From the NCBI RefSeq assembly GCF_001411495.1, contig NZ_CP012982.1, forward strand, positions 3,100,001 through 3,164,000: a stretch of DNA of 64,000 nucleotides, in the 5' to 3' direction. The stretch is from Burkholderia cepacia ATCC 25416 (GTDB lineage Bacteria; Pseudomonadota; Gammaproteobacteria; Burkholderiales; Burkholderiaceae). Position numbers and translations under genes: made by a program. Positions 1-64,000 of this stretch are shown here, one piece after another (position 1 is the stretch's first letter; the number at the start of each line of letters is the position of its first letter). The notes below the pieces were generated by a model. It was not told the DNA's origin. It saw only the letters and a program-made list of their open reading frames with translations, and did not search any database.

Positions 1-2
1 CC

Positions 3-674
3 GCGCAGCGGATCGCCGATCACTGGAACCTGTCGCGCGACGCGATGGAGCGCTATGCGCTCGAAAGCCACCGCCGTGCGGTCGCCGCGATCGAGGCCGG
101 GCATTTCAAGCGGGAGATCGTGCCGCTCGAAGGCGTGCTGCACGACGAGACGCCGCGCCCCGACACGTCGCTGGAAAAGATGGCGACGCTCGAGCCGCTG
201 ACACCGGGCGGCTCGCTGACGGCCGCCGTCGCGAGCCAGACCTGCGACGCGGCCGCGGCGCTGCTGATCGTGTCGGAGGACGCGTTGAAGCGCTACGGCC
301 TCACGCCGCGCGCACGCATCCATCACCTGAGCGTGCTGGGCGACGATCCGCTGTGGATGCTCACCGCGCCGATCCCGGCGACCCGGGCCGCGTTGAAGAA
401 GAGCGGGCTCGACTGGTCGCAGATCGACGTCGTCGAGATGAACGAGGCGTTCGCGTCGGTCGCGCAGGCGTGGCTGGCCGATACGCGTTTCCCGCATGAA
501 AGGACCAACCCGAACGGCGGCGGCATCGCGCTCGGCCATCCGCTCGGCGCGACCGGTGCGCGGCTGATGACGACGCTGCTGCACGAACTGGAACGCACCG
601 GCGGTCGTTACGGATTGCAGACGATGTGCGAAGGCGGCGGCCTCGCGAACGTCACGATCATCGAGCGCCTGTGA
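3..674 (+). CDS. acetyl-CoA acetyltransferase (thiolase), 5' end outside window
   Basis: The reading frame is open to the left edge, and the residues before the first internal ATG (position 45) already read like thiolase, so the true start lies upstream of the window. The visible part is the C-terminal half. It includes the catalytic His motif GHPLGATGARL and the second catalytic Cys in CEGGGLANVTI just before the stop. Thiolases of this type cleave 3-ketoacyl-CoA with CoA in beta-oxidation. It heads a run of + strand genes with very short spacing, so it probably belongs to the same catabolic operon as the SDR and acyl-CoA dehydrogenases that follow. The exact substrate cannot be told from sequence. 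Confidence 0.9.
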   Translation, partial: AQRIADHWNLSRDAMERYALESHRRAVAAIEAGHFKREIVPLEGVLHDETPRPDTSLEKMATLEPLTPGGSLTAAVASQTCDAAAALLIVSEDALKRYGLTPRARIHHLSVLGDDPLWMLTAPIPATRAALKKSGLDWSQIDVVEMNEAFASVAQAWLADTRFPHERTNPNGGGIALGHPLGATGARLMTTLLHELERTGGRYGLQTMCEGGGLANVTIIERL

Positions 675-715
675 GCGCGTCACTTTCACGATCTCACGAT
701 CCACGAGGCACCAGC

Positions 716-1594
716 ATGGGAATCTGTAACGGACGCACCGTCATCATCACCGGCGCGGGCGGCGGGCTCGGGCGCGAATATGCGCTCGCGTTCGCGGCCG
801 AAGGCGCGGCGGTCGTCGTCAACGACATCCGGCACGAGGCCGCGCAGGCCGTGTGCGACGAGATCGCACGACGCGGCGGCAGCGCGCTTGCGAATGCGGA
901 CGACATCACGCGCGTCGAAACGGCGCAGCGGATCGTCGACGCGGCCCGCGAAGCGTTCGGCGATGTGCACGTGCTCGTCAACAACGCGGGCATCTGCCGC
1001 GACAAGATGTTCACGAGCATGACCGAAACCGACTGGGACGACGTGATGCGCGTGCACCTGCGCGGCCACTTCTGCCTGTCGAGCGTGCTGGCGCGCGTGT
1101 GGCGCGACGCGGCGAAGGCGGGCCACGCGGTCGACGCGCGGATCGTCAACACGAGTTCCGGCGCCGGCCTGCAAGGCTCGATCGGCCAGTCGAACTACGG
1201 CGCGGCGAAGGCCGGCATCGCCGCGCTCACGCTGATGCAGGCGGCCGAGCTGCAGCGCTACGGCGTGCGCGTGAACGCGCTCGCGCCGGCCGCGCGCACG
1301 TCGATGACCGAAGGCGTGTTCGCCGACATGATGAAGAAGCCCGAGGACGGCGGCTTCGACTATTTCGACCCGGCCAACGTCGCACCGCTCGTCGTGTGGC
1401 TCGGCAGCGCGCTGTCGGCCGACGTGACGGGCCAGGTGTTCGAGGTCGCGGGCGGGATGATCGCGGTCGCGGAAGGCTGGCGCACGGGCCCGAGCGTCGA
1501 CCGCGGCGCGCGCTGGGCGGCGGCCGAGATCGGCCCGGCGGTTGCGCGGCTGCTCGCCGAGGCGCGGCCCGCGCAGCGCGTGTACGGGAGCTGA
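716..1594 (+). CDS. SDR-family hydroxyacyl-CoA dehydrogenase-like protein
   Basis: This is a 292-residue classical SDR. The N-terminal nucleotide-binding motif TGAGGGLG follows a hydrophobic strand, NNAG is present, and the active-site pattern is Ser followed by YGAAK. The start at 716 is chosen because SDR homology begins at once there; the frame is open further upstream, but that stretch overlaps the thiolase end and has no SDR character. The long C-terminal tail after the Rossmann core resembles the dehydrogenase part of peroxisomal multifunctional enzyme type 2. That fits oxidation of a 3-hydroxyacyl-CoA in beta-oxidation. It lies between the thiolase and the acyl-CoA dehydrogenase genes, with 2 bases before the next start. 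Confidence 0.88.
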   Translation: MGICNGRTVIITGAGGGLGREYALAFAAEGAAVVVNDIRHEAAQAVCDEIARRGGSALANADDITRVETAQRIVDAAREAFGDVHVLVNNAGICRDKMFTSMTETDWDDVMRVHLRGHFCLSSVLARVWRDAAKAGHAVDARIVNTSSGAGLQGSIGQSNYGAAKAGIAALTLMQAAELQRYGVRVNALAPAARTSMTEGVFADMMKKPEDGGFDYFDPANVAPLVVWLGSALSADVTGQVFEVAGGMIAVAEGWRTGPSVDRGARWAAAEIGPAVARLLAEARPAQRVYGS

Positions 1595-1596
1595 GG

Positions 1597-2928
1597 ATGG
1601 ATCTGGCGCTCACCGACGAACAGGCGATGATCCGCGACGCGGCCGCCGACGTGCTTGCCGAACGCAGCGCGTCCGCCGACGTGCGCCGCGCACTCGAGCT
1701 GATGGCCGGCCGCGACGATGCGCTGTGGGCTGCATTGGCTGGCGAGCTCGGCTGGAACGCGCTTGCGCTGCCGGAGGCGGCGGGCGGGCTCGGGCTCGGC
1801 GCGGTCGAGCAGGCGGTGCTGATGGAACAGCTTGGCCGGCGCATCGCGTGCGTGCCGTATTTTTCGACCGCGTGCCTCGCGGCGACCGCGCTCGCGGGCT
1901 GCGACACGTCGCTGGCGACCGGCTGGCTCGCGAAGATCGCCGAAGGCGCATGCAGCGCGACGCTGGCGCTGCCGTTCGACTGGCCGTTCGGCGAGCCAGG
2001 TGGGGCGCGGGTCGGCCGGCCATATGGCCGGCCGGGTGCCAATGCGTTCGGCGCATCTTTCGGCGAGTCGTTCGACGAACCGGCCAGTGCGCGACCGCTT
2101 CCGTTCATCGCGGAAGAAACCGCGGCCGGCTTTGCATTGTCCGGCGTCGCAGCACAAGTGCTCGACGGTGCGCGCGCCGACCTGCTGCTGGTTCCGGCGC
2201 GGATCGCGAACGAAGGGCAGTCGGTCGGCCTGTTCGCGATCGACATGACTGCCGGCGCAGCCGGCGTTGCGGTGACGCCGCTCGATACGCTCGACGCGAC
2301 GAGGCCGCTCGCACGGATTGCGCTCGACGACGTGCGCGTGAGCCGCGACGCGCTGATTGCGGGCCGCGACGCGGCGCAGGTGCTCGAACGCGCCGCATGG
2401 TTCGCGGCGCTCGCGCTGGCCGCCGAACAACTCGGCGGCGCACAGCAATGCCTCGATCTGACGCTCGACTACACGAGCCAGCGCGTGCAGTTCGGCCGCG
2501 CGATCGCGTCGTTCCAGGCCGTCAAGCACCGTTGCGCGCAGATGATGGTGCTGATCGAATCGGCGCGCTCGGCCGTGCTCGGCGCCGCGCATGCGTGGGA
2601 CGCGGAGGCCGGCAGCGTGGTGCCGGGCAACGCATTGCGTGCCGACATCGCCGCGGCGAAATCCGCCGCGAACGACGCGTACGCGTTTTGCGCACAGGAA
2701 GCGATCCAGTTGCACGGCGGCGTCGGCTTTACGTGGGAATACGACCCGCATCTCTACTTCAAGCGCGCGCAGGCGTCGGGCGCGCAGTTCGGCAGCACGC
2801 CGCAACTGCTCGAATGGATCGCGTCCCATGCGATCGAAGGCGGCGACGCGCACCGCGACGACGCGCCCGACGCCGCGGTTGCGGCGCCCGCCCGCCCGTC
2901 CGCCGCACGCGCAGGAGCCCTTCAATGA
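1597..2928 (+). CDS. acyl-CoA dehydrogenase, first of an adjacent pair
   Basis: The 443-residue product has the acyl-CoA dehydrogenase layout: helical N-terminus beginning MDLALTDEQAMIRDAA, middle beta domain, and C-terminal helical domain with the conserved HGGVGFTWEYD motif. It would introduce an alpha-beta double bond in an acyl-CoA and pass electrons to ETF. It is longer than usual for the family because residues ~130-165 hold a Gly/Pro/Phe-rich stretch; the DNA there carries a 22-bp perfect palindrome at 2013-2034. The stop overlaps the start of a second acyl-CoA dehydrogenase. Adjacent pairs like this form alpha2-beta2 enzymes in actinobacterial steroid degradation, so a heteromer is plausible but inferred. 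Confidence 0.9.
   Translation: MDLALTDEQAMIRDAAADVLAERSASADVRRALELMAGRDDALWAALAGELGWNALALPEAAGGLGLGAVEQAVLMEQLGRRIACVPYFSTACLAATALAGCDTSLATGWLAKIAEGACSATLALPFDWPFGEPGGARVGRPYGRPGANAFGASFGESFDEPASARPLPFIAEETAAGFALSGVAAQVLDGARADLLLVPARIANEGQSVGLFAIDMTAGAAGVAVTPLDTLDATRPLARIALDDVRVSRDALIAGRDAAQVLERAAWFAALALAAEQLGGAQQCLDLTLDYTSQRVQFGRAIASFQAVKHRCAQMMVLIESARSAVLGAAHAWDAEAGSVVPGNALRADIAAAKSAANDAYAFCAQEAIQLHGGVGFTWEYDPHLYFKRAQASGAQFGSTPQLLEWIASHAIEGGDAHRDDAPDAAVAAPARPSAARAGALQ
2013..2034. repeat. 22-bp perfect palindrome inside the acyl-CoA dehydrogenase gene
   Basis: CGGCCGGC, CATATG and GCCGGCCG form a 22-base perfect palindrome in frame within the coding sequence. It encodes part of an Arg-Pro-Tyr-Gly-Arg-Pro segment in an unusually long, low-complexity insert. 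It may be a small palindromic element captured in frame, or simply a product of strong GC bias. Confidence 0.6.
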
Positions 2929-4127
2929 ACAGCGAAACGCGCGAACAGCAATTGCGGCACGAAGTGGCCGACTGGGTGCAATCGCACCTGACCGGCGAAT
3001 TCGCGTGCCTGAAATATCGCGGCGGCCCCGGCGACGAGGAAGCGTTTCCCGACCTGCGCAAGGCATGGGAGCGGGAACTGGCGCAGGGCGGCTGGACCGG
3101 CCTCGGCTGGCCGACCGCCGCCGGCGGGCGCGGCTTCACGGTGGCCGAACAGGTGATCTTCCACGAGGAATACGCGCGCGCCGGAGGCCCGGGAAGGATG
3201 GGCCACATCGGCGAAGGGCTGCTCGGGCCGACGCTCGTCGCATGCGGCACCGACGACCAGCGCGCGCGCTTCCTGCCCGGCATTCTCGCCGGCACACAGT
3301 TCTGGTGCCAGGGCTACTCCGAGCCGGGCGCGGGTTCCGACCTGGCCAACGTGCGCACGCGTGCCGAACAGGATGCGGACGGTACGTGGCGCGTCCACGG
3401 CCAGAAGGTCTGGACGTCGCTCGCGCACGATTCCGACTGGATCTTCGTGCTCGCGCGCACCGATCCCGCGTCGAAGGGCAACAAGGGGCTGTCGTTCCTG
3501 CTGATGCCGCTCGACCAGCCGGGCATCGAGATCCGGCCGATCAGGCAGCTCAACGGCGGCGCGGAATTCAACGAAGTGTTCTTCGACGGCGCGCGCGCGG
3601 AAGCACGCGACCTCGTCGGCGCGCCCGGCGACGGCTGGCGGATCGCGATGACGCTGCTCGGTTTCGAACGCGGGATGTCGACGCTCGGCCAGCAGATGCA
3701 GTTCGTCCGCGAACTCGAATGGGTGATCGACGCCGCGCGCGAATCGGGCGCGGACCGCGACCCGGTGCTGCGGCAGCGGATCGGCCGCGCATGGGCCGGG
3801 CTGCGCGTGATGCGCTACAACGCGCTGCGCATGCTGTCCGGCGCCGACGACGCAGATGGCGGTGCCACCGCGCCGCTGCGTCGCGAGGCATTGATCTACA
3901 AGTATTTCTGGTCGAACTGGCACCGCGACCTCGGCCAGCTCGCGATGGATGTGCTCGGGTCTCGCGCGAACGTGATCGATCCGGCCGACGAAAAGCTCAC
4001 CCATCTGCAGCGCGTATTCCTGTTCTCCCGTGCGGACACGATCTACGCGGGTACCAACGAAATCCAGCTCAACATCATGGCCGAGCGCGGGCTCGGCATG
4101 CCCAGGGAACCACGAGGCACCGCATGA
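2925..4127 (+). CDS. acyl-CoA dehydrogenase, second of the pair
   Basis: This 400-residue protein is a standard-length acyl-CoA dehydrogenase. It has an ACAD signature segment (YSEPGAGSDLAN, flavin/substrate binding region) near residue 130, a WTS motif (KVWTSLAH) around residue 160, and the C-terminal YAGTNEIQLNIMAERGLG motif. The start codon overlaps the previous stop (ATGA), which implies translational coupling and fits a two-subunit enzyme made in equal amounts. Electrons would go to an ETF, and etfBA genes lie at 24.4-26.1 kb. The substrate is likely a bulky acyl-CoA judging from the neighbours, but this is inferred. Confidence 0.93.
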   Translation: MNSETREQQLRHEVADWVQSHLTGEFACLKYRGGPGDEEAFPDLRKAWERELAQGGWTGLGWPTAAGGRGFTVAEQVIFHEEYARAGGPGRMGHIGEGLLGPTLVACGTDDQRARFLPGILAGTQFWCQGYSEPGAGSDLANVRTRAEQDADGTWRVHGQKVWTSLAHDSDWIFVLARTDPASKGNKGLSFLLMPLDQPGIEIRPIRQLNGGAEFNEVFFDGARAEARDLVGAPGDGWRIAMTLLGFERGMSTLGQQMQFVRELEWVIDAARESGADRDPVLRQRIGRAWAGLRVMRYNALRMLSGADDADGGATAPLRREALIYKYFWSNWHRDLGQLAMDVLGSRANVIDPADEKLTHLQRVFLFSRADTIYAGTNEIQLNIMAERGLGMPREPRGTA

Positions 4128-4924
4128 CCGAACCCCAGATCCAGAAAGCGCCGGCCTACGTGCCGGGCCACCAGCTGCTCGCCGGCAAATCGGTGCTGAT
4201 CACGGCCGCCGCCGGCGCCGGCATCGGCTTCGCGGCCGCGCGCCGCTGCGCGGAGGAAGGCTGCCGCGCGCTGTTCATCTCCGACATCCACGAAAAGCGC
4301 CTCGAAGAGGCCGTCGAAACGCTGCGCGCCGAAACGGGGCTGCAACAGGTCTATGGCCGCCTGTGCAACGTCGCGATCGAGGCCGACGTGCAGGCACTCG
4401 TTGCCGACGCCCAGGACAAGCTCGACGGCGTCGACGTGCTGATCAACAACGCGGGGCTCGGCGGGTCGACCCGCATCGTCGATATGGACGATGCCGAATG
4501 GTCGCGCGTGATCGACATTAGCCTCACCGGGACGTTCCGGATGACGCGCGCGATGCTGCCGCACATGCAGGCCCGCGGCCGCGGCGCGATCGTCAACAAC
4601 GCATCGGTGCTCGGCTGGCGCGCGCAAGCGGAACAGGCGCACTACGCGGCCGCGAAGGCGGGCGTGATGGCGCTCACGCGCTGCGCGGCGCTCGAGGCGT
4701 CGCCGTACGGCGTGCGTATCAACGCGGTCGCGCCGAGCATCGCGATGCACGATTTTCTGAAGAAGTCGGCCCCGGCCGACCTGCTGAATCAACTAGCGTC
4801 GCGCGAAGCCTTCGGGCGCGCCGCCGAAGTCTGGGAGGTCGCGAACGTGATGGTGTTCCTTGCAAGCGATTACGCGTCGTACATGACGGGCGAAGTGCTG
4901 TCGGTCAGCAGCCAGCACGCATGA
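4124..4924 (+). CDS. ipdF: IpdF-like SDR (steroid HIP-CoA ring-degradation reductase family)
   Basis: This 266-residue SDR has an unusual cofactor motif, TAAAGAGIG, together with [18 protein letters not shown], the catalytic [15 protein letters not shown] segment, and a C-terminus ending [12 protein letters not shown]. From memory, these segments match the actinobacterial IpdF family closely, more closely than generic FabG proteins. IpdF acts on a hydroxylated bicyclic CoA ester from steroid rings C and D. The start overlaps the preceding stop (ATGA), and the stop overlaps the MaoC gene that follows. Assignment to IpdF is by recalled family resemblance; a database search would settle it. Confidence 0.8.
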
Positions 4925-5409
4925 TGAGCACGACCCTCGACCCCGTGCGCGCGACGCCCCGCGTGTTCGCGCATCCCGGCGAACTCGCGGCGGCCGTCGG
5001 CGACACGCTCGGCGCGAGCGCGTGGCTCGCGATCGACCAGATCCGCATCGACGGCTTCGCCGACGCGACCGGCGATCACCAGTGGGTGCACGTCGACCCG
5101 GTGCGCGCGAAGGACGGCCCGTTCGGCGCGTGCATCGCGCACGGCTACCTGACGCTGTCGCTCGTCAATCATTTCCTGCCGCAGATCGTGCGTATCGACG
5201 GCGCGCGGCTCGGCGTCAACTACGGCTGCGACAGGATCCGTTTCCCCGCGCCGGTGAAGGTCGGCGCGCGCGTGCGCGGCGTCGGCGAGCTGCTGCGCGT
5301 CGAGCCGCTCGACGGCGGCGTGCAGGCATGGATTCGCGTGACCGTCGAGATCGAAGGCGAAGCGAAACCCGGCTGCGTGGCCGACACGATCAGCCGTTAC
5401 TACTTCTAG
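4921..5409 (+). CDS. MaoC-like (R)-specific enoyl-CoA hydratase
   Basis: The 162-residue product is a single hot-dog-fold MaoC hydratase. The hydratase motif [15 protein letters not shown] (catalytic Asp and His) begins near residue 45, and AHGYLTLSL follows. It hydrates trans-2-enoyl-CoA to 3-hydroxyacyl-CoA. There are two possible ATG codons, 4921 and 4924; the first overlaps the upstream stop. Its place between an IpdF-like SDR and a thiolase fits one round of beta-oxidation on an unusual acyl-CoA. Confidence 0.88.
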
Positions 5410-5426
5410 ATTCAGAGAGCCAGCCC

Positions 5427-6632
5427 ATGGAAGACGCAGTCATCGTTTCCGTCGCACGCACGCCGATCGGCAAGGCGTTTCGCGGCATGTTCAACGACAC
5501 CGAGGCGCCCGCGCTGGGCGGCCACGTGGTGCGCACCGCGCTCGAGCGCGCTGGCGTCGCGCCGGCCGACGTCGACGACGTGCTGATCGGCTGCGCCGCG
5601 CAGCAGGGCACGCAGGGCTACAACATCGGCCGCCTGTCGGCGGCGGCGGCCGGGCTGCCGGCATCGGTGCCCGGCATGGCGATCGACCGCATGTGCTCGT
5701 CGGGCCTGATGTCGATCGCGAGCGCCGCGCGCAGCATCGGCGCGGGCGATGCGCGGATCGTGGTCGCGGGCGGCGTCGAGTCGATCTCGCTCACGCAGAA
5801 CAAGCACAAGAACGCGTATCGCGCGCGTTCGCAGGCCGTGCTCGACCACCAGCCGGCCGCCTACATGGCGATGATGGAAACGGCCGAGATCGTGTCGCGC
5901 CGCTACGGAATCTCGCGTGCGGCGCAGGACGAATTCGCGCTGCAGAGCCACCAGCGCACGGCCGACGCCCAGGCGGCCGGCCGCTTCGATGCGGAAATCG
6001 CGCCGCTCGATGTGCGGCGCGCGCTGTTCGACAAGGAAGGCAACCCGGCCGGCCACGAGGATCTGCGTGCGGCGCGCGACGAAGGCGTGCGCGCCGACAC
6101 GACGGCCGAACGGCTCGCGGGGCTGAAGCCGTCGTGGAGCGGCGGCAAGGTCGTCGAGCAGGGCGAGTTCGTGACGGCCGGCAATGCGTCGCAACTGTCG
6201 GACGGCGCGGCGGCCGTGGTCGTGATGTCGCGCAGCGAGGCGCTACGCCGCGGGCTGACGCCGCTCGGCGCGTTCCGCGGCCTCGCGGTGGCCGGCTGCG
6301 AGCCCGACGAGATGGGCATCGGCCCGGTGTTCGCGATTCCGAAGCTGCTCGCGCGCTTCGGGATGACCGTCGGCGACATCGGGCTGTGGGAGCTGAACGA
6401 GGCGTTCGCGTGCCAGGCGCTGTACTGCCGCGACACGCTCGGCATTCCCGACGCCCGGCTGAACGTCGACGGCGGTGCGATCGCGCTCGGCCATCCGTTC
6501 GGGATGTCGGGTACGCGGATGACGATGCACGCACTGCTCGAAGGCGCGCGGCGCGGCGTACGGCACGCGGTCGTGACGATGTGCATCGGCGGCGGGATGG
6601 GTGCCGCCGCGCTGTTCGAGGTCGGCGCATAG
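5427..6632 (+). CDS. acetyl-CoA acyltransferase (thiolase)
   Basis: This 401-residue thiolase is full length. The nucleophilic Cys is C90 in DRMCSSGLM, the His motif is [10 protein letters not shown], and the second Cys lies in the C-terminal CIGGGMGAA motif. It would thiolyse a 3-ketoacyl-CoA to acetyl-CoA or propionyl-CoA and a shortened acyl-CoA. It begins 17 bases after the MaoC gene and ends the beta-oxidation part of the operon. It differs from the partial thiolase at the left edge (Phe replaces Leu in the His motif), so the two probably act on different substrates. Confidence 0.93.
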
Positions 6633-6640
6633 GGCACGTC

Positions 6641-6678
6641 GCGGACATAGCGGCACGTAGCGGACGTAGCGGCACGCG
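6641..6678 (+). repeat. two tandem copies of a 19-bp unit
   Basis: Positions 6641-6659 and 6660-6678 are near-identical 19-mers of the form gcggacRtagcggcacgYR, in the gap after the thiolase gene. No function is evident. They may reflect slippage or a binding-site array. Confidence 0.55.
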
Positions 6679-6823
6679 GATGGGCCGTGCCGCACACGCG
6701 GCGAACCATTCACGAACGACGATTCGAGGCCTCGGCCATGACCGGCGGCCCGGAGACTTGCAGGCGACGGTCGTCGGCGCGCACGCGCCAACGGCCGTCG
6801 AACGCAGAAACAGGAGACAAGCC

Positions 6824-7801
6824 ATGAAACGAACCTTGCCCGGACTCGCGATGTCGGCGCTCGTGCTCGGCGCCGCGCTGTTCGCGTTTTCACCGCGCCC
6901 GCTGCCGGCGTTCCCGGTCACCGCGATCCATGCGGACCGGCTGCAGATCAACGGGCTCGCCCGGGCCGGCGCGCGCATCGTCGCGGTCGGCGAACGCGGC
7001 GTGATCCTGCTGAGCGACGACTCGGGCGCCCGCTGGCGGCCGGCATCGGTCGCGCCCGACCAGGCATCGACGCTCACGCAGGTGCGTTTCATCACGCCGA
7101 CGCTCGGGATCGCGGTCGGCCACGACGGCCGGATTGTCCGCAGCGACGACGCCGGCATGCACTGGCATGAAGTGCACATCGACCATGAGCATTCCGATCC
7201 GCTGCTGTCCGTGTGGGGTGCGGCGGGCGGCCCGCTGTTCGCGGCCGGCAGCTTCGGCCAGCTGCTGCGCTCGGACGACGCGGGCCTCACGTGGCAGCCG
7301 CTGAAGACGCCGGCCGGCGACCGTCACCTCAACGCGATCGTCGGCGACGGCCACGGCAACCTGCTGGTCGCGGGCGAGAGCGGCACGCTGCTGCGCTCGA
7401 CCGACAACGGTGCCACGTGGGACAAGCTGCCGTCGCCGTACGCCGGTTCGCTGTTCGGCGCGCTGATGCTCGCGAACGGCGACTGGGTCGCGTACGGGAT
7501 GCGCGGCAACGTGGTGCGCAGCACCGATCGCGGCGCGACCTGGACGCATGTGGACAGCCACGTGCCGGTGTCGTACTTCGGCGCGACCCAGCTCACCGGC
7601 GGCGAACTCGTGCTGGTGGGCCAGGGCGGCGCGATCGTCGCATCGCGCGACGGCGGGCTGACCTTCGACGTGCGCAAGCTCGGCGGCGTGCAGAGCCTCG
7701 CGGCCGTGCTCGACATGGGCCACGGCGCGCTGCTGCTCGGCGGCGAGGCCGGCGTCGCGCCGCTGGCCGGCGCGCTTGCGTCGACGCCGTCGCCGTCCTG
7801 A
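6824..7801 (+). CDS. YCF48/BNR-repeat periplasmic protein
   Basis: The 325-residue product starts with a signal-like N-terminus (two Lys/Arg, then a hydrophobic stretch to residue ~23). Repeated blades of the form SDDSGARW, SDDAGMHW, SDDAGLTW, STDNGATW, STDRGATW and SRDGGLTF follow, which is the pattern of YCF48/BNR beta-propellers. A GGAG-type ribosome site precedes the ATG. It lies directly before an RND/MMPL-family transporter. The same pairing, with DUF1302 and DUF1329 proteins, recurs in clusters for hydrophobic substrates, so a role in assembly or transport across the envelope is inferred, not shown. Confidence 0.8.
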   Translation: MKRTLPGLAMSALVLGAALFAFSPRPLPAFPVTAIHADRLQINGLARAGARIVAVGERGVILLSDDSGARWRPASVAPDQASTLTQVRFITPTLGIAVGHDGRIVRSDDAGMHWHEVHIDHEHSDPLLSVWGAAGGPLFAAGSFGQLLRSDDAGLTWQPLKTPAGDRHLNAIVGDGHGNLLVAGESGTLLRSTDNGATWDKLPSPYAGSLFGALMLANGDWVAYGMRGNVVRSTDRGATWTHVDSHVPVSYFGATQLTGGELVLVGQGGAIVASRDGGLTFDVRKLGGVQSLAAVLDMGHGALLLGGEAGVAPLAGALASTPSPS

Positions 7802-7865
7802 TGCCGGCCGCCCGCAGCGCCGCCTTCCGTTCGTTTCGCATCGTCCGTCCCGACCCGAGAATTCC

Positions 7866-10331
7866 ATGAACGACCTGTCACGTCCTCCTGAAGCCGTTTC
7901 CGCGTCGCGTCTCGCCGCGTTCGTCGAGCGCTGCGCCGACACGATCATCCGCCGGCGCAAGCTGCTGATGCTGCTGTGCGTTGCGGTGACGCTCGCGCTC
8001 GGCTTGTCGGCCACGCGCCTGAAGCTCGATCCGGGCTTCAACAAGATGATCCCGATGCAGCACCCGTACATGCAGGTGTTCGAGCGCTATGCGGGTGCGT
8101 TCCCCGGCGCGAACACGATCCTCGTGAGCCTGCGCTGGAAGGGCGACGGCGACATCTACAACCAGACGTTCATGGACGCGCTGCGCCACGCGACCGACGA
8201 CGTCTTCTTCATCCCCGGCGTGAACCGCTCGCGCGTGTTCTCGCTGTTCACGCCGAATGTCCACTACACGGAAGTGACCGAGGCCGGCTTTCGCGGCGAC
8301 GTGGTCGTGCCCGGCCAGTTCTCGAGCGCGAACCCGGACGATCTCGCGAAGGTGCGCCGCAACGTCGCGCGTTCCGGGCAGATCGGCCGCCTCGTCGGCA
8401 ACGACCTGAAATCGGCGCTGATCCGCGCGGAACTGCGCGAGACCGACCCGGCCACCGGCAAGCGGCTCGACTACAGCGCGGTCGCGCGCCAGCTCGAGGA
8501 AATCCGCGCGCGTTATGCGAAGCAGGGCATCGACGTGAACATCATCGGCTTCGCGAAGCTGGTGGGCGACGTCGAGAGCGGCATCGCGGGCGTGATGGCG
8601 TTCTTCGCGCTCGCGTTCCTCGTGACGGCCGCGCTGCTGTTTGCCTACACGCGCTCGCTGAAGACCACCGTGCTGGCGCTCGTCGTCGCGCTGCTGCCGG
8701 TCGTGTGGCTGCTCGGCGCGCTGCCGCTGCTCGGGCTCGGCATCGACCCGATGTCGATCCTCGTGCCGTTCCTGATCTTCTCGATCGGCGTGTCGCACGC
8801 GGTGCAGATGACCAACGCATGGAAGCAGGCGCTGGTGCGCGGCGCGTCGCCCGTCGACGCCGCGCGCGACGCGTTCCGCAAGCTGTTCGTGCCGGGCACG
8901 GTCGCGCTGCTGACCAACGCGCTCGGCTTCATGGTCATCATGCGGATCAGGATCGACATCGTGCGCGAGCTCGGCATTACCGCGTGCCTCGGCGTGCTGC
9001 TGATGATCGTCACCAACAAGGTGTTCCTGCCGATCCTGCTGTCGTACACGCGCCTCGAACGCGGCACGCTGGCGCGCGCGCAGCGCACGGCGGCGGCCGG
9101 CGGCAGCGGGCGGTGGTCGCGCTTCGCGGTGTTCGCGCGGCCGGCGCCCGCGCTCGGCGTGTTCGCGGTGGCGCTGGCGCTGCTCGCGTACGGCACGCTC
9201 GAATCGCGCAAGCTGGAGATCGGCGACATCGGCACCGGCGCGCCGGAGCTGCGCGCGAACTCGCGCTACAACATCGACAACGCGGCGATCACGCACCAGT
9301 ACAACATCGGCGTGGACGTGCTGTCGGTGATCGTCGAGACGACCGGCTTCGACGACGCGTGCCTGCATTACCCGGTGATGAGCGCGATCGAGCGGTTCGA
9401 GATGAACATGCGCGGCGTGGCCGGCGTGCAGTCGGTGACGAGCGTGTCGTCGCAGGGCAAGGTGTTCATCGCCGCATTCAACGAGGGCAACCCGCGCTGG
9501 GCCGCGCTGCCGCGCTCGAGTGACGGGCTCACGCAAGGCTCCAACGCGTTCGACCCCGACAACGGGATGAACACCGCGAACTGCAAGGCGATCCAGGTCC
9601 TGATCTACACGAAGAACCACGAAGGCACGACCATCGCGCACATCGTCGACGAGATCAAGCGTTTCGCGGCCGAGAACCCGACGCCGAACGTCGCGTTCCG
9701 GCTCGCGGGCGGCAACGTCGGCGTGATGGCGGCGACCAACGAGGCGGTCGGCGACGCGGAGATCGCGATGCTGCTGTCGATCTTCGGCGCGATCGCGCTG
9801 CTCTGCGCGGTCACGTTCCGCTCGTGGCGCGCGGTGCTGTGCATCGTCGTGCCGCTCACGCTCGTGTCGATCCTGTGCAACGCGGTGATGGCGCTTCTCG
9901 GCATCGGGCTGAAGGTCGCGACGCTGCCGGTGATCACGCTCGGCGTGGGCGTGGGCGTCGACTACGGGATCTACCTGTACGAACGCCTGCAGCACGACCT
10001 CCGCCACGGCGCGACGCTGCCGGACGCATTCGCCGACGCGATGCGCCAGCGCGGCACGGCCGCGCTGTTCACGGCCGTCACGATGTTCATCGGCGTCGGT
10101 ACGTGGGCGTTTTCCGCGCTGAAGTTCCAGGTCGACATGGGCGTGCTGCTCGCGTTCATGTTCCTCGTGAACCTGTTCGGCGCCGTGTTCCTGCTGCCCG
10201 CGCTCGCCGCGTGGCTCGGCGTCGAGCGTGCCGAGCGCCGCGTGCAGCACGCGCATGCGCAGCCGTCGCCGGCGGCTCCGGCAACGCTGAAACCGTCGCC
10301 TGCGCTCGAACCCGGCAACCCGGTGCGCTGA
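7866..10331 (+). CDS. RND-superfamily (MMPL-type) transporter
   Basis: This 821-residue inner-membrane protein has the RND/MMPL layout: one N-terminal transmembrane helix (residues ~37-50), a periplasmic loop of ~200 residues, a block of helices from ~240 to 420, a further single helix near 450, a second periplasmic domain, and a last helix block from ~635 to 790. Half-length, single-polypeptide RND proteins of this kind export or import lipids and other hydrophobic molecules. It follows the YCF48 protein and precedes a Rieske oxygenase, and DUF1302/DUF1329 genes lie in the neighbouring operon. Transport of the steroid-like substrate or an intermediate is the best guess. Confidence 0.88.
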   Translation: MNDLSRPPEAVSASRLAAFVERCADTIIRRRKLLMLLCVAVTLALGLSATRLKLDPGFNKMIPMQHPYMQVFERYAGAFPGANTILVSLRWKGDGDIYNQTFMDALRHATDDVFFIPGVNRSRVFSLFTPNVHYTEVTEAGFRGDVVVPGQFSSANPDDLAKVRRNVARSGQIGRLVGNDLKSALIRAELRETDPATGKRLDYSAVARQLEEIRARYAKQGIDVNIIGFAKLVGDVESGIAGVMAFFALAFLVTAALLFAYTRSLKTTVLALVVALLPVVWLLGALPLLGLGIDPMSILVPFLIFSIGVSHAVQMTNAWKQALVRGASPVDAARDAFRKLFVPGTVALLTNALGFMVIMRIRIDIVRELGITACLGVLLMIVTNKVFLPILLSYTRLERGTLARAQRTAAAGGSGRWSRFAVFARPAPALGVFAVALALLAYGTLESRKLEIGDIGTGAPELRANSRYNIDNAAITHQYNIGVDVLSVIVETTGFDDACLHYPVMSAIERFEMNMRGVAGVQSVTSVSSQGKVFIAAFNEGNPRWAALPRSSDGLTQGSNAFDPDNGMNTANCKAIQVLIYTKNHEGTTIAHIVDEIKRFAAENPTPNVAFRLAGGNVGVMAATNEAVGDAEIAMLLSIFGAIALLCAVTFRSWRAVLCIVVPLTLVSILCNAVMALLGIGLKVATLPVITLGVGVGVDYGIYLYERLQHDLRHGATLPDAFADAMRQRGTAALFTAVTMFIGVGTWAFSALKFQVDMGVLLAFMFLVNLFGAVFLLPALAAWLGVERAERRVQHAHAQPSPAAPATLKPSPALEPGNPVR

Positions 10332-10398
10332 CCGGCGCCCCCATTTCCCCCGCGCGCGGCCGGCCGCCGCGCGTTGTCCACAAGAGGAGTCAACCCAC

Positions 10399-11478
10399 AT
10401 GTCCGCACGCCCTTACAAGATCGAAGCCCAGCCGCTCGCGCAGCGCTATGCGCGCGGCTGGCACTGCCTCGGGCTCGCCCGCGACTACAAGGACGGCAAG
10501 CCGCACACGCTGAACGCCTTCGGCCGCAAGCTCGCCGTGTTCGCCGATTCGACCGGCAAGGTCAACGTCGTCGACGCGTACTGCCCGCACATGGGCGCCG
10601 ACCTGAGCCTCGGCACGGTACAGGGCGACAACCTCGTGTGCCCGTTCCACGGCTGGGCGTGGAGCGGCGAAGGGCAGTGCGCATCGATTCCGTATTGCAA
10701 GCGGATCCCGCCGAAGGCGCGCATCGGCGCATGGCCGACCTGCGAGGAAAACAACCTGCTGTTCGTCTGGAACGACCCGGAAGGCAACGCACCGCCGCCG
10801 GAAGTCGCGATTCCGCGCCTCGACGTGTGCTTCTCCGACGAATGGTCGGACTGGGTCGTCGACAAGATGGTGATCCAGGCCAACTGCCGCGAGCTGGTCG
10901 ACAACATCTCGGACGTCGCGCACTTCGCGACCGTGCACCGCGCGCCGATCGACTATTTCGCGAACCTGTTCGAGGACCACAAGGCGACGCAGCTGATGGT
11001 CGGCCGCAGCGAGAAGCTCGGCGGCGACGCCCTGACCGCGCTGTCGACGTATTTCGGGCCGGCCGTGCACATCACGCAGATGACGGGGCGGAGCGGCGGG
11101 CAGCCGATCCACTCGGTGCTGCTGAACTGCCATGTGCCGATCGACATGAACAGCTTCGAGCTGCGCTACGGCGTGATCGTGAAGAAGGTGGCCGGGCTGT
11201 CCGACGAGCAGAACACGGAGATCGCGAACGCGTACGTGAAGGAAGCGCAGCGCGCGTTCTACGAGGACGTCGACATCTGGCACAGCAAGACGCGGATCGA
11301 CAACCCGCTGCTGTGCGAGGGCGACGGGCCGCTATACCAGATGCGCGACTGGTATTCGCAGTTCTACCTGGACGTGGCGGACGTGCGGCCGACGAGCGTC
11401 GCGCGCAAGGCGTTCGAGATGCGGATTCGCGAAGGCGATGCGCCGCCGGCGCTGCATCATGTGTTCGAGCCGCGGTAA
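10399..11478 (+). CDS. kshA: KshA-like Rieske non-heme iron oxygenase
   Basis: The 359-residue product has a Rieske [2Fe-2S] centre at C62, H64, C81 and H84, and the mononuclear iron motif D172, H175, H180 (DVAHFATVH). The C-terminal segment with [14 protein letters not shown] and the [10 protein letters not shown] pattern resembles the oxygenase component of 3-ketosteroid 9-alpha-hydroxylase (KshA). That enzyme hydroxylates C9 of androstadienedione and so opens ring B. It needs a reductase (KshB), which is not in the window. A GAGGAG ribosome site precedes the ATG. It ends the large + strand operon. KshA identity is inferred from motif resemblance; related Rieske enzymes act on other terpenoids. 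Confidence 0.82.
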
Positions 11479-11543
11479 GAACCGGCGGGCCGTCCGCCGG
11501 CCGGAAAGCGGGGGCGCATCGAAATGCGTCCCGTCGGCCGGCA

Positions 11544-11576
11544 ACACCCGCCGCGCAAGGCGCACGCGGCGGGTGT
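11544..11576 (+). terminator. candidate terminator after the catabolic operon
   Basis: A 12-bp perfect inverted repeat (ACACCCGCCGCG and its complement) with a 9-nt loop lies 66 bases after the Rieske gene and before the cold-shock promoter. No run of T follows, so it may be a weak terminator or one helped by Rho. Confidence 0.5.
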
Positions 11577-11600
11577 GCTTGTGCGCCGCATCAAAATGTC

Positions 11601-11629
11601 TTGACGAAACGGCCGCTACCGCGTAGTGT
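11601..11629 (+). promoter_or_regulatory. sigma-70-type promoter for the cold-shock gene
   Basis: TTGACG at 11601-11606 and TAGTGT at 11624-11629 are separated by exactly 17 bases. The transcript would carry a 5' leader of roughly 130 nt before the GTG start at 11769. Long leaders are usual for csp genes and often mediate temperature control. Confidence 0.6.
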
Positions 11630-11768
11630 CCATGGCCGAAGTGTTCAAGAAGTTCGATTGCTCATCATTGGCCGCACTCCGTGCGGCGGTCGTTGGTCTC
11701 TCCCTCTTTTGAGTCTTTCTGTGCCCGTTGCGGGCGCATGTTCAATTATTCGTATTAAGGAAGTATTT

Positions 11769-11972
11769 GTGGATACCGGTACCGTCAAGTGGTTCAACGA
11801 AACCAAGGGCTTTGGTTTCATCTCCCCGGACAACGGCGGCGACGATCTGTTCGCCCATTTCTCTGAAATTCGCGGCACGGGCTTCAAGACCCTGGCCGAA
11901 GGCCAGAAGGTCAGCTTCGAAGTGAAGCGCGGCCCGAAGGGTCTGCAAGCGTCGAACATCACGCCGCAGTAA
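11769..11972 (+). CDS. cold-shock protein (CspA family)
   Basis: The 67-residue product is a single cold-shock domain with RNP1 (KGFGFI) and RNP2-like (DLFAHFSEI) motifs. It binds single-stranded RNA/DNA and acts as an RNA chaperone. The start is GTG: the homologous sequence begins exactly there ([14 protein letters not shown]), with an AAGGA ribosome site just upstream. Its own promoter and ~130-nt leader make it independent of the catabolic operon. A strong hairpin follows 95 bases after the stop. Confidence 0.95.
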
Positions 11973-12440
11973 GCCGCATCGGCAGCGGCCGCCAAACGGT
12001 GGCCGCCGTCGGACGGATTGGCGCGCACGGCGCCGCTTCGGCGGCAGCCGGCGCGTTTCCGATGCGCACGACCGATGCATCGCGACATTCACGATGCATC
12101 GGTCGTGTCGCCTCCCTCATCGCATGCCTGTATGGCGTGCGACGCAACGCCCTCGCGAAGCGCCCGCCGCTTCGCCAGCGCATCACCGCTTCAACGCATC
12201 AACCCGAGCAGACCGCCGCCATGCCTTGCCGGCGCGGTCCCGACTTGCGCGGCGCTTTATGCGCCGCCGCCACCGACCGCCTGAACGCCGCAACGCGCCG
12301 GGCTCCGATCGCAAGACAGGCCCATGGCCCGTCTGAACGAACCGATCCCCGGCAGCCTGCCGGCCGCCGTCCCGTTGCGGGACACGGCGCCGGGCAGATC
12401 GCCGCGGCTGCGGTCAATTACCTTGTCTGGAGGAATTGGT
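11973..12440 (+). other. 468-bp gene-free interval between csp and infA
   Basis: I see no convincing protein here, although several short ORFs are open because of the high GC. It holds a large hairpin at 12067-12107 and presumably the infA promoter, which I could not place with confidence. The last bases carry the infA ribosome site. Confidence 0.5.
12067..12107 (+). terminator. large hairpin downstream of the cold-shock gene
   Basis: A perfect 16-bp inverted repeat (CACGACCGATGCATCG and its complement) encloses a 9-nt loop. It would end or stabilise the csp transcript. No T-run follows on the + strand. The stem itself contains the palindrome CGATGCATCG in each arm. Confidence 0.5.
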
Positions 12441-12704
12441 TTGGCAAAAGAAGAACTGCTGGAACTGGACGGAATCGTCGACGAAGTGCTGCCGGACAGC
12501 AAATACCGTGTCACGCTGGAAAACGGCGTCGTGGTGGGCGCGTACGCGTCGGGCCGCATGCGCAAGAACCACATCCGCATTCTCGCGGGCGACCGCGTGA
12601 CGCTGGAACTGTCGGTCTATGACCTCACCAAGGGCCGCATCAACTTCCGGCACAAGGACGCGAATTCGCCGCGTCCGCAGCGCACCGGTGGGCCGCGTCG
12701 TTAA
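12441..12704 (+). CDS. infA: translation initiation factor IF-1, long paralogue
   Basis: The 87-residue product is an S1/OB-fold IF-1. It includes the segments [19 protein letters not shown] and [15 protein letters not shown], and a short basic tail beyond the usual 72 residues. It binds the 30S A site during initiation. The start is TTG at 12441, with a GGAGGA ribosome site at 12429-12434; the upstream ATG at 12324 would add unrelated residues. Burkholderia genomes usually carry a canonical infA in the ribosomal protein cluster and a second copy such as this one. Placement beside a csp gene suggests a role in translation under cold or stress, which is inferred. Confidence 0.93.
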
Positions 12705-12871
12705 GCGGCAACGATCGGCGCGCAACCGCGTGCCGATCGAATCCCGTCCGGCCTCCACGGCCGGACGAACCGGATGAACGGCCCGTTGCTTGCCGTTTAC
12801 CGGCCGCCGGCGGCGTCGTCATGCCGCAGCGGCCCACATCGCCTTCGCCGGCCGCTGCTTGTGCGCAACGC

Positions 12872-13678
12872 TCAGGCAGCCGCGTCCCGCAGGAAATCCT
12901 CGATGACCATCGCGAAATACGGCGGGCACTCCTGCATCGGGTAATGCCCGCAATTCGGTATCGTCGCGAGCCGCGCGTTCGGGTGCCACGCCAGGAACGT
13001 AGCCTGCATCGCCGCTTCGTCGAGCCCCGGATCCTTGTCGCCGACGATCACCAGGAAGCGCGTGTCGAGCCCGCGGACATCGTCGACGAAATCCGTTCCG
13101 GTCAGCATGTCGAGATACGCGAGCCGGCAGGCCGGCGCCACGCGCTCGCGGTTCTGCCGCAGCTTCAGGTCGGCCCAGCGCGCCGACAATCCACCCGTCA
13201 CGAATCGCATGAGCCGGCGAAACGCATCGTCATCGACGGCCGTGCTCGCGAAGAACGCGCGTGCGTCGTCGTTCAGGCGGTTGCCGGCGGCCGACACCGG
13301 GCACACGGCGATCGCGCTCTTGATGCGGGAGGGCGCATCGGCGGCGAGCCGTTGTGTCGCCATGCCCGTCATCGAATGGCCGATCACGTGAAAGCGCGGC
13401 CAGCCGAGACGATCCGCGAGCGCGAGGCAGTCGGCCGAGATCTCGTCGACGGTACAGGTACCGCTCAGGTGGATGGATTCGCCGTAGCCGCGCAGGTCGA
13501 CGAATACGTACGTGAATGCCGATTCGTCGAGATACGGGAGCAGCGCCGCGTAGTTCGTATGGTCGCCGAGCCAGTCGTGCAGAACCATCACGCATTCGGG
13601 GCCGGTACCGTGCCGCAGGTAGCCGAGGCCGTCGTGGTCGGCGTTCGGCCCGGAGGAGAGGGTGTCGATACGGTTCAT
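12872..13678 (-). CDS. alpha/beta hydrolase
   Basis: The 268-residue product is an alpha/beta hydrolase. The oxyanion region is LHDWLGDH, the nucleophile elbow is GHSMTG, the acid lies in VGDKDPGLDE, and the catalytic His is in CGHYPMQE. The substrate is unknown. The start at 13678 is chosen because the family sequence begins there. The frame is open upstream, but that part crosses a terminator-like hairpin. An AAGGAAA sequence lies ~13 bases before the ATG. It is monocistronic and convergent with infA. Confidence 0.88.
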   Translation of the reverse strand: MNRIDTLSSGPNADHDGLGYLRHGTGPECVMVLHDWLGDHTNYAALLPYLDESAFTYVFVDLRGYGESIHLSGTCTVDEISADCLALADRLGWPRFHVIGHSMTGMATQRLAADAPSRIKSAIAVCPVSAAGNRLNDDARAFFASTAVDDDAFRRLMRFVTGGLSARWADLKLRQNRERVAPACRLAYLDMLTGTDFVDDVRGLDTRFLVIVGDKDPGLDEAAMQATFLAWHPNARLATIPNCGHYPMQECPPYFAMVIEDFLRDAAA

Positions 13679-13708
13679 TTCAAGGCGTTTCCTTTTGGTG
13701 GGTGAACC

Positions 13709-13744
13709 AAAACGAAACGCCCTCCCGGCGGACCGGGAGGGCGT
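13709..13744 (-). terminator. terminator-like hairpin in the leader of the hydrolase gene
   Basis: A perfect 12-bp stem (13717-13728 and 13733-13744) with a 4-base loop is followed, reading leftward, by a T-rich run (TTTCGTTTT). The structure sits about 30 bases before the hydrolase ATG. It therefore looks like an attenuator or the end of a small leader RNA rather than the end of a protein gene, since no gene precedes it on that strand. Confidence 0.6.
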
Positions 13745-13932
13745 CTTGAAAGTGCGTCGATCGTATCGGGCCAATCGGCGAAAGTCAACGTTCGACGTGC
13801 CATCCCGCCCAACACGTCGATGCGGCGCGCATTGACCGGCGGTTGTCGTCCGACAGCCGCAACGCGATCGTCAGACCGATGTCGTGACGCGGAAAACCGC
13901 GTCGGCCGGCGGCTGACCGCACGCGCGGCGAC

Positions 13933-13954
13933 GCGGTTCGCGTGCGGTTCGCGT
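13933..13954 (+). repeat. tandem 11-bp repeat, two copies
   Basis: The unit GCGGTTCGCGT occurs twice in direct tandem, with a degenerate third copy after it. It lies just upstream of the putative promoter of the phosphoesterase gene and could be a regulator site, but nothing else supports that. Confidence 0.5.
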
Positions 13955-13959
13955 GCGGC

Positions 13960-13989
13960 TTTACGTGCGGGCCGGCGCGGTCGTACACT
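13960..13989 (+). promoter_or_regulatory. possible promoter of the phosphoesterase gene
   Basis: TTTACG (13960-13965) and TACACT (13984-13989) with an 18-base spacer lie ~115 bases before the ATG at 14103. The match to consensus is moderate. The rest of the interval 13745-14102 shows only GC-rich palindromes. Confidence 0.35.
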
Positions 13990-14102
13990 CGTCGGCAATT
14001 CGCGGCCCGCGCCGCGCGTGCGGCTTTCAATTCCTTCAGCGTCTTTCAGCGGGCCAACGGCCGTGCCAGCCGGACTTTCGTCGCGCGACGCCAGGAGGCG
14101 CC

Positions 14103-15350
14103 ATGAGTGCAGACGCAGCCCCCGCATCCCCGTCGGTTCAGGACCGCATCCGGCACGTGTTCGTGCTGATGCTCGAGAACCGCTCCTTCGACCACCTGTT
14201 CGCGCTGTCGGGCTACCCCGGCATCGTCGCCGCGTCGCCGGGCAACAGCAACGCGTATGGCGGCGCGGTCTATCCGTTCGGCGGCGGCGCGCCCGACCGG
14301 ATGCCGACCGATCCGTGCCACGAATTCACCGACGTGCTCGAGCAGCTCTGCGGCGCGGGCGTGCCGTTCGTGAAAGGGCAGGCCTATCCGCCGGTTCGCA
14401 ATACCGGATTCGTGTCGAACTACGCGACGTCGCGTTCCGAAGGCAAGCCGCCGCAGCCGGCCGACGCGGGCAAGATCATGCAGGGCGTCGACATCGCGAC
14501 GCAGGCGCCGTCGCTGCACGCGCTCGCGAACGCGTTCGTGCTGTGCGACGCGTGGCACGCATCGATGCCCGGGCCGACCTGGCCGAATCGCTTCTTCCTG
14601 CACGGTGCGTCGTCGGCCGGGCTCGATCATTCGCCGACCAGGGAAGAAATGGCCGGATGGGACGCGTTCGACGGTTTTCCGTATCCGAAGGGCTCGATCT
14701 TCGCCGCGCTCGGCGACGACAACTGGCGCATCTACCAGGACCAGACGGGCAATCCGGTCGGCCACGTGCCGCAGGTGGCGTCGCTGAAGGGCATCAGCTT
14801 CTTCGACATCGACGACCTCGCGCATTTCGAGGCCGATCTCGCTACGGGCTATACGGCGCGCTATACGTTCATCGAGCCCGGTTACGGCGACATCGTGCAC
14901 GGCACCTACCAGAACGGCAGCTCGCAGCATCCGATGGACGGCCTCGCCGGCGGCGACCAGCTCGTCGCGCGCGTGTACAACGCGATCCGCAATTCGCCGG
15001 TGTGGAACAGCAGCCTGCTCGTGATCTGCTACGACGAGCACGGCGGCTTCTACGATTCGGTCGGGCCGGGCGCCGCGCCGCCGCCGAACGATGGCGCGGT
15101 GGCGACGTTGAACGCGAGCGGCTTCGGGTTCGACGTGTACGGCGTGCGGGTGCCGGCGATCGTGATTTCGCCGTGGGTCGCGGCCGGGCAGGTCGACCAT
15201 ACGACGTACGACCATGCGTCGGTCGCCGCGACGCTCGAGCGGCTGTTCGGCCTGGCGCCGCTGACCGACCGCGACCGTCTCGCGAACGATCTGCTGGCGC
15301 TCGTGACGACTACGTGCCGGACGGATTGTCCGCAAAGGATCGGAACATGA
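14103..15350 (+). CDS. phospholipase C-family phosphoesterase
   Basis: The 415-residue product belongs to the phosphoesterase family of bacterial phospholipases C and acid phosphatase AcpA. The N-terminal VFVLMLENRSFDHLF motif (Glu-Asn-Arg-Ser metal and nucleophile region), the YDEHGGFYD motif near residue 315 and the late DHTTYDHASVAATLER segment are all present. It is much shorter than the secreted ~700-residue PlcN/PlcH enzymes and lacks the C-terminal repeats. I see no signal peptide; the first residues are MSADAAPASPS, so it may be cytoplasmic or exported without a classical signal. Its stop overlaps the next small ORF. The substrate is not known. Confidence 0.88.
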   Translation: MSADAAPASPSVQDRIRHVFVLMLENRSFDHLFALSGYPGIVAASPGNSNAYGGAVYPFGGGAPDRMPTDPCHEFTDVLEQLCGAGVPFVKGQAYPPVRNTGFVSNYATSRSEGKPPQPADAGKIMQGVDIATQAPSLHALANAFVLCDAWHASMPGPTWPNRFFLHGASSAGLDHSPTREEMAGWDAFDGFPYPKGSIFAALGDDNWRIYQDQTGNPVGHVPQVASLKGISFFDIDDLAHFEADLATGYTARYTFIEPGYGDIVHGTYQNGSSQHPMDGLAGGDQLVARVYNAIRNSPVWNSSLLVICYDEHGGFYDSVGPGAAPPPNDGAVATLNASGFGFDVYGVRVPAIVISPWVAAGQVDHTTYDHASVAATLERLFGLAPLTDRDRLANDLLALVTTTCRTDCPQRIGT

Positions 15351-15589
15351 GTACGACACCGGACCCGCGCGATGCGCTGCCCGTGCGCGACGGCACGAGC
15401 CTGATCGCGTACCTGCACATCCTGAAGAAAGCGCATGCGGCGCTGGTCGGCCATGACAAGGCCCATCGGCGCTTCGGCGAGATCGTGACGCGAGGGCAGG
15501 CGCGGCAATACATCGAGGAACTGATGCCGGCGCTGCTGCGGGCGCGCGAAGCGCATCGGCAGCGCAGGCACGGCCGGAAGCATCAATGA
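15347..15589 (+). CDS. small hypothetical protein coupled to the phosphoesterase
   Basis: The 80-residue product is charged and helical with a basic C-terminus (REAHRQRRHGRKHQ). Its ATG overlaps the phosphoesterase stop (ATGA), a sign of translational coupling. I do not recognise a family. It could be an accessory or regulatory partner of the phosphoesterase. Its end abuts a decayed transporter fragment on the other strand. Confidence 0.6.
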   Translation: MSTTPDPRDALPVRDGTSLIAYLHILKKAHAALVGHDKAHRRFGEIVTRGQARQYIEELMPALLRAREAHRQRRHGRKHQ

Positions 15590-15780
15590 TGCGGCGAGCG
15601 GCACCGATACCGAAGATGCGAGCGCGCACAGCAGCGACGCGACGGTGAAGGGGGCCGTGCCCGCGATGAAGATGCGGCGCCGGCCGTGCAAATCGGCGAG
15701 CAGCCGGCCCGTCGGCAGCAGAAGCGAGGTTGCCGCGCTGCCGACGACCCGTTGCACTGCGCCGACGCCCGCGTTCGCTT
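15590..15780 (-). pseudogene. MFS transporter fragment
   Basis: Read on the - strand, about 60 residues match the early part of drug-resistance MFS proteins: a helix ending in LLLPTGRLLADLHGRRR (the loop 2-3 motif A), followed by IFIAGTAPFTVASLLCALA. There is no upstream helix 1 and no downstream continuation. It begins directly after the stop of the aldolase gene and ends at the small ORF, so it is the remnant of a once larger gene. Confidence 0.65.
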
Positions 15781-16810
15781 ACGCCACCACCTCCCGCGCC
15801 CGCACCATCGTCAGCGCCGCGTCCTCGATCATGTCCTCCTGCCCGCCGACGAGCCGCTGCCGGCCCAGTTCGACGAGGATGTCGCGCGCGGGAATCCCGT
15901 ACTTCGCTTCCGCACGCTTCGCGAACAGCAGGAACGACGAGTAGACGCCTGCATAGCCGAGCGTCAGCGCATCGCGGTCGAGGCGGATCGGCGAATCCAT
16001 GATCGGCACGACGAGATCCTCGGCGACGTCCGAGATCGCGAACACGTCGACGCCGGTCTCGATCCCCATCCGGTCGCATACCGCGACGAACACTTCCATC
16101 GGCGTGTTGCCCGCGCCGGCGCCGAGGCCGGCCGCGGCCGCATCGATCCGGTTCGCGCCGGCCGCCACGGCCGCGACCGAGTTCGCGACGCCCATCGCGA
16201 GGTTGTGATGGCCGTGGAAACCGAGCTCCGTCTCCGGCTTCAGCGCATCGCGCACCTGGCCGATCCGCGCGGTCACGTCGTCGGGCAGCATGTGGCCGGC
16301 CGAATCGGTGATGTAGATGCAGTTCGCGCCGTACGATTCCATCAGCTTCGCCTGCACGACGAGCTGCGCCGGCGACGACATGTGCGCCATCATCAGGAAG
16401 CCGACCGTATCGAGGCCGAGCGTGCGCGCGAGGCCGATGTGTTGTTCCGATACGTCCGCTTCGGTGCAGTGCGTCGCGACGCGGATCGTGCCGACGCCGA
16501 GTTCGTGCGCCATGCGCAGATGCTCGACGGTGCCGATGCCGGGCAGCAGCAGCGCCGATACCTTCGCCTGCTTCAGCTCCGGGATCACGGCGCCCAGGTA
16601 CGCCTCGTCGGTGTGCGCGGGGAAACCGTAGTTGACCGAGGCGCCGCCGAGCCCGTCGCCGTGCGTGACCTCGATCAGCGGCACGCCGGCCGCGTCGAGC
16701 CCGCGCGCGATGTTGCGCATCTGGTCGAGCGTGATCTGGTGGCGCTTCGGGTGCATCCCGTCGCGCAACGACATGTCGTGGACGGTGATCTTCTTGCCTG
16801 CAAGTGACAT
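15779..16810 (-). CDS. mhpE: 4-hydroxy-2-oxovalerate aldolase
   Basis: The 343-residue product is full length. It has the DRE-TIM motif [11 protein letters not shown] at residues ~15-25 and the metal-binding [10 protein letters not shown] motif near residue 195. The C-terminal communication domain ends in [10 protein letters not shown]. It splits 4-hydroxy-2-oxoacids to pyruvate and acetaldehyde or propanal and channels the aldehyde to the dehydrogenase encoded immediately upstream (16-base gap). The trio with the hydratase forms the lower meta-cleavage pathway (MhpDFE, BphHIJ, HsaEFG). In a steroid pathway it would be HsaF. It is the last gene of the leftward operon. Confidence 0.96.
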
Positions 16811-16826
16811 CGTGTGACTCCTCGAC

Positions 16827-17726
16827 TCAAGCGGTGGCGGCCGTCGCGGCCAGCATCTGTTCGGCGAAACGCTCGGCCGTGGCGGCCGCGGCGGCGGTCA
16901 TGATGTCGAGGTTGCCTGCGTACTTCGGCAGGTAGTCGCCGAGCCCTTCGACCTCCATGAACACCGACACGCGGTTGCCGTCGAACACCGGGCCGTTCTT
17001 CAGCGTATAGCCGGGCACGTAGCGTTGCACTTCCTTGACCATCGCATGCACGGACGCGGTGATCGCGTCGACGTCGGGCGGGCCGTCGGTCAGGCAGTGG
17101 ATCGTGTCGCGCATGATCAGCGGCGGCTCGGCCGGGTTGATCACGATGATCGCCTTGCCCTTGCGTGCGCCGCCGACCTGTTCGATCGCGCCGGACGTCG
17201 TGCGCGTGAATTCGTCGATGTTCTTGCGCGTGCCGGGGCCGACCGAGCGCGACGATACCGTCGCGACGATCTCGCCGTATGCGACCGGCTGCACGCGCGA
17301 CACCGCGTACACCATCGGGATCGTCGCCTGGCCGCCGCAGGTGACCATGTTCACGTTCGCCTGCGCGCTGTCGAGATGCGCGTCGAGGTTCACCGGCGGC
17401 ACGCAGTACGGCCCGATCGCGGCGGGCGTCAGGTCGATCATCTTCACGCCGAGTGCGGTGAGCTTGTCGGAGTTGTCGCGGTGCACGTAGGCCGACGTCG
17501 CGTCGAACGCGATGCGGATCTCGTCGGCGGCGACGTGCGGCAGCAGCCCGTCGACGCCCTTGTCGGTGGTCTTCAGGCCGAACTCGCGTGCCCGCGCGAG
17601 GCCGTCGGAGGCCGGATCGATGCCGACCATCCACACCGGTTCGAGCACCGGCGAGCGGCGCAGCTTCACCAGCAGGTCGGTGCCGATGTTGCCGGGCCCG
17701 ATCAGTGCGCATTTGATTTTCTTCAT
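16827..17726 (-). CDS. mhpF: acetaldehyde dehydrogenase (acylating)
   Basis: The 299-residue product has an N-terminal NAD-binding motif (IGPGNIGTD) and the catalytic C130 in [12 protein letters not shown]. It converts acetaldehyde or propanal with CoA and NAD to acetyl- or propionyl-CoA, in complex with the aldolase through substrate channelling. It lies 13 bases downstream of the hydratase gene and 16 bases upstream of the aldolase gene. In steroid degradation the corresponding enzyme is HsaG. Confidence 0.96.
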
Positions 17727-17739
17727 CAGGATGGTTCCT

Positions 17740-18522
17740 TTAGATAAAGCGGACGTCGCAACTGCCGATGCCGGAGATATGCATCGACAGTGCGTCGCCG
17801 GCCGTGACCGGAATCAGTTTCGCGAGCGAGCCGGACAGCACGATCTCGCCGGCGAGCAGCGGCACGTCGTACGCGGCGAGCGTGTTCGCGAGCCACGCGA
17901 CCGCGTCGGCGGGATGGCCGAGCGCCGCGTCGCCGCGGCCTTGCGCGACGGGCTCGCCGTTCTTCTCGATCGTCATCTCGCACGCGGCGAGATCGAGCGT
18001 GCGCGGGTCGACGCGCGTTTCGCCGAGCACGTATACGCCGCACGACGCGTTGTCGGCGACGGTGTCCTCGATGCGGATCGCCCAGTCGCGGATGCGCGAG
18101 TCGACGATCTCGAAGCAGGGCGCGACGGCGGCCGTCGCGGCGATCACGTCGGTGCGGTCGATGCCGGGGCCGCGCAGGTCGCGCGCGAGGATGAACGCGA
18201 TCTCGCCCTCGGCGCGCGGCGCGATCAGCGAATCGGCGGCGATCGCTTCGCCGGCCGCGTAGTGCATGCCCGACAGCAGGATGCCGAAATCGGGCTGGCG
18301 CACGTTCAGCATGTCCTGCACGGCCTGGCTCGTCACGCCGATCTTCTTGCCGACGACCGCTTCGCCGTGTTCGACGCGGCGTTCGATGAAGCGCTGCTGG
18401 ATGCGGTACGCGTCGTCGAGCGACAGGCGGCGCGCACGGCCCGACAGCGGCGCGACCGGTGCGCGCGCGTGCCATGCGGCGTACAGCTCGTCGCCGAGCG
18501 TCGTATGCAGGCGGGAAGACAT
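17740..18522 (-). CDS. mhpD: 2-keto-4-pentenoate (2-hydroxydienoate) hydratase
   Basis: The 260-residue product belongs to the fumarylacetoacetate-hydrolase-like hydratases. It shows VGKKIGVTS near residue 60, the Glu-rich metal site in [12 protein letters not shown], and [10 protein letters not shown] near the C-terminus. It adds water to 2-hydroxypenta- or hexa-2,4-dienoate, made by the ring-cleavage hydrolase, and hands 4-hydroxy-2-oxoacid to the aldolase. In steroid degradation this is HsaE. It follows the DUF1329 gene by ~100 bases and starts the three-gene lower pathway block. Confidence 0.95.
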
Positions 18523-18624
18523 GAAAGGGCCCTCGAATGGAAATGGCCGCCGTCACGGGCGGCGTCGTGCGCCGGAGCGGGGCTCCGGCGCGTGGGTCGC
18601 GCGCATGCCGCGTCGGTCGGTCGA

Positions 18625-20007
18625 TCAGTTGCCCGAACTGCGGATCGCGTCAGGTGAGAAATACGCCTCGTTGAACTGCGGGCTGTTGTCGAGCTTCGGC
18701 ATCGGGCCTTCGTTCGTCAGGCGGTCGGCCATGTACGCGCCGGAGATCAGGTCGTGGAAGAACACCGCGCTCGGGTAGAACACCTTCGCGTCGTATGCGT
18801 ACAGCGACGTCGCGACGTTGGTGCGCCACAGCTGGCCGCGCGCGTCGTAGTTGTCCGCGAGCAGCGATTGCCACGAATCCTCGTCGATGTACAGCACGCG
18901 CTTCGCGTACTGGTGACGGTAGCCGCTCTTCAGCGTGGCCTGCAGCACCCACACGCGATGCAGTTCGTAGCGGATGTAGCTCGGGTTCTCGTGGCCCTTG
19001 GTCAGCAGTTCGCCGTACTTCACCGCGCTGTCCATCACCTTGTAGTTGTTGTACGGCACGTAGATCTCGCGCTTGCCGACGATCTTCCAGTCGTAGCGAT
19101 CGCCGGGGCCGTTGTACAGGCGGTCGTCGTCGACCGTGCGGAAGCCGCCCGGGCCCTGCGGCTGGTCGTAGCCGTATTCAGGCGCCTGGCGCACGCGCCG
19201 CGTACCGGGGTTGTACATCCACGTGCGCGACGAGTTGTCCGCGCCGGCCTTGTCCCAGTTCGTGAAGCCGACGATCAGCGAGCCGCGGTCGGACAGCGGC
19301 AGCTCCGTCGCGTTGCGGTAGTACGTGCGGTTGTTCAGGTCGCTCTTCACGTCGTACTTGCCGACGTTGCGCGGCGAGTAGATGTCGTAGCGCACCTTGC
19401 CCCACGCGATGTTGCCGTCGGAGTAGACGACCGCCTGGTCGTAGGTGGCCTGCTCGGTGCCGATCGACGACGAGAAGCGCTGGTTCCACAGCAATTCGGC
19501 GGCGGTCTTCGGGATCGGATAGGGCACCGTCGGCGGCGCGTTCGTGAGGCCGTTCGCGTCGGACGTCATCGTCGAATCCGGCGCGTACGTGCGAATGTCC
19601 TTGTAGACGGAATCCGGATAGCGGAAGTCGCGGTGGGTCGGGTAGACGATGATCTTGAACGTGGCCGGATAGCGCTTGAACATCGCCTTCTGGCCGTCGG
19701 TCAGGTGCTCCGCGTACTGCGCCATGTTCTCCGCGGTGATCGTCGCGACCGGCTTCTCGCTCGCGTACGGATCGGGGTAACGGCTGCCGCGCTTGTACTG
19801 CACGTCCGGCGGCGTGCCGAGCCACTTGCCCGACCACTCGGGCACGCCGCTGTCCTTGCTCGCGGCGCGCACGGCGCCCATCGGGGTCAACTGGCCGTCG
19901 AGCGCCTTCAGGTCGTCCGGCGTGACCTTCGGGTACGACGCCGTCGCGGCGAGTGCGCACGCGGCGATCACCGACGCGCGCAGGAGGGGGAGACGAATTC
20001 GCTTCAT
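18625..20007 (-). CDS. DUF1329 family periplasmic protein
   Basis: The 460-residue product has an N-terminal signal (MKRIRLPLLRASVIAACAL) that might be read as a weak lipobox. The DUF1329 body follows: a Tyr/Asp-rich LolB-like fold with segments such as YPTHRDFRYPD and the C-terminal FHDLISGAYMADRL. The start at 20007 is chosen because the frame upstream lacks family sequence. DUF1329 genes are almost always next to DUF1302, and the pair recurs with YCF48 and RND genes in catabolic clusters for hydrophobic compounds. A carrier between outer membrane and RND pump is a reasonable but unproven role. Confidence 0.88.
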   Translation of the reverse strand: MKRIRLPLLRASVIAACALAATASYPKVTPDDLKALDGQLTPMGAVRAASKDSGVPEWSGKWLGTPPDVQYKRGSRYPDPYASEKPVATITAENMAQYAEHLTDGQKAMFKRYPATFKIIVYPTHRDFRYPDSVYKDIRTYAPDSTMTSDANGLTNAPPTVPYPIPKTAAELLWNQRFSSSIGTEQATYDQAVVYSDGNIAWGKVRYDIYSPRNVGKYDVKSDLNNRTYYRNATELPLSDRGSLIVGFTNWDKAGADNSSRTWMYNPGTRRVRQAPEYGYDQPQGPGGFRTVDDDRLYNGPGDRYDWKIVGKREIYVPYNNYKVMDSAVKYGELLTKGHENPSYIRYELHRVWVLQATLKSGYRHQYAKRVLYIDEDSWQSLLADNYDARGQLWRTNVATSLYAYDAKVFYPSAVFFHDLISGAYMADRLTNEGPMPKLDNSPQFNEAYFSPDAIRSSGN

Positions 20008-20045
20008 GACAAATCCTCTTGCTGAGTGACGAGCGGCCGGGCCGC

Positions 20046-21611
20046 TCAGAAGTGGTAGGTCGCCGTGGCCAGCACGTAGTCGCGATCCGCGAGCGGGCGC
20101 GTGACCGGGTTCGGCGAGCCGAGGAACTTCGCATAGACGAGCGACAGCTGCAGGTTGCTCAGGCGCGTGAACGTCACGCCGGCCGTCACGCGGTGGTCGC
20201 CCTGGCCCGTCAGCGAGCCGAGCGCGCCGGCGAGCGGCGACGTGCCCGTCAGGTCGTGCGTGTAGGTCAGCGGGACGTCGAGATCCCAGCCGTTGAACAC
20301 GTTCTTGTAGCTGAGCGTCCACGCGATCTCCATCGCGAGCGCGTTGCGCGAGTTGGCGAGCGTGGTCGACCCGTCGAGCTCGGAGATGCTGCCCGCATGC
20401 ACGTACGTCAGTTCGCCGATCAGCGACTGCGAATTCGCGAGGAAGCTCGGCCCGATCGAGTAGATGCCGGACAGGTTGGTCTGCAGCACGTTCGCGCGGG
20501 TCGACTGCGGGCCCGTCGCGGTATTGACGAGCACCGCCGCGCCCTGGCGGTACGACACTTCGCCCGCGACGTTCACCGGGCCGACCTGCGTCGAGAAGCT
20601 CGCGCCGGTCAGCTTGATGTTGCTGAAGTAGGTCTGCTGGTACTGGAGCGTCGGGAAGTACGTGGTGACGACACTCGGGTTCATGTCGTTGTAGTGCAGG
20701 TGGTACAGGCCCAGCTCGGTGTCGCCGAGCACGCGAAAGCGCGCGCCGATCCCCCACTGGTTACGTGCGCTCGGCTTGTCGTCGGGGCCGCGCGGAATGA
20801 TCATCCCGCCCGGGCCGATGATGAACTGCGCGCCCGGGCCCGTTACGTCGGAGTAGCTCCAGTACGTGCCGGGCGCGGTCAGCCGGTTCTGCTGGTACGA
20901 GAACTGGTAGTAGCCGAGCAGGCTGAAGTTCGGCGTGATCTGCCACTGCGTCGAGATCTGCGGCACCGGCAGCAGGATGTCCTTCACCTCGGCGCCGGCC
21001 ATGTACGACTTGGTCGCGTCGGACGGCCCCTGTGCACCCGCGATGTTCGGGAAGAACAGGCTTTCGCCCCACGCGACCACTTGATCGCCGACCTTCACGT
21101 TCAGGCTCGTCGAACCGATGTGGAACGTGTTGTATGCATACGCGGCGAGCAGCGTCGTGTGGCCGCCCGACCAGTAGCGCGCGTCGCTCGTGAAATTGTT
21201 GTACTGGCCCGACTGGTTCACGGTGCCCGGCGCGTCGTTGTAGTTCGGGCGGCGATAGGCCTGGTCGTAGAACGTGTCGGCACGCACGAACACACCCCAG
21301 TCGTCGTGCTTCAGGTTCACTTCGCCGAGCAGGCTGACCTGGTTCTCGATCAGCTTGTTCTTCGCGAAGTTGCGGTCGCCGTCGTCGCCGTTGATGTTCG
21401 CCGGCGTGAGGAGATTGCCGCTCGGTGCGCGGGTGCGCATGCCGAGGCCGTAACTGAGCGTGAACGTGTAGTCCAGCGTCGTGTCGGCGCCCAGCTCGAT
21501 CGTGCTGCCGGCGTGCGCGCCGGGAACGGCGCACGTCAGCAGCGCGGCGGCCAGCGTCGACAGCGTGGCGGTGGCCCGCTTGTCGGTACGGCGCGAAATC
21601 CGTTGTTGCAT
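20046..21611 (-). CDS. DUF1302 family outer-membrane-type protein
   Basis: The 521-residue product begins with a long signal peptide ending at AHA before GSTIELG. It continues with repeated amphipathic beta strands and ends in TATYHF, with the terminal Phe typical of outer-membrane barrels. It shows the DUF1302 hallmarks GDQVVAWGESLFFPN and NVAGEVSYRQGAAVL. A GGAG ribosome site precedes the ATG at 21611; the frame is open upstream but without family sequence. It forms a pair with the DUF1329 gene 38 bases downstream. Passage of a hydrophobic substrate across the outer membrane is inferred. Confidence 0.9.
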   Translation of the reverse strand: MQQRISRRTDKRATATLSTLAAALLTCAVPGAHAGSTIELGADTTLDYTFTLSYGLGMRTRAPSGNLLTPANINGDDGDRNFAKNKLIENQVSLLGEVNLKHDDWGVFVRADTFYDQAYRRPNYNDAPGTVNQSGQYNNFTSDARYWSGGHTTLLAAYAYNTFHIGSTSLNVKVGDQVVAWGESLFFPNIAGAQGPSDATKSYMAGAEVKDILLPVPQISTQWQITPNFSLLGYYQFSYQQNRLTAPGTYWSYSDVTGPGAQFIIGPGGMIIPRGPDDKPSARNQWGIGARFRVLGDTELGLYHLHYNDMNPSVVTTYFPTLQYQQTYFSNIKLTGASFSTQVGPVNVAGEVSYRQGAAVLVNTATGPQSTRANVLQTNLSGIYSIGPSFLANSQSLIGELTYVHAGSISELDGSTTLANSRNALAMEIAWTLSYKNVFNGWDLDVPLTYTHDLTGTSPLAGALGSLTGQGDHRVTAGVTFTRLSNLQLSLVYAKFLGSPNPVTRPLADRDYVLATATYHF

Positions 21612-21764
21612 GGTGTCTCCTCTTGGGGGTATCGACGACGGTCGACTATGTGTTGTCGTGAGAGGCAGAGTAGGGAGATCGCGGTAGCAGGGAATCGTCA
21701 AAATGAACTAGATGACTTCCCTAGGACTGGCAACGATCGCGCGACGCCGCGTGCGCGACGCGTG

Positions 21765-22544
21765 TCATCGCGCGTTCGCCTGTGCCGCCGACAGGAACGC
21801 AGGCCGTTCGCCGCCGCCGTCGAGCCGCAGGTTCGCGCCCGACGTGTACGACGCGTCGGGCGACGCGAGAAAGAGGCACGCGGAGGCAACGTCGTCGGGT
21901 GCCGCGAGGCGGCCGGCGGGAATCGTCGCGCGGATCGCGTCGAGCGCATCGTCGTCGCCGTAGTGGCCTTCGGTGGCCGATTCCGTCTGCACGAGGCTCG
22001 GGCTGATCGCGCACACGCGCACCCGCGGCGCCCACTCGACCGCGAGCGACGTGACCGCATTGACGAGGCCCGCTTTCGCGGCGCCGTACGCGGCCGTGCC
22101 GGGCGACGGCCGCGATGCGCTGACGCTCGCGATGAACAGCATCACGCCGCCTTCGGGCTGCGGCTGCATGATCGCGTTCACGCGCTGCGCGAGCTGCAGC
22201 GGCGCGATCAGGTTCAGCCGCACGATCGATTCGGTGAAGCGCGGCGACGCATCGGCCGCAAGCGCGAACGGCGAGCCGCCCGCGTTGTTGACGAGCACGT
22301 CGAGGCCGCCGGCCTCCGCGCGGATCGTCGCGAGCATCGCGTCGACCTGCTCGATGTCGCGCAGGTCGGCCGCGACGAATGCCGCCTTGCGGCCGCCGGC
22401 CGCGGGCGGCGTGTCGGGCGCGCTGCGTCCGCAGACGAACACGCGCGCGCCCGCCGCGAGAAACCGTTCGGCGATGCGCCGCCCGATGCCCTTGGTGCCG
22501 CCCGTCACGAGCACCGTCTTGCCGCTGTAGTCGAATCCGTTCAT
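21765..22544 (-). CDS. SDR-family oxidoreductase
   Basis: The 259-residue product is a classical SDR: TGGTKGIG at residues ~12-19, NNAGGSPF, Ser in the IASVSASRP segment, and YGAAKAG. A GGAGG site precedes the ATG at 22544. It is the first gene of the leftward operon and is divergent from the meta-cleavage-product hydrolase, with a 139-bp shared intergenic region. It probably oxidises or reduces an alcohol or ketone on the cluster's substrate; FabG-like functions cannot be excluded. Confidence 0.88.
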   Translation of the reverse strand: MNGFDYSGKTVLVTGGTKGIGRRIAERFLAAGARVFVCGRSAPDTPPAAGGRKAAFVAADLRDIEQVDAMLATIRAEAGGLDVLVNNAGGSPFALAADASPRFTESIVRLNLIAPLQLAQRVNAIMQPQPEGGVMLFIASVSASRPSPGTAAYGAAKAGLVNAVTSLAVEWAPRVRVCAISPSLVQTESATEGHYGDDDALDAIRATIPAGRLAAPDDVASACLFLASPDASYTSGANLRLDGGGERPAFLSAAQANAR

Positions 22545-22683
22545 CGTCTGCCTCCGTTTCGGTGGGCCGATGATAGGAAGAAGCGCGCGCGGCTTCGTAG
22601 TCTGAAAGGATGATGCCGGCCGGCGCCGGCGACGCAATCATCGTGGTCAGGCATCCATCGAACGACGAAGGAGACAACCCGCG
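22545..22683. promoter_or_regulatory. divergent promoter region of the two lower-pathway operons
   Basis: This 139-bp gap separates outward-reading operons, so both promoters must lie here or nearby. It contains GC-rich dyads and a GATGAT pair. I could not assign confident -35/-10 boxes. No regulator gene is adjacent, so control probably comes from elsewhere. Confidence 0.5.
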
Positions 22684-23520
22684 ATGACGATCCCCACGAC
22701 GCCGCCGGCCGGCATCTTCACCGACGTGCCGGGCGGCCTGCGCCTGCACCATTACGAGGCGGGCAAAGGCCGGCCCGTGGTGTTCATCCACGGCAGCGGC
22801 CCGGGCGCCAGCGGTTTCAGCAACTTCAAGCACAACGTGCCCGCGTTCGCGGCGGCCGGCCATCGCGCGATCGTCGTCGACCTGCCGGGCTACGGGCAGT
22901 CGTCGAAGCCGTCCGACGTCGCCTATACGCTCGATTTTTTCGTCGGCGCGCTGCATGCGCAACTGGACGCGCTCGGGATCGGGCCGGCCGTGCTGCTTGG
23001 CAATTCGCTCGGCGGCGCGATCGCGCTCAAGTACGCGCTCGATTACCCGGACGAAGTCGACGGGCTGATCATGATGGCGCCGGGCGGCGTCGAGGATCGC
23101 GACACTTATTTCCGGATGGAAGGCATCCAGCGGATGGTGAAGCTGTTCACCAATCGCCAGATGAATGACGACACGATGCGCGAGCTGCTCACGCTGCTCG
23201 TGCACGATCCGGCGATCGTCACCGACGCGCTCGTGGCCGAGCGGATGAAGGTGTGCGTCGAGCAGCCGACCGAAGTGCTCTCGACGATGAGCGTGCCGAA
23301 CCTGACCGGTGCGCTCGGCGACCTGCGCTGCCCGGTGCTGGGTTTCTGGGGAACGGACGACCGTTTTAATCCGGTCGGCGGCGCGCTGAAATTCCTCGAA
23401 CACTGTCGTGACGCGCGCTTCGTGCTGATGAACCGGTGCGGCCACTGGGTGATGGTGGAACACGCCGACTATTTCAATCGGGAATGCCTCGATTTTCTTG
23501 CGGCGCGGAATACGCGATAA
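22684..23520 (+). CDS. meta-cleavage-product hydrolase (HsaD/TesD/BphD type)
   Basis: The 278-residue product is an alpha/beta hydrolase. It has HGSGPGASG near residue 36, the nucleophile S108 in LLGNSLGGAIA, the acid D226 in FWGTDDRFNP, and catalytic H254 in RCGHWVMVEH. This combination is characteristic of C-C hydrolases that cut meta-cleavage ring products, such as HsaD/TesD in steroid rings and BphD in biphenyl. The product dienoate would go to the hydratase, aldolase and acetaldehyde dehydrogenase of the divergent operon. A GGAG ribosome site precedes the ATG. No extradiol dioxygenase is in the window, so the ring-cleavage step must be encoded elsewhere. Confidence 0.9.
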   Translation: MTIPTTPPAGIFTDVPGGLRLHHYEAGKGRPVVFIHGSGPGASGFSNFKHNVPAFAAAGHRAIVVDLPGYGQSSKPSDVAYTLDFFVGALHAQLDALGIGPAVLLGNSLGGAIALKYALDYPDEVDGLIMMAPGGVEDRDTYFRMEGIQRMVKLFTNRQMNDDTMRELLTLLVHDPAIVTDALVAERMKVCVEQPTEVLSTMSVPNLTGALGDLRCPVLGFWGTDDRFNPVGGALKFLEHCRDARFVLMNRCGHWVMVEHADYFNRECLDFLAARNTR

Positions 23521-23586
23521 CGCCGGATGCCCGCGAGGGCCTGCCCCGATGCGGGCGGGCCGTCTGATCACATACATGGAGACGAC

Positions 23587-24375
23587 ATGAAGCTCATCGA
23601 AGACCTGTTCGACCTGCGCGGCAAGGTGGCCGCGATCACCGGCGGCGCGCGCGGCATCGGCGCGGAGACCGCGCGCACGCTGGCCGCGGCCGGTGCGAGC
23701 GTCGCGATTCTCGACGTGCTGTCGCAACCGGCGGAAGCGCTCGTCGAGGAGATCCGCGCGCAGGGCGGCCAGGCCGCGTTCTGGTCGCTCGACGTGACGC
23801 AGGAGGCCGACGTGGCACGCGTGTTCGGCGAGATCGTCGCGCGCTTCGGGCGCCTCGACGTGCTCGTGAACAACGCGGGCATCGAAGGCCACAACGTGCC
23901 GACGCACGAGCTCACGCTCGCGCAGTGGCAGCGCGTGCAGGACGTGAACGTCAACGGCGTGTTCCTGTGCACGCGTGCCGCGATTCCGCATATCGACGCG
24001 GCCGGCGGCGGGTCGATCGTGAACCTGTCGTCGATGTACGGGATCGTCGGCGGGCCCGACGTGCCCGCGTATCACGCGTCGAAGGCCGCGGTGCGGATGA
24101 TGGCGAAGGTCGACGCGATGCTGTACGCGGCGAAGAACATCCGTGCGAACTCGGTGCATCCCGGCTATATCCGTACGCCGATGCTCGAGGAAGCGTTCCG
24201 CCAGATGGGGCAGGACCCGGACAACGTGTTCGGTTATCTGCAGACGCACGTGCCGATGGCGAAGATCGGCAGCCCGCGCGACATCGCGGCCGGCATCCTG
24301 TATCTCGTGTCGCCGGCCGGCCGTTATGTGACGGGCGCGGAGCTCGTGATCGACGGCGGTTATACCGCGCGCTGA
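23587..24375 (+). CDS. SDR-family oxidoreductase
   Basis: This 262-residue classical SDR has [25 protein letters not shown] and [11 protein letters not shown]. The N-terminus [13 protein letters not shown] and the family pattern suggest an alcohol dehydrogenase acting on a cyclic compound (hydroxysteroid or cyclohexanol types). The start at 23587 follows a GGAGACGAC site; an earlier in-frame ATG at 23527 is less likely. It sits between the ring-cleavage hydrolase and etfB in the same direction, so it is probably part of that operon. Confidence 0.87.
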
Positions 24376-24407
24376 CGCGGCGATCGCACCACAAGGGGGA
24401 CGCGCAG

Positions 24408-25157
24408 TTGAAAGTGCTCGTGGCAGTGAAACGCGTGGTCGACGCGAACGTGAAGGTCGGCGTGAAATCCGACCGGACGGGCGTCGACATCGCGAACGTG
24501 AAGATGTCGATGAACCCGTTCGACGAGATTGCGGTGGAGGAGGCCGTGCGGTTGAAGGAGGCCGGTGTCGTGACCGAAGTGGTCGCGGTGTCGGTCGGCG
24601 TCGCGCAGGCGCAGGAAACGCTGCGCACGGCGCTCGCGATCGGCGCGGATCGCGCGATCCTCGTCGAATCGAACGACAGCGTCGAACCGCTGGGCGTCGC
24701 GAAGGTGTTGAAGGCGCTGGTCGACAAGGAACAGCCGTCGCTCGTGATCCTCGGCAAGCAGGCGATCGACGACGATTCGAACCAGACCGGGCAGATGCTG
24801 GCCGCGCTGGCGGGTTTGCCGCAGGCGACGTTTGCATCGAAGGTGGGGGTGGCCGACGGGCGTGCGACGGTTGCGCGCGAAGTCGACGGCGGCGCGGAAA
24901 CGCTGTCGCTTCGACTGCCGGCCGTGGTGACCACCGACCTGCGTTTGAACGAACCGCGCTACGTGACCTTGCCGAACATCATGAAGGCGAAGAAGAAGCC
25001 GCTCGAGATCGTGCAGCCCGGCGACCTTGGCGTGGATGTGACGCCGCGTTTGAAAGTGCTCAACGTGAACGAGCCGCCGAAGCGCGCAGCCGGCGTGAAG
25101 GTGCCGGACGTGCAGACGCTGGTCGCGAAGCTGAAGACCGAAGTCAGGGTGCTGTAA
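24408..25157 (+). CDS. etfB: electron transfer flavoprotein, beta subunit
   Basis: The 249-residue product matches Etf[21 protein letters not shown] at the start and the [19 protein letters not shown] segment. The [16 protein letters not shown] (AMP-binding) motif is also present. The start is TTG at 24408, with GGGGGA upstream; no ATG fits. With EtfA it accepts electrons from acyl-CoA dehydrogenases, such as the pair at 1.6-4.1 kb, and passes them to ETF:quinone oxidoreductase. The gene lies within the catabolic operon, but this may also be the main cellular ETF. Confidence 0.96.
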
Positions 25158-25173
25158 CAGGGAACGCAACGAA

Positions 25174-26118
25174 ATGACGATTCTGGTAATTGCGGAACAC
25201 GACAACGCGTCGATCAGGGCGGCGACACTCAATGCGGTGGCGGCTGCGCGGGTGCTCGGTGCGGCAGGCGGCGGTGACGTGCATGTTCTGGTCGCGGGCC
25301 ACAACGCGCAAGCGGCGGCCGACGCGGCCGCGAAGATCGCAGGTGTGTCGAAGGTGTTGCTGGCCGATGCGCCGCAACTCGAAGCAGGTCTCGCGGAAAA
25401 CGTCGAAGCGACCGCGTTGAACATCGCGAAGGACTATTCGCATATCCTCGCGCCGGCGACTGCGTACGGCAAGAACGTCGCGCCGCGTATCGCCGCGAAG
25501 CTGGACGTCGCGCAGATCTCCGAGATCACGGCGGTCGTGTCGGTCGACACGTTCGAGCGCCCGATCTACGCGGGCAACGCGATCGCGACGGTGCAGTCGG
25601 GCGACCCGGTCAAGGTCATCACGGTGCGCGCGACGGGTTTCGATCCGGTGGCGGCGGAAGGCGGCAGCGCGTCGGTCGAGAAGATCGAGGCAGCGGCAGA
25701 CGCCGGCAAGTCGCAGTTCGTCAGCCGTGAAGTGACGAAGCTGGACCGTCCGGAACTCACCAGCGCGAAGATCATCGTGTCGGGCGGCCGTGGTCTGGGC
25801 AGCGGCGAGAACTACACGAAGGTGCTGGAGCCGCTGGCCGACAAGTTGAGCGCGGCACTCGGCGCATCGCGCGCGGCAGTCGACGCCGGCTACGTGCCGA
25901 ACGACTACCAGGTCGGCCAGACCGGCAAGATCGTCGCGCCGCAGCTTTACATCGCGGTGGGCATCTCGGGTGCGATCCAGCATCTGGCCGGCATGAAGGA
26001 TTCGAAGGTGATCGTCGCGATCAACAAGGACCCGGAAGCACCGATCTTCAGCGTGGCCGACTACGGCGTGGTCGGCGACCTGTTCACGCTCGTGCCGGAA
26101 GCGGTCGCGGCGCTCTGA
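25174..26118 (+). CDS. etfA: electron transfer flavoprotein, alpha subunit
   Basis: The 314-residue product is EtfA. The N-terminal nucleotide-binding-like domain starts [14 protein letters not shown]. The C-terminal FAD domain carries [29 protein letters not shown], and the final [16 protein letters not shown] and NKDPEAPIF motifs. It starts 16 bases after etfB and two bases separate it from the next gene. Confidence 0.97.
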
Positions 26119-26120
26119 CG

Positions 26121-26648
26121 ATGCCGCTGTTCGAATTCAACGGGATGCGGCCGCGCGTCGATCCGTCCGCGTACGTCGACCCGAGCGCGGTCGTGATCGG
26201 CGACGTGACGATCGGCGCACGCTGCTACATCGGCCCGCATGCGAGCCTGCGCGGCGACTTCGGCGCGATCGTCGTCGAAGACGGCAGCAACGTGCAGGAT
26301 GGCTGCGTGCTGCACGTCGGGATCGGCGAGACGTGCCGGCTCGGCGTCAATAGTCACATCGGCCACGGTGCGATCGTGCATGGCGCGACGCTCGAACCCG
26401 ACACGATGATCGGAATGAATGCGGTCGTGATGGACGGCGCGACCATCGGCGCCACGACGATCGTCGCCGCGTGCGCATTCGTGAAGGCCGGCTACGACGT
26501 GCCGCGCGGCGTGCTGCTCGCGGGCATGCCGGGGCGCGTCGTGCGTCGGCTGAGCGACGCGGAGATCGACGCGAAGGCGAACGGCACGCGGATTTATCAG
26601 CAGCTGGCGGCGGATTGCCTGAGGACGATCAGGCGGATCGACGCGTGA
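26121..26648 (+). CDS. gamma-carbonic-anhydrase-like / PaaY-type hexapeptide protein
   Basis: The 175-residue product is a left-handed beta-helix protein with hexapeptide repeats (VIGDVTIGARCYIGPHASLRG). It carries His residues at gamma-carbonic-anhydrase metal positions (LHVG, NSHIGHGAIVHG). The C-terminal helix follows RVVRRLSDAEI. It resembles PaaY/CaiE proteins, which accompany CoA-dependent catabolism; PaaY is a thioesterase that recycles CoA from dead-end intermediates. It starts two bases after etfA, so it is in the same operon. CoA recycling is inferred; carbonic anhydrase activity is the alternative. Confidence 0.88.
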   Translation: MPLFEFNGMRPRVDPSAYVDPSAVVIGDVTIGARCYIGPHASLRGDFGAIVVEDGSNVQDGCVLHVGIGETCRLGVNSHIGHGAIVHGATLEPDTMIGMNAVVMDGATIGATTIVAACAFVKAGYDVPRGVLLAGMPGRVVRRLSDAEIDAKANGTRIYQQLAADCLRTIRRIDA

Positions 26649-26742
26649 GCGAAGGGCATCCGGGGGCAGGATGCGACGGATTGCCGGGCAGGTTGCCGTT
26701 GCCGTAAGATCGGCACTGGCTTTCCACCGGCATTCGCGTCAC

Positions 26743-26991
26743 ATGAAAAAGAACGTCCGTTTGCGGCTCACGGTCATCGCGTCGGCTTTTGCTGTCTACA
26801 GCGTTTATATGCACATCCAGCAGTTCATCAGCGGCTGCGTGTGGGTCAGGGGCCATCAGCGCTGCAGCTTCGAAAACAGCGCGAATTTCGAAGGCTGGAT
26901 GGATCTCGACCTGATGATCGCCTGTTGCTGGGTCGCCGCGGCGGTGGTGGGCTGGATTTCCGTCGTGCAGGCCACGAAGAAGCCGGGTTGA
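26743..26991 (+). CDS. small membrane protein, unknown
   Basis: The 82-residue product begins MKKNVRLRL and has two hydrophobic segments, residues ~8-25 and ~55-75, separated by a short loop with two Cys (SGCVWVRGHQRCSF). The ATG at 26743 is preferred over 26671 because a basic membrane-anchor N-terminus starts there. I do not recognise a family. It stands alone after the catabolic operon. Confidence 0.6.
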   Translation: MKKNVRLRLTVIASAFAVYSVYMHIQQFISGCVWVRGHQRCSFENSANFEGWMDLDLMIACCWVAAAVVGWISVVQATKKPG

Positions 26992-27030
26992 AGGCAGGCA
27001 CTTCCGTCGCGCGAATCCGGTTTCTGTCAA

Positions 27031-27297
27031 TCCGTGACAACGATCATCGGCGCCGCGCCGTCCGCGATCGACACGCATGTGCGGCTGCTCGAGGAGGCGA
27101 TCGGCGAATCGTCGCTCGAGCGCGCGCCGCGCTGACGCCGGCCGGCAAGATCCTGCGGGCACCCCCTGCGCAAGACGCCGCCGGAATGCCGGCAGGTCGA
27201 CCCCGTGTTCCGCCCCCATTCGATCGGGACGATGAAGCGCGTTGCCGGCGCAAGCGAAAGCATCGCGATCCTGAGCAAGTTCGATATCACCGCGTAG
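27031..27297 (+). pseudogene. decayed LysR-family regulator
   Basis: The first frame reads SAIDTHVRLLEEAIGES and then LERAPR, the recognition-helix end of a LysR HTH, followed by a stop. The next frame reads LTPAGKIL, the usual continuation. The last part reads FRPHSIGTMKRVAGASES and then SKFDITA before a stop, which looks like the effector-domain C-terminus. The middle ~150 residues are missing and the frame shifts, so this is a deletion-bearing remnant. Confidence 0.6.
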
Positions 27298-27470
27298 TAC
27301 CGTCAGAGATTCCGATTTTCCGGCCGATCCGCGATTCCGCGTTTCGCCGCGACGTGCTTGCGCTCGCGCGCCGCGAGCGGCACGGCCTGCTGCCGGCCGG
27401 CGTTGTGCTTTTCCCCTCCGCGCCGGGATAATGATCCGGCGTCGCGCGCGATGCGCGAGGGGAGGCTCCC
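27298..27470 (+). other. gap with no recognisable gene
   Basis: Together with the LysR remnant this makes a gene-free stretch from 26992 to 27470. Nothing besides a purine-rich ribosome site (AGGGGAGG) before 27471 was seen. Confidence 0.4.
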
Positions 27471-27770
27471 ATGCAATTTCCGACGGGTTCGGTGGTCGCG
27501 CTCAGTTCGGCCGCCGCGACGATGTTTTCGATGGGCATGCTGTTTCTCGGCTACTGGGGATTGCACGAGCCGTTGCCCTGGCGGTTCGGCGATTACGTCG
27601 TGATCGTGCTCGCGCTCGCTGGTTTCGCGTGCCTCGCCAGCGTGCCGTTCCTCGCGACTTCGCCGATGAAGACCGCCGGCGACGAGTCGCGGATGCTCGT
27701 CGCGCGGCGCGTGTTTCTGTGCGGCGCAAGTGCCGTGTGGTGTGCGATCGTCGCGTCGCTGGTCGTGTGA
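27471..27770 (+). CDS. small membrane protein, unknown
   Basis: The 99-residue product has three predicted membrane helices: residues ~8-28, ~42-62 and ~78-98. The short loops include the charged segment KTAGDESRMLVARR. A strong GAGGGGAGG ribosome site lies close before the ATG. No family is recognised. It stands alone between the LysR remnant and the DUF1326 gene. Confidence 0.65.
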   Translation: MQFPTGSVVALSSAAATMFSMGMLFLGYWGLHEPLPWRFGDYVVIVLALAGFACLASVPFLATSPMKTAGDESRMLVARRVFLCGASAVWCAIVASLVV

Positions 27771-27950
27771 CGTGCGAGCGTGACGTCTCGACCCGAGCGG
27801 CCGTCCGCGAGCCGGTCGACGCGTCATGCGCGACACCGGAATTCGCGGGTTTTCCCCGTCGTATCGGTCATCCGTTCCCGCTTTGATTTCCCCGATGCCG
27901 TGCACTAGATTCGAAGCATTCATGTGTGTTACAGCGCGCGAGGTGAAGCC

Positions 27951-28595
27951 ATGACGCCGTGGGAGATTCAGGGTACCGAAATGATGAGCTGCAATTGCTC
28001 ATACGGATGCCCTTGCCAGTTCAATGCACCGCCGACCCACGGCGGATGCGAAGCAATGGGTGCGATTTCGATCGACAGCGGCCACTACGGCGACGTGGTG
28101 CTCGACGGCGTCAGGATCGCGGTCGTGTTTCAGTGGCCGGGCGCGGTCCACGAAGGCCGGGGCAAGTGCCAGCCGATCGTCGACGAGCGCGCGAGTCCCG
28201 CGCAGCGCGAAGCGGTGCTGAAGATCATGACCGGTCAGGATACCGATCCGTTTGCGACGATGTTCGCGGTATTCGCGTCGACGCTCGAGCACGCGTTCGA
28301 GCCGATCTTCACGAAGATCGATTTCGACGTCGATGTCGATGCGCGGCACGGCCGGATTCATGTCGACGGCGTGTTCGACGTCGCGGGCGATCCGATCCGC
28401 AACCCGGTGACGGGCGCCGAGCATCGCGCGCGGATCGACCTGCCGAACGGTTTCGAGTACGAACTCGCCGAGATCGGTTCGGGCACCGGGCGCTCGCAAG
28501 GCAACATCGTGCTGAACCTCGACGGAACCTATGCGCAGTTCGCGCGGCTGCACCTGAACAACCACGGGCTGATCCGGCATCGCGCGGCGGCATGA
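27951..28595 (+). CDS. DUF1326 domain protein
   Basis: The 214-residue product shows the DUF1326 hallmark near the N-terminus: MMSCNCSYGCPCQFN, with four Cys in a short run, then CEAMGAISIDSGHYGDV. The start at 27951 follows a GAGGTG site. DUF1326 has no established function. Its stop overlaps the start of a DUF2182 membrane protein (ATGA), so the two are translationally coupled. The Cys cluster and the copper-type protein two genes on suggest metal binding, which is an inference. Confidence 0.88.
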   Translation: MTPWEIQGTEMMSCNCSYGCPCQFNAPPTHGGCEAMGAISIDSGHYGDVVLDGVRIAVVFQWPGAVHEGRGKCQPIVDERASPAQREAVLKIMTGQDTDPFATMFAVFASTLEHAFEPIFTKIDFDVDVDARHGRIHVDGVFDVAGDPIRNPVTGAEHRARIDLPNGFEYELAEIGSGTGRSQGNIVLNLDGTYAQFARLHLNNHGLIRHRAAA

Positions 28596-29383
28596 CTCCG
28601 TTCGACATCTGGCTCGGGCGCGAGCGCGTCGTCACGCTGCTCGGCATGGCCGCGCTCGTCGGCGTGTGCTGGTTCTACCTGTGGACCGGCGCGGGCACCG
28701 GCATGTCGGCGCTGCAGATGACGGCGATTGCGCTCTTTCCGCATCGGCTGGCGGGCGACACGGGCAGCATGGATCCGTCGCTGCCGACCGTGATCGCGAT
28801 GTGGTGGGTGATGATGATCGCGATGATGACGCCCAGCGCGGCGCCGCTCGTGATGCTGTACCGGCGCGTGCTCAGGCATCGCGGCGCGGACGGCGCGGCG
28901 GCCGCGTTGACGTCGATGTCGCTGCTGGCCGGCTATCTGGCCGCGTGGTTCGCGTTCTCGGTCGGCGCGGCGTTGCTCCAGGAATTGCTGCAGCCGGCCG
29001 GGCTGATCTCCGCGATGATGCTGTGGTCGAAGAGTGCGGTGCTTTCCGCGGCCGTGCTCGCGCTGGCCGGGCTCTATCAATTCTCGCCGCTGAAACGTGC
29101 ATGCCTTCGGCAATGCCGCGCGCCGGCCGCTTTTCTGGTTGCGCACTGGCGTCCGGGCATCGCCGGCAGTTTCCTGCTCGGTGCGCGACACGGGATGTAT
29201 TGTGTCGGGTGCTGCGGGTTGCTGATGGCGCTGCTGTTCGTCGGCGGCGTGATGAACGTCGTGTGGATCGCCGCGCTGTCGGTGTTCGTGTTCGCGGAAA
29301 AAATCCTGCCCGGCGGCGAGCGCGCCGGGCGCATGCTGGGCGTCGTGCTGATCGCATGGGCCGGTGCGACGTTGTTCGTTTGA
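28592..29383 (+). CDS. DUF2182 integral membrane protein
   Basis: The 263-residue product has about six membrane helices and the DUF2182 signatures MWWVMMIAMMTPSAAPLV near residue 70 and GARHGMYCVGCCGLLMALL near residue 205. The Met-rich first motif and the CVGCC motif suggest metal handling; the family is annotated as predicted metal-binding. It overlaps the DUF1326 gene by 4 bases. The pairing of DUF1326 and DUF2182 is recurrent and unexplained. Confidence 0.88.
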   Translation: MTPFDIWLGRERVVTLLGMAALVGVCWFYLWTGAGTGMSALQMTAIALFPHRLAGDTGSMDPSLPTVIAMWWVMMIAMMTPSAAPLVMLYRRVLRHRGADGAAAALTSMSLLAGYLAAWFAFSVGAALLQELLQPAGLISAMMLWSKSAVLSAAVLALAGLYQFSPLKRACLRQCRAPAAFLVAHWRPGIAGSFLLGARHGMYCVGCCGLLMALLFVGGVMNVVWIAALSVFVFAEKILPGGERAGRMLGVVLIAWAGATLFV

Positions 29384-29449
29384 GCCGGGCGTCCGCGTCG
29401 CGGCTTCGATGAACAACGGGAATGTCTTCGGAGCCGCGGGGGACGATCG

Positions 29450-29797
29450 ATGAAGACCTGCTTTCACGCGTTCGCCGCGTGGTGCGCGGCGGCCGTCGTT
29501 GCGATGCCGGCGTTCGCGGGCAGCGACATGCCTGCGATGAGCATGGGGCGTTCGACGATGTCGGCGCCGGATGCGGCGCTGACCGATGCCGAGGTCAAGG
29601 AGATCGATGCCGGGCGTGGGCTGGTCATGTTGAAGCATGGCGCGCTCGACAACGTCGGGATGCCGCCGATGACGATGGCGTTCAAGGTCGGCGATGCGGC
29701 GATGCTGACGTCGCTTCATGTCGACGACAAGGTCAGGGTGCGCGTCGAAAGCGTGAACGGCACGCTTACGATTGTGAAGATCGTGAAGCGTCGGTGA
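29450..29797 (+). CDS. CusF-like periplasmic copper-binding protein
   Basis: The 115-residue product has a signal peptide (MKTCFHAFAAWCAAAVVAMPAFA), a Met-rich linker (DMPAMSMGRSTMSAP), and a CusF-type OB fold with the metal-site segment KHGALDNVGMPPMTMAFKV. The Met/Trp-type ligand arrangement of CusF binds Cu(I)/Ag(I) and passes it to an RND efflux system. Here no CusCBA genes follow; instead it lies 66 bases after DUF2182. A strong terminator follows the stop. Confidence 0.88.
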   Translation: MKTCFHAFAAWCAAAVVAMPAFAGSDMPAMSMGRSTMSAPDAALTDAEVKEIDAGRGLVMLKHGALDNVGMPPMTMAFKVGDAAMLTSLHVDDKVRVRVESVNGTLTIVKIVKRR

Positions 29798-29819
29798 CGA
29801 CGCGGGGCATGTGCAATGT

Positions 29820-29856
29820 GCCGGGACCGGCGGTGTGCGGTCCCGGCCGTTTTTTT
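29820..29856 (+). terminator. intrinsic terminator
   Basis: A perfect 10-bp GC stem (GCCGGGACCG and its complement) with an 8-nt loop is followed after two bases by seven T residues (29850-29856). It lies 23 bases after the CusF-like gene, so it ends the DUF1326-DUF2182-CusF transcript. Confidence 0.92.
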
Positions 29857-30077
29857 GGAGTCGTGCTACGTAACGCCGGATCGGTGTTACGTCGGTGCTG
29901 CCGGAACGCACGGCCGGATCGAGCGCCGCGGGTGGCGGCGCGGGCGATGTGCTGCGCGGGAGTGTGGCGTCGGCAGGGGCGCTGCGGTGCGTCGGCGGGA
30001 TCGTTACAGGAACCGACGGGTATGGCACGGTAGATGCTTGCAGGAAGGATCGCGCTGAATTGCGGACGGGGGCTTCC

Positions 30078-31445
30078 ATGCAAAATCATTTCATCAAGGC
30101 GAACGTTGCGCTCGCCGCCATTGCCGCGGCGTGTGCGCTGGCGGCTTGTGGCGGCAGCGATGTCACGGCGCCGAAGCCGGGTGGCAACAACATCGGAACG
30201 AGTACGAGCGGGACGGGCGGCACGAGCGGGACCAGTGGCACGAGCGGAACCAGTGGCACGAGTGGGACTAGCGGCACGAGCGGCACGAGTGGGACTAGCG
30301 GCACGAGCGGCACGAGTGGGACTAGCGGCACGAGCGGCACGAGTGGGACTAGCGGCACGAGCGGCACGAGTGGGACTAGCGGCACGAGCGGCACGAGTGG
30401 GACTAGCGGCACGAGCGGCACGAGCGGAACGAGCGGAACGAGCGGAACCAGCGGAACCAGCGGAACCAGCGGAACGAGCGGAACGAGCGGAACGAGCGGA
30501 ACGAGCGGGACCAGCGGCACCAGCGGCACCAGCGGCACCAGCGGCACGAACGGAACCGGCGGCACAAGCGGCACCAGCGGAACTCCCGGCACGAACGGCA
30601 TCATCAGTTCCGTCGGCGTGGTCGTCATGGATGCCGGCGCCACGATCAGCGGCGTGAGCCCGCCCGGAGTCGGCAAGGGCGTGACCACCGGCCTCGGCAA
30701 CACGGTCACGGGCGTGGGCACGATCATCAGCGACACGTCGAACGCCGTGAGCAACGGCATCGGCCAGACTGGCTTCACGGCGAACCCCGTCGGCACGACG
30801 GTCGCCGGGCTCGGCTCCATCGTCGGCTCGGTCGGCAATCCGGTCGCCGGCCTCGGCGACACGGTGAAGGCGCTCGGCACCGGCCCGCTGTCGCCATTGG
30901 CGCCGCTCACGACACCGGTCGGCGGCCTGCTCGACACCGTGTCCGGCGGCATCAAGGCGGGCGGCACCATGCTCGGCTCGGCCCTGTCGTCGGGCCCGGT
31001 CCAGCAGACGACGCAGGCGATCAGCACGGCGATCACGCCGCTCGTCACGACCGTCGGCCGGGTCACGCAGCAGGTCGGCACGGCGACCGGCCTCGGACAG
31101 CCGGTCGCGGGCCTGCTCGGACAGATCGGCGGCGCGATCACGTCGGCGGGATGGAAGGTGACGTCCACGTCGCCCCAGCCGCTGGTCGGCGGCGTCGGCG
31201 GGCTCGTTCGCGCGGTCGGCAACACCGTGACCAACGTGGGCGGCCTCGTGAACCCGAGCGGCGCGAACGGCGCGGTGCCGGTGGCGGGCCTGGTGACGAG
31301 CGTGGTCGGCGGCATGCCGGCGACCGTTCGCAACGGTTCCGCGACCGGCGCGGACGGCGGCTCGCCGCTGGGTGCGCTTGCCAATCCGCTCGCGCCCATT
31401 ACGGGGCTGGTGGGCGGCCTGCTTGGCGGCGTGGCCGGCAAGTAG
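30078..31445 (+). CDS. collagen-like repeat lipoprotein
   Basis: The 455-residue product starts with a lipoprotein signal, MQNHFIKANVALAAIAAACAL, ending at a lipobox LAAC near residue 30. A short Pro/Asn linker is followed by 36 perfect Gly-Thr-Ser triplets and a few variants (GTN, GTG, GTP). A ~280-residue Gly/Val-rich C-terminal domain with repeating GLG/VGG segments completes it. This matches Burkholderia collagen-like proteins with a bacterial collagen middle region. The triplets could form a collagen-like triple helix at the cell surface. The ATG at 30078 is chosen for the signal peptide; the frame is open ~180 bases further upstream. Confidence 0.85.
   Translation: MQNHFIKANVALAAIAAACALAACGGSDVTAPKPGGNNIGTSTSGTGGTSGTSGTSGTSGTSGTSGTSGTSGTSGTSGTSGTSGTSGTSGTSGTSGTSGTSGTSGTSGTSGTSGTSGTSGTSGTSGTSGTSGTSGTSGTSGTSGTSGTSGTSGTSGTNGTGGTSGTSGTPGTNGIISSVGVVVMDAGATISGVSPPGVGKGVTTGLGNTVTGVGTIISDTSNAVSNGIGQTGFTANPVGTTVAGLGSIVGSVGNPVAGLGDTVKALGTGPLSPLAPLTTPVGGLLDTVSGGIKAGGTMLGSALSSGPVQQTTQAISTAITPLVTTVGRVTQQVGTATGLGQPVAGLLGQIGGAITSAGWKVTSTSPQPLVGGVGGLVRAVGNTVTNVGGLVNPSGANGAVPVAGLVTSVVGGMPATVRNGSATGADGGSPLGALANPLAPITGLVGGLLGGVAGK
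30219..30542 (+). repeat. 36 tandem 9-bp units coding Gly-Thr-Ser
   Basis: The 324-bp array encodes (GTS)36. In the middle, from about 30264, a higher-order 27-bp unit ending in GGGACTAGC recurs six times at exact 27-bp spacing. Flanking parts use different synonymous codons. Recent slippage amplification is therefore visible; copy number is probably variable between strains, always in frame. Confidence 0.9.
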
Positions 31446-31566
31446 CCGATCGGTGCGGATCGTCACGGCGGTAACCGGCCAGATGAAGATTGGCCTCCGG
31501 TTACCGCCGGCCGGGTTTCTTGATGGTCTCCCGCGGAAAGCGGAGCGGGCGGGGCCGCTCGATGCG

Positions 31567-32028
31567 TCAATCGCGAACGATGTCGCGCGGCGACGGCGGC
31601 CGCGCCAATCCGCGTGCGGGCAGCGGTGTCGACATCACGATCGACGTGCGTGTTTCGCCGTACAGGTTGATGCGTTCGATCAGTTGTTCGAGATGGGTCA
31701 TGCTGATCGCGACGAGTCGCATCACATACGAGTCCGCGCCCGTCACGTGATGGCATTCGACGACTTCGGGAATCGTCTCCAGCAACCGGAGGAATTTCGC
31801 TTTCGCCGGTTGCGGCACCGTGATGCCGATCAGCGCGCTGACCGGATAGCCGGCGGCGGCAGGATTGATCCGCGCGGTGTAGCCCTCGACGACGCCGGCC
31901 GCTTCGAGGCGCTTCACGCGCTCCGTCACCGCCGGCACCGACAGGTGCACCTGGCGCGCCAGCTCCGTGTAGCTGATGCGGCCGTTGGCCTGCAACAGCG
32001 CCAGTACCTTCCAGTCCAGATCGTCCAT
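31567..32028 (-). CDS. Lrp/AsnC-family transcriptional regulator
   Basis: The 153-residue product has an N-terminal HTH (MDDLDWKVLALLQANGRISY, then LARQVHLSVPAVTERVKRLE) and a C-terminal RAM domain with the GADSYVMRLVA motif. The start at 32028 fits the family; the frame is open to 32079, but that part crosses the operator. It is divergent from a LysE-type exporter, with a dyad between them, so it probably controls the exporter and itself in response to an amino acid. Confidence 0.92.
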   Translation of the reverse strand: MDDLDWKVLALLQANGRISYTELARQVHLSVPAVTERVKRLEAAGVVEGYTARINPAAAGYPVSALIGITVPQPAKAKFLRLLETIPEVVECHHVTGADSYVMRLVAISMTHLEQLIERINLYGETRTSIVMSTPLPARGLARPPSPRDIVRD

Positions 32029-32039
32029 CGCGGTGGAAT

Positions 32040-32073
32040 TTTTTAAGGTGGAACCGCCATTTTTCCTTAAAAA
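32040..32073. promoter_or_regulatory. dyad, probable Lrp/AsnC operator
   Basis: TTTTTAAGG at 32040-32048 and its exact complement CCTTAAAAA at 32065-32073 form an inverted repeat with 16 bases between. It is AT-rich in a GC-rich genome and lies 12 bases before the regulator ATG and ~70 before the exporter ATG, the usual place for autoregulation. Confidence 0.65.
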
Positions 32074-32144
32074 CCGCATTCAGCGATGACCGGACTTTCC
32101 CTACGATGCCTGTTCAACGCGTCATATGTCGCAAGGAGCAGGCG

Positions 32145-32777
32145 ATGCTGTTCATCAAGTCCGTCGTAATGGGGCTGTCGATCGCGGTGCCGGTCGGCCC
32201 GATCGGCATGCTGTGCATCCAGCGCAGCCTGAGCCGCGGCTTTCAGGCGGGATTCGCGACGGGCGTCGGCGCCGCGTGCGCCGATGCGATCTATGGCCTG
32301 CTCGGTGCGCTCGGCATCGCGGGTATCGTCACGGCGTTCCCGATGCTGACCGTCGGGTTGAAAATCGCTGGGGGCGCATTCCTCGTGTGGCTGGCGTGGA
32401 CCATCGCGCGCCAGGCGCCGGCCGCGTCGACGGCGCAACGCGACCTGCCGCGCACGACCGTCCTGCGCGATTTCCTGACGACGTTCGGTCTGACGCTGTC
32501 GAACCCGATGACGATCCTGTCGTTCGTCGGGATCTTCGCGGCGCTCGGCCCGCTGTCGGGGGCGCGGGAAGGCGCGATGTGGCCGGCCGTGGCGCTGATG
32601 GTCGCCGGTGTGTTCATCGGCTCCGCAACGTGGTGGCTGTGCCTGAGCGGTACGACCGCCGCGCTGCGCACGCGGATGTCGTTCGGGTTCATGCACGGGC
32701 TGTCGCGCGTGTCGGCCGTGGTCGTCGCGGGGTTCGGCGTGGTTCAGGTGGTCGCGGGCGTGCGCGGCGTCGTTTAG
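32145..32777 (+). CDS. LysE-family amino acid exporter
   Basis: The 210-residue product is a LysE/RhtB transporter with five or six helices. The family signature SIAVPVGPIGMLCIQRSLSRG starts near residue 10, and TFGLTLSNPMTILSFVGIFA lies near residue 115. It exports amino acids or related compounds. An AAGGAG site precedes the ATG at 32145. It is divergent from the Lrp-type regulator. The substrate cannot be deduced. Confidence 0.93.
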   Translation: MLFIKSVVMGLSIAVPVGPIGMLCIQRSLSRGFQAGFATGVGAACADAIYGLLGALGIAGIVTAFPMLTVGLKIAGGAFLVWLAWTIARQAPAASTAQRDLPRTTVLRDFLTTFGLTLSNPMTILSFVGIFAALGPLSGAREGAMWPAVALMVAGVFIGSATWWLCLSGTTAALRTRMSFGFMHGLSRVSAVVVAGFGVVQVVAGVRGVV

Positions 32778-33199
32778 GTCGATGCGTCGCGCGCAATGCG
32801 CTGCGACCGGATCGCGTCGATAGTCGTCCGGATATGCGCGAGCAACTCGAGTAACACCGCCTTCCTGAAAAACTGGTTCATCCGCGTGCTGACGACGAGA
32901 TCGGACGGCAACGCGTCGATCGCACGCTGAACCGACAGCAGATCGTCGGCGAGCCGTGCCAGCGCAGCGCGATCGAGCGTGCTCACGGCAACCGCGATCT
33001 CGTCCGGCCAGAAACCGAATGCGTCGATGCCGCAGCATGCGGCGACACAGTCCGTCTCCAGTGCATCGATCAACGACATGACCGCGGCCAGACAGGGATC
33101 GATCGCGACCGCCTGCGCCTGCCTGCCCGACAGATCGCCGAATTCGATCCAGCGATCCGGGCCGATGCCGATGTCGTCCTTGTGGGGTTTGCCGTTCAT
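32774..33199 (-). CDS. conserved hypothetical protein (possible DUF6331)
   Basis: The 141-residue product contains an ETDCVAACCGIDAFGFWPD motif near residue 48, followed by helical sequence. I recall a similar Cys-rich CCGIDAF motif in uncharacterised DUF6331 proteins, but that is not certain. It is convergent with the LysE gene (4-base overlap of the ends) and lies 19 bases upstream of the esterase gene end in divergent layout. No function is known. Confidence 0.7.
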   Translation of the reverse strand: MNGKPHKDDIGIGPDRWIEFGDLSGRQAQAVAIDPCLAAVMSLIDALETDCVAACCGIDAFGFWPDEIAVAVSTLDRAALARLADDLLSVQRAIDALPSDLVVSTRMNQFFRKAVLLELLAHIRTTIDAIRSQRIARDAST

Positions 33200-33218
33200 C
33201 GTCCGACGCTCGACGGAT

Positions 33219-34214
33219 TCAATTCAATGCAGGCAAATGCGCACGCACGAAGCGCGCGATTTCCTGGCCCAGTTCCATGTCCTCGGGTGCGCCCATGAAC
33301 CCGCCATGCGGCATGCCTTCGAACAGGTGAAGCTCGGTCGGCACCTGCGCACGCCGCAATGCGCGGTGCAGGCGGACCGCGTTCGACAGGAACAGGTCGC
33401 GTGTGCCGCTCTGGATGAAGGTCGGCGGGAAACCGGCAGCGAAATCGCCGAACAGCGGCGACAGATACGGATGCGCGAGATCGGCGCCGTTCGCGTAGAG
33501 CAGGTTGTTCGGCATCAGCGACGTCGGCAACACCACGTCGACGAGGCGGTTGGTTTCGAAGCTGTCGCCGGATTCGGTCAGGTCGACTTCCGGCGACAGC
33601 AGCACCAGCGCGGCCGGCAGCGGCAGCCCTTCGTCGCGGGCGCGCAGCACCATCGCGGCGGCGAGGTTGCCGCCCGCCGAGCGCCCGCCGATGACGATGT
33701 TTTTCGGTGCGTAGCGCTCCAGCACGTACGCATACGCGGCGATGCAATCGTCGAGTGCGGCCGGATACGGATGTTCGGGCGGCAGGCGATAGTCGACGCC
33801 GTAGCATCGAATGCCGAGCCGGTCGGCTTGCATCTGCGCGCCGGCGCGGCATGCGGCGCCGCCGCCGAGAATCAGCGCACCGCCATGCAGGTCGATGTAC
33901 GCGCATTCGCCGGAAGCCACTGCCTCGGGCGTGGCGACGTGCACGTCCGCGGCGCCGGCCCGGATCGTCTCCACGCTTGAACGCAGATGACCGCCGAGCT
34001 GCTCGATGGCCGTCGCGTAGTGCGCGTCAGCGGCCGCCTTCACGCGCATCCATGCGTCGAAATCGTCCGGGGCAGGCATCACGTGCAGCGCGTTCAGCGG
34101 CACGCCGTCGCTGCCGACCAGCCGTTGCAACGCGGCTCGCGCCTCTTCGCTGATCGAGGCCGGGAAGGGGACGACACGGCTCGGCAGGACCACGCCGTCG
34201 GGTTGGTCTTTCAT
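33219..34214 (-). CDS. HSL-family alpha/beta hydrolase (esterase)
   Basis: The 331-residue product is a hormone-sensitive-lipase-type esterase. It has the oxyanion motif LHGGALILGG near residue 109, nucleophile GRSAGGNLA near residue 178, the acid in SGTRDLFLSNA, and the catalytic His in GMPHGGF near residue 306. Such enzymes hydrolyse short-chain esters or lactones. It lies 22 bases downstream of a TetR regulator gene in the same direction, which likely controls it. The natural substrate is unknown. Confidence 0.92.
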   Translation of the reverse strand: MKDQPDGVVLPSRVVPFPASISEEARAALQRLVGSDGVPLNALHVMPAPDDFDAWMRVKAAADAHYATAIEQLGGHLRSSVETIRAGAADVHVATPEAVASGECAYIDLHGGALILGGGAACRAGAQMQADRLGIRCYGVDYRLPPEHPYPAALDDCIAAYAYVLERYAPKNIVIGGRSAGGNLAAAMVLRARDEGLPLPAALVLLSPEVDLTESGDSFETNRLVDVVLPTSLMPNNLLYANGADLAHPYLSPLFGDFAAGFPPTFIQSGTRDLFLSNAVRLHRALRRAQVPTELHLFEGMPHGGFMGAPEDMELGQEIARFVRAHLPALN

Positions 34215-34236
34215 CGATTCAGCTCCGTTGGGCGAG

Positions 34237-34809
34237 TCATGCGGCGCAAGGCCAGTGGCGCAGCATCACGTCCAGCGCATCGAGACTGCGCAACCACGAC
34301 GCGTCGGAAGCCGGTGCACTGTGCGAGAACCCGCCGGCGCTTTCGAGTGTGACGTAGCCCATGAAAAAGCCGCCGAGCAGGCGGATCGCATGCGGCTGCT
34401 CGGCTTCCGGCATGTCGTAGCCGCGCAGCACGGCCGAGGTCATCCTGACGAGCCGGCCGCCGGCGCTTTCAGTGGCGCGCTCGACGCTCAGCGGGTGGCG
34501 CGCGGCTGCAAAACGGCCGGGGTGCTCGCGCGCGTAGTCGCGATAGACGTTGGCGAGCGCTGTCAGCGCGTCCTTGGCGGTACGGCCGGCCAGTGCTTCG
34601 GTTGCGCGATCGGCGAGTTCCCTCAGCGCGAAGAGTGCGATCCGGCTCTTGAGGTCGTCGAAACTCGGGACATGGGAGTACAGGCTGGCGAGCTTGACGT
34701 CGAAGTGACGCGCGAGCGCTGCGCCGGTCAGGTGCTCGAAGCCGGTCTCATCGGCGAGCTGTGCGCCGGCTTCGACGAGTTTGTCCAGGGTGATGCCGGC
34801 GCGTGCCAT
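34237..34809 (-). CDS. TetR-family transcriptional regulator
   Basis: The 190-residue product has an N-terminal TetR HTH (the LTGAALARHFDVKLASLYSH segment, residues ~27-46) and a C-terminal domain like the WHG group. It begins an operon with the HSL-type esterase downstream. A short dyad at 34827-34842, 18 bases before the ATG, is a candidate operator, consistent with autorepression and induction by the esterase substrate or product. Confidence 0.92.
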   Translation of the reverse strand: MARAGITLDKLVEAGAQLADETGFEHLTGAALARHFDVKLASLYSHVPSFDDLKSRIALFALRELADRATEALAGRTAKDALTALANVYRDYAREHPGRFAAARHPLSVERATESAGGRLVRMTSAVLRGYDMPEAEQPHAIRLLGGFFMGYVTLESAGGFSHSAPASDASWLRSLDALDVMLRHWPCAA

Positions 34810-34826
34810 GACGGATGCTATTCAAG

Positions 34827-34842
34827 TTAGTCGAGAGGCTAA
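34827..34842. promoter_or_regulatory. possible TetR operator
   Basis: TTAGTC and GGCTAA flank GAGA, giving a dyad with 5 of 6 matches in an AT-rich patch directly upstream of the tetR gene. Position and size suit a TetR operator. The match is imperfect and the assignment is inferred. Confidence 0.45.
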
Positions 34843-35211
34843 TTGTATTAGGTTTTATGGGGTTGTCAATTTCCCGGGCGTGCCGGTTCTGCCTGTGCGT
34901 CATTGGGGTGACGTGTTCCGGTGCGTCGAAGCGCTATGGCTTCATGTGATCGGGGATGGCCGCTTTGGTCGGGTGTCGTGCGTCAGGAAGCGGAGACAAA
35001 CATGTGCCGGGCATGTAAGCCATATCCACCCGGCTGTCGCGGCGATCGGGATCTGCGTCGTCTGCGCATCACCTGTTCCGACGGGTGGCCCGTTGATGCC
35101 CGCACGATGCCCGTACCTGCCGTACAAGGGCCGTAGAGGGCGGAATTACCCAGCCACGCTTGCTGACGTTGCATCGCGTAGCGACTTGGGCGTCCGCCCC
35201 GTTCGCGACGA
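34843..35211. other. 369-bp interval without a recognisable gene
   Basis: Base composition here is lower in GC than the surroundings. Several short ORFs are open on both strands, but none shows coding character or a family. It separates the TetR gene start from the GNAT gene end. Confidence 0.4.
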
Positions 35212-36057
35212 TTACCCCAGCTCGAACGACGTCACCCCGAACACGCGATCGATTGCAATCGGCGGCGCGTCTTTCGTGTACATCCGCGCGGTTTCGAAGA
35301 CGCTCGTCATGCCGTGCCGTTCCGCCAGCGCGACGGCTGCGGGGTTCGTTTCCGGCACGTCGAGCACGATGACCTCGCCGGGCATGCGCGCGGCCAGCGC
35401 GCGAAACAGCCCGGTGGCAACGCCTGCGTCGTCGGCGAACAGCGGGCCGACCTTGCAGCCCGCCTTGCAGCGGCGCACGACACCGTATCCGGCGATACGG
35501 CCGGCGTCGACGGTCACGAGCGCCACGGCATCCGGCTGCGCGATCCACGCGGAGACGAAACGCGTGCGTGCCGCTGGAAAGCACTGGCGGTCGTAGGCGA
35601 GCAACTGCTCGAACGGCACGTCGGCCGCGGCTGTCACGTGCGCGCACCCGATGCCGTCCACGCGCCCCTGATAGCGGATGTTGCGGTACGCGAGCGCGAA
35701 TCCGGACTTCCGGTAGTTCGCCTGCTGGGCCACGACACCATCGAGCCCGATGTTGCGATCGGCGAGGTAACGCATGCCGTGCTGCCAGATTCGGATGCCG
35801 AAGCCCTTGCGGCGAAACCCGGGTTTCACGATGTAGAGGCCGATGAAACCAAAGCGTTCGTCGTAGGCGACGGCGGCGAGGCACGCGACGGGCTCGCCGC
35901 GCCAGACGCCGACGAAGAACCCGGCCGGGTCCGCTTCCCCGAAACAGGACGGATCATGCAGGCCGGGGTTCCAGCCTTCCGCCGCCGCCCATTCGATCGA
36001 CATGGCCACCTCGTCGGCCGACATGGTGCGCACGATGAAGTCTTCGTATTGATCCAT
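35212..36057 (-). CDS. GNAT acetyltransferase, two-domain
   Basis: The 281-residue product has an N-terminal GNAT domain with the acetyl-CoA loop VKPGFRRKGFGIRIWQ near residue 77. The C-terminal domain (from ~residue 160) includes AGYGVVRRCKAGCKVGPLFADDA, which resembles the Acetyltransf_18 domain. Such proteins acetylate small amines or unknown targets. It is monocistronic. The substrate is unknown. Confidence 0.9.
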   Translation of the reverse strand: MDQYEDFIVRTMSADEVAMSIEWAAAEGWNPGLHDPSCFGEADPAGFFVGVWRGEPVACLAAVAYDERFGFIGLYIVKPGFRRKGFGIRIWQHGMRYLADRNIGLDGVVAQQANYRKSGFALAYRNIRYQGRVDGIGCAHVTAAADVPFEQLLAYDRQCFPAARTRFVSAWIAQPDAVALVTVDAGRIAGYGVVRRCKAGCKVGPLFADDAGVATGLFRALAARMPGEVIVLDVPETNPAAVALAERHGMTSVFETARMYTKDAPPIAIDRVFGVTSFELG

Positions 36058-36261
36058 GATTCACCCCGGTCGCTGCGCTCGGGAATGCGCGTTGCGTCAC
36101 GTGAAATGCATCGAGGAAGCGTGGGCCGGCAGCCCCGTGGCTGCCGGCCGGATCATCATAGTCCGAAGAATGGAACGAGTGTGTGATGAAGGATGCCGAG
36201 CCGAAGCGGCCGTGATGGGTCATATACCCGACGTTCGGGAAAATCTCCGTCGGTGAAAAAT

Positions 36262-36831
36262 TCATGGATGGAAGGTTTCGCCACGCAGCAGCATGTCGAT
36301 GAACTCCCCGATTTTGCGCGCCCTTGTTTCGGGCCTTTTGGCATTCTGTATGCGATACAGAATCGCATAGCGGTTACGGCTGTTCAGGGTTGCGAAGAAT
36401 TTCCTGGCGCCGGGATTGGCGTCCAAGGCCGCCTGCAGGTCGTCCGGCACGGTCGAGTTGCTGGCCGACGTATAAGCAGCGTTCCAGCGGCCGTCCCTCC
36501 GGGCCTTCTCGATTTCGCTCATGCCGCGCGGGCGCATTCTGCCTGCGGCGATCAGTGCTTCAGCCCGGTCCTTGTTGAGTTGCGACCACAGGCTTTTTGC
36601 GGAGCGTGGGGTGAAGCGTTGCAACCAGTATTGGTCGTTCCCGGCCCGCTTTTGACCATCGATCCAGCCGTGGCAGAGGGCGCTTTCCAGCGCCTGTTCG
36701 TAGGTGACGGTTCGCTGCCCGGTGCCTTTTTTTGCCAGACGCAGCCATGCGCCGGTTGAAGTGCTGCCGTTTTCCCCTAACCAGCTTTCCCATTCGATCT
36801 GACTGGAAAACGTTAGCGTGCATTCGGTCAT
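36262..36831 (-). CDS. YdeI/OmpD-associated family protein
   Basis: The 189-residue product contains the N-terminal segment GAWLRLAKKGTG and the YEQALESALCHGWIDGQ motif near residue 45, plus FTPRSAKSLWSQLNKDRAE. The C-terminal helical segment FFATLNSRNRYAILYRIQNA is also present. This is the layout of bacteriocin-protection/YdeI proteins. Function is not established; in other species YdeI affects polymyxin resistance. It is isolated. Confidence 0.88.
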   Translation of the reverse strand: MTECTLTFSSQIEWESWLGENGSTSTGAWLRLAKKGTGQRTVTYEQALESALCHGWIDGQKRAGNDQYWLQRFTPRSAKSLWSQLNKDRAEALIAAGRMRPRGMSEIEKARRDGRWNAAYTSASNSTVPDDLQAALDANPGARKFFATLNSRNRYAILYRIQNAKRPETRARKIGEFIDMLLRGETFHP

Positions 36832-37066
36832 GTCGATGTCCTGAATGGTGAGTACATCTACGGGGAAGGCGTCCGCAGTCTAACAGTGTTGATACGGACA
36901 TTGACGCCCGTGGCGCGACCGAAAGACCGGCAGATCCGCAGTCACCAGCCCGTCGACCGGTTTGGGTCGGAATACCGTTTCCCATTTCCGGTGACGGAAG
37001 CATCGAACACCGCTTCCCGACGGGAGACTTTGCCGCCCACCGCGCCAAGGCCTCCCCATCCATTCG

Positions 37067-38995
37067 TCAGAACGTGTAACTCACCTTCCCGAACGCTGTC
37101 CGCCCAAGCGTGTTGTATCCATACGCGGTCATGTACTGCCGGTCGAACAGGTTCGACACCGTCGCCGACACCGTCAGGTGCGAATTGATCCGGTACGACG
37201 CGCGCAGGCCCACCGTCAGGTACGACGGCAGATAGGTCGAGTTGGCCGGATCGTCGAACGTCGTGCCGCCGTAAAGCAGCGACGCCCCTGTGCTCAACGC
37301 ATGCAGGTGGAGTTCATCCCACGTGTGATCGATGTTGAGGCTGACCGTCTGGCGCGGGCGGCGGCTGAGCCAGGAGTCGTTGGTCTCGTCCTGCGGATTC
37401 AGGATCCCGACCGCGACGCTCACCGGCGTCGAGCGGCCGATCGTCCCCTTGTACGACAGGTCGACGCCGCGAATATGCGCGCGACCGATGTTCATCGGCG
37501 AAAACGTCGCCGGGTTATACGCGATCAGGTTGGTGACCCGCGTGTCGTAGATCGCGGCCGTGAACGTACCGTACGACGTGTTCGCATCGACCGCGGCCTC
37601 GACCGACGTGTTGCGTTCCGGGCTGAGCCCCGGATTGCCGTAGCCGGGGTAGTACAGGTCGTTGAACGTCGGCAGCTTGAACGCATTGCCGTACGACACG
37701 CGCGCCGTATACACCGGCGTGATCGCCCACGACAGCGCCGCGTTACCCGTATTCACCGACTGCCCGGCGATGATTTCATGGCGCCCCGCGAGGAACATCG
37801 TCACGCTGCCGAGCGTCGCCGACTGATGCAGCGAGAACGCGGAATCGTTGCGCGTCGGTATGCCGCCCGGAATATCGACCGGCAGGAACGCCTGCTCGCG
37901 CGTGAAGTCGTACGCGAGCTTGGTCTCGCCCGACAGCGGCAGCCCGAACAGGTGGAACCCGCGTTCCTGATGCGTCAACGACGTCGACGTGCTGATGCGC
38001 TGCGAATTGATCTGGTCGGTCGGGATGGCCGGATCGCTCGCGTAGAGGAACTGGCGATCGTTCGCATAACCGAACGACTGGTCGAACTGCGTGTCGGGCG
38101 TGATGTCGAGATGGAACGCGATACCGGTCGTCAGCTGATGATCGAGCTGGCGGTTCGCATAACCGCTGTTGTCGTAGGACAGATCGGACCGGTGATACAG
38201 CGCGAACGTCGAGATCGACCAGTTGTCGCGCGCGTAGCCGAGGCGCGCATCGAGATCCTGCGCGTGGTACGGGTTGCGGCCGGCCTCATGGTACGGCAGC
38301 ACGGGCCGCGTCGAGTCGATGCCGGCCGTGTTGTACGAGCGCAGGCCGAGCGAGTAGGTGAGCCCGCCGAGCGCGGCGAGCGGCCCGGTCGACGGCACCG
38401 TGCCCGACGTGCGGAGTTGCGTGTCGAACGTCTTGTTCGACCCGCCGCCGAACGACACGGTCGTCTGGTTCGGCTGGTTGGCGGCGCGGCGCGTGAAGAG
38501 CTGCACGACGCCGCCCATCGCATTGGCGCCGAACGACGCGGCTGCCGGCCCCGAAATCACCTCCACGCGTTCGAACGCTTCGGTCGGCAAGTCGGCCCAC
38601 GGCGCGATGCCGGTGGTCGGCGAACCGATCCGGATGCCGTCGATGAACACGGCGACCTGGTTGGCCGACGAGCCGCGGATGCTGACCGACGCGGACGAAC
38701 CGGGGCCGCCGCTCTGCGAGACGGTCACGCCGGGCAGCGTCGCAAGCGCCTGCGTGATGCTCGGGTCGCTCGGCGACAGCCGGTCGAGATCGGTGCGCGT
38801 GAGCACCTGGGTCGTCGCATAACGCTGGTCGAACGACTCGGGCAGGCGCCGCGTGTCGGTCACGTTGATCGTCGGCAGGTCGGTGCCTTCGGCGGCCGGG
38901 GCCGGTTGCGAAACCGCGGTGTCGCCGGCGGCGTGGGCGAGGGGCGAGAGGAGCGCGGTCGCGGCGGACGTGGCAAGGAGGTGTCGAATCTTCAT
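37067..38995 (-). CDS. btuB: TonB-dependent cobalamin receptor (BtuB type)
   Basis: The 642-residue product has a signal peptide (MKIRHLLATSAATALLSPLAHA). A TonB-box-like segment and a plug domain follow, with QALATLPGVTVSQSGG and FIDGIRIGSPTTG, then a beta barrel ending GKVSYTF. A cobalamin riboswitch upstream on the same strand supports vitamin B12 as substrate. The ATG at 38995 is chosen for the signal peptide. It imports cobalamin across the outer membrane using TonB energy. Confidence 0.92.
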   Translation of the reverse strand: MKIRHLLATSAATALLSPLAHAAGDTAVSQPAPAAEGTDLPTINVTDTRRLPESFDQRYATTQVLTRTDLDRLSPSDPSITQALATLPGVTVSQSGGPGSSASVSIRGSSANQVAVFIDGIRIGSPTTGIAPWADLPTEAFERVEVISGPAAASFGANAMGGVVQLFTRRAANQPNQTTVSFGGGSNKTFDTQLRTSGTVPSTGPLAALGGLTYSLGLRSYNTAGIDSTRPVLPYHEAGRNPYHAQDLDARLGYARDNWSISTFALYHRSDLSYDNSGYANRQLDHQLTTGIAFHLDITPDTQFDQSFGYANDRQFLYASDPAIPTDQINSQRISTSTSLTHQERGFHLFGLPLSGETKLAYDFTREQAFLPVDIPGGIPTRNDSAFSLHQSATLGSVTMFLAGRHEIIAGQSVNTGNAALSWAITPVYTARVSYGNAFKLPTFNDLYYPGYGNPGLSPERNTSVEAAVDANTSYGTFTAAIYDTRVTNLIAYNPATFSPMNIGRAHIRGVDLSYKGTIGRSTPVSVAVGILNPQDETNDSWLSRRPRQTVSLNIDHTWDELHLHALSTGASLLYGGTTFDDPANSTYLPSYLTVGLRASYRINSHLTVSATVSNLFDRQYMTAYGYNTLGRTAFGKVSYTF

Positions 38996-39351
38996 GAGGC
39001 TGTCGTTGTCGTCGGGCTGCGCCGGCGTCGATCGTGAGCGGGCGGCGCGCAGCACCGGTCTTGTTATCGGTGATCGGGTTATCGCGCGACCGGGCCGGGC
39101 AGGCCGGTGTCGCGGGCGTCGGCGCGGTGCACGCCGGCGGACGCAGTCGATAGGGAACGGCACGCGCGTGCGGGCGGGCCGTGCAGGCCGGCGGCGTGCC
39201 GGCGCGGCGCTTCCGGTGCGGAAGCGGATGCGGTAACAATGGACATCGGGCGGATCCTGAGGTCGGGCCGTCCATGCAGCGGGCGACCGCCAACGGCGGT
39301 GCCTGGCGCGCCGGGACACCCCGCCCGGTGCGGCTGCCTGGACCTCGGGTC
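38996..39351 (-). other. long leader between riboswitch and btuB
   Basis: About 355 bases separate the B12 aptamer from the receptor ATG. The region must contain the expression platform. GC-rich dyads (such as ACCGCC and GGCGGT near 39290) are present, but I could not define an antiterminator. The frame is open but has no coding character. Confidence 0.45.
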
Positions 39352-39515
39352 GATGGCAGGTCTCCTGGCTCGCGGGTCGTCATTCGTGCGGGCCTTCCCG
39401 GTTTCCCAGTGGCACGCAGTGGCACGAATTCACCGCTCACAGTTGCGGGGGCAGCCGCAGATTCGAGGCATGGCCTCTCCTGCGTTCCCTTTTGATCCCG
39501 TCTCCGGGCACCATC
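39352..39515 (-). promoter_or_regulatory. cobalamin riboswitch
   Basis: Read leftward, the aptamer shows GGTGCCCGGAGACGGGA at the 5' end, AAAAGGGAA, GGCTGCCCCCGCAACTGTGA, two copies of GCCACTG (complement of 39417-39423 and 39407-39413), GGGAAGGC, and the hallmark AGCCAGGAGACCTGCC (complement of 39355-39370). These are the conserved parts of the B12 element. Adenosylcobalamin binding would lower expression of the downstream receptor. Confidence 0.95.
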
Positions 39516-39619
39516 AGCGCGCAAGGGTAATGGCGCGCGCGCCGCCGCGTCAAATATCCGGCGACGCAGGGATGCGAAAAAACGTCATTGCCGGGCAAAT
39601 CCTTTCTAAATCCTTTCTT

Positions 39620-40678
39620 TCATGCGTCGGCGCCGCGTTTCATGTCTGATGAAACAGGGTGGTTCGAAGCCGTGCGATCGCGCCTGAACCGGCTCGGTGC
39701 GACCCCCGTCCACCGGACGAACGCGCGGCGAAACGCCTCCTCGCCGCCGAACCCGAGATGCGCGGCGACCCGCGCGACCGGCCAGTCCGATTCGCGCAGG
39801 CAGCGTTGCGCGGCTTCGGCGAGACACTGCTCCTTCAGCGCGTGATAACCGGTGTGCTCGGCCGCCAGCCGCCGCCGCAACGTCGCCTCGCTGACGCCGA
39901 GCCACGCGGCCAGTTCGGCGAGTGCCGGCAACGCCTGTTCGTGCGCGAGCGCCGCATCGAGGAAACCGCGCACCTGCTGCGTCCACGACACGACGGCCGG
40001 TGCCGCATCGATCAGGCGAAACGGAAAATCGACGAGAAACGCGTCGAGCTCGGCCGGCTGCCGGATCACGCGGCACGCGAGTCGCGCCGCATCGAACGCG
40101 AAACCGTAGGTCTTGCGGCCCACTTCAACCGGCGCATTGAACAGTCCGAGCAGTGGCATCGCGTCGTCGCGGCGCGGATGGCCGAGCCACACGTCGGTCG
40201 GCCGCAACGGCTGCCCGATCAGCCAGCCGAACAGCTGCAGGTAGCAGAACAGCCCGGTCAGGTCGACCAGGCACGCGGCCGGGCTGCGCGTACGCCGCAG
40301 CGAATCCATCCGGAACAGCGCACGCCCGTCGCGCACCGCAAGCGTCAGGTGACCGGCGCGCGGCTGCAGCATTTCGCAGAACTCGGCCGCACAGCGGATC
40401 ACGTCGGCGAGCGTCGCGCAACTCAGCAGGCAGCGGCACATCAGGTCGACTTCGCGCTTGCGCATCGGCGGGTGACCGTCGCCGCGCGCGACCCGCGCCT
40501 CGAGCCGCTCGATCGCGTCGCGGTACAGCGCGACGAAATCGCCCGGTGTTGCCGCCGGGCGAGGCTGCTGCGCCTCGCGGTCGGCCGGCGGCGCGCCGCT
40601 GCGCGTGAGTTCGCTCAGCAGGCGCGCGCCGAGGCCCGGCAGGATGCGGCCGCGGGCCGGCATGGCGCGCTGTTTCAT
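39620..40678 (-). CDS. AraC-family transcriptional regulator
   Basis: The 352-residue product has an N-terminal ligand-binding region of the OruR/arabinose-binding type. The C-terminal AraC HTH pair is AELAAWLGVSEATLRRRLAA, then ARVAAHLGFGGEEAFRRAFV and WTGVAPSRFR. The ATG at 40678 is preferred to an upstream ATG at 40822 because family sequence starts near it. It is divergent from the operon starting at 40846, with 167 bp between, so it probably activates that operon. Confidence 0.92.
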   Translation of the reverse strand: MKQRAMPARGRILPGLGARLLSELTRSGAPPADREAQQPRPAATPGDFVALYRDAIERLEARVARGDGHPPMRKREVDLMCRCLLSCATLADVIRCAAEFCEMLQPRAGHLTLAVRDGRALFRMDSLRRTRSPAACLVDLTGLFCYLQLFGWLIGQPLRPTDVWLGHPRRDDAMPLLGLFNAPVEVGRKTYGFAFDAARLACRVIRQPAELDAFLVDFPFRLIDAAPAVVSWTQQVRGFLDAALAHEQALPALAELAAWLGVSEATLRRRLAAEHTGYHALKEQCLAEAAQRCLRESDWPVARVAAHLGFGGEEAFRRAFVRWTGVAPSRFRRDRTASNHPVSSDMKRGADA

Positions 40679-40845
40679 GAGTTTCCCGATCTGATCGTTG
40701 CAACAGGGGCTGGTGAGCGGGCCGGTAGGGGCCCGCTCATCGCCGCCACGCAAGAATGCTATCCACGCCGGCCGCCCGCGGCCTCGCCGGAACGGCGTAG
40801 GCCGGCCGCCGATCCCTGTCACGAACGACCACGGACGACACGCGA

Positions 40846-41190
40846 ATGATCCAGATCGTAGACGAAATCACGCTCGCGCCCGAGCGCATTCCCGACGTGC
40901 TTGCGCTGCTGCGCGACCGCTACCTGCCGGGCCATGCGGCACGCGGGCTGACGGCGGCCGGCCACTGGGTGTCGCCGCCCGTTGCGGTGCCGGGGCAGCC
41001 GAGCACGCTGTGGCTGACCTGGCACGTGGCCGATGCGCCGGCCTACTACCGGATGCGTGCGCTGACGGATGCCGGCGTGGTCGGTTTCTGGATGGCGGTC
41101 GACGTGCGGTGCGACGTGCGCCGCCGCCATGTGATGACGGACGCCGATGCGCCGCTGCCCGCGCTGACGGAGGTCGATCATGCGGCATGA
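40846..41190 (+). CDS. hypothetical ferredoxin-like (NIPSNAP/Dabb type) barrel protein
   Basis: The 114-residue product reads as a single alpha+beta barrel: MIQIVDEITLAPERIPDVLA, then WLTWHVADAPAYYRMRA and GFWMAVDVRCDV. This pattern fits NIPSNAP-like dimeric barrels, but the match is only structural. Its end overlaps the next gene by 11 bases. It heads the operon regulated by the AraC protein. Confidence 0.75.
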   Translation: MIQIVDEITLAPERIPDVLALLRDRYLPGHAARGLTAAGHWVSPPVAVPGQPSTLWLTWHVADAPAYYRMRALTDAGVVGFWMAVDVRCDVRRRHVMTDADAPLPALTEVDHAA

Positions 41191-41836
41191 CACGGCACAG
41201 GTGTTCGTGTCGGGGGATCGCGACGCCGGTGGCATCGAACGCGCGTTGCACGAAGCGGCACACGCGCTGGCCGGGGCGAAACGTGTGGCGCTGGCGCGCA
41301 ACCAGGACGGCAGTTGGGGCGCGGGCGACTACACGCTCGACGTGCTGCGCGACGATTCGGCGGCCAACTGCACAGCCAACGGCGCGGCCGACGGCACGGC
41401 GGATTTCGCCGCGCTCGCGCAACTGCCCGGCATCGTACGCATCGACGGCGCCGTGTGCCGCGCGATCGGCGGCGGCCTGCGCGAACCCGCGCTGCGCGAC
41501 GGCGTGTGGCGCACGCTGATGCTGCGCGTGCGGCCGCAGGCCGGCGCCGCGCAGGTCGCCGCGCTCGAACGCGAACTGCTGCGCATGCCCGCGTACATGC
41601 CCGGCATCCGCAACTGGCGCTTGAGCGGGATCGCGACCCCCGGCGCATGGACACACGTGTGGCAGCAGGAATTCGCGCGCGTCGGCGATCTGCTCGGCGA
41701 ATACCTGATGCATCCGTATCACTGGGGCTGGGTCGACCGCCGGTTCGATGCCGAAAGCCCCGACTGGACCGTCGACGCGATCTCGCATGCGTTCTGTCCG
41801 CTCGCGTCGAGCCTGCTGGCCGATACGGCGGCGTGA
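41180..41836 (+). CDS. hypothetical dimeric alpha-beta barrel protein
   Basis: The 218-residue product seems to hold two barrel halves. The first runs over residues ~1-100 and ends in an LPGIVRIDGAV-like segment. The second begins at WRTLMLRVRPQAGAAQVAALE near residue 115 and ends with HPYHWGWVDRRFDAESPDW. Such folds occur in Dabb and EthD proteins that help oxidise or isomerise hydrophobic intermediates. No exact family is recognised. It overlaps the gene before it and precedes a quinone-oxidoreductase-type gene. Confidence 0.72.
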   Translation: MRHDTAQVFVSGDRDAGGIERALHEAAHALAGAKRVALARNQDGSWGAGDYTLDVLRDDSAANCTANGAADGTADFAALAQLPGIVRIDGAVCRAIGGGLREPALRDGVWRTLMLRVRPQAGAAQVAALERELLRMPAYMPGIRNWRLSGIATPGAWTHVWQQEFARVGDLLGEYLMHPYHWGWVDRRFDAESPDWTVDAISHAFCPLASSLLADTAA

Positions 41837-41880
41837 TGCGGCGCGAACGTCAAGCTGACACCACCCCCGGAGACACGAAG

Positions 41881-42873
41881 ATGCGAGCCCTGTTGATCGA
41901 TCGCGCCGGTCATTCCGACGTCTTGCGGATGGCCGACGTGCCGGCACCGACGCCGGGCCCCGGCGACGTGCTGATCCGCGTTGCCTTCGCGGGCGTCAAT
42001 CCCGCCGACTGGAAATGCCGTGAAGGCTACCTCGGCGCATTCATGCAGTACACGTTTCCGTTCGTGATCGGCTTCGACGCGGCGGGCGTGGTCGAAGCGG
42101 TCGGCGACGGCGTCGACGGTTTCGCGCCCGGCATGCGGGTGTTCGCGCAGACCGACGTCGGCGCGGGGCGCTGGGGCGCGTATGCGGAATACGTGGCAGT
42201 GCGCCACGACTCGGTCGTGCGCGTGCCCGACGCGGTGAGCCTCGCGGAAGCCGCCACGGTGCCGACCCCCGCGCTTGCCGCGTGGGCCGGCCTGTTCGAC
42301 GACGGCGGGCTGAAGGCCGGACAGACCGTGCTGGTGCACGGCGGTGCGGGCGCGGTCGGCACGTTCGCGATCCAGCTCGCGGTGCAGGCCGGCGCGCGGG
42401 TCGCGGCGACGTGTTCCGCGCGCAACCGCGAGACGGTCGAATCGCTGGGCGCCGCGGCAAGCATCGACTATCGCGCGCGGGACATCGCGGCGGCGCTGCG
42501 CGCATGGGCGCCCGGCGGGGTCGACCTCGTGCTCGACGCGGTCGGCGGCGACACGCTGCCCGACGCGCTCGACCTGCCGGCACCGGGCGGCACGCTGGTG
42601 AACATCATGACGCTTGCACCAGGCGATGCGCAGCGGCTGGCCGCGACGGCCGCCGAAGCCGCCCGGCGCGGCCTGCGCACCGCGATGACCTACAGCCGGA
42701 TGCCGAGCGGCGTCACGCTCGGCCGGATCGCGGCGCAACTCGGGCGGCGCGCACTGCGCGTGCCGCGCTTCGACCGATTTCCGCTCGAACAGGCGGCCCG
42801 TGCCCTCGATCTCGTTCAAACGGGCGAGGCGAAAACGAAGCTGGTGCTTCATGTTGCGGATATCGCCGGTTGA
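41881..42873 (+). CDS. NADPH:quinone oxidoreductase / zinc-independent MDR alcohol dehydrogenase
   Basis: The 330-residue product is a medium-chain reductase: N-terminal GroES-like domain with GVNPADWKCREGY and FVIGFDAAGVVEAVG, and the cofactor motif VHGGAGAVGTFAIQLA near residue 156. The zinc ligands of classical alcohol dehydrogenases are absent, so it is closer to quinone oxidoreductases. It probably reduces a conjugated carbonyl with NADPH. The position in the operon between barrel proteins and SDRs fits modification of an enone or ketone. Confidence 0.92.
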   Translation: MRALLIDRAGHSDVLRMADVPAPTPGPGDVLIRVAFAGVNPADWKCREGYLGAFMQYTFPFVIGFDAAGVVEAVGDGVDGFAPGMRVFAQTDVGAGRWGAYAEYVAVRHDSVVRVPDAVSLAEAATVPTPALAAWAGLFDDGGLKAGQTVLVHGGAGAVGTFAIQLAVQAGARVAATCSARNRETVESLGAAASIDYRARDIAAALRAWAPGGVDLVLDAVGGDTLPDALDLPAPGGTLVNIMTLAPGDAQRLAATAAEAARRGLRTAMTYSRMPSGVTLGRIAAQLGRRALRVPRFDRFPLEQAARALDLVQTGEAKTKLVLHVADIAG

Positions 42874-42904
42874 GCGGCCCGCACGCCCATCACAGGAGAC
42901 AACG

Positions 42905-43780
42905 ATGACCGATACCCGATCCGGCGTGCTGGCCGGCAAGTGCGCGCTCGTGACCGGCGCAAGCCGCGGCATTGGCCGTGCGATCGCACAGCGCCTGGCA
43001 TCCGAAGGCGCGACCGTCGTCGTGACGGCGCGCAGCCTCGCGCGATCGGCCACGACCGCCGGCACGCTCGCCGAAACGGTCGCGCTGATCGAGCAGGCGG
43101 GCGGCCGCGCGATCGCGCTCGCGGCCGACCTGTCGAACGCGGCCGAGCGCGACGCGCTCGTCGGGCGCGCGGCGCAAGCGGCCGGCGGCCTCGACATCCT
43201 CGTCAACAACGCGGGCGTGGCCGACTATGCGTGCGTCGACGCGATGCCGATGACGATGTTCGACACGACGATCGAACACTATCTGCGGATTCCGTTCGCG
43301 CTGGCGCAGGCCGCGATCCCGCTGATGCGTGCGCGCGGCGCCGGCTGGATCGTGAACGTCGGCTCGGTGACGGCGCTGCCGCCGCTGCGCCCGTTCGACG
43401 ATTTCTCGCGTGCGGGCGGCGCGACCGTCTACGCGGCGGCGAAGGCGGCGCTGTCGCGCTTCACGCAGGGGCTCGCGGCCGAACTCGAAGCCGACGGCAT
43501 CGCGGTGAATCTCGTCGCGCCGAGCACGGCGATCCGCACGCCGGGCGCCGCGCGCTACATCCCCGAAGGCTATCCGACCGAGGATGTTGCGTATCTCGCG
43601 GAAACCGCGCTCGCGCTGTGCCGCCTGCCGGCGCGCGAACGCACCGGCCTCGTCACGCACAGCCTGCATTTCCCGCTCGCGCAGCGGCTCGCGGTGCATT
43701 CGCTCGACGGCCGCACGGTGCTGCCGCCGCCGGTGATTCCCGCGTATGCGCATCCCCACATCGACCCCACAGGACTCTGA
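42905..43780 (+). CDS. SDR-family oxidoreductase
   Basis: The 291-residue product is a classical SDR: TGASRGIG, NNAGVADY, GSVTALPP and YAAAKAALSRF. It has a ~45-residue C-terminal extension (HSLHFPLAQRLAVHSLDG) that includes the dimer-edge segment of a subset of SDRs. A GGAG ribosome site precedes the ATG at 42905. It follows the quinone-oxidoreductase gene by ~30 bases. Substrate unknown. Confidence 0.92.
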   Translation: MTDTRSGVLAGKCALVTGASRGIGRAIAQRLASEGATVVVTARSLARSATTAGTLAETVALIEQAGGRAIALAADLSNAAERDALVGRAAQAAGGLDILVNNAGVADYACVDAMPMTMFDTTIEHYLRIPFALAQAAIPLMRARGAGWIVNVGSVTALPPLRPFDDFSRAGGATVYAAAKAALSRFTQGLAAELEADGIAVNLVAPSTAIRTPGAARYIPEGYPTEDVAYLAETALALCRLPARERTGLVTHSLHFPLAQRLAVHSLDGRTVLPPPVIPAYAHPHIDPTGL

Positions 43781-43785
43781 TCGAC

Positions 43786-44610
43786 ATGACGAACCCGATT
43801 CGCTTCGACGGCGGCACCGCCGTGATCACCGGCGCGGCCAGCGGCATCGGCAGCGGGCTTGCACGCCATGCTGCCGGGCTCGGCATGCGCGTCGTGCTGG
43901 CCGATCTCGACCCGGCGAAGCTCGACGCATTCGCCGCGACGCTCGACACCGACGTGCTGTGCGTGCCGACCGACGTCAGCCGGCCGGAAGCCGTCGATGC
44001 GCTGGCGGAAGCCGCGTGGCAGCGCTTCGGCGGCGTCGACCTGCTGTTCAACAACGCGGGCGTGATGGCGACCGGCTTCAGCTGGGAAATCACGCCGGAG
44101 CGCTTCGAGCGCAGCTTCGCGATCAACGTGCACGGCGTGCTGAACGGGATCCGCAGCTTCGTGCCGCGGATGCTCGAACGCAACGCGCCGGCGCGCATCG
44201 TGAATACCGCGTCGGTGGGCGGGTTCCTGCCGAGCCCGCTGATGTCGCCTTATTCGGCGACGAAATTCGCGGTGGTCGCGCTGACCGAATCGCTGTACGG
44301 AGAACTGAAGATGCTCGGTGCGCCGGTCGGCGTGTCGTTGCTTGCGCCCGGCCCCGTGCAATCGGGCATCTTCAACGACCCGTTCGGCGCGGTGCACGAC
44401 CGGCCCGAAGTGCGCGGCTTCGTCGACACGATGCGCTCGATGCTGAACGCGCACGGGCTCACGCCCGACGCGTTCGCCGAGCGGGTGTTCGACGGCATCC
44501 GTGCCGGGCGCTACTGGCTGATTCCGCAACCGGAGACGATCGACGGCGCGCTGCAGCGGCGCACCGAAGACATCCTGGCCGCGCGCGATCCATCGTTGCC
44601 GTCGTTCTGA
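43786..44610 (+). CDS. SDR-family oxidoreductase
   Basis: The 274-residue product is a classical SDR with TGAASGIG, NNAGVMATG, TASVGGFLPS and YSATKFAVVALTE. The long C-terminal part with GLTPDAFAERVFDGIRAGRYW is typical of a group of uncharacterised SDRs with Rossmann fold and extended tail. It starts 5 bases after the preceding stop and ends the operon. Confidence 0.92.
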   Translation: MTNPIRFDGGTAVITGAASGIGSGLARHAAGLGMRVVLADLDPAKLDAFAATLDTDVLCVPTDVSRPEAVDALAEAAWQRFGGVDLLFNNAGVMATGFSWEITPERFERSFAINVHGVLNGIRSFVPRMLERNAPARIVNTASVGGFLPSPLMSPYSATKFAVVALTESLYGELKMLGAPVGVSLLAPGPVQSGIFNDPFGAVHDRPEVRGFVDTMRSMLNAHGLTPDAFAERVFDGIRAGRYWLIPQPETIDGALQRRTEDILAARDPSLPSF

Positions 44611-44643
44611 GGGCCGGGCGGCAGCGGCGCCCGGCGCGGGCCG

Positions 44644-44892
44644 TCACATGTGCGTGCCGGAATGCGTGCGGCCGCTCGGGTCGCCGCCGCGATCGGGGGG
44701 CGTATTGTTCTGGTCGATCTTCGCGAGCACGAAGCCGGCGTGCGGCAACGCCGCGGGCGAGCGGTGCGTCGCTTGCGCGATGGCGTCGTGCGGCGACGCG
44801 GCGGGAAAACCGGATGACGTCACGCCCGGTTGAGCGAACGCCGAAAGGGAAGCGGCCGTCAGGGCGGCGGCGACGATCGCGTGCGTTTTCAT
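44644..44892 (-). CDS. small exported hypothetical protein
   Basis: The 82-residue product has a signal peptide (MKTHAIVAAALTAASLSAFA) and a short Pro/Gly/Ser/His-rich mature part ending GRTHSGTHM. No family is recognised. A GGAGCC site precedes the ATG. It is isolated between two operons. Confidence 0.7.
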   Translation of the reverse strand: MKTHAIVAAALTAASLSAFAQPGVTSSGFPAASPHDAIAQATHRSPAALPHAGFVLAKIDQNNTPPDRGGDPSGRTHSGTHM

Positions 44893-44967
44893 GGTGGCTC
44901 CTTCACGACTGACTGCGCGACGGATTGCGAGACAACGTAATCAGTCTAGGGCGCGAAACTTAACGCG

Positions 44968-45005
44968 GCGTGAAGGCGTGAAGGCGTGAAGGCGTGAAGG
45001 CGTGA
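44968..45005 (+). repeat. octamer tandem repeat GGCGTGAA
   Basis: Nearly five copies of the 8-bp unit GGCGTGAA stand in direct tandem just 3' of the dehydratase gene (which ends at 45046 on the - strand). The unit length is not a multiple of three, so slippage would not preserve a reading frame, but no frame is at stake here. It is a possible strain-typing locus. Confidence 0.85.
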
Positions 45006-45045
45006 TGCGGCGCGGATGACGGAATGGTCATGCGCGCCGCGATGG

Positions 45046-46020
45046 TCAGGCCGACGCCGACACCAGCGTGCAGAAGTTCTCGAGATCGACGTTGCCGCCG
45101 CTGATCACCACGCCGACGCGCTTGCCCTGCAACGCGTCCTTCATCCGTCGCACGGCGGCGAACGACAGGCAGCCGGTCGGCTCGACCACAATCTTCATAC
45201 GCGTGGCGAAGAAGCGCATGCAGTCGACCAGTTCCGCGTCCGTCGCGGTGAGGATGTCGTCGACGTCGCGGCGGATGATCGGGAACGTCAGGTTGCCGAG
45301 GTGCTGCGTCTGCGCGCCGTCGGCGATCGTGCGCGGCGTGTCGATATGCACGATCGCGCCGGAGCGGAACGATTGCTGGCCGTCGTTGCCGGCTTCCGGC
45401 TCGACGCCGTACAGCGTCGCGTGCGGCGACAGCGCGCGCGTGGCGAGCGCGGTGCCCGACAGCAATCCGCCGCCGCCGAGCGGCGTGAATACCGCGTCGA
45501 GCGGGCCGACTTCGTCGAACAGTTCCTTGGCCGCCGTGCCCTGGCCGGCGATCACGTCCGGGTGGTCGTAGGGCGGGATCAGCGTGAGCCCGTGCCGCGC
45601 GGCGAGGTCGCGCCCGATCTGCTCGCGATCCTCGGTGTAGCGGTCGTAGGTCACGACCTTGCCGCCGTAGCCGCGCGTCGCGGCGATCTTCGCGGCCGGC
45701 GCGTCCTGCGGCATCACGATCGTCGCGGGAATGCCGAGGATGCGCGCCGACAGCGCGATCGCCTGCGCATGGTTGCCTGACGAGAACGCGACGACGCCGT
45801 TGCGGCGCTGCTCCGCGTCGAAGCGCGACAGCGCGTTGAACGCGCCGCGGAACTTGAACGCGCCCATGCGCTGCAGGTTCTCGCACTTGAAGAACACCTG
45901 CGCGCCGAGCGCTTCGTCGATCGTCCGCGACGTCATCACCGGCGTGCGGTGCGCATGGCCTTCGAGCCGGGCGGCGGCGGCGGCAACGTCGTCGTACGTG
46001 GGGAGAGTCGGAGCGTTCAT
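45046..46020 (-). CDS. threonine/serine dehydratase family (hydroxyaspartate ammonia-lyase-like)
   Basis: The 324-residue product is a PLP fold-type II enzyme. The PLP lysine lies in GAFKFRGAFNAL near residue 58, the Asn loop is SSGNHAQAIALSA, the Gly loop is LGGGGLLSG near residue 185, and the C-terminal SGGNVD motif is present. It lacks the regulatory ACT domain of biosynthetic threonine dehydratase, so serine racemase, catabolic threonine/serine dehydratase or threo-3-hydroxyaspartate ammonia-lyase are candidates. The neighbouring YheO-type regulator supports the last. It is the third gene of the operon. Confidence 0.9.
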   Translation of the reverse strand: MNAPTLPTYDDVAAAAARLEGHAHRTPVMTSRTIDEALGAQVFFKCENLQRMGAFKFRGAFNALSRFDAEQRRNGVVAFSSGNHAQAIALSARILGIPATIVMPQDAPAAKIAATRGYGGKVVTYDRYTEDREQIGRDLAARHGLTLIPPYDHPDVIAGQGTAAKELFDEVGPLDAVFTPLGGGGLLSGTALATRALSPHATLYGVEPEAGNDGQQSFRSGAIVHIDTPRTIADGAQTQHLGNLTFPIIRRDVDDILTATDAELVDCMRFFATRMKIVVEPTGCLSFAAVRRMKDALQGKRVGVVISGGNVDLENFCTLVSASA

Positions 46021-46086
46021 GGTCGTTTGGGTTCGGAAAGGTCAGTCAACAGGGACGCCGCGCGCACGGCGCGCCGGAATCCGGAA

Positions 46087-46725
46087 TCATTTCGCATCGT
46101 TGTAGACGGTCGCGCGCGAGACACCGAGATGCTGCGACACGATTTCCATCGCGCGGCGCACTTCGAGGAAACCGTCGGCCTTCAGCGCCTGCATCAGCTC
46201 GCGGCGCTGGTCGGTCTTCAGTTCGCGCGGCGTCGTCGCGAGACGCATCGCGAATGCGTCGATGCGTTGCCGGATCGCGTCCGCGCCGGCCGGGTCGAGC
46301 GTTTCGGCGACGGCTTCGCCGTCCGTGCTGCAGAACTGGTTCAGCATGCCCTGGAAGCCGCGGAACAGCGTGGTGTCGGCGTTCAGGCACAGCGCGGCCA
46401 CGTAGCGGCCGGTCGAATCCTTGATGCCGATCGACGTGCTTTTCGCGGTGCGGCCGTCGGCGAAGCGGTTCGGGTAGTTCGCGAGCACTTGCGGGAAATC
46501 GTCGTCCGCGATGCGGGCGAGGCCGAGCTCGGTCGCGGGATCGCCGACTGCGCGTCCCGACAGGTTGTTGTGGATCGCGAGAATCGCGTGCTTCGGCGTG
46601 CGCAGGTCGTGAACCACGACCTCGGTGAACGGCGCGAACATCGCGCCGAGCCCTTCGGCAATGCGCTGCACCTGTTCGATCAGCGATGCCTGCTCGGACG
46701 GCGCCTTGTTCCGGGTGATGGTCAT
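46087..46725 (-). CDS. YheO/DauR-type PAS-HTH transcriptional regulator
   Basis: The 212-residue product has an N-terminal PAS-like domain of the YheO family (TEVVVHDLRTPKHAILAIHN, residues ~35-55). The C-terminal HTH reads IVSQHLGVSRATVYNDAK at the very end. Such regulators control hydroxyaspartate or D-amino acid catabolic genes next to them. It lies 66 bases upstream of the dehydratase gene. The ATG at 46725 is chosen for homology. Confidence 0.88.
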   Translation of the reverse strand: MTITRNKAPSEQASLIEQVQRIAEGLGAMFAPFTEVVVHDLRTPKHAILAIHNNLSGRAVGDPATELGLARIADDDFPQVLANYPNRFADGRTAKSTSIGIKDSTGRYVAALCLNADTTLFRGFQGMLNQFCSTDGEAVAETLDPAGADAIRQRIDAFAMRLATTPRELKTDQRRELMQALKADGFLEVRRAMEIVSQHLGVSRATVYNDAK

Positions 46726-46808
46726 GGTGGTTTCGCTTTCGGGGTTCGGATCGATGCGACGGCGTCGGGAAACGGGCGACCGGCGGCGGGCGGCGGGCTG
46801 CGGGCGGG

Positions 46809-47312
46809 TTACTCGCCGTCCGCCGCTTGCGACCGCGTGATGTCGGCGAGCAGCGGCTGCGCGATCCGCACGTAGTCGGCCGCGTCGAGTACGACGGAGC
46901 GGTCGAGGCGGCCCGCGTTGAATGCAATCTCGGTGTTGTGTTCGACCAGTGCGGGATCGACGACGAGCGTCACGCCGGCGTCGAACACGAAGGGTGGCAC
47001 GGCGCCCATCACGCAGCGCGTGACGGCGGCCGCGAGATCGGGCGGTGCGAGTGTCGCCTTGCGACGGCCGACCGCATCGGCGACCTTGCGGAAATCGATC
47101 TTCAGGTGGCCGGGAATCACCGCGAGCGCGGTGGCGTCGCCGCCGTCCTTGAACGTGCACAGCATCGCCTTCGCGCCTTGTTCGGGGCGTGTGCCGCGCA
47201 GCGCGGCGATCGCGTCGCATTTTCCTTCGGCCGGATGTTCCAGCACGCGGAATCGTGCGCCGGACGTGTTCAGCAGATCGCAAAGCGTGTCGAAAACGGG
47301 GTAGTCGCTCAT
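46809..47312 (-). CDS. YbaK/EbsC-type aminoacyl-tRNA deacylase
   Basis: The 167-residue product is a YbaK/ProX-type editing domain: RVLEHPAEGKCDAIAALRG, the IPGHLKIDFRKVADAVG segment with the conserved Lys, and GAVPPFVFDAGV. These hydrolyse mischarged tRNA such as Ala- or Cys-tRNA-Pro. It lies 83 bases upstream of the YheO-type gene. The operon order editing protein, regulator, dehydratase suggests a link with an amino acid (perhaps hydroxyaspartate or serine), which is inferred. Confidence 0.85.
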   Translation of the reverse strand: MSDYPVFDTLCDLLNTSGARFRVLEHPAEGKCDAIAALRGTRPEQGAKAMLCTFKDGGDATALAVIPGHLKIDFRKVADAVGRRKATLAPPDLAAAVTRCVMGAVPPFVFDAGVTLVVDPALVEHNTEIAFNAGRLDRSVVLDAADYVRIAQPLLADITRSQAADGE

Positions 47313-47393
47313 GTCGCTCCGGGCAGGCGGGGCCGGGGAATCGAGGCGCGCCAGGGGGCGAATGCTTCGGCGTACCAGTCGATGGATTGTCCA

Positions 47394-47423
47394 ATTATAG
47401 ACGTTTTGTCATGCGCGTGGCAA
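47394..47423 (-). promoter_or_regulatory. promoter of the YbaK-regulator-dehydratase operon
   Basis: Read leftward, TTGCCA (complement of 47418-47423) and a perfect TATAAT (complement of 47394-47399) are spaced by 18 bases. The start codon at 47312 lies about 80 bases downstream. This is one of the best sigma-70 matches in the window. Confidence 0.75.
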
Positions 47424-47628
47424 AGATGCGTGCGGGCGAGGCGTGGAGGGCGCTACGGGTGGGAAGGGGATCGACAAACAGTTGCGTTGCGCAATGTTGA
47501 TGAGCGCCGGGGAATGGCCGGCGCGCGGCCCGTCGAAGAACGAGGATTTCGGGCGAGAGGAATCGCGACGGGGATCCGGCGCCAGCGTCATGCCGCCGGC
47601 CAGGACGGGAACGCGCGATCCCCCGCCG
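47424..47628. other. gene-free stretch before the deletion scar
   Basis: No coding region, terminator or repeat was recognised. With the promoter at 47394-47423 and the upstream leader it makes a 316-bp gap after the YbaK gene. Confidence 0.4.
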
Positions 47629-47887
47629 TTACTTCGTCAATCCTCGCTCCTCCCATCGGTCCCAGGTCTTCAGCGCTTGACGCGCCGCCCTGCCGAACAG
47701 GAACGACAGCGTGTCGCTTTTCATCGACATCGATTTGCGGTTCACGATCCAGAAGTCCGTCAAGGCCGTTTGCTTCCCGCTCAGCATGTCTGCGATCGTC
47801 AGGCCGTTGAGGTGCGTCAGGGCGACGCCGTGACCGAAACATCCACCCGAGTAGATGATGCGTTCGTCGTCGATGAAACCGATTTTC
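47629..47887 (-). pseudogene. C-terminal fragment of a FAD-dependent amine oxidoreductase
   Basis: About 85 residues read on the - strand: IGFIDDERIIYSGGCFGHGV, then THLNGLTIADMLSGKQ, ending WEERGLTK. This matches the C-terminus of DAO-type FAD oxidoreductases, such as gamma-glutamylputrescine oxidase-like proteins. The N-terminal ~350 residues and the start are missing; the frame breaks at ~47887 where a TetR fragment begins on the other strand. Confidence 0.72.
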
Positions 47888-47894
47888 CGCGACG

Positions 47895-48296
47895 ATGGAA
47901 GCCTACGCCAATACGTACGACAGTGTCAGCGCGGACACGTCGCTGACAGCCGAGGGCCGCCTGGAGAAAGTGGTCAGCTTGTTGCTCGAGGACGGCAAGC
48001 AGCCCCGGACGCAAAGCCTGTTCGTGAACTTCTGGGCGCTGGCGCAGACTCAGGAGTTCGCGCGGAAAATGCTCGAAGAGGGATACGGGTTTCAACGGCG
48101 CGTGATCGCCGGATTCATCGAGGCCGTGAACCCGGCGCTGTCACACGCCGCGCTCGCGAGGCGAGCCGCGCTGGTTACCGCGCAGATCGAGGGGCTCATC
48201 GTGTTGATACCGCAAAGAAACCGGTTCCCGTCGGATATCAAGGGAATCGAGGACGATGCGGTGATGGCCGTTCTGGCTTTGGCCAAGGCGCCATGA
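47895..48296 (+). pseudogene. TetR-family regulator lacking its HTH
   Basis: The 133-residue ORF matches only the C-terminal ligand-binding half of TetR-type proteins. It contains RLEKVVSLLLED, FARKMLEEGYGFQRRVIAGF, and ends AQIEGLIVLIPQRNRFPSD. The N-terminal ~60 residues with the helix-turn-helix are absent and no ribosome site lies upstream. It joins head to head with the oxidoreductase fragment. Confidence 0.7.
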
Positions 48297-48530
48297 ATTG
48301 AATCGCTGCGATGCGGTTCGACGTCTCCGGCATCGGCTCGAGTGGTCGAAGCCCGTCGAGTCGGGCGCAGAGACGTTGACGCGACGAAACTTGCTTGCAA
48401 CTGGCTGGAAACAGGATCTACGAGGAGAACACGGGCAATGTTGATCGACATGCAGGAAGCGCGCGGAGGTGATTCATCCTTTGGGCGGCGAGACTCACGC
48501 GCCCGAAGAAGCAGGAAACTCGACTTTTGC

Positions 48531-49307
48531 ATGCAAACGGTGCTGACGCTCGTCCTGGCGCTGGTCGCGCACTGCGCGTTTGCGTCGAGCAACGTGACCG
48601 ACGACGAGCAGCAACAAGCCGCGTTGCATACCCTGATGGGCACGGACCCGGCCCCGGCAGACAGTGTCAAGGGTGTCGCGCTGTCACCATGGGCGCATGG
48701 GCCGTCGGCTTCAGGGCCGCTTTGGGTCGTGGCCGCATTGGTCCAGCGCCCGACCGAGACCGTCGACGCGGAGTTGTGGACAGGTGTGCTGATCCGCGAC
48801 GGGCAAGGGTTCCGCCTGCTCGCGAGCGATCGGAGCGAGCGCGTCGATACGTCACCGATGTTATGGAGTGCCTTCCTGGCCATGGACGTCATTCCCTACC
48901 GGATCAGCGCGCAGGAAACTGCCTTTGGCGTGCTCTTCGGCAATAACTACACGTCGACCGCACATAGCGATTCGACCGGGATACTGAGCCTGTACCGTTA
49001 TCGCGATGGTCGCGTGACGCCCGTCTTCTCCGCGCTAACCGACTGGTCGACCTATGACAAGGACGGGGCTGCGGAATGTGAGGAGAAGAACGACGGAAAA
49101 CGCGGGAAGCCGGGCGATGCCCGGCCGGATTCCTGTGATGCGGAAAATACGACGGAGACGCATTACGTGCTGTCGTTCAGTCCTCACATGACGAACGGGC
49201 ACTACGACCTCCTTGTGCGTCCCAAGGGAAAGGCCGGGGCGGGCAAGTCCGCGCGTTTTACCTGGAACGGGAATACGTATCAGCCGCGCCGGTTCACGGG
49301 TGACTGA
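48531..49307 (+). CDS. exported hypothetical protein
   Basis: The 258-residue product starts with a clear signal peptide (MQTVLTLVLALVAHCAFA, then SSNV). The mature part has beta-rich segments such as GFRLLASDRSERVD, FGVLFGNNYTSTA, GILSLYRYRDGRVTP and YVLSFSPHMTNGHYDLLV. I do not recognise the family. An upstream in-frame ATG at 48438 exists, but the signal peptide supports 48531. The 234 bases before it show no other gene. Confidence 0.75.
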   Translation: MQTVLTLVLALVAHCAFASSNVTDDEQQQAALHTLMGTDPAPADSVKGVALSPWAHGPSASGPLWVVAALVQRPTETVDAELWTGVLIRDGQGFRLLASDRSERVDTSPMLWSAFLAMDVIPYRISAQETAFGVLFGNNYTSTAHSDSTGILSLYRYRDGRVTPVFSALTDWSTYDKDGAAECEEKNDGKRGKPGDARPDSCDAENTTETHYVLSFSPHMTNGHYDLLVRPKGKAGAGKSARFTWNGNTYQPRRFTGD

Positions 49308-49470
49308 CGGGCAAGAACGGGGCGGCCTCGGTCAATTGCATCGGACAGGCGTCGGCCAGGTACGACGGCTTGAACGAGCCGCTTCCGTCGCTGGCAATTG
49401 ATCGCGGTGTTGCCAGGACGTCGTGGCCATCCCAGGAAGACGTCGAGGGTTTCATGCGCGGCCAGGGCCG

Positions 49471-50448
49471 ATGGCGACGGCGATGTTCGCGAGCATCACA
49501 ATGGCTTTCGCCCTTCATTCGAGAGATCCTTTACAAACCATGCAGACGGAAATCGAAGCACCGGGCCCGGCCGGCCCGTTGAAAGGCACGCTGTTGTCCC
49601 CGGGTTCCGACGACGCCCCGGTGGTGCTGATCGTGCCGGGCTCGGGCCCGACCGACAGGAACGGTAACGCGCCGAACGGGGTTCAGGCGTCGACCTATCG
49701 ATTGCTCGCGGAGGGATTGCGCGATGAAGGAATCGCGTCGGTTCGAATCGACAAGCGCGGCATGTACGGCAGCGCGTCGGCGATATCGGATGCCGATGAC
49801 GTCACGATCGACGAGTACGCGGCCGACGTCCGTTCTTGGGTCACCGCCATTCGCGCGCGGACGGGCGCTTCCCGGGTGTGGCTGTTGGGCCATAGCGAGG
49901 GTGGATGGGTGGCGTTGTCGGCTGCCCGGCAAATGGACGACATCGGCGGCCAGATCCTGGTATCGACGGCAGGGCGCCCGCTAGGGCCCGTGTTGAGGCA
50001 ACAACTGCAATCGAACCCGGCAAATGCTCCGGTTCTTGCCAATGCAATGTCGATCCTCGAATCCCTGGAGGCAGGTGGACGGGTAGACGCAGCCAGGATC
50101 GACCCGGCACTCATGCCGTTGTTCAGGCCGCAAATCCAGCGCTTCCTGATGAGCGAGTTGATCCTCGATCCGGCAGCGCTGCTGGCCGGTTACATGAAGC
50201 CCGTGCTCATCGTGCAGGGGGCGCGGGATATCCAGGTCGCCGTACAGGACGCGGAACTGCTGAAGCACGCCTATCCGCGGGCCGAAATGGCGCTGATCGC
50301 CGACGCCAATCATGTGCTCAAGACGGTTCGCACGTCGGCGCTGCAGGAAAACCTCGCCGCTTATTCGAACCCGGATCTGCCGCTGGCGGACGGCGTGGTG
50401 GCGGCAATTTCGGCGTTCGTGCATGCGGCGACAGCGAATCGGCGCTAG
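49471..50448 (+). CDS. alpha/beta hydrolase (serine aminopeptidase type)
   Basis: The 325-residue product is an alpha/beta hydrolase with oxyanion motif VLIVPGSGPTDRNGN, nucleophile GHSEGGWVALS, acid in VQGARDIQV, and the catalytic His in ADANHVLK. The start is uncertain: 49471 gives an N-terminus MATAMFASITMAFALHS that could be a signal; 49540 (MQTEIEAPG) would make it cytoplasmic. Substrate unknown. Confidence 0.85.
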   Translation: MATAMFASITMAFALHSRDPLQTMQTEIEAPGPAGPLKGTLLSPGSDDAPVVLIVPGSGPTDRNGNAPNGVQASTYRLLAEGLRDEGIASVRIDKRGMYGSASAISDADDVTIDEYAADVRSWVTAIRARTGASRVWLLGHSEGGWVALSAARQMDDIGGQILVSTAGRPLGPVLRQQLQSNPANAPVLANAMSILESLEAGGRVDAARIDPALMPLFRPQIQRFLMSELILDPAALLAGYMKPVLIVQGARDIQVAVQDAELLKHAYPRAEMALIADANHVLKTVRTSALQENLAAYSNPDLPLADGVVAAISAFVHAATANRR

Positions 50449-50640
50449 TTCCAGTCGAATCCGGTCGATCCGTCAGGGTGGCCTTTATCGAAGCAGGCAC
50501 CGGTCAAATGACGTCGAGTGTCTGCTGTCGGGATGCGGGCATGGTCACTTCAACCAGCTTCAGTCGAACGCATCGATCAGGCGTCGGCGCAGCACGCGAC
50601 ATTCGAAGGACAAACGTCAATCGCCGGCAACCGCGCGCCG

Positions 50641-51060
50641 TCAACGATTCAGATAATCCGTCACGCGCGCCTGCAAATGCGTGATGGCATCAGTGAGCTG
50701 CAGATACGCGTCGACATCCATCAGCGTCCATTCCTGGCCTTCATTGCCGAAACGGATCGCGGCGATTTCCGCAGCGCTCAGCCAACCGGCGAAGAACCAG
50801 TGTGGCAGGCGGTCGGGCCGGCTCGACGGATAGACCCTGGACCAACCTATCCGGCTGCCCGGTATCGTCAGTCCGAATTCCTCATGGAGTTCACGCAACA
50901 CGCACGCTTCGGGCGCCTCGTTACCTTCCCTGCCTCCGCCCGGCAGGTCCCACAGGCCGGGAAACGGGATGTCGGGCTTGTCGTCACGTCGATAGACGAG
51001 GATGTCCCGGTCCTTGAAGAGCGCAATCTTCGAACCACTGAAGGGGGCAGGCGATTCCAT
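50641..51060 (-). CDS. Nudix hydrolase
   Basis: The 139-residue product carries the Nudix box as GGGREGNEAPEACVL then RELHEEFGL (spacing fits GX5EX7REUXEEXGU). It hydrolyses nucleoside diphosphate derivatives. The start at 51060 is chosen because homology begins there with MESPAPFSGSKIALF; the frame stays open far upstream, but that stretch is the complement of another gene. It is divergent from the hydrolase at 51217. Confidence 0.93.
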   Translation of the reverse strand: MESPAPFSGSKIALFKDRDILVYRRDDKPDIPFPGLWDLPGGGREGNEAPEACVLRELHEEFGLTIPGSRIGWSRVYPSSRPDRLPHWFFAGWLSAAEIAAIRFGNEGQEWTLMDVDAYLQLTDAITHLQARVTDYLNR

Positions 51061-51216
51061 GCATGATCCATATCGTGGAAGCGGGGCTGTCAGTGTAGAT
51101 TCTCGGGTATCGACGCGTACGCTCGATTTGATATAAGCATCCGCGTGGCACGACAGCGATGTCAGGGCGCGGTACAGCCGATACCGCCATTGAACGTTGA
51201 AAGCTGGAAATCGAAC

Positions 51217-51981
51217 ATGAAGACTTTTGCCATAAGGAACGGCCAATGGGGAATCCGGTATCACGATCTCCCCGGGCAAGGGATACCGACATTCTTCGTT
51301 CACGGATTGGGGTGCGCGTCCTCCTGCGATTATCCGGGCGTCATGGCACAGCCTGCTTTGTCGGGGCATCGGGCGGTGCTGGTCGATCTGCCTGGATTCG
51401 GGTTCAGCGATCGGCCCATGGACTTTTCCTACACCATTCAAGAGCATGCCGGAACGATCGTGGCGCTCGCCGATCATCTGGCGCTGTCGTCGCTCAACCT
51501 GTTCGGTCACAGCATGGGGGGCGCAGTGGCGATCGCCGCATCGATGCAGCTCGGTGAGCGGGTGCGGCATCTCGTGCTGGGCGAGCCCAATCTGGAGCCT
51601 GGAGGCGGCTTTTTCAGCAGAAAAATCGCGGCGATGACGGAGGTGGAATATGTGCAAGCCGGGCACGCCGCGCTGATCGCCGAATCCGCCGCCGGCGGCA
51701 GCGATATCTGGGCGGCTTCGATGTCGGCCAGTGCTCCGTACGCCGTCCATCGAAGTGCCGTGTCGCTCATCGAGGGCAGTCATCCAAGCTGGCGCGAGCA
51801 GCTCCATTCGATGAAGATGCCGAGAACCGTTTTGTTTGGTGCACGCTCGCTGCCCGATGTCGACACCGAACGTCTTCCCGCGGAAGGGGTGAACGTCGGC
51901 ATCGTGGAAAACGCGGGCCATTCGATGGCCTGGGAGAATCCGGCCGGGCTCGCCTTGGCGATCAGGCAGGCGCTCGAGTAA
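51217..51981 (+). CDS. alpha/beta hydrolase
   Basis: The 254-residue product shows HGLGCASSCDY, VDLPGFGFSDRP, nucleophile GHSMGGAVAIA, and the late His in NAGHSMAWENP. It is a small alpha/beta-fold hydrolase without a lid-type insert of note. A GGAAATCG site lies before the ATG at 51217. It is divergent from the Nudix gene. Substrate unknown. Confidence 0.9.
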   Translation: MKTFAIRNGQWGIRYHDLPGQGIPTFFVHGLGCASSCDYPGVMAQPALSGHRAVLVDLPGFGFSDRPMDFSYTIQEHAGTIVALADHLALSSLNLFGHSMGGAVAIAASMQLGERVRHLVLGEPNLEPGGGFFSRKIAAMTEVEYVQAGHAALIAESAAGGSDIWAASMSASAPYAVHRSAVSLIEGSHPSWREQLHSMKMPRTVLFGARSLPDVDTERLPAEGVNVGIVENAGHSMAWENPAGLALAIRQALE

Positions 51982-52105
51982 CCGGAAATCCGGCGTCGGC
52001 AAGTGTGCCGTCATCGCCGCGACCAATGCCCGTTCGGTGTGTCCGCTTTCGTAACCGGCTGCGAGCCGTCGTTCGATACCGGGCCACGACAACAGAAAAC
52101 GAGCC

Positions 52106-52471
52106 ATGACAAACCTGATTCGATTCCGTGTTCGACCGGTATTTCACGGCAGTGATCTGCTGGTCGAGGTACTCGATGATCATCGTGCAGCGGATTTTCC
52201 GAGCATCGCCGCGATCCTGCGGCATGCGCTGCACGCTGTCGAGGTTCCGCATCCGCACGGCGTTGATGAACCCGTGGTCGCATTGTTTCACGACCGCTAC
52301 TTCAGCTATTGGGCCTACGCGCGGGGCCACTATGAAATTGACGACGATATCTGGGGACTGTTCGTGACGGCGTCGATCGACAACTCATCCGTTATCGCGG
52401 ACATCGAAAGCGCACTCCTGTCGACGGGGAAGTTCGTCAAGGAATACGTGGATTTCCGCAAGTTCGAGTGA
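52106..52471 (+). CDS. hypothetical protein
   Basis: The 121-residue product begins MTNLIRFRVRPVFHGSDLLV and ends with KFVKEYVDFRKFE. It reads as alpha+beta without signal peptide or membrane helix. No family is recognised. It is isolated between a hydrolase and the EthD gene. Confidence 0.65.
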   Translation: MTNLIRFRVRPVFHGSDLLVEVLDDHRAADFPSIAAILRHALHAVEVPHPHGVDEPVVALFHDRYFSYWAYARGHYEIDDDIWGLFVTASIDNSSVIADIESALLSTGKFVKEYVDFRKFE

Positions 52472-52557
52472 GCTGAAGGGGCCGGGAAAGCCGGTGCGGC
52501 AATATCGAACGACAACTCCCGGCGCCGGCAAGGATCGCCCCACGCGATCCCCCGAAC

Positions 52558-53274
52558 TCACCCCCGCACCGCCTTCACCACATACTGGCTCGTCGGTAGC
52601 ACATCGATCTTGTCGAAGTCGATGAAGCGCCCACAGCTGTCCATCATCTCGGCCACATTGCGCTGGAATTTTTCGTCATCGCCCACCGCATCGAAAAACG
52701 CATGCGGATCGGTCATTGCCGCGGCGGGAAAGCATTCCTCGACGATCGCGTCATAACCGGGCGCCGCATGCGTGAGCGCGCGCACGACGACGTTCTGCAC
52801 GTACAGGAAATTGTCCTGCGTATCGATCGCGACGCGCGTGTGATGCCCGTGCCACACGTCGAGCCATGCTTCGTGCGTGAGGCGCGGCGGCCGCTTCAGG
52901 AACGCGAGCTGCGAGAAGCCCGTGGTGCGCTCGCCCGGCCGTGCCGGAAAGCGCGTATTCGGAATCGGTTGCGACTCGGTGACGAGATACGCAGCCATGT
53001 GCGGGACGATTGCACGCACCGCGTCGTCGAACGGCTGGCGGAACATCGCGTTTGCGCTATCGACCCACACCGCGACGATCCCGTCGATGCCCGGGTGCGT
53101 GTTGGTCTGCTTCAGGCCGGCGGCCGGCGCGACGTCCGCATCCGCGACGTTCACCTGCACGCCGTGCGCACCGAGGGACAGCAGCTTGTCGGCGAGTTGC
53201 GCGCGCACCGTGCGGCTCCACTGATCGGGCGCAGCCTGCGCGTCGCGCCACAACACGTAAATGACTTTCTCCAT
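52558..53274 (-). CDS. EthD domain protein
   Basis: The 238-residue product has two EthD-like halves: residues ~1-90 starting MEKVIYVLWRDAQAAPDQW, and from ~115 (FSQLAFLKRPPRLTHEAWLD, WHGHHTRVA). The ferredoxin-like fold often assists ring oxidation or isomerisation in catabolic operons. It is 51 bases downstream of an NTF2-fold gene on the same strand. No catalytic residues can be assigned. Confidence 0.85.
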   Translation of the reverse strand: MEKVIYVLWRDAQAAPDQWSRTVRAQLADKLLSLGAHGVQVNVADADVAPAAGLKQTNTHPGIDGIVAVWVDSANAMFRQPFDDAVRAIVPHMAAYLVTESQPIPNTRFPARPGERTTGFSQLAFLKRPPRLTHEAWLDVWHGHHTRVAIDTQDNFLYVQNVVVRALTHAAPGYDAIVEECFPAAAMTDPHAFFDAVGDDEKFQRNVAEMMDSCGRFIDFDKIDVLPTSQYVVKAVRG

Positions 53275-53325
53275 TGCTCCGGCTCCAGAGGGGAATGACG
53301 GGATCGGCGGCGTTGCCGCCGGGGT

Positions 53326-53838
53326 TCAGGAAGCGGTTTCGGGCGATCCGGCCGACGGGTATGCGTCCGGCGCGAACCGGTTCGCGGTCAGCGTGAGCGA
53401 CGGCGGAATCGGCGACGTGACGGTTTCGAACAGGCGCTCGTGGCGCGTCGCGTGAATGCGCCACGCGCCGTTGCGTTTCACGTACTGGTCGTCGTAGAAC
53501 GCAGTGCCGTGCAGCAGGTAGTTGTCCTCGAGATTGATCGCGTGGTCCTCGAGAAACCACACGCCGCACGCATGATCGGCCGAGACCAGCGTGAGCTCGG
53601 GGTGATGGCCGTGATGCATCGTCAGGAAGGTCGGCTTGCCGATGAGCTCGCGCAGGCTCGACACGAACGCGTCGCGGCCGTCGTACACGTAGCGGCCGCC
53701 ATACAGACGGGCCTCGCAGTCTTCGGTCAGGCAATCCGCGAGCAGCGCCCAGTCGTGCGTGTCGACCGCGCGGAAATACCGGTACTTCAACTGTCGGATC
53801 TGCTCGTACTCGTGGAGCGTGCGGGTCGTGTCGTCCAT
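53326..53838 (-). CDS. NTF2/SnoaL-like protein
   Basis: The 170-residue product has the NTF2 fold pattern: IRQLKYRYFRAVDTHDWALL, TEDCEARLYGGRYVYDGRD, MHHGHHPELTLVSADHACG, and HGTAFYDDQYVKRNGAWRI. The DxHxx-type His/Asp residues could serve dehydration or isomerisation (bile acid dehydratase or ketosteroid isomerase style). It is divergent from a second NTF2-like gene at 54051, with a 212-bp gap. Confidence 0.85.
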   Translation of the reverse strand: MDDTTRTLHEYEQIRQLKYRYFRAVDTHDWALLADCLTEDCEARLYGGRYVYDGRDAFVSSLRELIGKPTFLTMHHGHHPELTLVSADHACGVWFLEDHAINLEDNYLLHGTAFYDDQYVKRNGAWRIHATRHERLFETVTSPIPPSLTLTANRFAPDAYPSAGSPETAS

Positions 53839-54050
53839 CGCCGGGTCTCGTGGTGGTGTCGTTCGATGGTAGGAACGAAGCCGCCTGCATCACATCGTCT
53901 GTTCGGACGAACGCGCCGTACGCATGCGCCCGGCGCTGCAAGGACGAATCGCCGGTTTCATCCGAACGGGTGATGGCCGACGCATCGCGCGGCGGTTACG
54001 TGGCATCGACGCGGCCATCGAACCGCGCCGGCACCGAACAAGGAGACAGG

Positions 54051-54551
54051 ATGACCCTCATCGAATCGCTGGAAGCACGTGTGCGCCGGCTCGAGGATGC
54101 CGACGCGATCCGCCGGCTGAAGGCGCGCTACTTCACGTGCTGCGACCGCAAGGATCCGCAAGGGATGCGCGACTGCTTCGCGCCCGGCCACGTGCACATC
54201 GACTACGGCCGCATCGGCACGTTCGACACGCGCGACGCGCTCGTCGACGTATTCGTGCAACTCGGCTGCCATCCGCACATCGTCGAGATGCATCACGGCG
54301 TGAATCCCGAGATCGACGTGCTCGACGACGTGCATGCGCGCGGCACGTGGGGCCTGCACTACCAGATGATCGACACGAACGCGCGAACGCTCACGCAGCT
54401 CGGCGCGTACTACGACGACGAATACCGGAAGGTCGACGGCGAATGGAAGATCGCGGGCACGCGCTGCGTCGTCACGTCGACGCTGTCGGCCCGTTACGAA
54501 GGCGATGCGCCGGGCGTGCTGTTCGCCGGTGCGCAGCCGCCGGCCGCCTGA
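54051..54551 (+). CDS. NTF2/SnoaL-like protein
   Basis: The 166-residue product is a paralogue of the protein encoded at 53326: AIRRLKARYFTCCDRKDPQG, HVHIDYGRIGTFDTRD, MHHGVNPEIDVLDDVHARG and YYDDEYRKVDGEWKI. An AAGGAG site precedes the ATG at 54051. It starts a + strand operon with three SDR genes. A dehydratase or isomerase role is inferred from fold and neighbours. Confidence 0.85.
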   Translation: MTLIESLEARVRRLEDADAIRRLKARYFTCCDRKDPQGMRDCFAPGHVHIDYGRIGTFDTRDALVDVFVQLGCHPHIVEMHHGVNPEIDVLDDVHARGTWGLHYQMIDTNARTLTQLGAYYDDEYRKVDGEWKIAGTRCVVTSTLSARYEGDAPGVLFAGAQPPAA

Positions 54552-54601
54552 CGCACGCCAGCGCCTTGCACATGACGCACATTCCACAGGAGACATCGAA
54601 C

Positions 54602-55468
54602 ATGACACAGAACCACGATGCGCCGGTCGCCGTCGTGACGGGCGCATCGCGCGGCGCGGGCAAGGGCATCGCGCGCGCGCTCGGTGCGGCCGGCATGACC
54701 GTCTACGTCACGGGCCGCTCGCAGAACGAAGGCGATGCGCCGCTGCCCGGCACGATCCACGAGACCGCGCGCGAGATCGATGCGCTCGGCGGGCGCGGGA
54801 TCGCGGTGGCGTGCGACCACGCGGACGACGCGCAGGTGAAGGCGCTGTTCGAGCGTGTCGAACGTGAAAGCGGGCGGCTCGACATTCTCGTCAACAACGC
54901 GACCTACCTGCACGATCAACTGATCCTGCCGGGCCCGTTCTGGGAGAAGTCGCTCGACCTCGTCAACATCCTCGATGTCGGGCTGCGCTCCGCCTATGTC
55001 GCGAGCTGGCACGCGGCGGCGCTGATGGTGAAGCGTCGCAGCGGGCTGATCGCGTTCACGTCGTCGTTCGGCGCGAGCTGTTACATGCACGGGGCGGCCT
55101 ACGGCGCGCAGAAATCCGGTGTCGACAAGTTCGCGAAGGACATGGCCGTCGACCTGAAGCCGTTCGACGTCGCGGCCGTGTCGATCTGGATGGGCCCGCT
55201 GCGCACCGAGCGCACGACGCGCGTGTGGGAAGAACACCCGGATCTGTACAAGGAATTCTCGCTCGCCGCGGAAAGCCCGGAATTCACGGGCCGCGTGATT
55301 CACGCGATCCACGGCGATCCGCAGCGCATGGCGTGGTCGGGGCAGGTGCTCGTCGGCGCGGAAACCGCGTTGCGGTACGGCATCGCCGATATCGACGGCA
55401 AGCAGCCGCCGTCGTATCGCGAACTGCTCGGCGGGCCCGTGCAGGCCCATCCGGCGATCGTCGCCTGA
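54602..55468 (+). CDS. SDR-family oxidoreductase
   Basis: The 288-residue product has TGASRGAGKGIA, NNATYLHD (in place of NNAG), SSFGASCYMHGAAYG then AQKSG, and an extended C-terminus with WSGQVLVGAETALRYG. The unusual YGAQK active site still gives Tyr and Lys. Similar SDRs resemble the mammalian DHRS1 group. It lies 50 bases downstream of the NTF2-like gene. The ATG at 54602 follows GGAGACATCG. Confidence 0.88.
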   Translation: MTQNHDAPVAVVTGASRGAGKGIARALGAAGMTVYVTGRSQNEGDAPLPGTIHETAREIDALGGRGIAVACDHADDAQVKALFERVERESGRLDILVNNATYLHDQLILPGPFWEKSLDLVNILDVGLRSAYVASWHAAALMVKRRSGLIAFTSSFGASCYMHGAAYGAQKSGVDKFAKDMAVDLKPFDVAAVSIWMGPLRTERTTRVWEEHPDLYKEFSLAAESPEFTGRVIHAIHGDPQRMAWSGQVLVGAETALRYGIADIDGKQPPSYRELLGGPVQAHPAIVA

Positions 55469-55477
55469 GGAGCGCAC

Positions 55478-56233
55478 ATGGGCATCCTGAAAGGCAAGGT
55501 CGCGCTCGTGACGGGCGCGGGGCAGGGCGTCGGCCTGGGCGTTGCGCAGGCGCTCGCGGCGGAAGGCGCGCACGTCGCGGTGGTCGGTCGTACCCGCGAC
55601 AAGCTGCTCACGACCTGCGAGGCGATTCGCGTGCGTGGCGGCGTGGCCGAGCCGTTCGTGTGCGACGTGATGGACGCCGCGCAGATCGTGGCGTGCGTCG
55701 ACAGCGTCGTTGCGCGCTTCGGCGGCGTGCAGATCCTGATCAACAACGCGCAGGTCGTGCCGCTCGGCCGCCTGCTTGACGTAACCGATGCGGATTTCCT
55801 TGCGGGGCTCGAGTCGGGGCCGATCGCGACGCTGCGCATGATGCGCGCGTGCCATCCGCATCTGAAGGGCGACGGCGTGATCGTCAATTTCGCTTCGTCA
55901 GCCGCGGTGCGCTGGGATGCGTCCGGCTACGGCGCGTACGCGGCGACCAAGGAGGCGATTCGTGCGCTGACGCGCGCGGCTGCCTGCGAGTGGGGCGTGG
56001 ACGGGATCCGCGTGAACGCGGTCGCGCCGCACGCGTTGTCGCCGGGCCTGAAAGGCTGGGTCGACGCGAACCCGCAGGAAGCCGCCGCGTTTTTCCGCAC
56101 GATTCCGCTCGGCCGCGTAGGCGACTGCGAGCAGGACATCGGCCGCGCGATCGTGTTTCTGGCGAGCCGCGACGCGGCGTACCTGACGGGCGCGACGCTG
56201 CCGCTCGACGGCGGGCAGGCGTACTGGGGCTGA
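55478..56233 (+). CDS. SDR-family oxidoreductase
   Basis: The 251-residue product is a classical SDR: TGAGQGVG, NNAQVVPL, FASSAAVRWDASGYG and YAATKEAIRAL. It begins 9 bases after the preceding SDR and is clearly in the same operon. The start is supported by GAGGAG just before the ATG. Substrate unknown. Confidence 0.9.
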   Translation: MGILKGKVALVTGAGQGVGLGVAQALAAEGAHVAVVGRTRDKLLTTCEAIRVRGGVAEPFVCDVMDAAQIVACVDSVVARFGGVQILINNAQVVPLGRLLDVTDADFLAGLESGPIATLRMMRACHPHLKGDGVIVNFASSAAVRWDASGYGAYAATKEAIRALTRAAACEWGVDGIRVNAVAPHALSPGLKGWVDANPQEAAAFFRTIPLGRVGDCEQDIGRAIVFLASRDAAYLTGATLPLDGGQAYWG

Positions 56234-56361
56234 CGGCGGCGGCTAACGACGGCGGCTGACGGCGGAGGCGCGCGGCACCGGCCGCGTGCCGATCATGATC
56301 CGGCAAGTGCGTGCCCGCCTGCGCGCGGCGGCCGGCAAACCGAAATCGAAGAGAGGACGAC

Positions 56362-57138
56362 ATGGGTCGACTGGAAGGAAAGGTAGCGATCGTCACGGGC
56401 GGTGCGCGTGGCATGGGCGCGGCGACGTGCCGGCTGTTCGTCGCGGAGGGCGCGCGCGTCGTGATCGGCGACGTGCTCGATGCGGAAGGCGAAGCGCTCG
56501 CGCGCGAGCTCGGCGACGCGGCGCGCTTCATGCGGCTCGACGTCGCCGACGAAGCGAACTGGGTGCGCGTGACCGACGCGACGGTCGAGCAGTTCGGCCG
56601 TATCGACGTGCTGGTCAACAATGCGGCCGTGCTGACGTTCGGCGGCATCACCGAGCTGTCGAAACGCGATTTCGAGCGTGCGGTGTCGATCAACCTCGTC
56701 GGCACGTTCGTCGGGATCCGGACGATCGCGCCGCGCATGATCGCGCAGAAGCGCGGGTCGATCGTCAACATCTCGTCGGTGGACGGGCTGCGCGGCGTGA
56801 ACGCACTGGCCGCGTACGTGTCGAGCAAGTGGGGCGTACGCGGGCTGACGAAGGTCGCGGCGCTCGAACTCGGCCATCAGGGCGTGCGCGTGAATTCGAT
56901 TCATCCGGGCGGCGTGAACACCGCGATGTCGAACCCGACCGGCGCGCCGCTCGAGGAAATCAACAAGCACTATGCGAACGTGCCGCTGCAACGCGTCGGC
57001 CTGCCCGACGAAATCGCGCGCGCGACGCTGTTCCTCGCGAGCGACGAAGCGTCGTACTGCAACGGCGCCGAACTGGCCGTCGACGGCGGGATGGCGGCAG
57101 GCGCGTATTACCCCGGATTGCCGGGCGCGCCGTTTTGA
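56362..57138 (+). CDS. SDR resembling 3-alpha/20-beta-hydroxysteroid dehydrogenase
   Basis: The 258-residue product has MGRLEGKVAIVTGGARGMG, NNAAVLTFGG, NISSVDGLRGVNAL, YVSSKWGVRGLTK and a C-terminus with ELAVDGGMAAGAYYP. The N-terminus and the GGARGMGA motif resemble 3-alpha,20-beta-hydroxysteroid dehydrogenase/FabG3-type SDRs. It follows the previous SDR by 128 bases, with GAGAGGACG before the ATG at 56362. Activity on a hydroxylated polycyclic compound is plausible, not proven. Confidence 0.87.
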   Translation: MGRLEGKVAIVTGGARGMGAATCRLFVAEGARVVIGDVLDAEGEALARELGDAARFMRLDVADEANWVRVTDATVEQFGRIDVLVNNAAVLTFGGITELSKRDFERAVSINLVGTFVGIRTIAPRMIAQKRGSIVNISSVDGLRGVNALAAYVSSKWGVRGLTKVAALELGHQGVRVNSIHPGGVNTAMSNPTGAPLEEINKHYANVPLQRVGLPDEIARATLFLASDEASYCNGAELAVDGGMAAGAYYPGLPGAPF

Positions 57139-57663
57139 GCGGGTGGGCCTGCCGCACGTTCTCGTCGGATGTTTGTGTACGCAACCTAATTCAGGGTTTG
57201 CCTGACTAGCGAAAACGTGAATTCGCACGGCCCGCGCGCTCGCTGGCTAAACGCGGGCGCGGCGGGCCGGATTTGCCGCTTCCGCGAAACCCTTGTTGGA
57301 CGGCCGTCCTGGCCGTTTCGCCCCCGAAACGCGCGCAATGGCGTTGTAAAAATAATTCACAGGCAACTGGCGTGCCGGATCGCCGACATGATTGTTTCTT
57401 GTTGCAACGCAACGTTTGCCAAATAACGGCGATGGTATGCTGGTCGCCATGGAGTTGTACGGCAGGTTGCTTGCATGGCGAAACTCGCGTTCGCACCTTC
57501 TAACGAGACGTCACCTTCTCTCGCACGCATCGCGGCATCGACACGCGCTCCGCTCGCGTGTCCCGTCCTGCGCGCCGCCGCACTCTGCGCTCCAATCGCA
57601 TCCCCCATCTCGCGGGCTCGCCCCGCATCCCCCATCCTCGCCCAATAATCTGGAGACACCCTC
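57139..57663 (+). promoter_or_regulatory. 525-bp upstream region of pckG
   Basis: No convincing coding region is present. The last ~300 bases are less GC-rich. Features include a dyad GTTGC-AAC-GCAAC at 57401-57413 and a possible -10 TATGCT at 57436-57441 without a well-placed -35. The interval likely carries the pckG promoter and regulator sites. Confidence 0.45.
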
Positions 57664-59529
<1,866 letters not shown>

Positions 59530-59555
59530 CGGCCCGCATCGACGTTGTCGTTCCG

Positions 59556-59598
59556 ACGTCCCGCCGCCGGCATTCGTTGCCGGCGGCGGGACGTTTTT
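59556..59598 (+). terminator. intrinsic terminator of pckG
   Basis: A perfect 16-bp stem (59556-59571 and 59579-59594) with a 7-nt loop leads into five T residues (59594-59598). It follows the pckG stop by 26 bases and also faces the convergent epimerase gene. Confidence 0.93.
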
Positions 59599-59626
59599 GC
59601 ATCCACGCCACACACGTGCCGTTTGC

Positions 59627-60535
59627 CTACCGCGCACGGCAATGCGCAACGACTTCATCGACCGCACGCTGCACATCGCCTCGCCGGTAGCGCAGCAGCG
59701 CGCTGTCGGCGGGATCGGGTTCGTACGACACGACGTTGCCGCGCCCCGTGTAGATCGCGATGTCGGGCAACAGCGGATGCTCCTGGTCGAGCGACGGGAC
59801 GTCCCGCGGATTGCCCGCCGCGCGGAAGAAGGCCGCGAAGTAATCGGCGAAGCTGAGGTTCTCGTCGCCGACGAGGTAGGCCTTGCCTGCTTCGCCGCGC
59901 TGCAGCGCGCCCCAGATCGCTTCCGACAGCGATTGCGTCGAGATGAAGTTGCTGCCGCCGGCCGGCCCGAACACGGGCAGCCCCGCGAACCGGCCTTGCG
60001 CATAGCCCGTGTAGGCAGCGAACATCTCGTTGCGCAGCCCCGGCACCGACCCGACGACGAACGGCGCGTTGACGCTGCAGACGGCGAACGACTGCGTCGC
60101 GAGCGCGCGCACACGTTCGTCGGCGAGATGGCGCGAGCGCACGTACGGCACCGTGTCGACGAGCGTCGGCGCGACCTGCGGATAGAAGCTGCCGACCAGC
60201 ACCGCGCGCTTCACGCCCGCGTCGCGCGCGAGCGCGAAGAAGCGCGGCACCGCATCGACGTTCGCGCGCTCCCAGTGCGCGGCTTCGTCGGTGCCGGGCG
60301 GCAGGTGGCGAATGTCGTTGCCGGCCGCGAACACCACCGCGTCGAACGGCGCGAGATCGTCGCGCGTGAAGTTGCCGGCCACGTAGTCGCGCAGCAATAC
60401 GTCGAACTGCGCGAGTGCGCTGCCGGCGGCGGGTGGCTTGCGTGCGGCGAGCGTGACGGGGTTGCCGTGCGCGTGCAGGTGCAGCGCGGCATGGCCGCCG
60501 ATGAGGCCGGTGCCGCCGACGATCAGGATCTTCAT
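59627..60535 (-). CDS. NAD(P)-dependent epimerase/dehydratase-family protein
   Basis: The 302-residue product is an extended SDR/atypical SDR with MKILIVGGTGLIGGHAALHL at the start and no full YxxxK site visible at the classical place. Segments AVVFAAGNDIRHL, VGSFYPQVAP and GPAGGSNFISTQSLSEAIWG fit a NAD-dependent epimerase/reductase. The ATG at 60535 is chosen for the Rossmann motif. It is the last gene of the leftward cluster. Substrate unknown. Confidence 0.87.
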   Translation of the reverse strand: MKILIVGGTGLIGGHAALHLHAHGNPVTLAARKPPAAGSALAQFDVLLRDYVAGNFTRDDLAPFDAVVFAAGNDIRHLPPGTDEAAHWERANVDAVPRFFALARDAGVKRAVLVGSFYPQVAPTLVDTVPYVRSRHLADERVRALATQSFAVCSVNAPFVVGSVPGLRNEMFAAYTGYAQGRFAGLPVFGPAGGSNFISTQSLSEAIWGALQRGEAGKAYLVGDENLSFADYFAAFFRAAGNPRDVPSLDQEHPLLPDIAIYTGRGNVVSYEPDPADSALLRYRRGDVQRAVDEVVAHCRAR

Positions 60536-60593
60536 GGTGTCTCCGGTAGCGGCGCATCCGCGCCGCGTGAAATGAACAGGCGGGCGGTGCCGC

Positions 60594-61430
60594 TCAGAAA
60601 TTGAAGCCGTTGCCCGTGACGACGGGCATGTTGGTCCAGAAGCCGTTCGGGTCGCGATACCAGCCGGCCGCCGCGAGCGCGCCGCCGTCGACATGCAGCG
60701 TCGTGCCGGTGACCCACGCGGCGAGCGGGCTCGCGAGGAACAGCGCGGCCCCCGCGATATCGCCGGCCGCGCCGAAGCGCCCGAGCGGGATCCAGCGCGG
60801 GATGTGCTCGCGATGCTCGGCCGCGACCATCGCGCTGACGGGCACCTGCGGCGTCTCGGTGGTTTCGGGGGCGATCTGGTTCACGCGAATGCCGGCCGGC
60901 CCGAGTTCGAGCGCGAGGCTTTTCGTGAAGCCGGTCAGCGCGGCCTTGAACGACGCGTACACGGTGCAGTTCGGAATGGCGCGAAAGCCTTCGATTGACG
61001 ACACGCCGACGATGCTGCCGCCTGCGCCGCGCTTGCGCAGCAACGGCAGCATCGCGCGCGTGACGACGAACACCTGGCGCAGGTTCGCGTCGAACAGCCG
61101 CGCGATGTCGTCGTCGGTGCAGTCGTCGAACGGTTTCGCGATCTGCAGGAAGTCGCCCACATTGTTGACGAGCACGTCGAGGCCGCCGAAGCGCGCGTCG
61201 ACGGTTCGTGCGAATGCATCGACCTGGTCGCGACGCGTGACGTCCACGGTGCCGACGAGCGCGTCGACGCCCGCCGCTTCGAGCGCCTGGCGCACGTCCT
61301 GCGCGCGGGCCGGGTCGATCTCGGCGACCGCGACGCGCGCGCCGGCCGCGCCGAACGCTTCCGCACACGCACGGCCGATGCCCGCACCGCCGCCGGTGAC
61401 CAGCACGGTCTTGCCGTTGAATGAAATCAT
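60594..61430 (-). CDS. SDR-family oxidoreductase
   Basis: The 278-residue product is a classical SDR: MISFNGKTVLVTGGGAGIG, NNVGDFLQ, GVSSIEGFRAI and YASFKAALTGFTK. The long C-terminal tail (WYRDPNGFWTNMPVVTGNGF) is distinctive. A GGAG-type site (GGAGTTCATCG) precedes the ATG at 61430. It belongs to the - strand block of three SDRs, an NTF2-fold protein and an epimerase. Confidence 0.92.
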   Translation of the reverse strand: MISFNGKTVLVTGGGAGIGRACAEAFGAAGARVAVAEIDPARAQDVRQALEAAGVDALVGTVDVTRRDQVDAFARTVDARFGGLDVLVNNVGDFLQIAKPFDDCTDDDIARLFDANLRQVFVVTRAMLPLLRKRGAGGSIVGVSSIEGFRAIPNCTVYASFKAALTGFTKSLALELGPAGIRVNQIAPETTETPQVPVSAMVAAEHREHIPRWIPLGRFGAAGDIAGAALFLASPLAAWVTGTTLHVDGGALAAAGWYRDPNGFWTNMPVVTGNGFNF

Positions 61431-61467
61431 CGATGAACTCCTTTGAACGGGAGGGCAGTGCGTCGCG

Positions 61468-62226
61468 TCACAGCGACGACACCAGTTGCGCGTTGTCGAT
61501 CCGCAGCTCCGCACCGTTCACGAAACGCGATTCGTCGGACGCGAGGAACAGCACGAGATTCGCGACGTCCCGCGGGTCGCACATGCGTGCCATCGGATCG
61601 CTGCCGATGCCGAGCGCGGCCGGGTCGAGATCGGGCATCAGCGCCTGCGTCATCGGCGTCCAGATCCCGTCCGGATGGATCGAGTTGCAGCGGATGCGGT
61701 AACCGCTGCGCTTGCAATGCACGGCGACGCTGCGCGCGAGCGCCGTCACCGCGCCTTTCGACCCGGTGTATGCGCACATCATCGGCAGCCCGCCGAGCGC
61801 GGCGACCGACGACATCATCACGATCGAGCCCGGCGTGTCGTTGCCCTTCATCGCGCCGATCGCATATTTGCAGCCGAGGAAATAGCCGTCGGCGTTGGTG
61901 CGCATCACGCGGCGCCACGTGTCGAGGCTCGTGTCCTCGATCGAGCCGACCGGACAGATCGCCGCGTTGTTGACGAGCACGTCGAGGCGGCCGAAGCGGT
62001 CGAGCGTCGATGCGATCGCCTGTCGCCAGCCGTCCTCGTCGGCGATGTCGTGGCGGACGAACAGTGCGGCGTCGCCGATCTCGCGTGCGAGCGCGCGGCC
62101 TGCGTCCTCGTCGATGTCGGTCAGCACGACACGCGCGCCTTCGGCGGCGAGCAGCAGCGCATCCGCGCGGCCGACGCCGCTTGCCGCACCGGTGACCAGC
62201 GCGACCTTGTTTGCGACTCGATTCAT
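61468..62226 (-). CDS. SDR-family oxidoreductase
   Basis: The 252-residue product is a classical SDR: TGAASGVGRAD, NNAAICPVGS, SSVAALGGLPM and YTGSKGAVTALARS. It resembles the 3-beta/17-beta-hydroxysteroid dehydrogenase type of SDR. It lies 37 bases upstream of the preceding SDR gene in the same direction. Confidence 0.92.
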   Translation of the reverse strand: MNRVANKVALVTGAASGVGRADALLLAAEGARVVLTDIDEDAGRALAREIGDAALFVRHDIADEDGWRQAIASTLDRFGRLDVLVNNAAICPVGSIEDTSLDTWRRVMRTNADGYFLGCKYAIGAMKGNDTPGSIVMMSSVAALGGLPMMCAYTGSKGAVTALARSVAVHCKRSGYRIRCNSIHPDGIWTPMTQALMPDLDPAALGIGSDPMARMCDPRDVANLVLFLASDESRFVNGAELRIDNAQLVSSL

Positions 62227-62266
62227 GGTCGGTCGTATTCCCTTGACGTTGAAAGAAGGCGGGCGC

Positions 62267-63124
62267 TCATGCGGCGCCCGGTGCGCGGCCGGCCCTGATC
62301 GCGTCGAGCGCGGCCGTGCCGTAGATCTGCGCGATCGTGTCGTCGACGCGCGGGTTGGTGCGCAGTTCGTGGCCGCCGTCGACCGCGAAACTCTGGCCGG
62401 TCACCCAGCCCGACTCGGGGCCCGCGAGATAGCGCACCGCATGCGCGATCGCTTCCGGTTCGCCGAGCGTGCCGAGCGGGATCTGCTCGAGAAAGCTATC
62501 GACGAGCGCGCGGTTGTCGAACATCGGCGCCGTTGCTTCGGAGCGCGTGAGGCCCGGGCGCACCGCGTTCACGCGGATCTTCGCGCCGGCCAGTTCCTCG
62601 GCCGCGCCGCGCACGAGTGCTTCGAGCGCAGCCTTCGCGGTGCAGTACGCGGACAGCCAGCGGAAATTGATCCGCGCGGCCGTCGACGAGATGCAGACGA
62701 TCGCGCCGCCGCCGCTGTCGGAGAGCCGCGGCGCGGCGTGACGGATCGCGGCGAATGCGCTGTGCAGGTTCAGGTCGATTTCGGCGCGGAAGGTGTCGGC
62801 GTCGTGCAGCAGCAGCGGCCGGAAACCCGCACCGCCAACCGTCGGCACGACGATGTCGAGGCGACGGTCGAGCGCCCACGCGCAGTCGAGCGCGGCCTGC
62901 AGGTCGCCTTCGTCGCAGGCGTCGCCCGCATGGATCGCGACGCGGCTGCCGGGCACCGCGTCGGTCAGTTGCCGTTGCGTGCGTTCGAGCGCGTCGCGGC
63001 GGCGGCCCATCAGCACGACGGCCGCGCCGTCGGCGACGAGCGCGTGCGCGCAGGCCGCGCCGATGCCGCCGGCGCCGCCCGTGACGAGTGCGGTGCGGCC
63101 GTCGAGGGGAGCAGCGGTGCGCAT
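62267..63124 (-). CDS. SDR-family oxidoreductase
   Basis: The 285-residue product is a classical SDR with TGGAGGIGAAC, the PTVGGAG substitution for NNAG, ISSTAARINFRWLSAY and YCTAKAALEALVRG. The C-terminal tail (ELRTNPRVDDTIAQIYG) extends the fold. It lies 40 bases upstream of the next SDR and 3 bases downstream of an NTF2-like gene. Confidence 0.9.
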   Translation of the reverse strand: MRTAAPLDGRTALVTGGAGGIGAACAHALVADGAAVVLMGRRRDALERTQRQLTDAVPGSRVAIHAGDACDEGDLQAALDCAWALDRRLDIVVPTVGGAGFRPLLLHDADTFRAEIDLNLHSAFAAIRHAAPRLSDSGGGAIVCISSTAARINFRWLSAYCTAKAALEALVRGAAEELAGAKIRVNAVRPGLTRSEATAPMFDNRALVDSFLEQIPLGTLGEPEAIAHAVRYLAGPESGWVTGQSFAVDGGHELRTNPRVDDTIAQIYGTAALDAIRAGRAPGAA

Positions 63125-63127
63125 CGT

Positions 63128-63544
63128 TCAGCCCTCCAGCGGCAGGTCTTGCGACCAGTCGACGTGCAGCGTGCGCGCGGCGAAACGCCACGTGCCGCCG
63201 TCGAACACGCAGCGGTCGCGATAGCGCAGCCCCCAGTCGAGCTTGCGCTTCACGCCGTCGCGCACGTAGACGTGGCAGGCGACGCCATAGGTCTCGACGT
63301 CGGCCTCGCCGCCGTCGAGCGTCACGAGCTGGTTGTGCACGTGATGCTGGGTCGCTTCGTAGCGCTCGATCACGCGCATGCCCGTCACGATCGCGTCGCG
63401 GTCGTCGAAGCGGAAGCCGGGGCCGGCGAGCTGCGCATCGGGCGTGAAGAGGGCGGTGAGTCGCGGCCAGTCGCGCCGGTCGACGGCTTGCGCATAGCGG
63501 CACGCCAGTTCGTACAGCGCGTGGCGGGGATTCGAATCGGTCAT
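63128..63544 (-). CDS. NTF2/SnoaL-like protein
   Basis: The 138-residue product has the NTF2 pattern: LACRYAQAVDRRDWPRL, FTPDAQLAGPGFRFDDRDAI, HHVHNQLVTLDGGEADV and WRFAARTLHVDW. It heads the - strand cluster and ends 3 bases before an SDR gene, so translational coupling is likely. A dehydratase or isomerase role with the SDRs is inferred. The ATG at 63544 is chosen for homology. Confidence 0.88.
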   Translation of the reverse strand: MTDSNPRHALYELACRYAQAVDRRDWPRLTALFTPDAQLAGPGFRFDDRDAIVTGMRVIERYEATQHHVHNQLVTLDGGEADVETYGVACHVYVRDGVKRKLDWGLRYRDRCVFDGGTWRFAARTLHVDWSQDLPLEG

Positions 63545-64000
63545 GCAGTGCTCCCGTGGAAGAACGGAAAGAGTCGGCCGCGCCGCGAGTGCGGACGCGG
63601 CGGCATTGCGACGTCGAGGCGAAGGTTCGCATCGGACCGATGGCGACTCATCATCCATACGGAGCAGGGCGAGGGTCGGGGAAAACACCGGGGCCGGGCG
63701 CGGCGTGCCGCACGATCGCGCAAGGTTGGTGCGGCGCAGCGACCGGCGTGCGACAGGCGTCTGACGATTGGCGCGGCCGGCCGCGACAGGCGCGCAACGC
63801 GCCGCGCCTCCGCTGCGTGTGCAAAGCCATCGCGCACGATGCTGCGATGCGACACGCGGTGCGCCCGCCGCTCAGCGTTTGCCCCTAGTCGAAATGGACG
63901 ATGGCCGGCGGCCGGGCGCTGGCTACCGTGCAGTCATCCGGTGCCGCATGCGATGCACGCCGGATACGAACCGCACCAGCGGACAACCGGAGGGGACGAC
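63545..64000. other. 456-bp interval at the right edge
   Basis: No gene was recognised. It should hold the promoter of the leftward cluster. The last bases (CCGGAGGGGACGAC) look like a ribosome site for a + strand gene starting just beyond the window. This suggests a divergent arrangement. Confidence 0.4.

Follow-up and report, generated by a model that had tools for sequence, protein, structure and literature searches.

Which compound is broken down by the catabolic genes at the left end of a 64,000-nucleotide stretch of contig C2 of Burkholderia cepacia ATCC 25416 (hereafter, the window)? An earlier note had proposed a steroid-type (9,10-seco) locus and, since KstD, HsaA–C and IpdA–C were missing, left two alternatives: either the locus continues outside, or the substrate is a different polycyclic compound. 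Every gene class named there (KshA, an IpdF-like SDR, an acyl-CoA dehydrogenase pair, MaoC, a hydrolase, the hydratase/dehydrogenase/aldolase trio and etfBA) lies where it was placed, and the DUF1302, DUF1329, YCF48-like and RND genes are confirmed by profile or domain matches (Table 1). We put the probability at roughly 85% that a complete 9,10-seco gene set for aerobic degradation, split by a prophage-like element, has its downstream portion in the window, together with a right-hand module supplying steroid oxidation, reduction and dehydration.

Table 1. Genes of the steroid core and of the right-hand set. Positions are those of the window, except where prefixed C2 (contig coordinates).
Feature	Position	Strand	Basis
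KstD	C2:3059161-3060918	same as FadD3, HsaC, IpdAB	7p18 3-oxosteroid 1-dehydrogenase, 653 bits
FadD3	C2:3062580-3064166	same as KstD, HsaC	824 vs curated cut-off 657
HsaC	C2:3091777-3092673	same as KstD, FadD3	best model, 309 bits vs cut-off 450
IpdA + IpdB	C2:3092683-3094384	same as HsaC	solved steroid enzymes are best matches
FadA6-like thiolase, 3' part	45..674	+	gene starts outside window; full gene PRK07801 704.6 bits vs cut-off 591
SDR, PRK07791 type	716..1594	+	476 bits vs 373
Acyl-CoA dehydrogenase, IpdE2-like best match	1597..2928	+	NF050027 180 bits, under cut-off 450; Pfam
Acyl-CoA dehydrogenase, likely partner subunit	2925..4127	+	profile match, Pfam
IpdF-like SDR	4124..4924	+	PRK07831 458 bits vs cut-off 336
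MaoC-type hydratase	4921..5409	+	domain match
Thiolase	5427..6632	+	TIGR01930 418 bits vs 241
YCF48/BNR protein, compared with AmeC	6851..7801	+	profile match; AmeC comparison tentative
RND transporter, HAE3/MMPL type, compared with AmeD	7866..10331	+	TIGR00921 171.5 bits, under cut-off 352
KshA, 3-ketosteroid 9alpha-hydroxylase oxygenase	10399..11478	+	PF19298 KshA_C 247.4 bits vs cut-off 23.3
HsaF-type 4-hydroxy-2-oxo acid aldolase	15779..16810	-	above curated cut-off
HsaG-type acylating aldehyde dehydrogenase	16827..17726	-	above curated cut-off
HsaE-type hydratase	17740..18522	-	above curated cut-off
DUF1329 protein, compared with AmeB	18625..20007	-	domain match
DUF1302 protein, compared with AmeA	20046..21611	-	domain match
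SDR, PRK07856 type	21765..22544	-	381 bits vs 255
HsaD-like meta-cleavage-product hydrolase	22684..23520	+	named by context
SDR	23587..24375	+	profile match
etfB + etfA	24414..26118	+	Pfam
PaaY-like hexapeptide protein	26121..26648	+	223 bits, under cut-off 320
AraC-family regulator, candidate module regulator	39620..40678	-	fragments only in 3/5 steroid-negative regions, none in other 2
Small protein, Dabb protein, zinc alcohol dehydrogenase, two SDRs (g41 to g45)	40846..44610	+	profile/domain matches
EthD-domain protein g53	52558..53274	-	a homologue adjoins hsaC on its upstream side in each of three Cupriavidus loci
SnoaL_4 protein g54, BaiE fold	53326..53838	-	BaiE 3.5e-20; TM 0.79-0.83
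SnoaL_4 protein g55, BaiE fold	54051..54551	+	TM 0.79-0.83; distribution
Three SDRs (g56, g57, g58)	54602..57138	+	profile
Epimerase-like protein and three SDRs (g60 to g63)	59627..63124	-	profile
SnoaL_4 protein g64	63128..63544	-	domain match

The top three solved relatives of the window's KshA are all KshA (384–396 bits), with the next at only 68.6 bits; PF00848, used as a probe, failed to detect it. Together with KshA, the IpdF-like SDR (PRK07831 is presumably the IpdF model) and the HsaE–G types pass their profile cut-offs; the hydrolase does not, scoring under cut-off with both the HsaD (201.6 bits) and the BphD (194.3 bits) models, and standing nearer to BphD among solved structures (182 bits, then HsaD at 159). 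The FadA6-like, PRK07801-type thiolase at the window start occupies C2:3099523–3100674 at full length. The RND transporter additionally matches MMPL (104 bits) and, weakly, a sterol-sensing domain (Pfam). The run of genes at the left end is not one block: cold-shock, IF-1-like, hydrolase, phosphoesterase and small genes intrude at 11769–15589. The alpha/beta hydrolase among them (12872–13678) was rejected as a steroid gene; it is matched in only 21 of 65 genomes and retained in two steroid-negative ones (G026, G037).

The functions listed as missing are present just upstream on C2. The order there is HsaA, KstD, HsaB-like, KshB-like and FadD3; past a 24.1-kb insert come HsaC, IpdAB and an IpdC-like gene, and the window follows. 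The suggested search of flanking DNA for KstD, HsaC and FadD3 thus recovered all three, on one strand, and of the two alternatives posed at the outset it is the first, continuation outside, that the flanking genes demonstrate. Several of the scores lie under curated cut-offs: KstD reaches 585 bits against 788 (NCBIfam KstD model), HsaA 396 against 450 (next model, 226 bits), and HsaC likewise falls short (next model, 282 bits), as do the HsaB-like and KshB-like proteins with their best models. We assume that the curated HsaA, HsaC and KstD models rest mainly on actinobacterial proteins. The same gene order, uninterrupted from LLM16 to g23, is found on plasmid pSBC2-1 of Caballeronia sp. SBC2. 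A LysR gene (C2:3055090–3055950) was rejected as the steroid regulator, being still present in steroid-negative G002, G019 and G026.

The window's hydrolase, hydratase, aldolase and dehydrogenase also match aromatic meta-cleavage models, and a monoterpene degrader is known to possess a DUF1302/DUF1329/RND set (available text of PMC6394551). That the locus breaks down some other polycyclic compound, whether diterpenoid, hopanoid or aromatic, with enzymes common to steroid pathways is nevertheless highly improbable: KshA, KstD, HsaA, HsaC, IpdA, IpdB and FadD3 are co-located, with steroid enzymes as their best matches. On these genes taken together, we rejected an aromatic or diterpenoid substrate class.

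If expressed, and acting in the order of the known pathway, the steroid gene set would operate as follows. KstD would convert steroid nuclei to 1,4-diene-3-ketones, and 9alpha-hydroxylation by KshA and the KshB-like reductase would open the nucleus; HsaAB, HsaC and the HsaD-like hydrolase would hydroxylate and then cut ring A, with the HsaEFG types passing the small cleavage product to central metabolism. FadD3 would activate the C/D-ring acid for beta-oxidation via IpdAB and the IpdC-, EchA20-, FadE-, FadA6- and IpdF-like enzymes. The likely substrates are C19 androgen-type steroids. CasG, the steroid-24-oyl-CoA synthetase for the cholate (C24) side chain, was not found above cut-off in the whole genome (best 301.5 bits against 750).

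The element that separates the fadD3 side from hsaC is prophage-like, with an integrase, attachment-like end repeats and phage structural genes; its ends were set by comparison with empty sites in relatives. No tRNA serving as attachment site was found in loci L007, L009, L011 and L012. Across the 35 genomes measured, the kstD–hsaC gap differs throughout (4.8–62.8 kb), whereas hsaC–kshA spacing is fixed (17.5–17.9 kb).

Of the 65 genus genomes, 36 carry KshA, and truncated relics survive in several of the rest: the pathway has been lost repeatedly within Burkholderia. Core fragments were seen in steroid-negative regions (five examined: G002, G019, G026, G037 and G059). EtfB and etfA are missing from all five save one etfA fragment in G002, while the PaaY-like gene is intact in G002, fragmentary in G026, G019 and G037, and absent from G059. 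An order-wide survey of 300 genomes found KshA in only two (both Burkholderia) and g54-like proteins in three, and is therefore of little help. Could the pathway, split by its insert, be decaying here too, and heading for loss as in relatives, among them an rpoB sister genome (G009) without KshA? We consider this quite improbable: the core genes are open frames, KshA, KstD and HsaC are free of stops and 86–99% like relatives' copies, and the insert interrupts none of the core genes, occupying a site whose length varies among all the genomes measured.

The earlier note's right-hand limit of 26648 does not hold for the steroid set, which extends upstream and probably also includes a right-hand set of genes. 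The genes at 52558–63544 share the core's fate, an association that is borderline after correction for relatedness. G55 is present in 34 of 36 KshA-positive genomes (two exceptions) and 1 of 29 KshA-negative genomes; the corresponding counts for g62 are 28 of 36 (eight exceptions) and 0 of 29. In a kinship-aware comparison of seven independent pairs, g55 went the same way as KshA in five, the opposite way in none and showed no difference in two (p 0.0625), while g62 went the same way in five or six (p 0.03–0.06). The genes at 39620–44610 probably belong to the set too: g41 to g44 are missing in five of five steroid-negative regions, and g45 is intact in G026, fragmentary in G002 and missing in the other three.

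Three steroid-negative regions cover g53–g64, and module fragments persist in two of them, G002 and G059; G033 retains 40 residues of g55; g56–g58 are missing in G002, G019 and G059, where the site is covered, save a g58 fragment in G002. As the G026 and G037 regions end before g53–g64, testing in these two was limited to g55 and g62. Several of 12 KshA-positive regions lack single module genes, partly because the region is too short. Three Cupriavidus loci (L048, L053, L054) carry homologues of g53, g60 and g61 immediately upstream of hsaC, joined in L053 and L054 by those of g56, g62, g63 and g64; none of these lies upstream of hsaC in L050 and L052 (two of five loci with upstream DNA). On the Caballeronia plasmid and in Paraburkholderia loci, SDRs of the g62 type occupy a place between hsaB and kshB.

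A separate catabolic cluster merely travelling with the steroid core would fit the borderline tree-corrected association, the PEPCK gene inside the module, the unrelated genes between module and core, the two KshA-positive genomes lacking g55 and the two Cupriavidus loci lacking the module upstream of hsaC. The placements beside hsaC, and between hsaB and kshB, and the fragments left in steroid-negative genomes argue against it, and we regard it as rather unlikely. What, then, might the right-hand set do for the steroid core? We infer a module handling ring hydroxyl groups, the exact reactions of its members being putative; NCBIfam assigned no specific function to the right-hand SDRs. BaiE is the best fold match for both g54 and g55 (~30% identity, TM about 0.8); g64 shows no BaiE match. 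Y21, D26 and H75 of g54 are aligned and invariant in 55 sequences, as are Y27, D32 and H81 of g55 in 49. By counting positions, we take these columns to be BaiE Tyr30, Asp35 and His83, reportedly the catalytic residues in Bhowmik's 2016 work. On fold, sequence and residues, g54 and g55 are candidate BaiE-type steroid dehydratases. A tentative, and rather doubtful, extension is that 39620–44610 and 52558–63544 make up a hitherto unrecognised module, two BaiE-type dehydratases included, by which Burkholderia and Cupriavidus process steroid hydroxyls and, with the core pathway, could feed on hydroxylated C19 nuclei, not whole bile acids.

The actinobacterial KstR2/HIP regulon comprises ipdABC, fadD3, fadE, fadA6, ipdF and echA20. 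By profile, the same enzyme types occur here, but the Burkholderia order is proteobacterial, with the AraC gene as candidate regulator. BaiE itself is a bile acid 7alpha-dehydratase; g54 and g55 share its fold and Tyr/Asp/His, set in an aerobic steroid-degradation context. According to the available text of PMC13101464, the 120-kb mega-cluster of Comamonas testosteroni TA441 (tes, scd, ste) likewise consists of two separated halves, with ring A/B cleavage and a CoA-activating gene at one end and the C/D-ring scd genes and steABCD at the other. Its SteC, a SnoaL/NTF2 dehydratase for a ring hydroxyl, is likened there to BaiE (compare g54 and g55). The present genome differs from TA441 in three ways: its gap contains a prophage-like insert; its candidates for hydroxyl handling are ~60 kb away from hsaC, whereas those of TA441 share one cluster; and CasG, the sole side-chain gene tested, is not over cut-off. 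With AmeABCD of Castellaniella defragrans, as excerpted from PMC6394551, this genome has in common a DUF1302 outer-membrane protein, DUF1329 and an HAE3-type RND protein; AmeC (COG4447) may correspond to the YCF48-like protein. The counterparts here, whose transport role is putative, are instead split between two places in the cluster.

A 9,10-seco gene set in Burkholderia was known beforehand as a published prediction from genomes (excerpts of PMC4810484; PMC5790920); the former reports growth of Cupriavidus necator ATCC 17699 on testosterone and lists Burkholderia as a predicted degrader. New here are the variable gap beside a rigid hsaC–kshA interval, repeated loss with relics, and a right-hand set that shares the pathway's fate. 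The analysis locates the pathway, shows it to be divisible by a prophage-like element, and names the neighbours that share its fate, candidates for ring-hydroxyl removal, the role of SteABCD in Comamonas. An ecological point is given by B. pyrrocinia P10, in which four of seven KEGG steroid-degradation genes went up with peanut root exudate (available text of PMC10061817). If the hydroxyl-processing module is real, a core and module without CasG would let soil and rhizosphere bacteria use intermediates leaked by bile-acid degraders, or plant-derived steroids.

The window occupies C2:3100001-3164000 in an 8.6-Mb genome of four contigs. Its genes were predicted by a script that uses codon usage, and the predictions were then compared with NCBIfam, Pfam and the PDB. 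These checks recovered every gene class on which the earlier note had based a steroid-type (9,10-seco) catabolic locus. The identity of KshA is firm: the protein carries a KshA_C domain (247 bits), and its top three solved relatives in the PDB comparison are KshA (384–396 bits; next relative, 69 bits). Less certain is the meta-cleavage hydrolase, which scores 202 bits with the HsaD model and 194 with the BphD model, each under cut-off, and whose solved relatives place BphD (182 bits) above HsaD (159 bits); it is termed HsaD-like on genomic context.

KstD, HsaA-C and IpdA-C had seemed absent, leaving either a locus continuing outside the window or another polycyclic substrate. The former is borne out, and the steroid reading was right: HsaA, KstD, FadD3, HsaC, IpdA and IpdB lie upstream on the same strand, with HsaB-like and IpdC-like proteins. 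In naming these genes, we take PRK-numbered models to be equivalent to the named mycobacterial genes. A gap separates the block running from the LLM-type monooxygenase to the SDR from the HsaC block. On plasmid pSBC2-1 of Caballeronia sp. SBC2, the genes from LLM16 to g23 of the window form a single run of ~40 kb, within which the csp, IF-1-like and hydrolase genes of the window have no match.

Features of the steroid locus and its surroundings (window positions unless prefixed C2, the contig)
Feature	Position	Evidence or remark
LLM-type monooxygenase	upstream block, same strand	
HsaA	upstream block, same strand	396 bits, cut-off 450
KstD	upstream block, same strand	653 bits vs solved 3-oxosteroid 1-dehydrogenase 7p18
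HsaB-like flavin reductase	upstream block, same strand	best model RutF, 102 bits, under cut-off
KshB-like reductase	upstream block, same strand	best model PaaE, 243 bits, under cut-off
FadD3	upstream block, same strand	824 bits, cut-off 657
SDR	upstream block, same strand	
Prophage-like insert	C2:3067046-3091177	24.1 kb
HsaC	past gap	309 bits, cut-off 450; biphenyl-type model 282
IpdA, IpdB	past gap	best solved relatives 6co6 and 6con
EchA20-like enoyl-CoA hydratase	past gap	
Second enoyl-CoA hydratase	past gap	
IpdC-like protein	past gap	nitronate monooxygenase family
Two acyl-CoA dehydrogenases	past gap	
Thiolase	past gap	3' end lies at the start of the window
RND protein	7866-10331	weak sterol-sensing-domain match (26.6 vs 22.3 bits); adjoins steroid genes
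KshA	10399-11478	
HsaD-like hydrolase	22684-23520	
Collagen-domain protein	30618-31445	bacterial collagen middle-region domain, PF15984, 207 bits
TonB-dependent receptor	37067-39055	
AraC-type gene	39620-40678	
g53-g58, g60-g64	52558-63544	right-hand module
g54	53326-53838 (-)	SnoaL_4
g55	54051-54551 (+)	SnoaL_4
g64	63128-63544 (-)	

This kind of Burkholderia locus is already known. A 2016 survey places Burkholderia among predicted degraders without most cholate side-chain genes, and shows growth of Cupriavidus necator ATCC 17699 on testosterone (PMC4810484); a 2018 metagenome study counts B. cepacia GG4 as a steroid degrader (PMC5790920), and TesB of B. cenocepacia J2315 is listed in work from 2016 on the breakdown of androgens in sewage (PMC5062160). 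No CasG match exceeded the cut-off in our whole genome. Twenty full-length HsaC loci at 94–98% identity (L013-L032) are all labelled Burkholderia, including B. lata, B. cepacia and B. cenocepacia.

The kstD–hsaC gap is a site of DNA gain and loss, while the hsaC–kshA half is rigid: across 35 genomes the former distance spans 4.8–62.8 kb (30.9 kb here), the latter 17.5–17.9 kb (SD 78 bases). In G008 and G051, which have the largest gap distances, kstD and hsaC lie ~62 kb apart. Here, a prophage-like insert upstream of the window splits the steroid set in two. Our DNA aligns with the empty site of locus L013 up to C2:3067059 and resumes at C2:3091164; the empty junction was also read in L014, L018, L021 and L102. 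The insert ends carry 14-base repeats, TATTTGATTGAAAC and TATTTGATTGATAC (13/14 bases alike), the right end lying within the first codons (5' end) of a PIN-domain gene. Its G+C content is 60% (flanks, 70%), and the ten reading frames searched gave, among other matches, an integrase, an endolysin, an HNH endonuclease and two phage structural proteins, one of them a baseplate wedge protein.

Among 65 genus genomes, ours included, KshA and KstD orthologues each occur in 36 (the G024 KstD is partial) and full HsaC in 35; KshA-positive G024, a 480-contig assembly, has no HsaC match. Four further genomes (G059, G026, G002, G057) hold HsaC 5' pieces, though that of G057 may be a contig end, since the assembly is 82% complete in 1100 contigs. 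Mapped onto an rpoB tree covering 60 genomes, KshA requires at least 12 changes, seven forced by well-supported branches (shuffled labels, 19.3). Relics give the direction of change in the lineages that bear them as loss. All five KshA-negative regions surveyed (G026, G002, G019, G059, G037; remaining negative genomes were covered by whole-genome single-gene searches only) keep the cold-shock and IF-1-like genes, with fragments of hsaF in all except G019, kshA in G059 and G037, etfA in G002, and paaY in G026, G019 and G037. Truncated hsaC genes also occur in loci L082 (B. paludis MSh1, residues 1-138) and L069 (B. stagnalis LMG 28156, residues 1-224), where no remaining core genes were seen; these may be G026 and G059 and were left out of case counts. 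On another contig, G005, G051, G053, G055, G056 and G058 carry a second KshA (61–62%) and KstD (57–58%) pair, which suggests a second steroid locus. Distant KshA-like proteins (38–39%) occur in G018, G029 (one internal stop codon), G032 and G051, and all but G029 have another at 44–45%.

The right-hand module tends to be kept or lost together with the steroid genes. All five KshA-negative regions lack g41-g44 and keep g46-g48. The three extending past PEPCK (g59) keep it (G002, G019, G059) and have lost g53-g58 and g60-g64 except for fragments (g53, g58 and g60 in G002; g54 and g60 in G059); the G026 and G037 regions end before g53-g64. Genome-wide, g55 is present in 34/36 KshA-positive and 1/29 KshA-negative genomes (the exception being G057), with an extra 40-residue piece in G033; for g62 the counts are 28/36 and 0/29. 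Fisher tests, which ignore relatedness, give 6e-15 and 2e-11. Counting relatedness, seven independent pairs give five same, none opposite and two equal for g55 (p = 0.0625), and five to six same and none opposite for g62 (p = 0.03–0.06), so co-distribution with KshA is consistent, but borderline.

Gene order is an independent line of support. Cupriavidus locus L054 reads fadD3, g55-like (47%), g56, g64, g63, g62, g60, g61, g53, hsaC, and L053 shares this order from g56 onward (other module homologues, 59–83% in both); L048 has only g60, g61 and g53 homologues, and the locus maps of L050 and L052 show none. In Paraburkholderia loci (62–64%) and on the Caballeronia plasmid (61%), the interval between hsaB and kshB holds SDRs of the g62 type. 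The AraC-type gene, of which fragments alone persist in three of the five KshA-negative regions and nothing in the other two, is a candidate module regulator. The TonB-dependent receptor persists in four of the five regions that lack the steroid set and is on that ground probably outside the pathway.

BaiE is the best solved relative of g54 (3.5e-20) and g55 (1.1e-15; 1.1e-18 by profile), and the first fold match of their AlphaFold models (mean pLDDT 94 and 92; TM ~0.8). Columns aligned with the BaiE Tyr, Asp and His, which we take to be its catalytic residues, are invariant in both family alignments. As LinA and scytalone-dehydratase-like structures appear in the same fold lists, ranked below BaiE, fold alone leaves a steroid substrate unfixed; g64 weakly matches a putative scytalone dehydratase only. 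We found no paper on the module among the open-licence papers searched. A report on Comamonas testosteroni TA441 likens the SnoaL/NTF2 dehydratase SteC to BaiE; this enzyme takes the C12beta hydroxyl off 9,17-DOHNA derivatives, and steABCD cluster with scd genes (PMC13101464). Given this precedent and the BaiE likeness of g54 and g55, the module would most likely have a Ste-like role.

The YCF48-like, HAE3-type RND, DUF1329 and DUF1302 proteins of the window resemble AmeABCD of Castellaniella in make-up, although their four genes stand in two separate pairs; we infer that the YCF48-like protein is the AmeC (COG4447) counterpart. Deletion of AmeABCD lowers monoterpene tolerance in Castellaniella (PMC6394551), and the window proteins may serve either toxic-steroid export or uptake. 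What makes this locus worth following is its prophage-variable gap, the losses that relics mark and a BaiE-type module co-distributed with the core.
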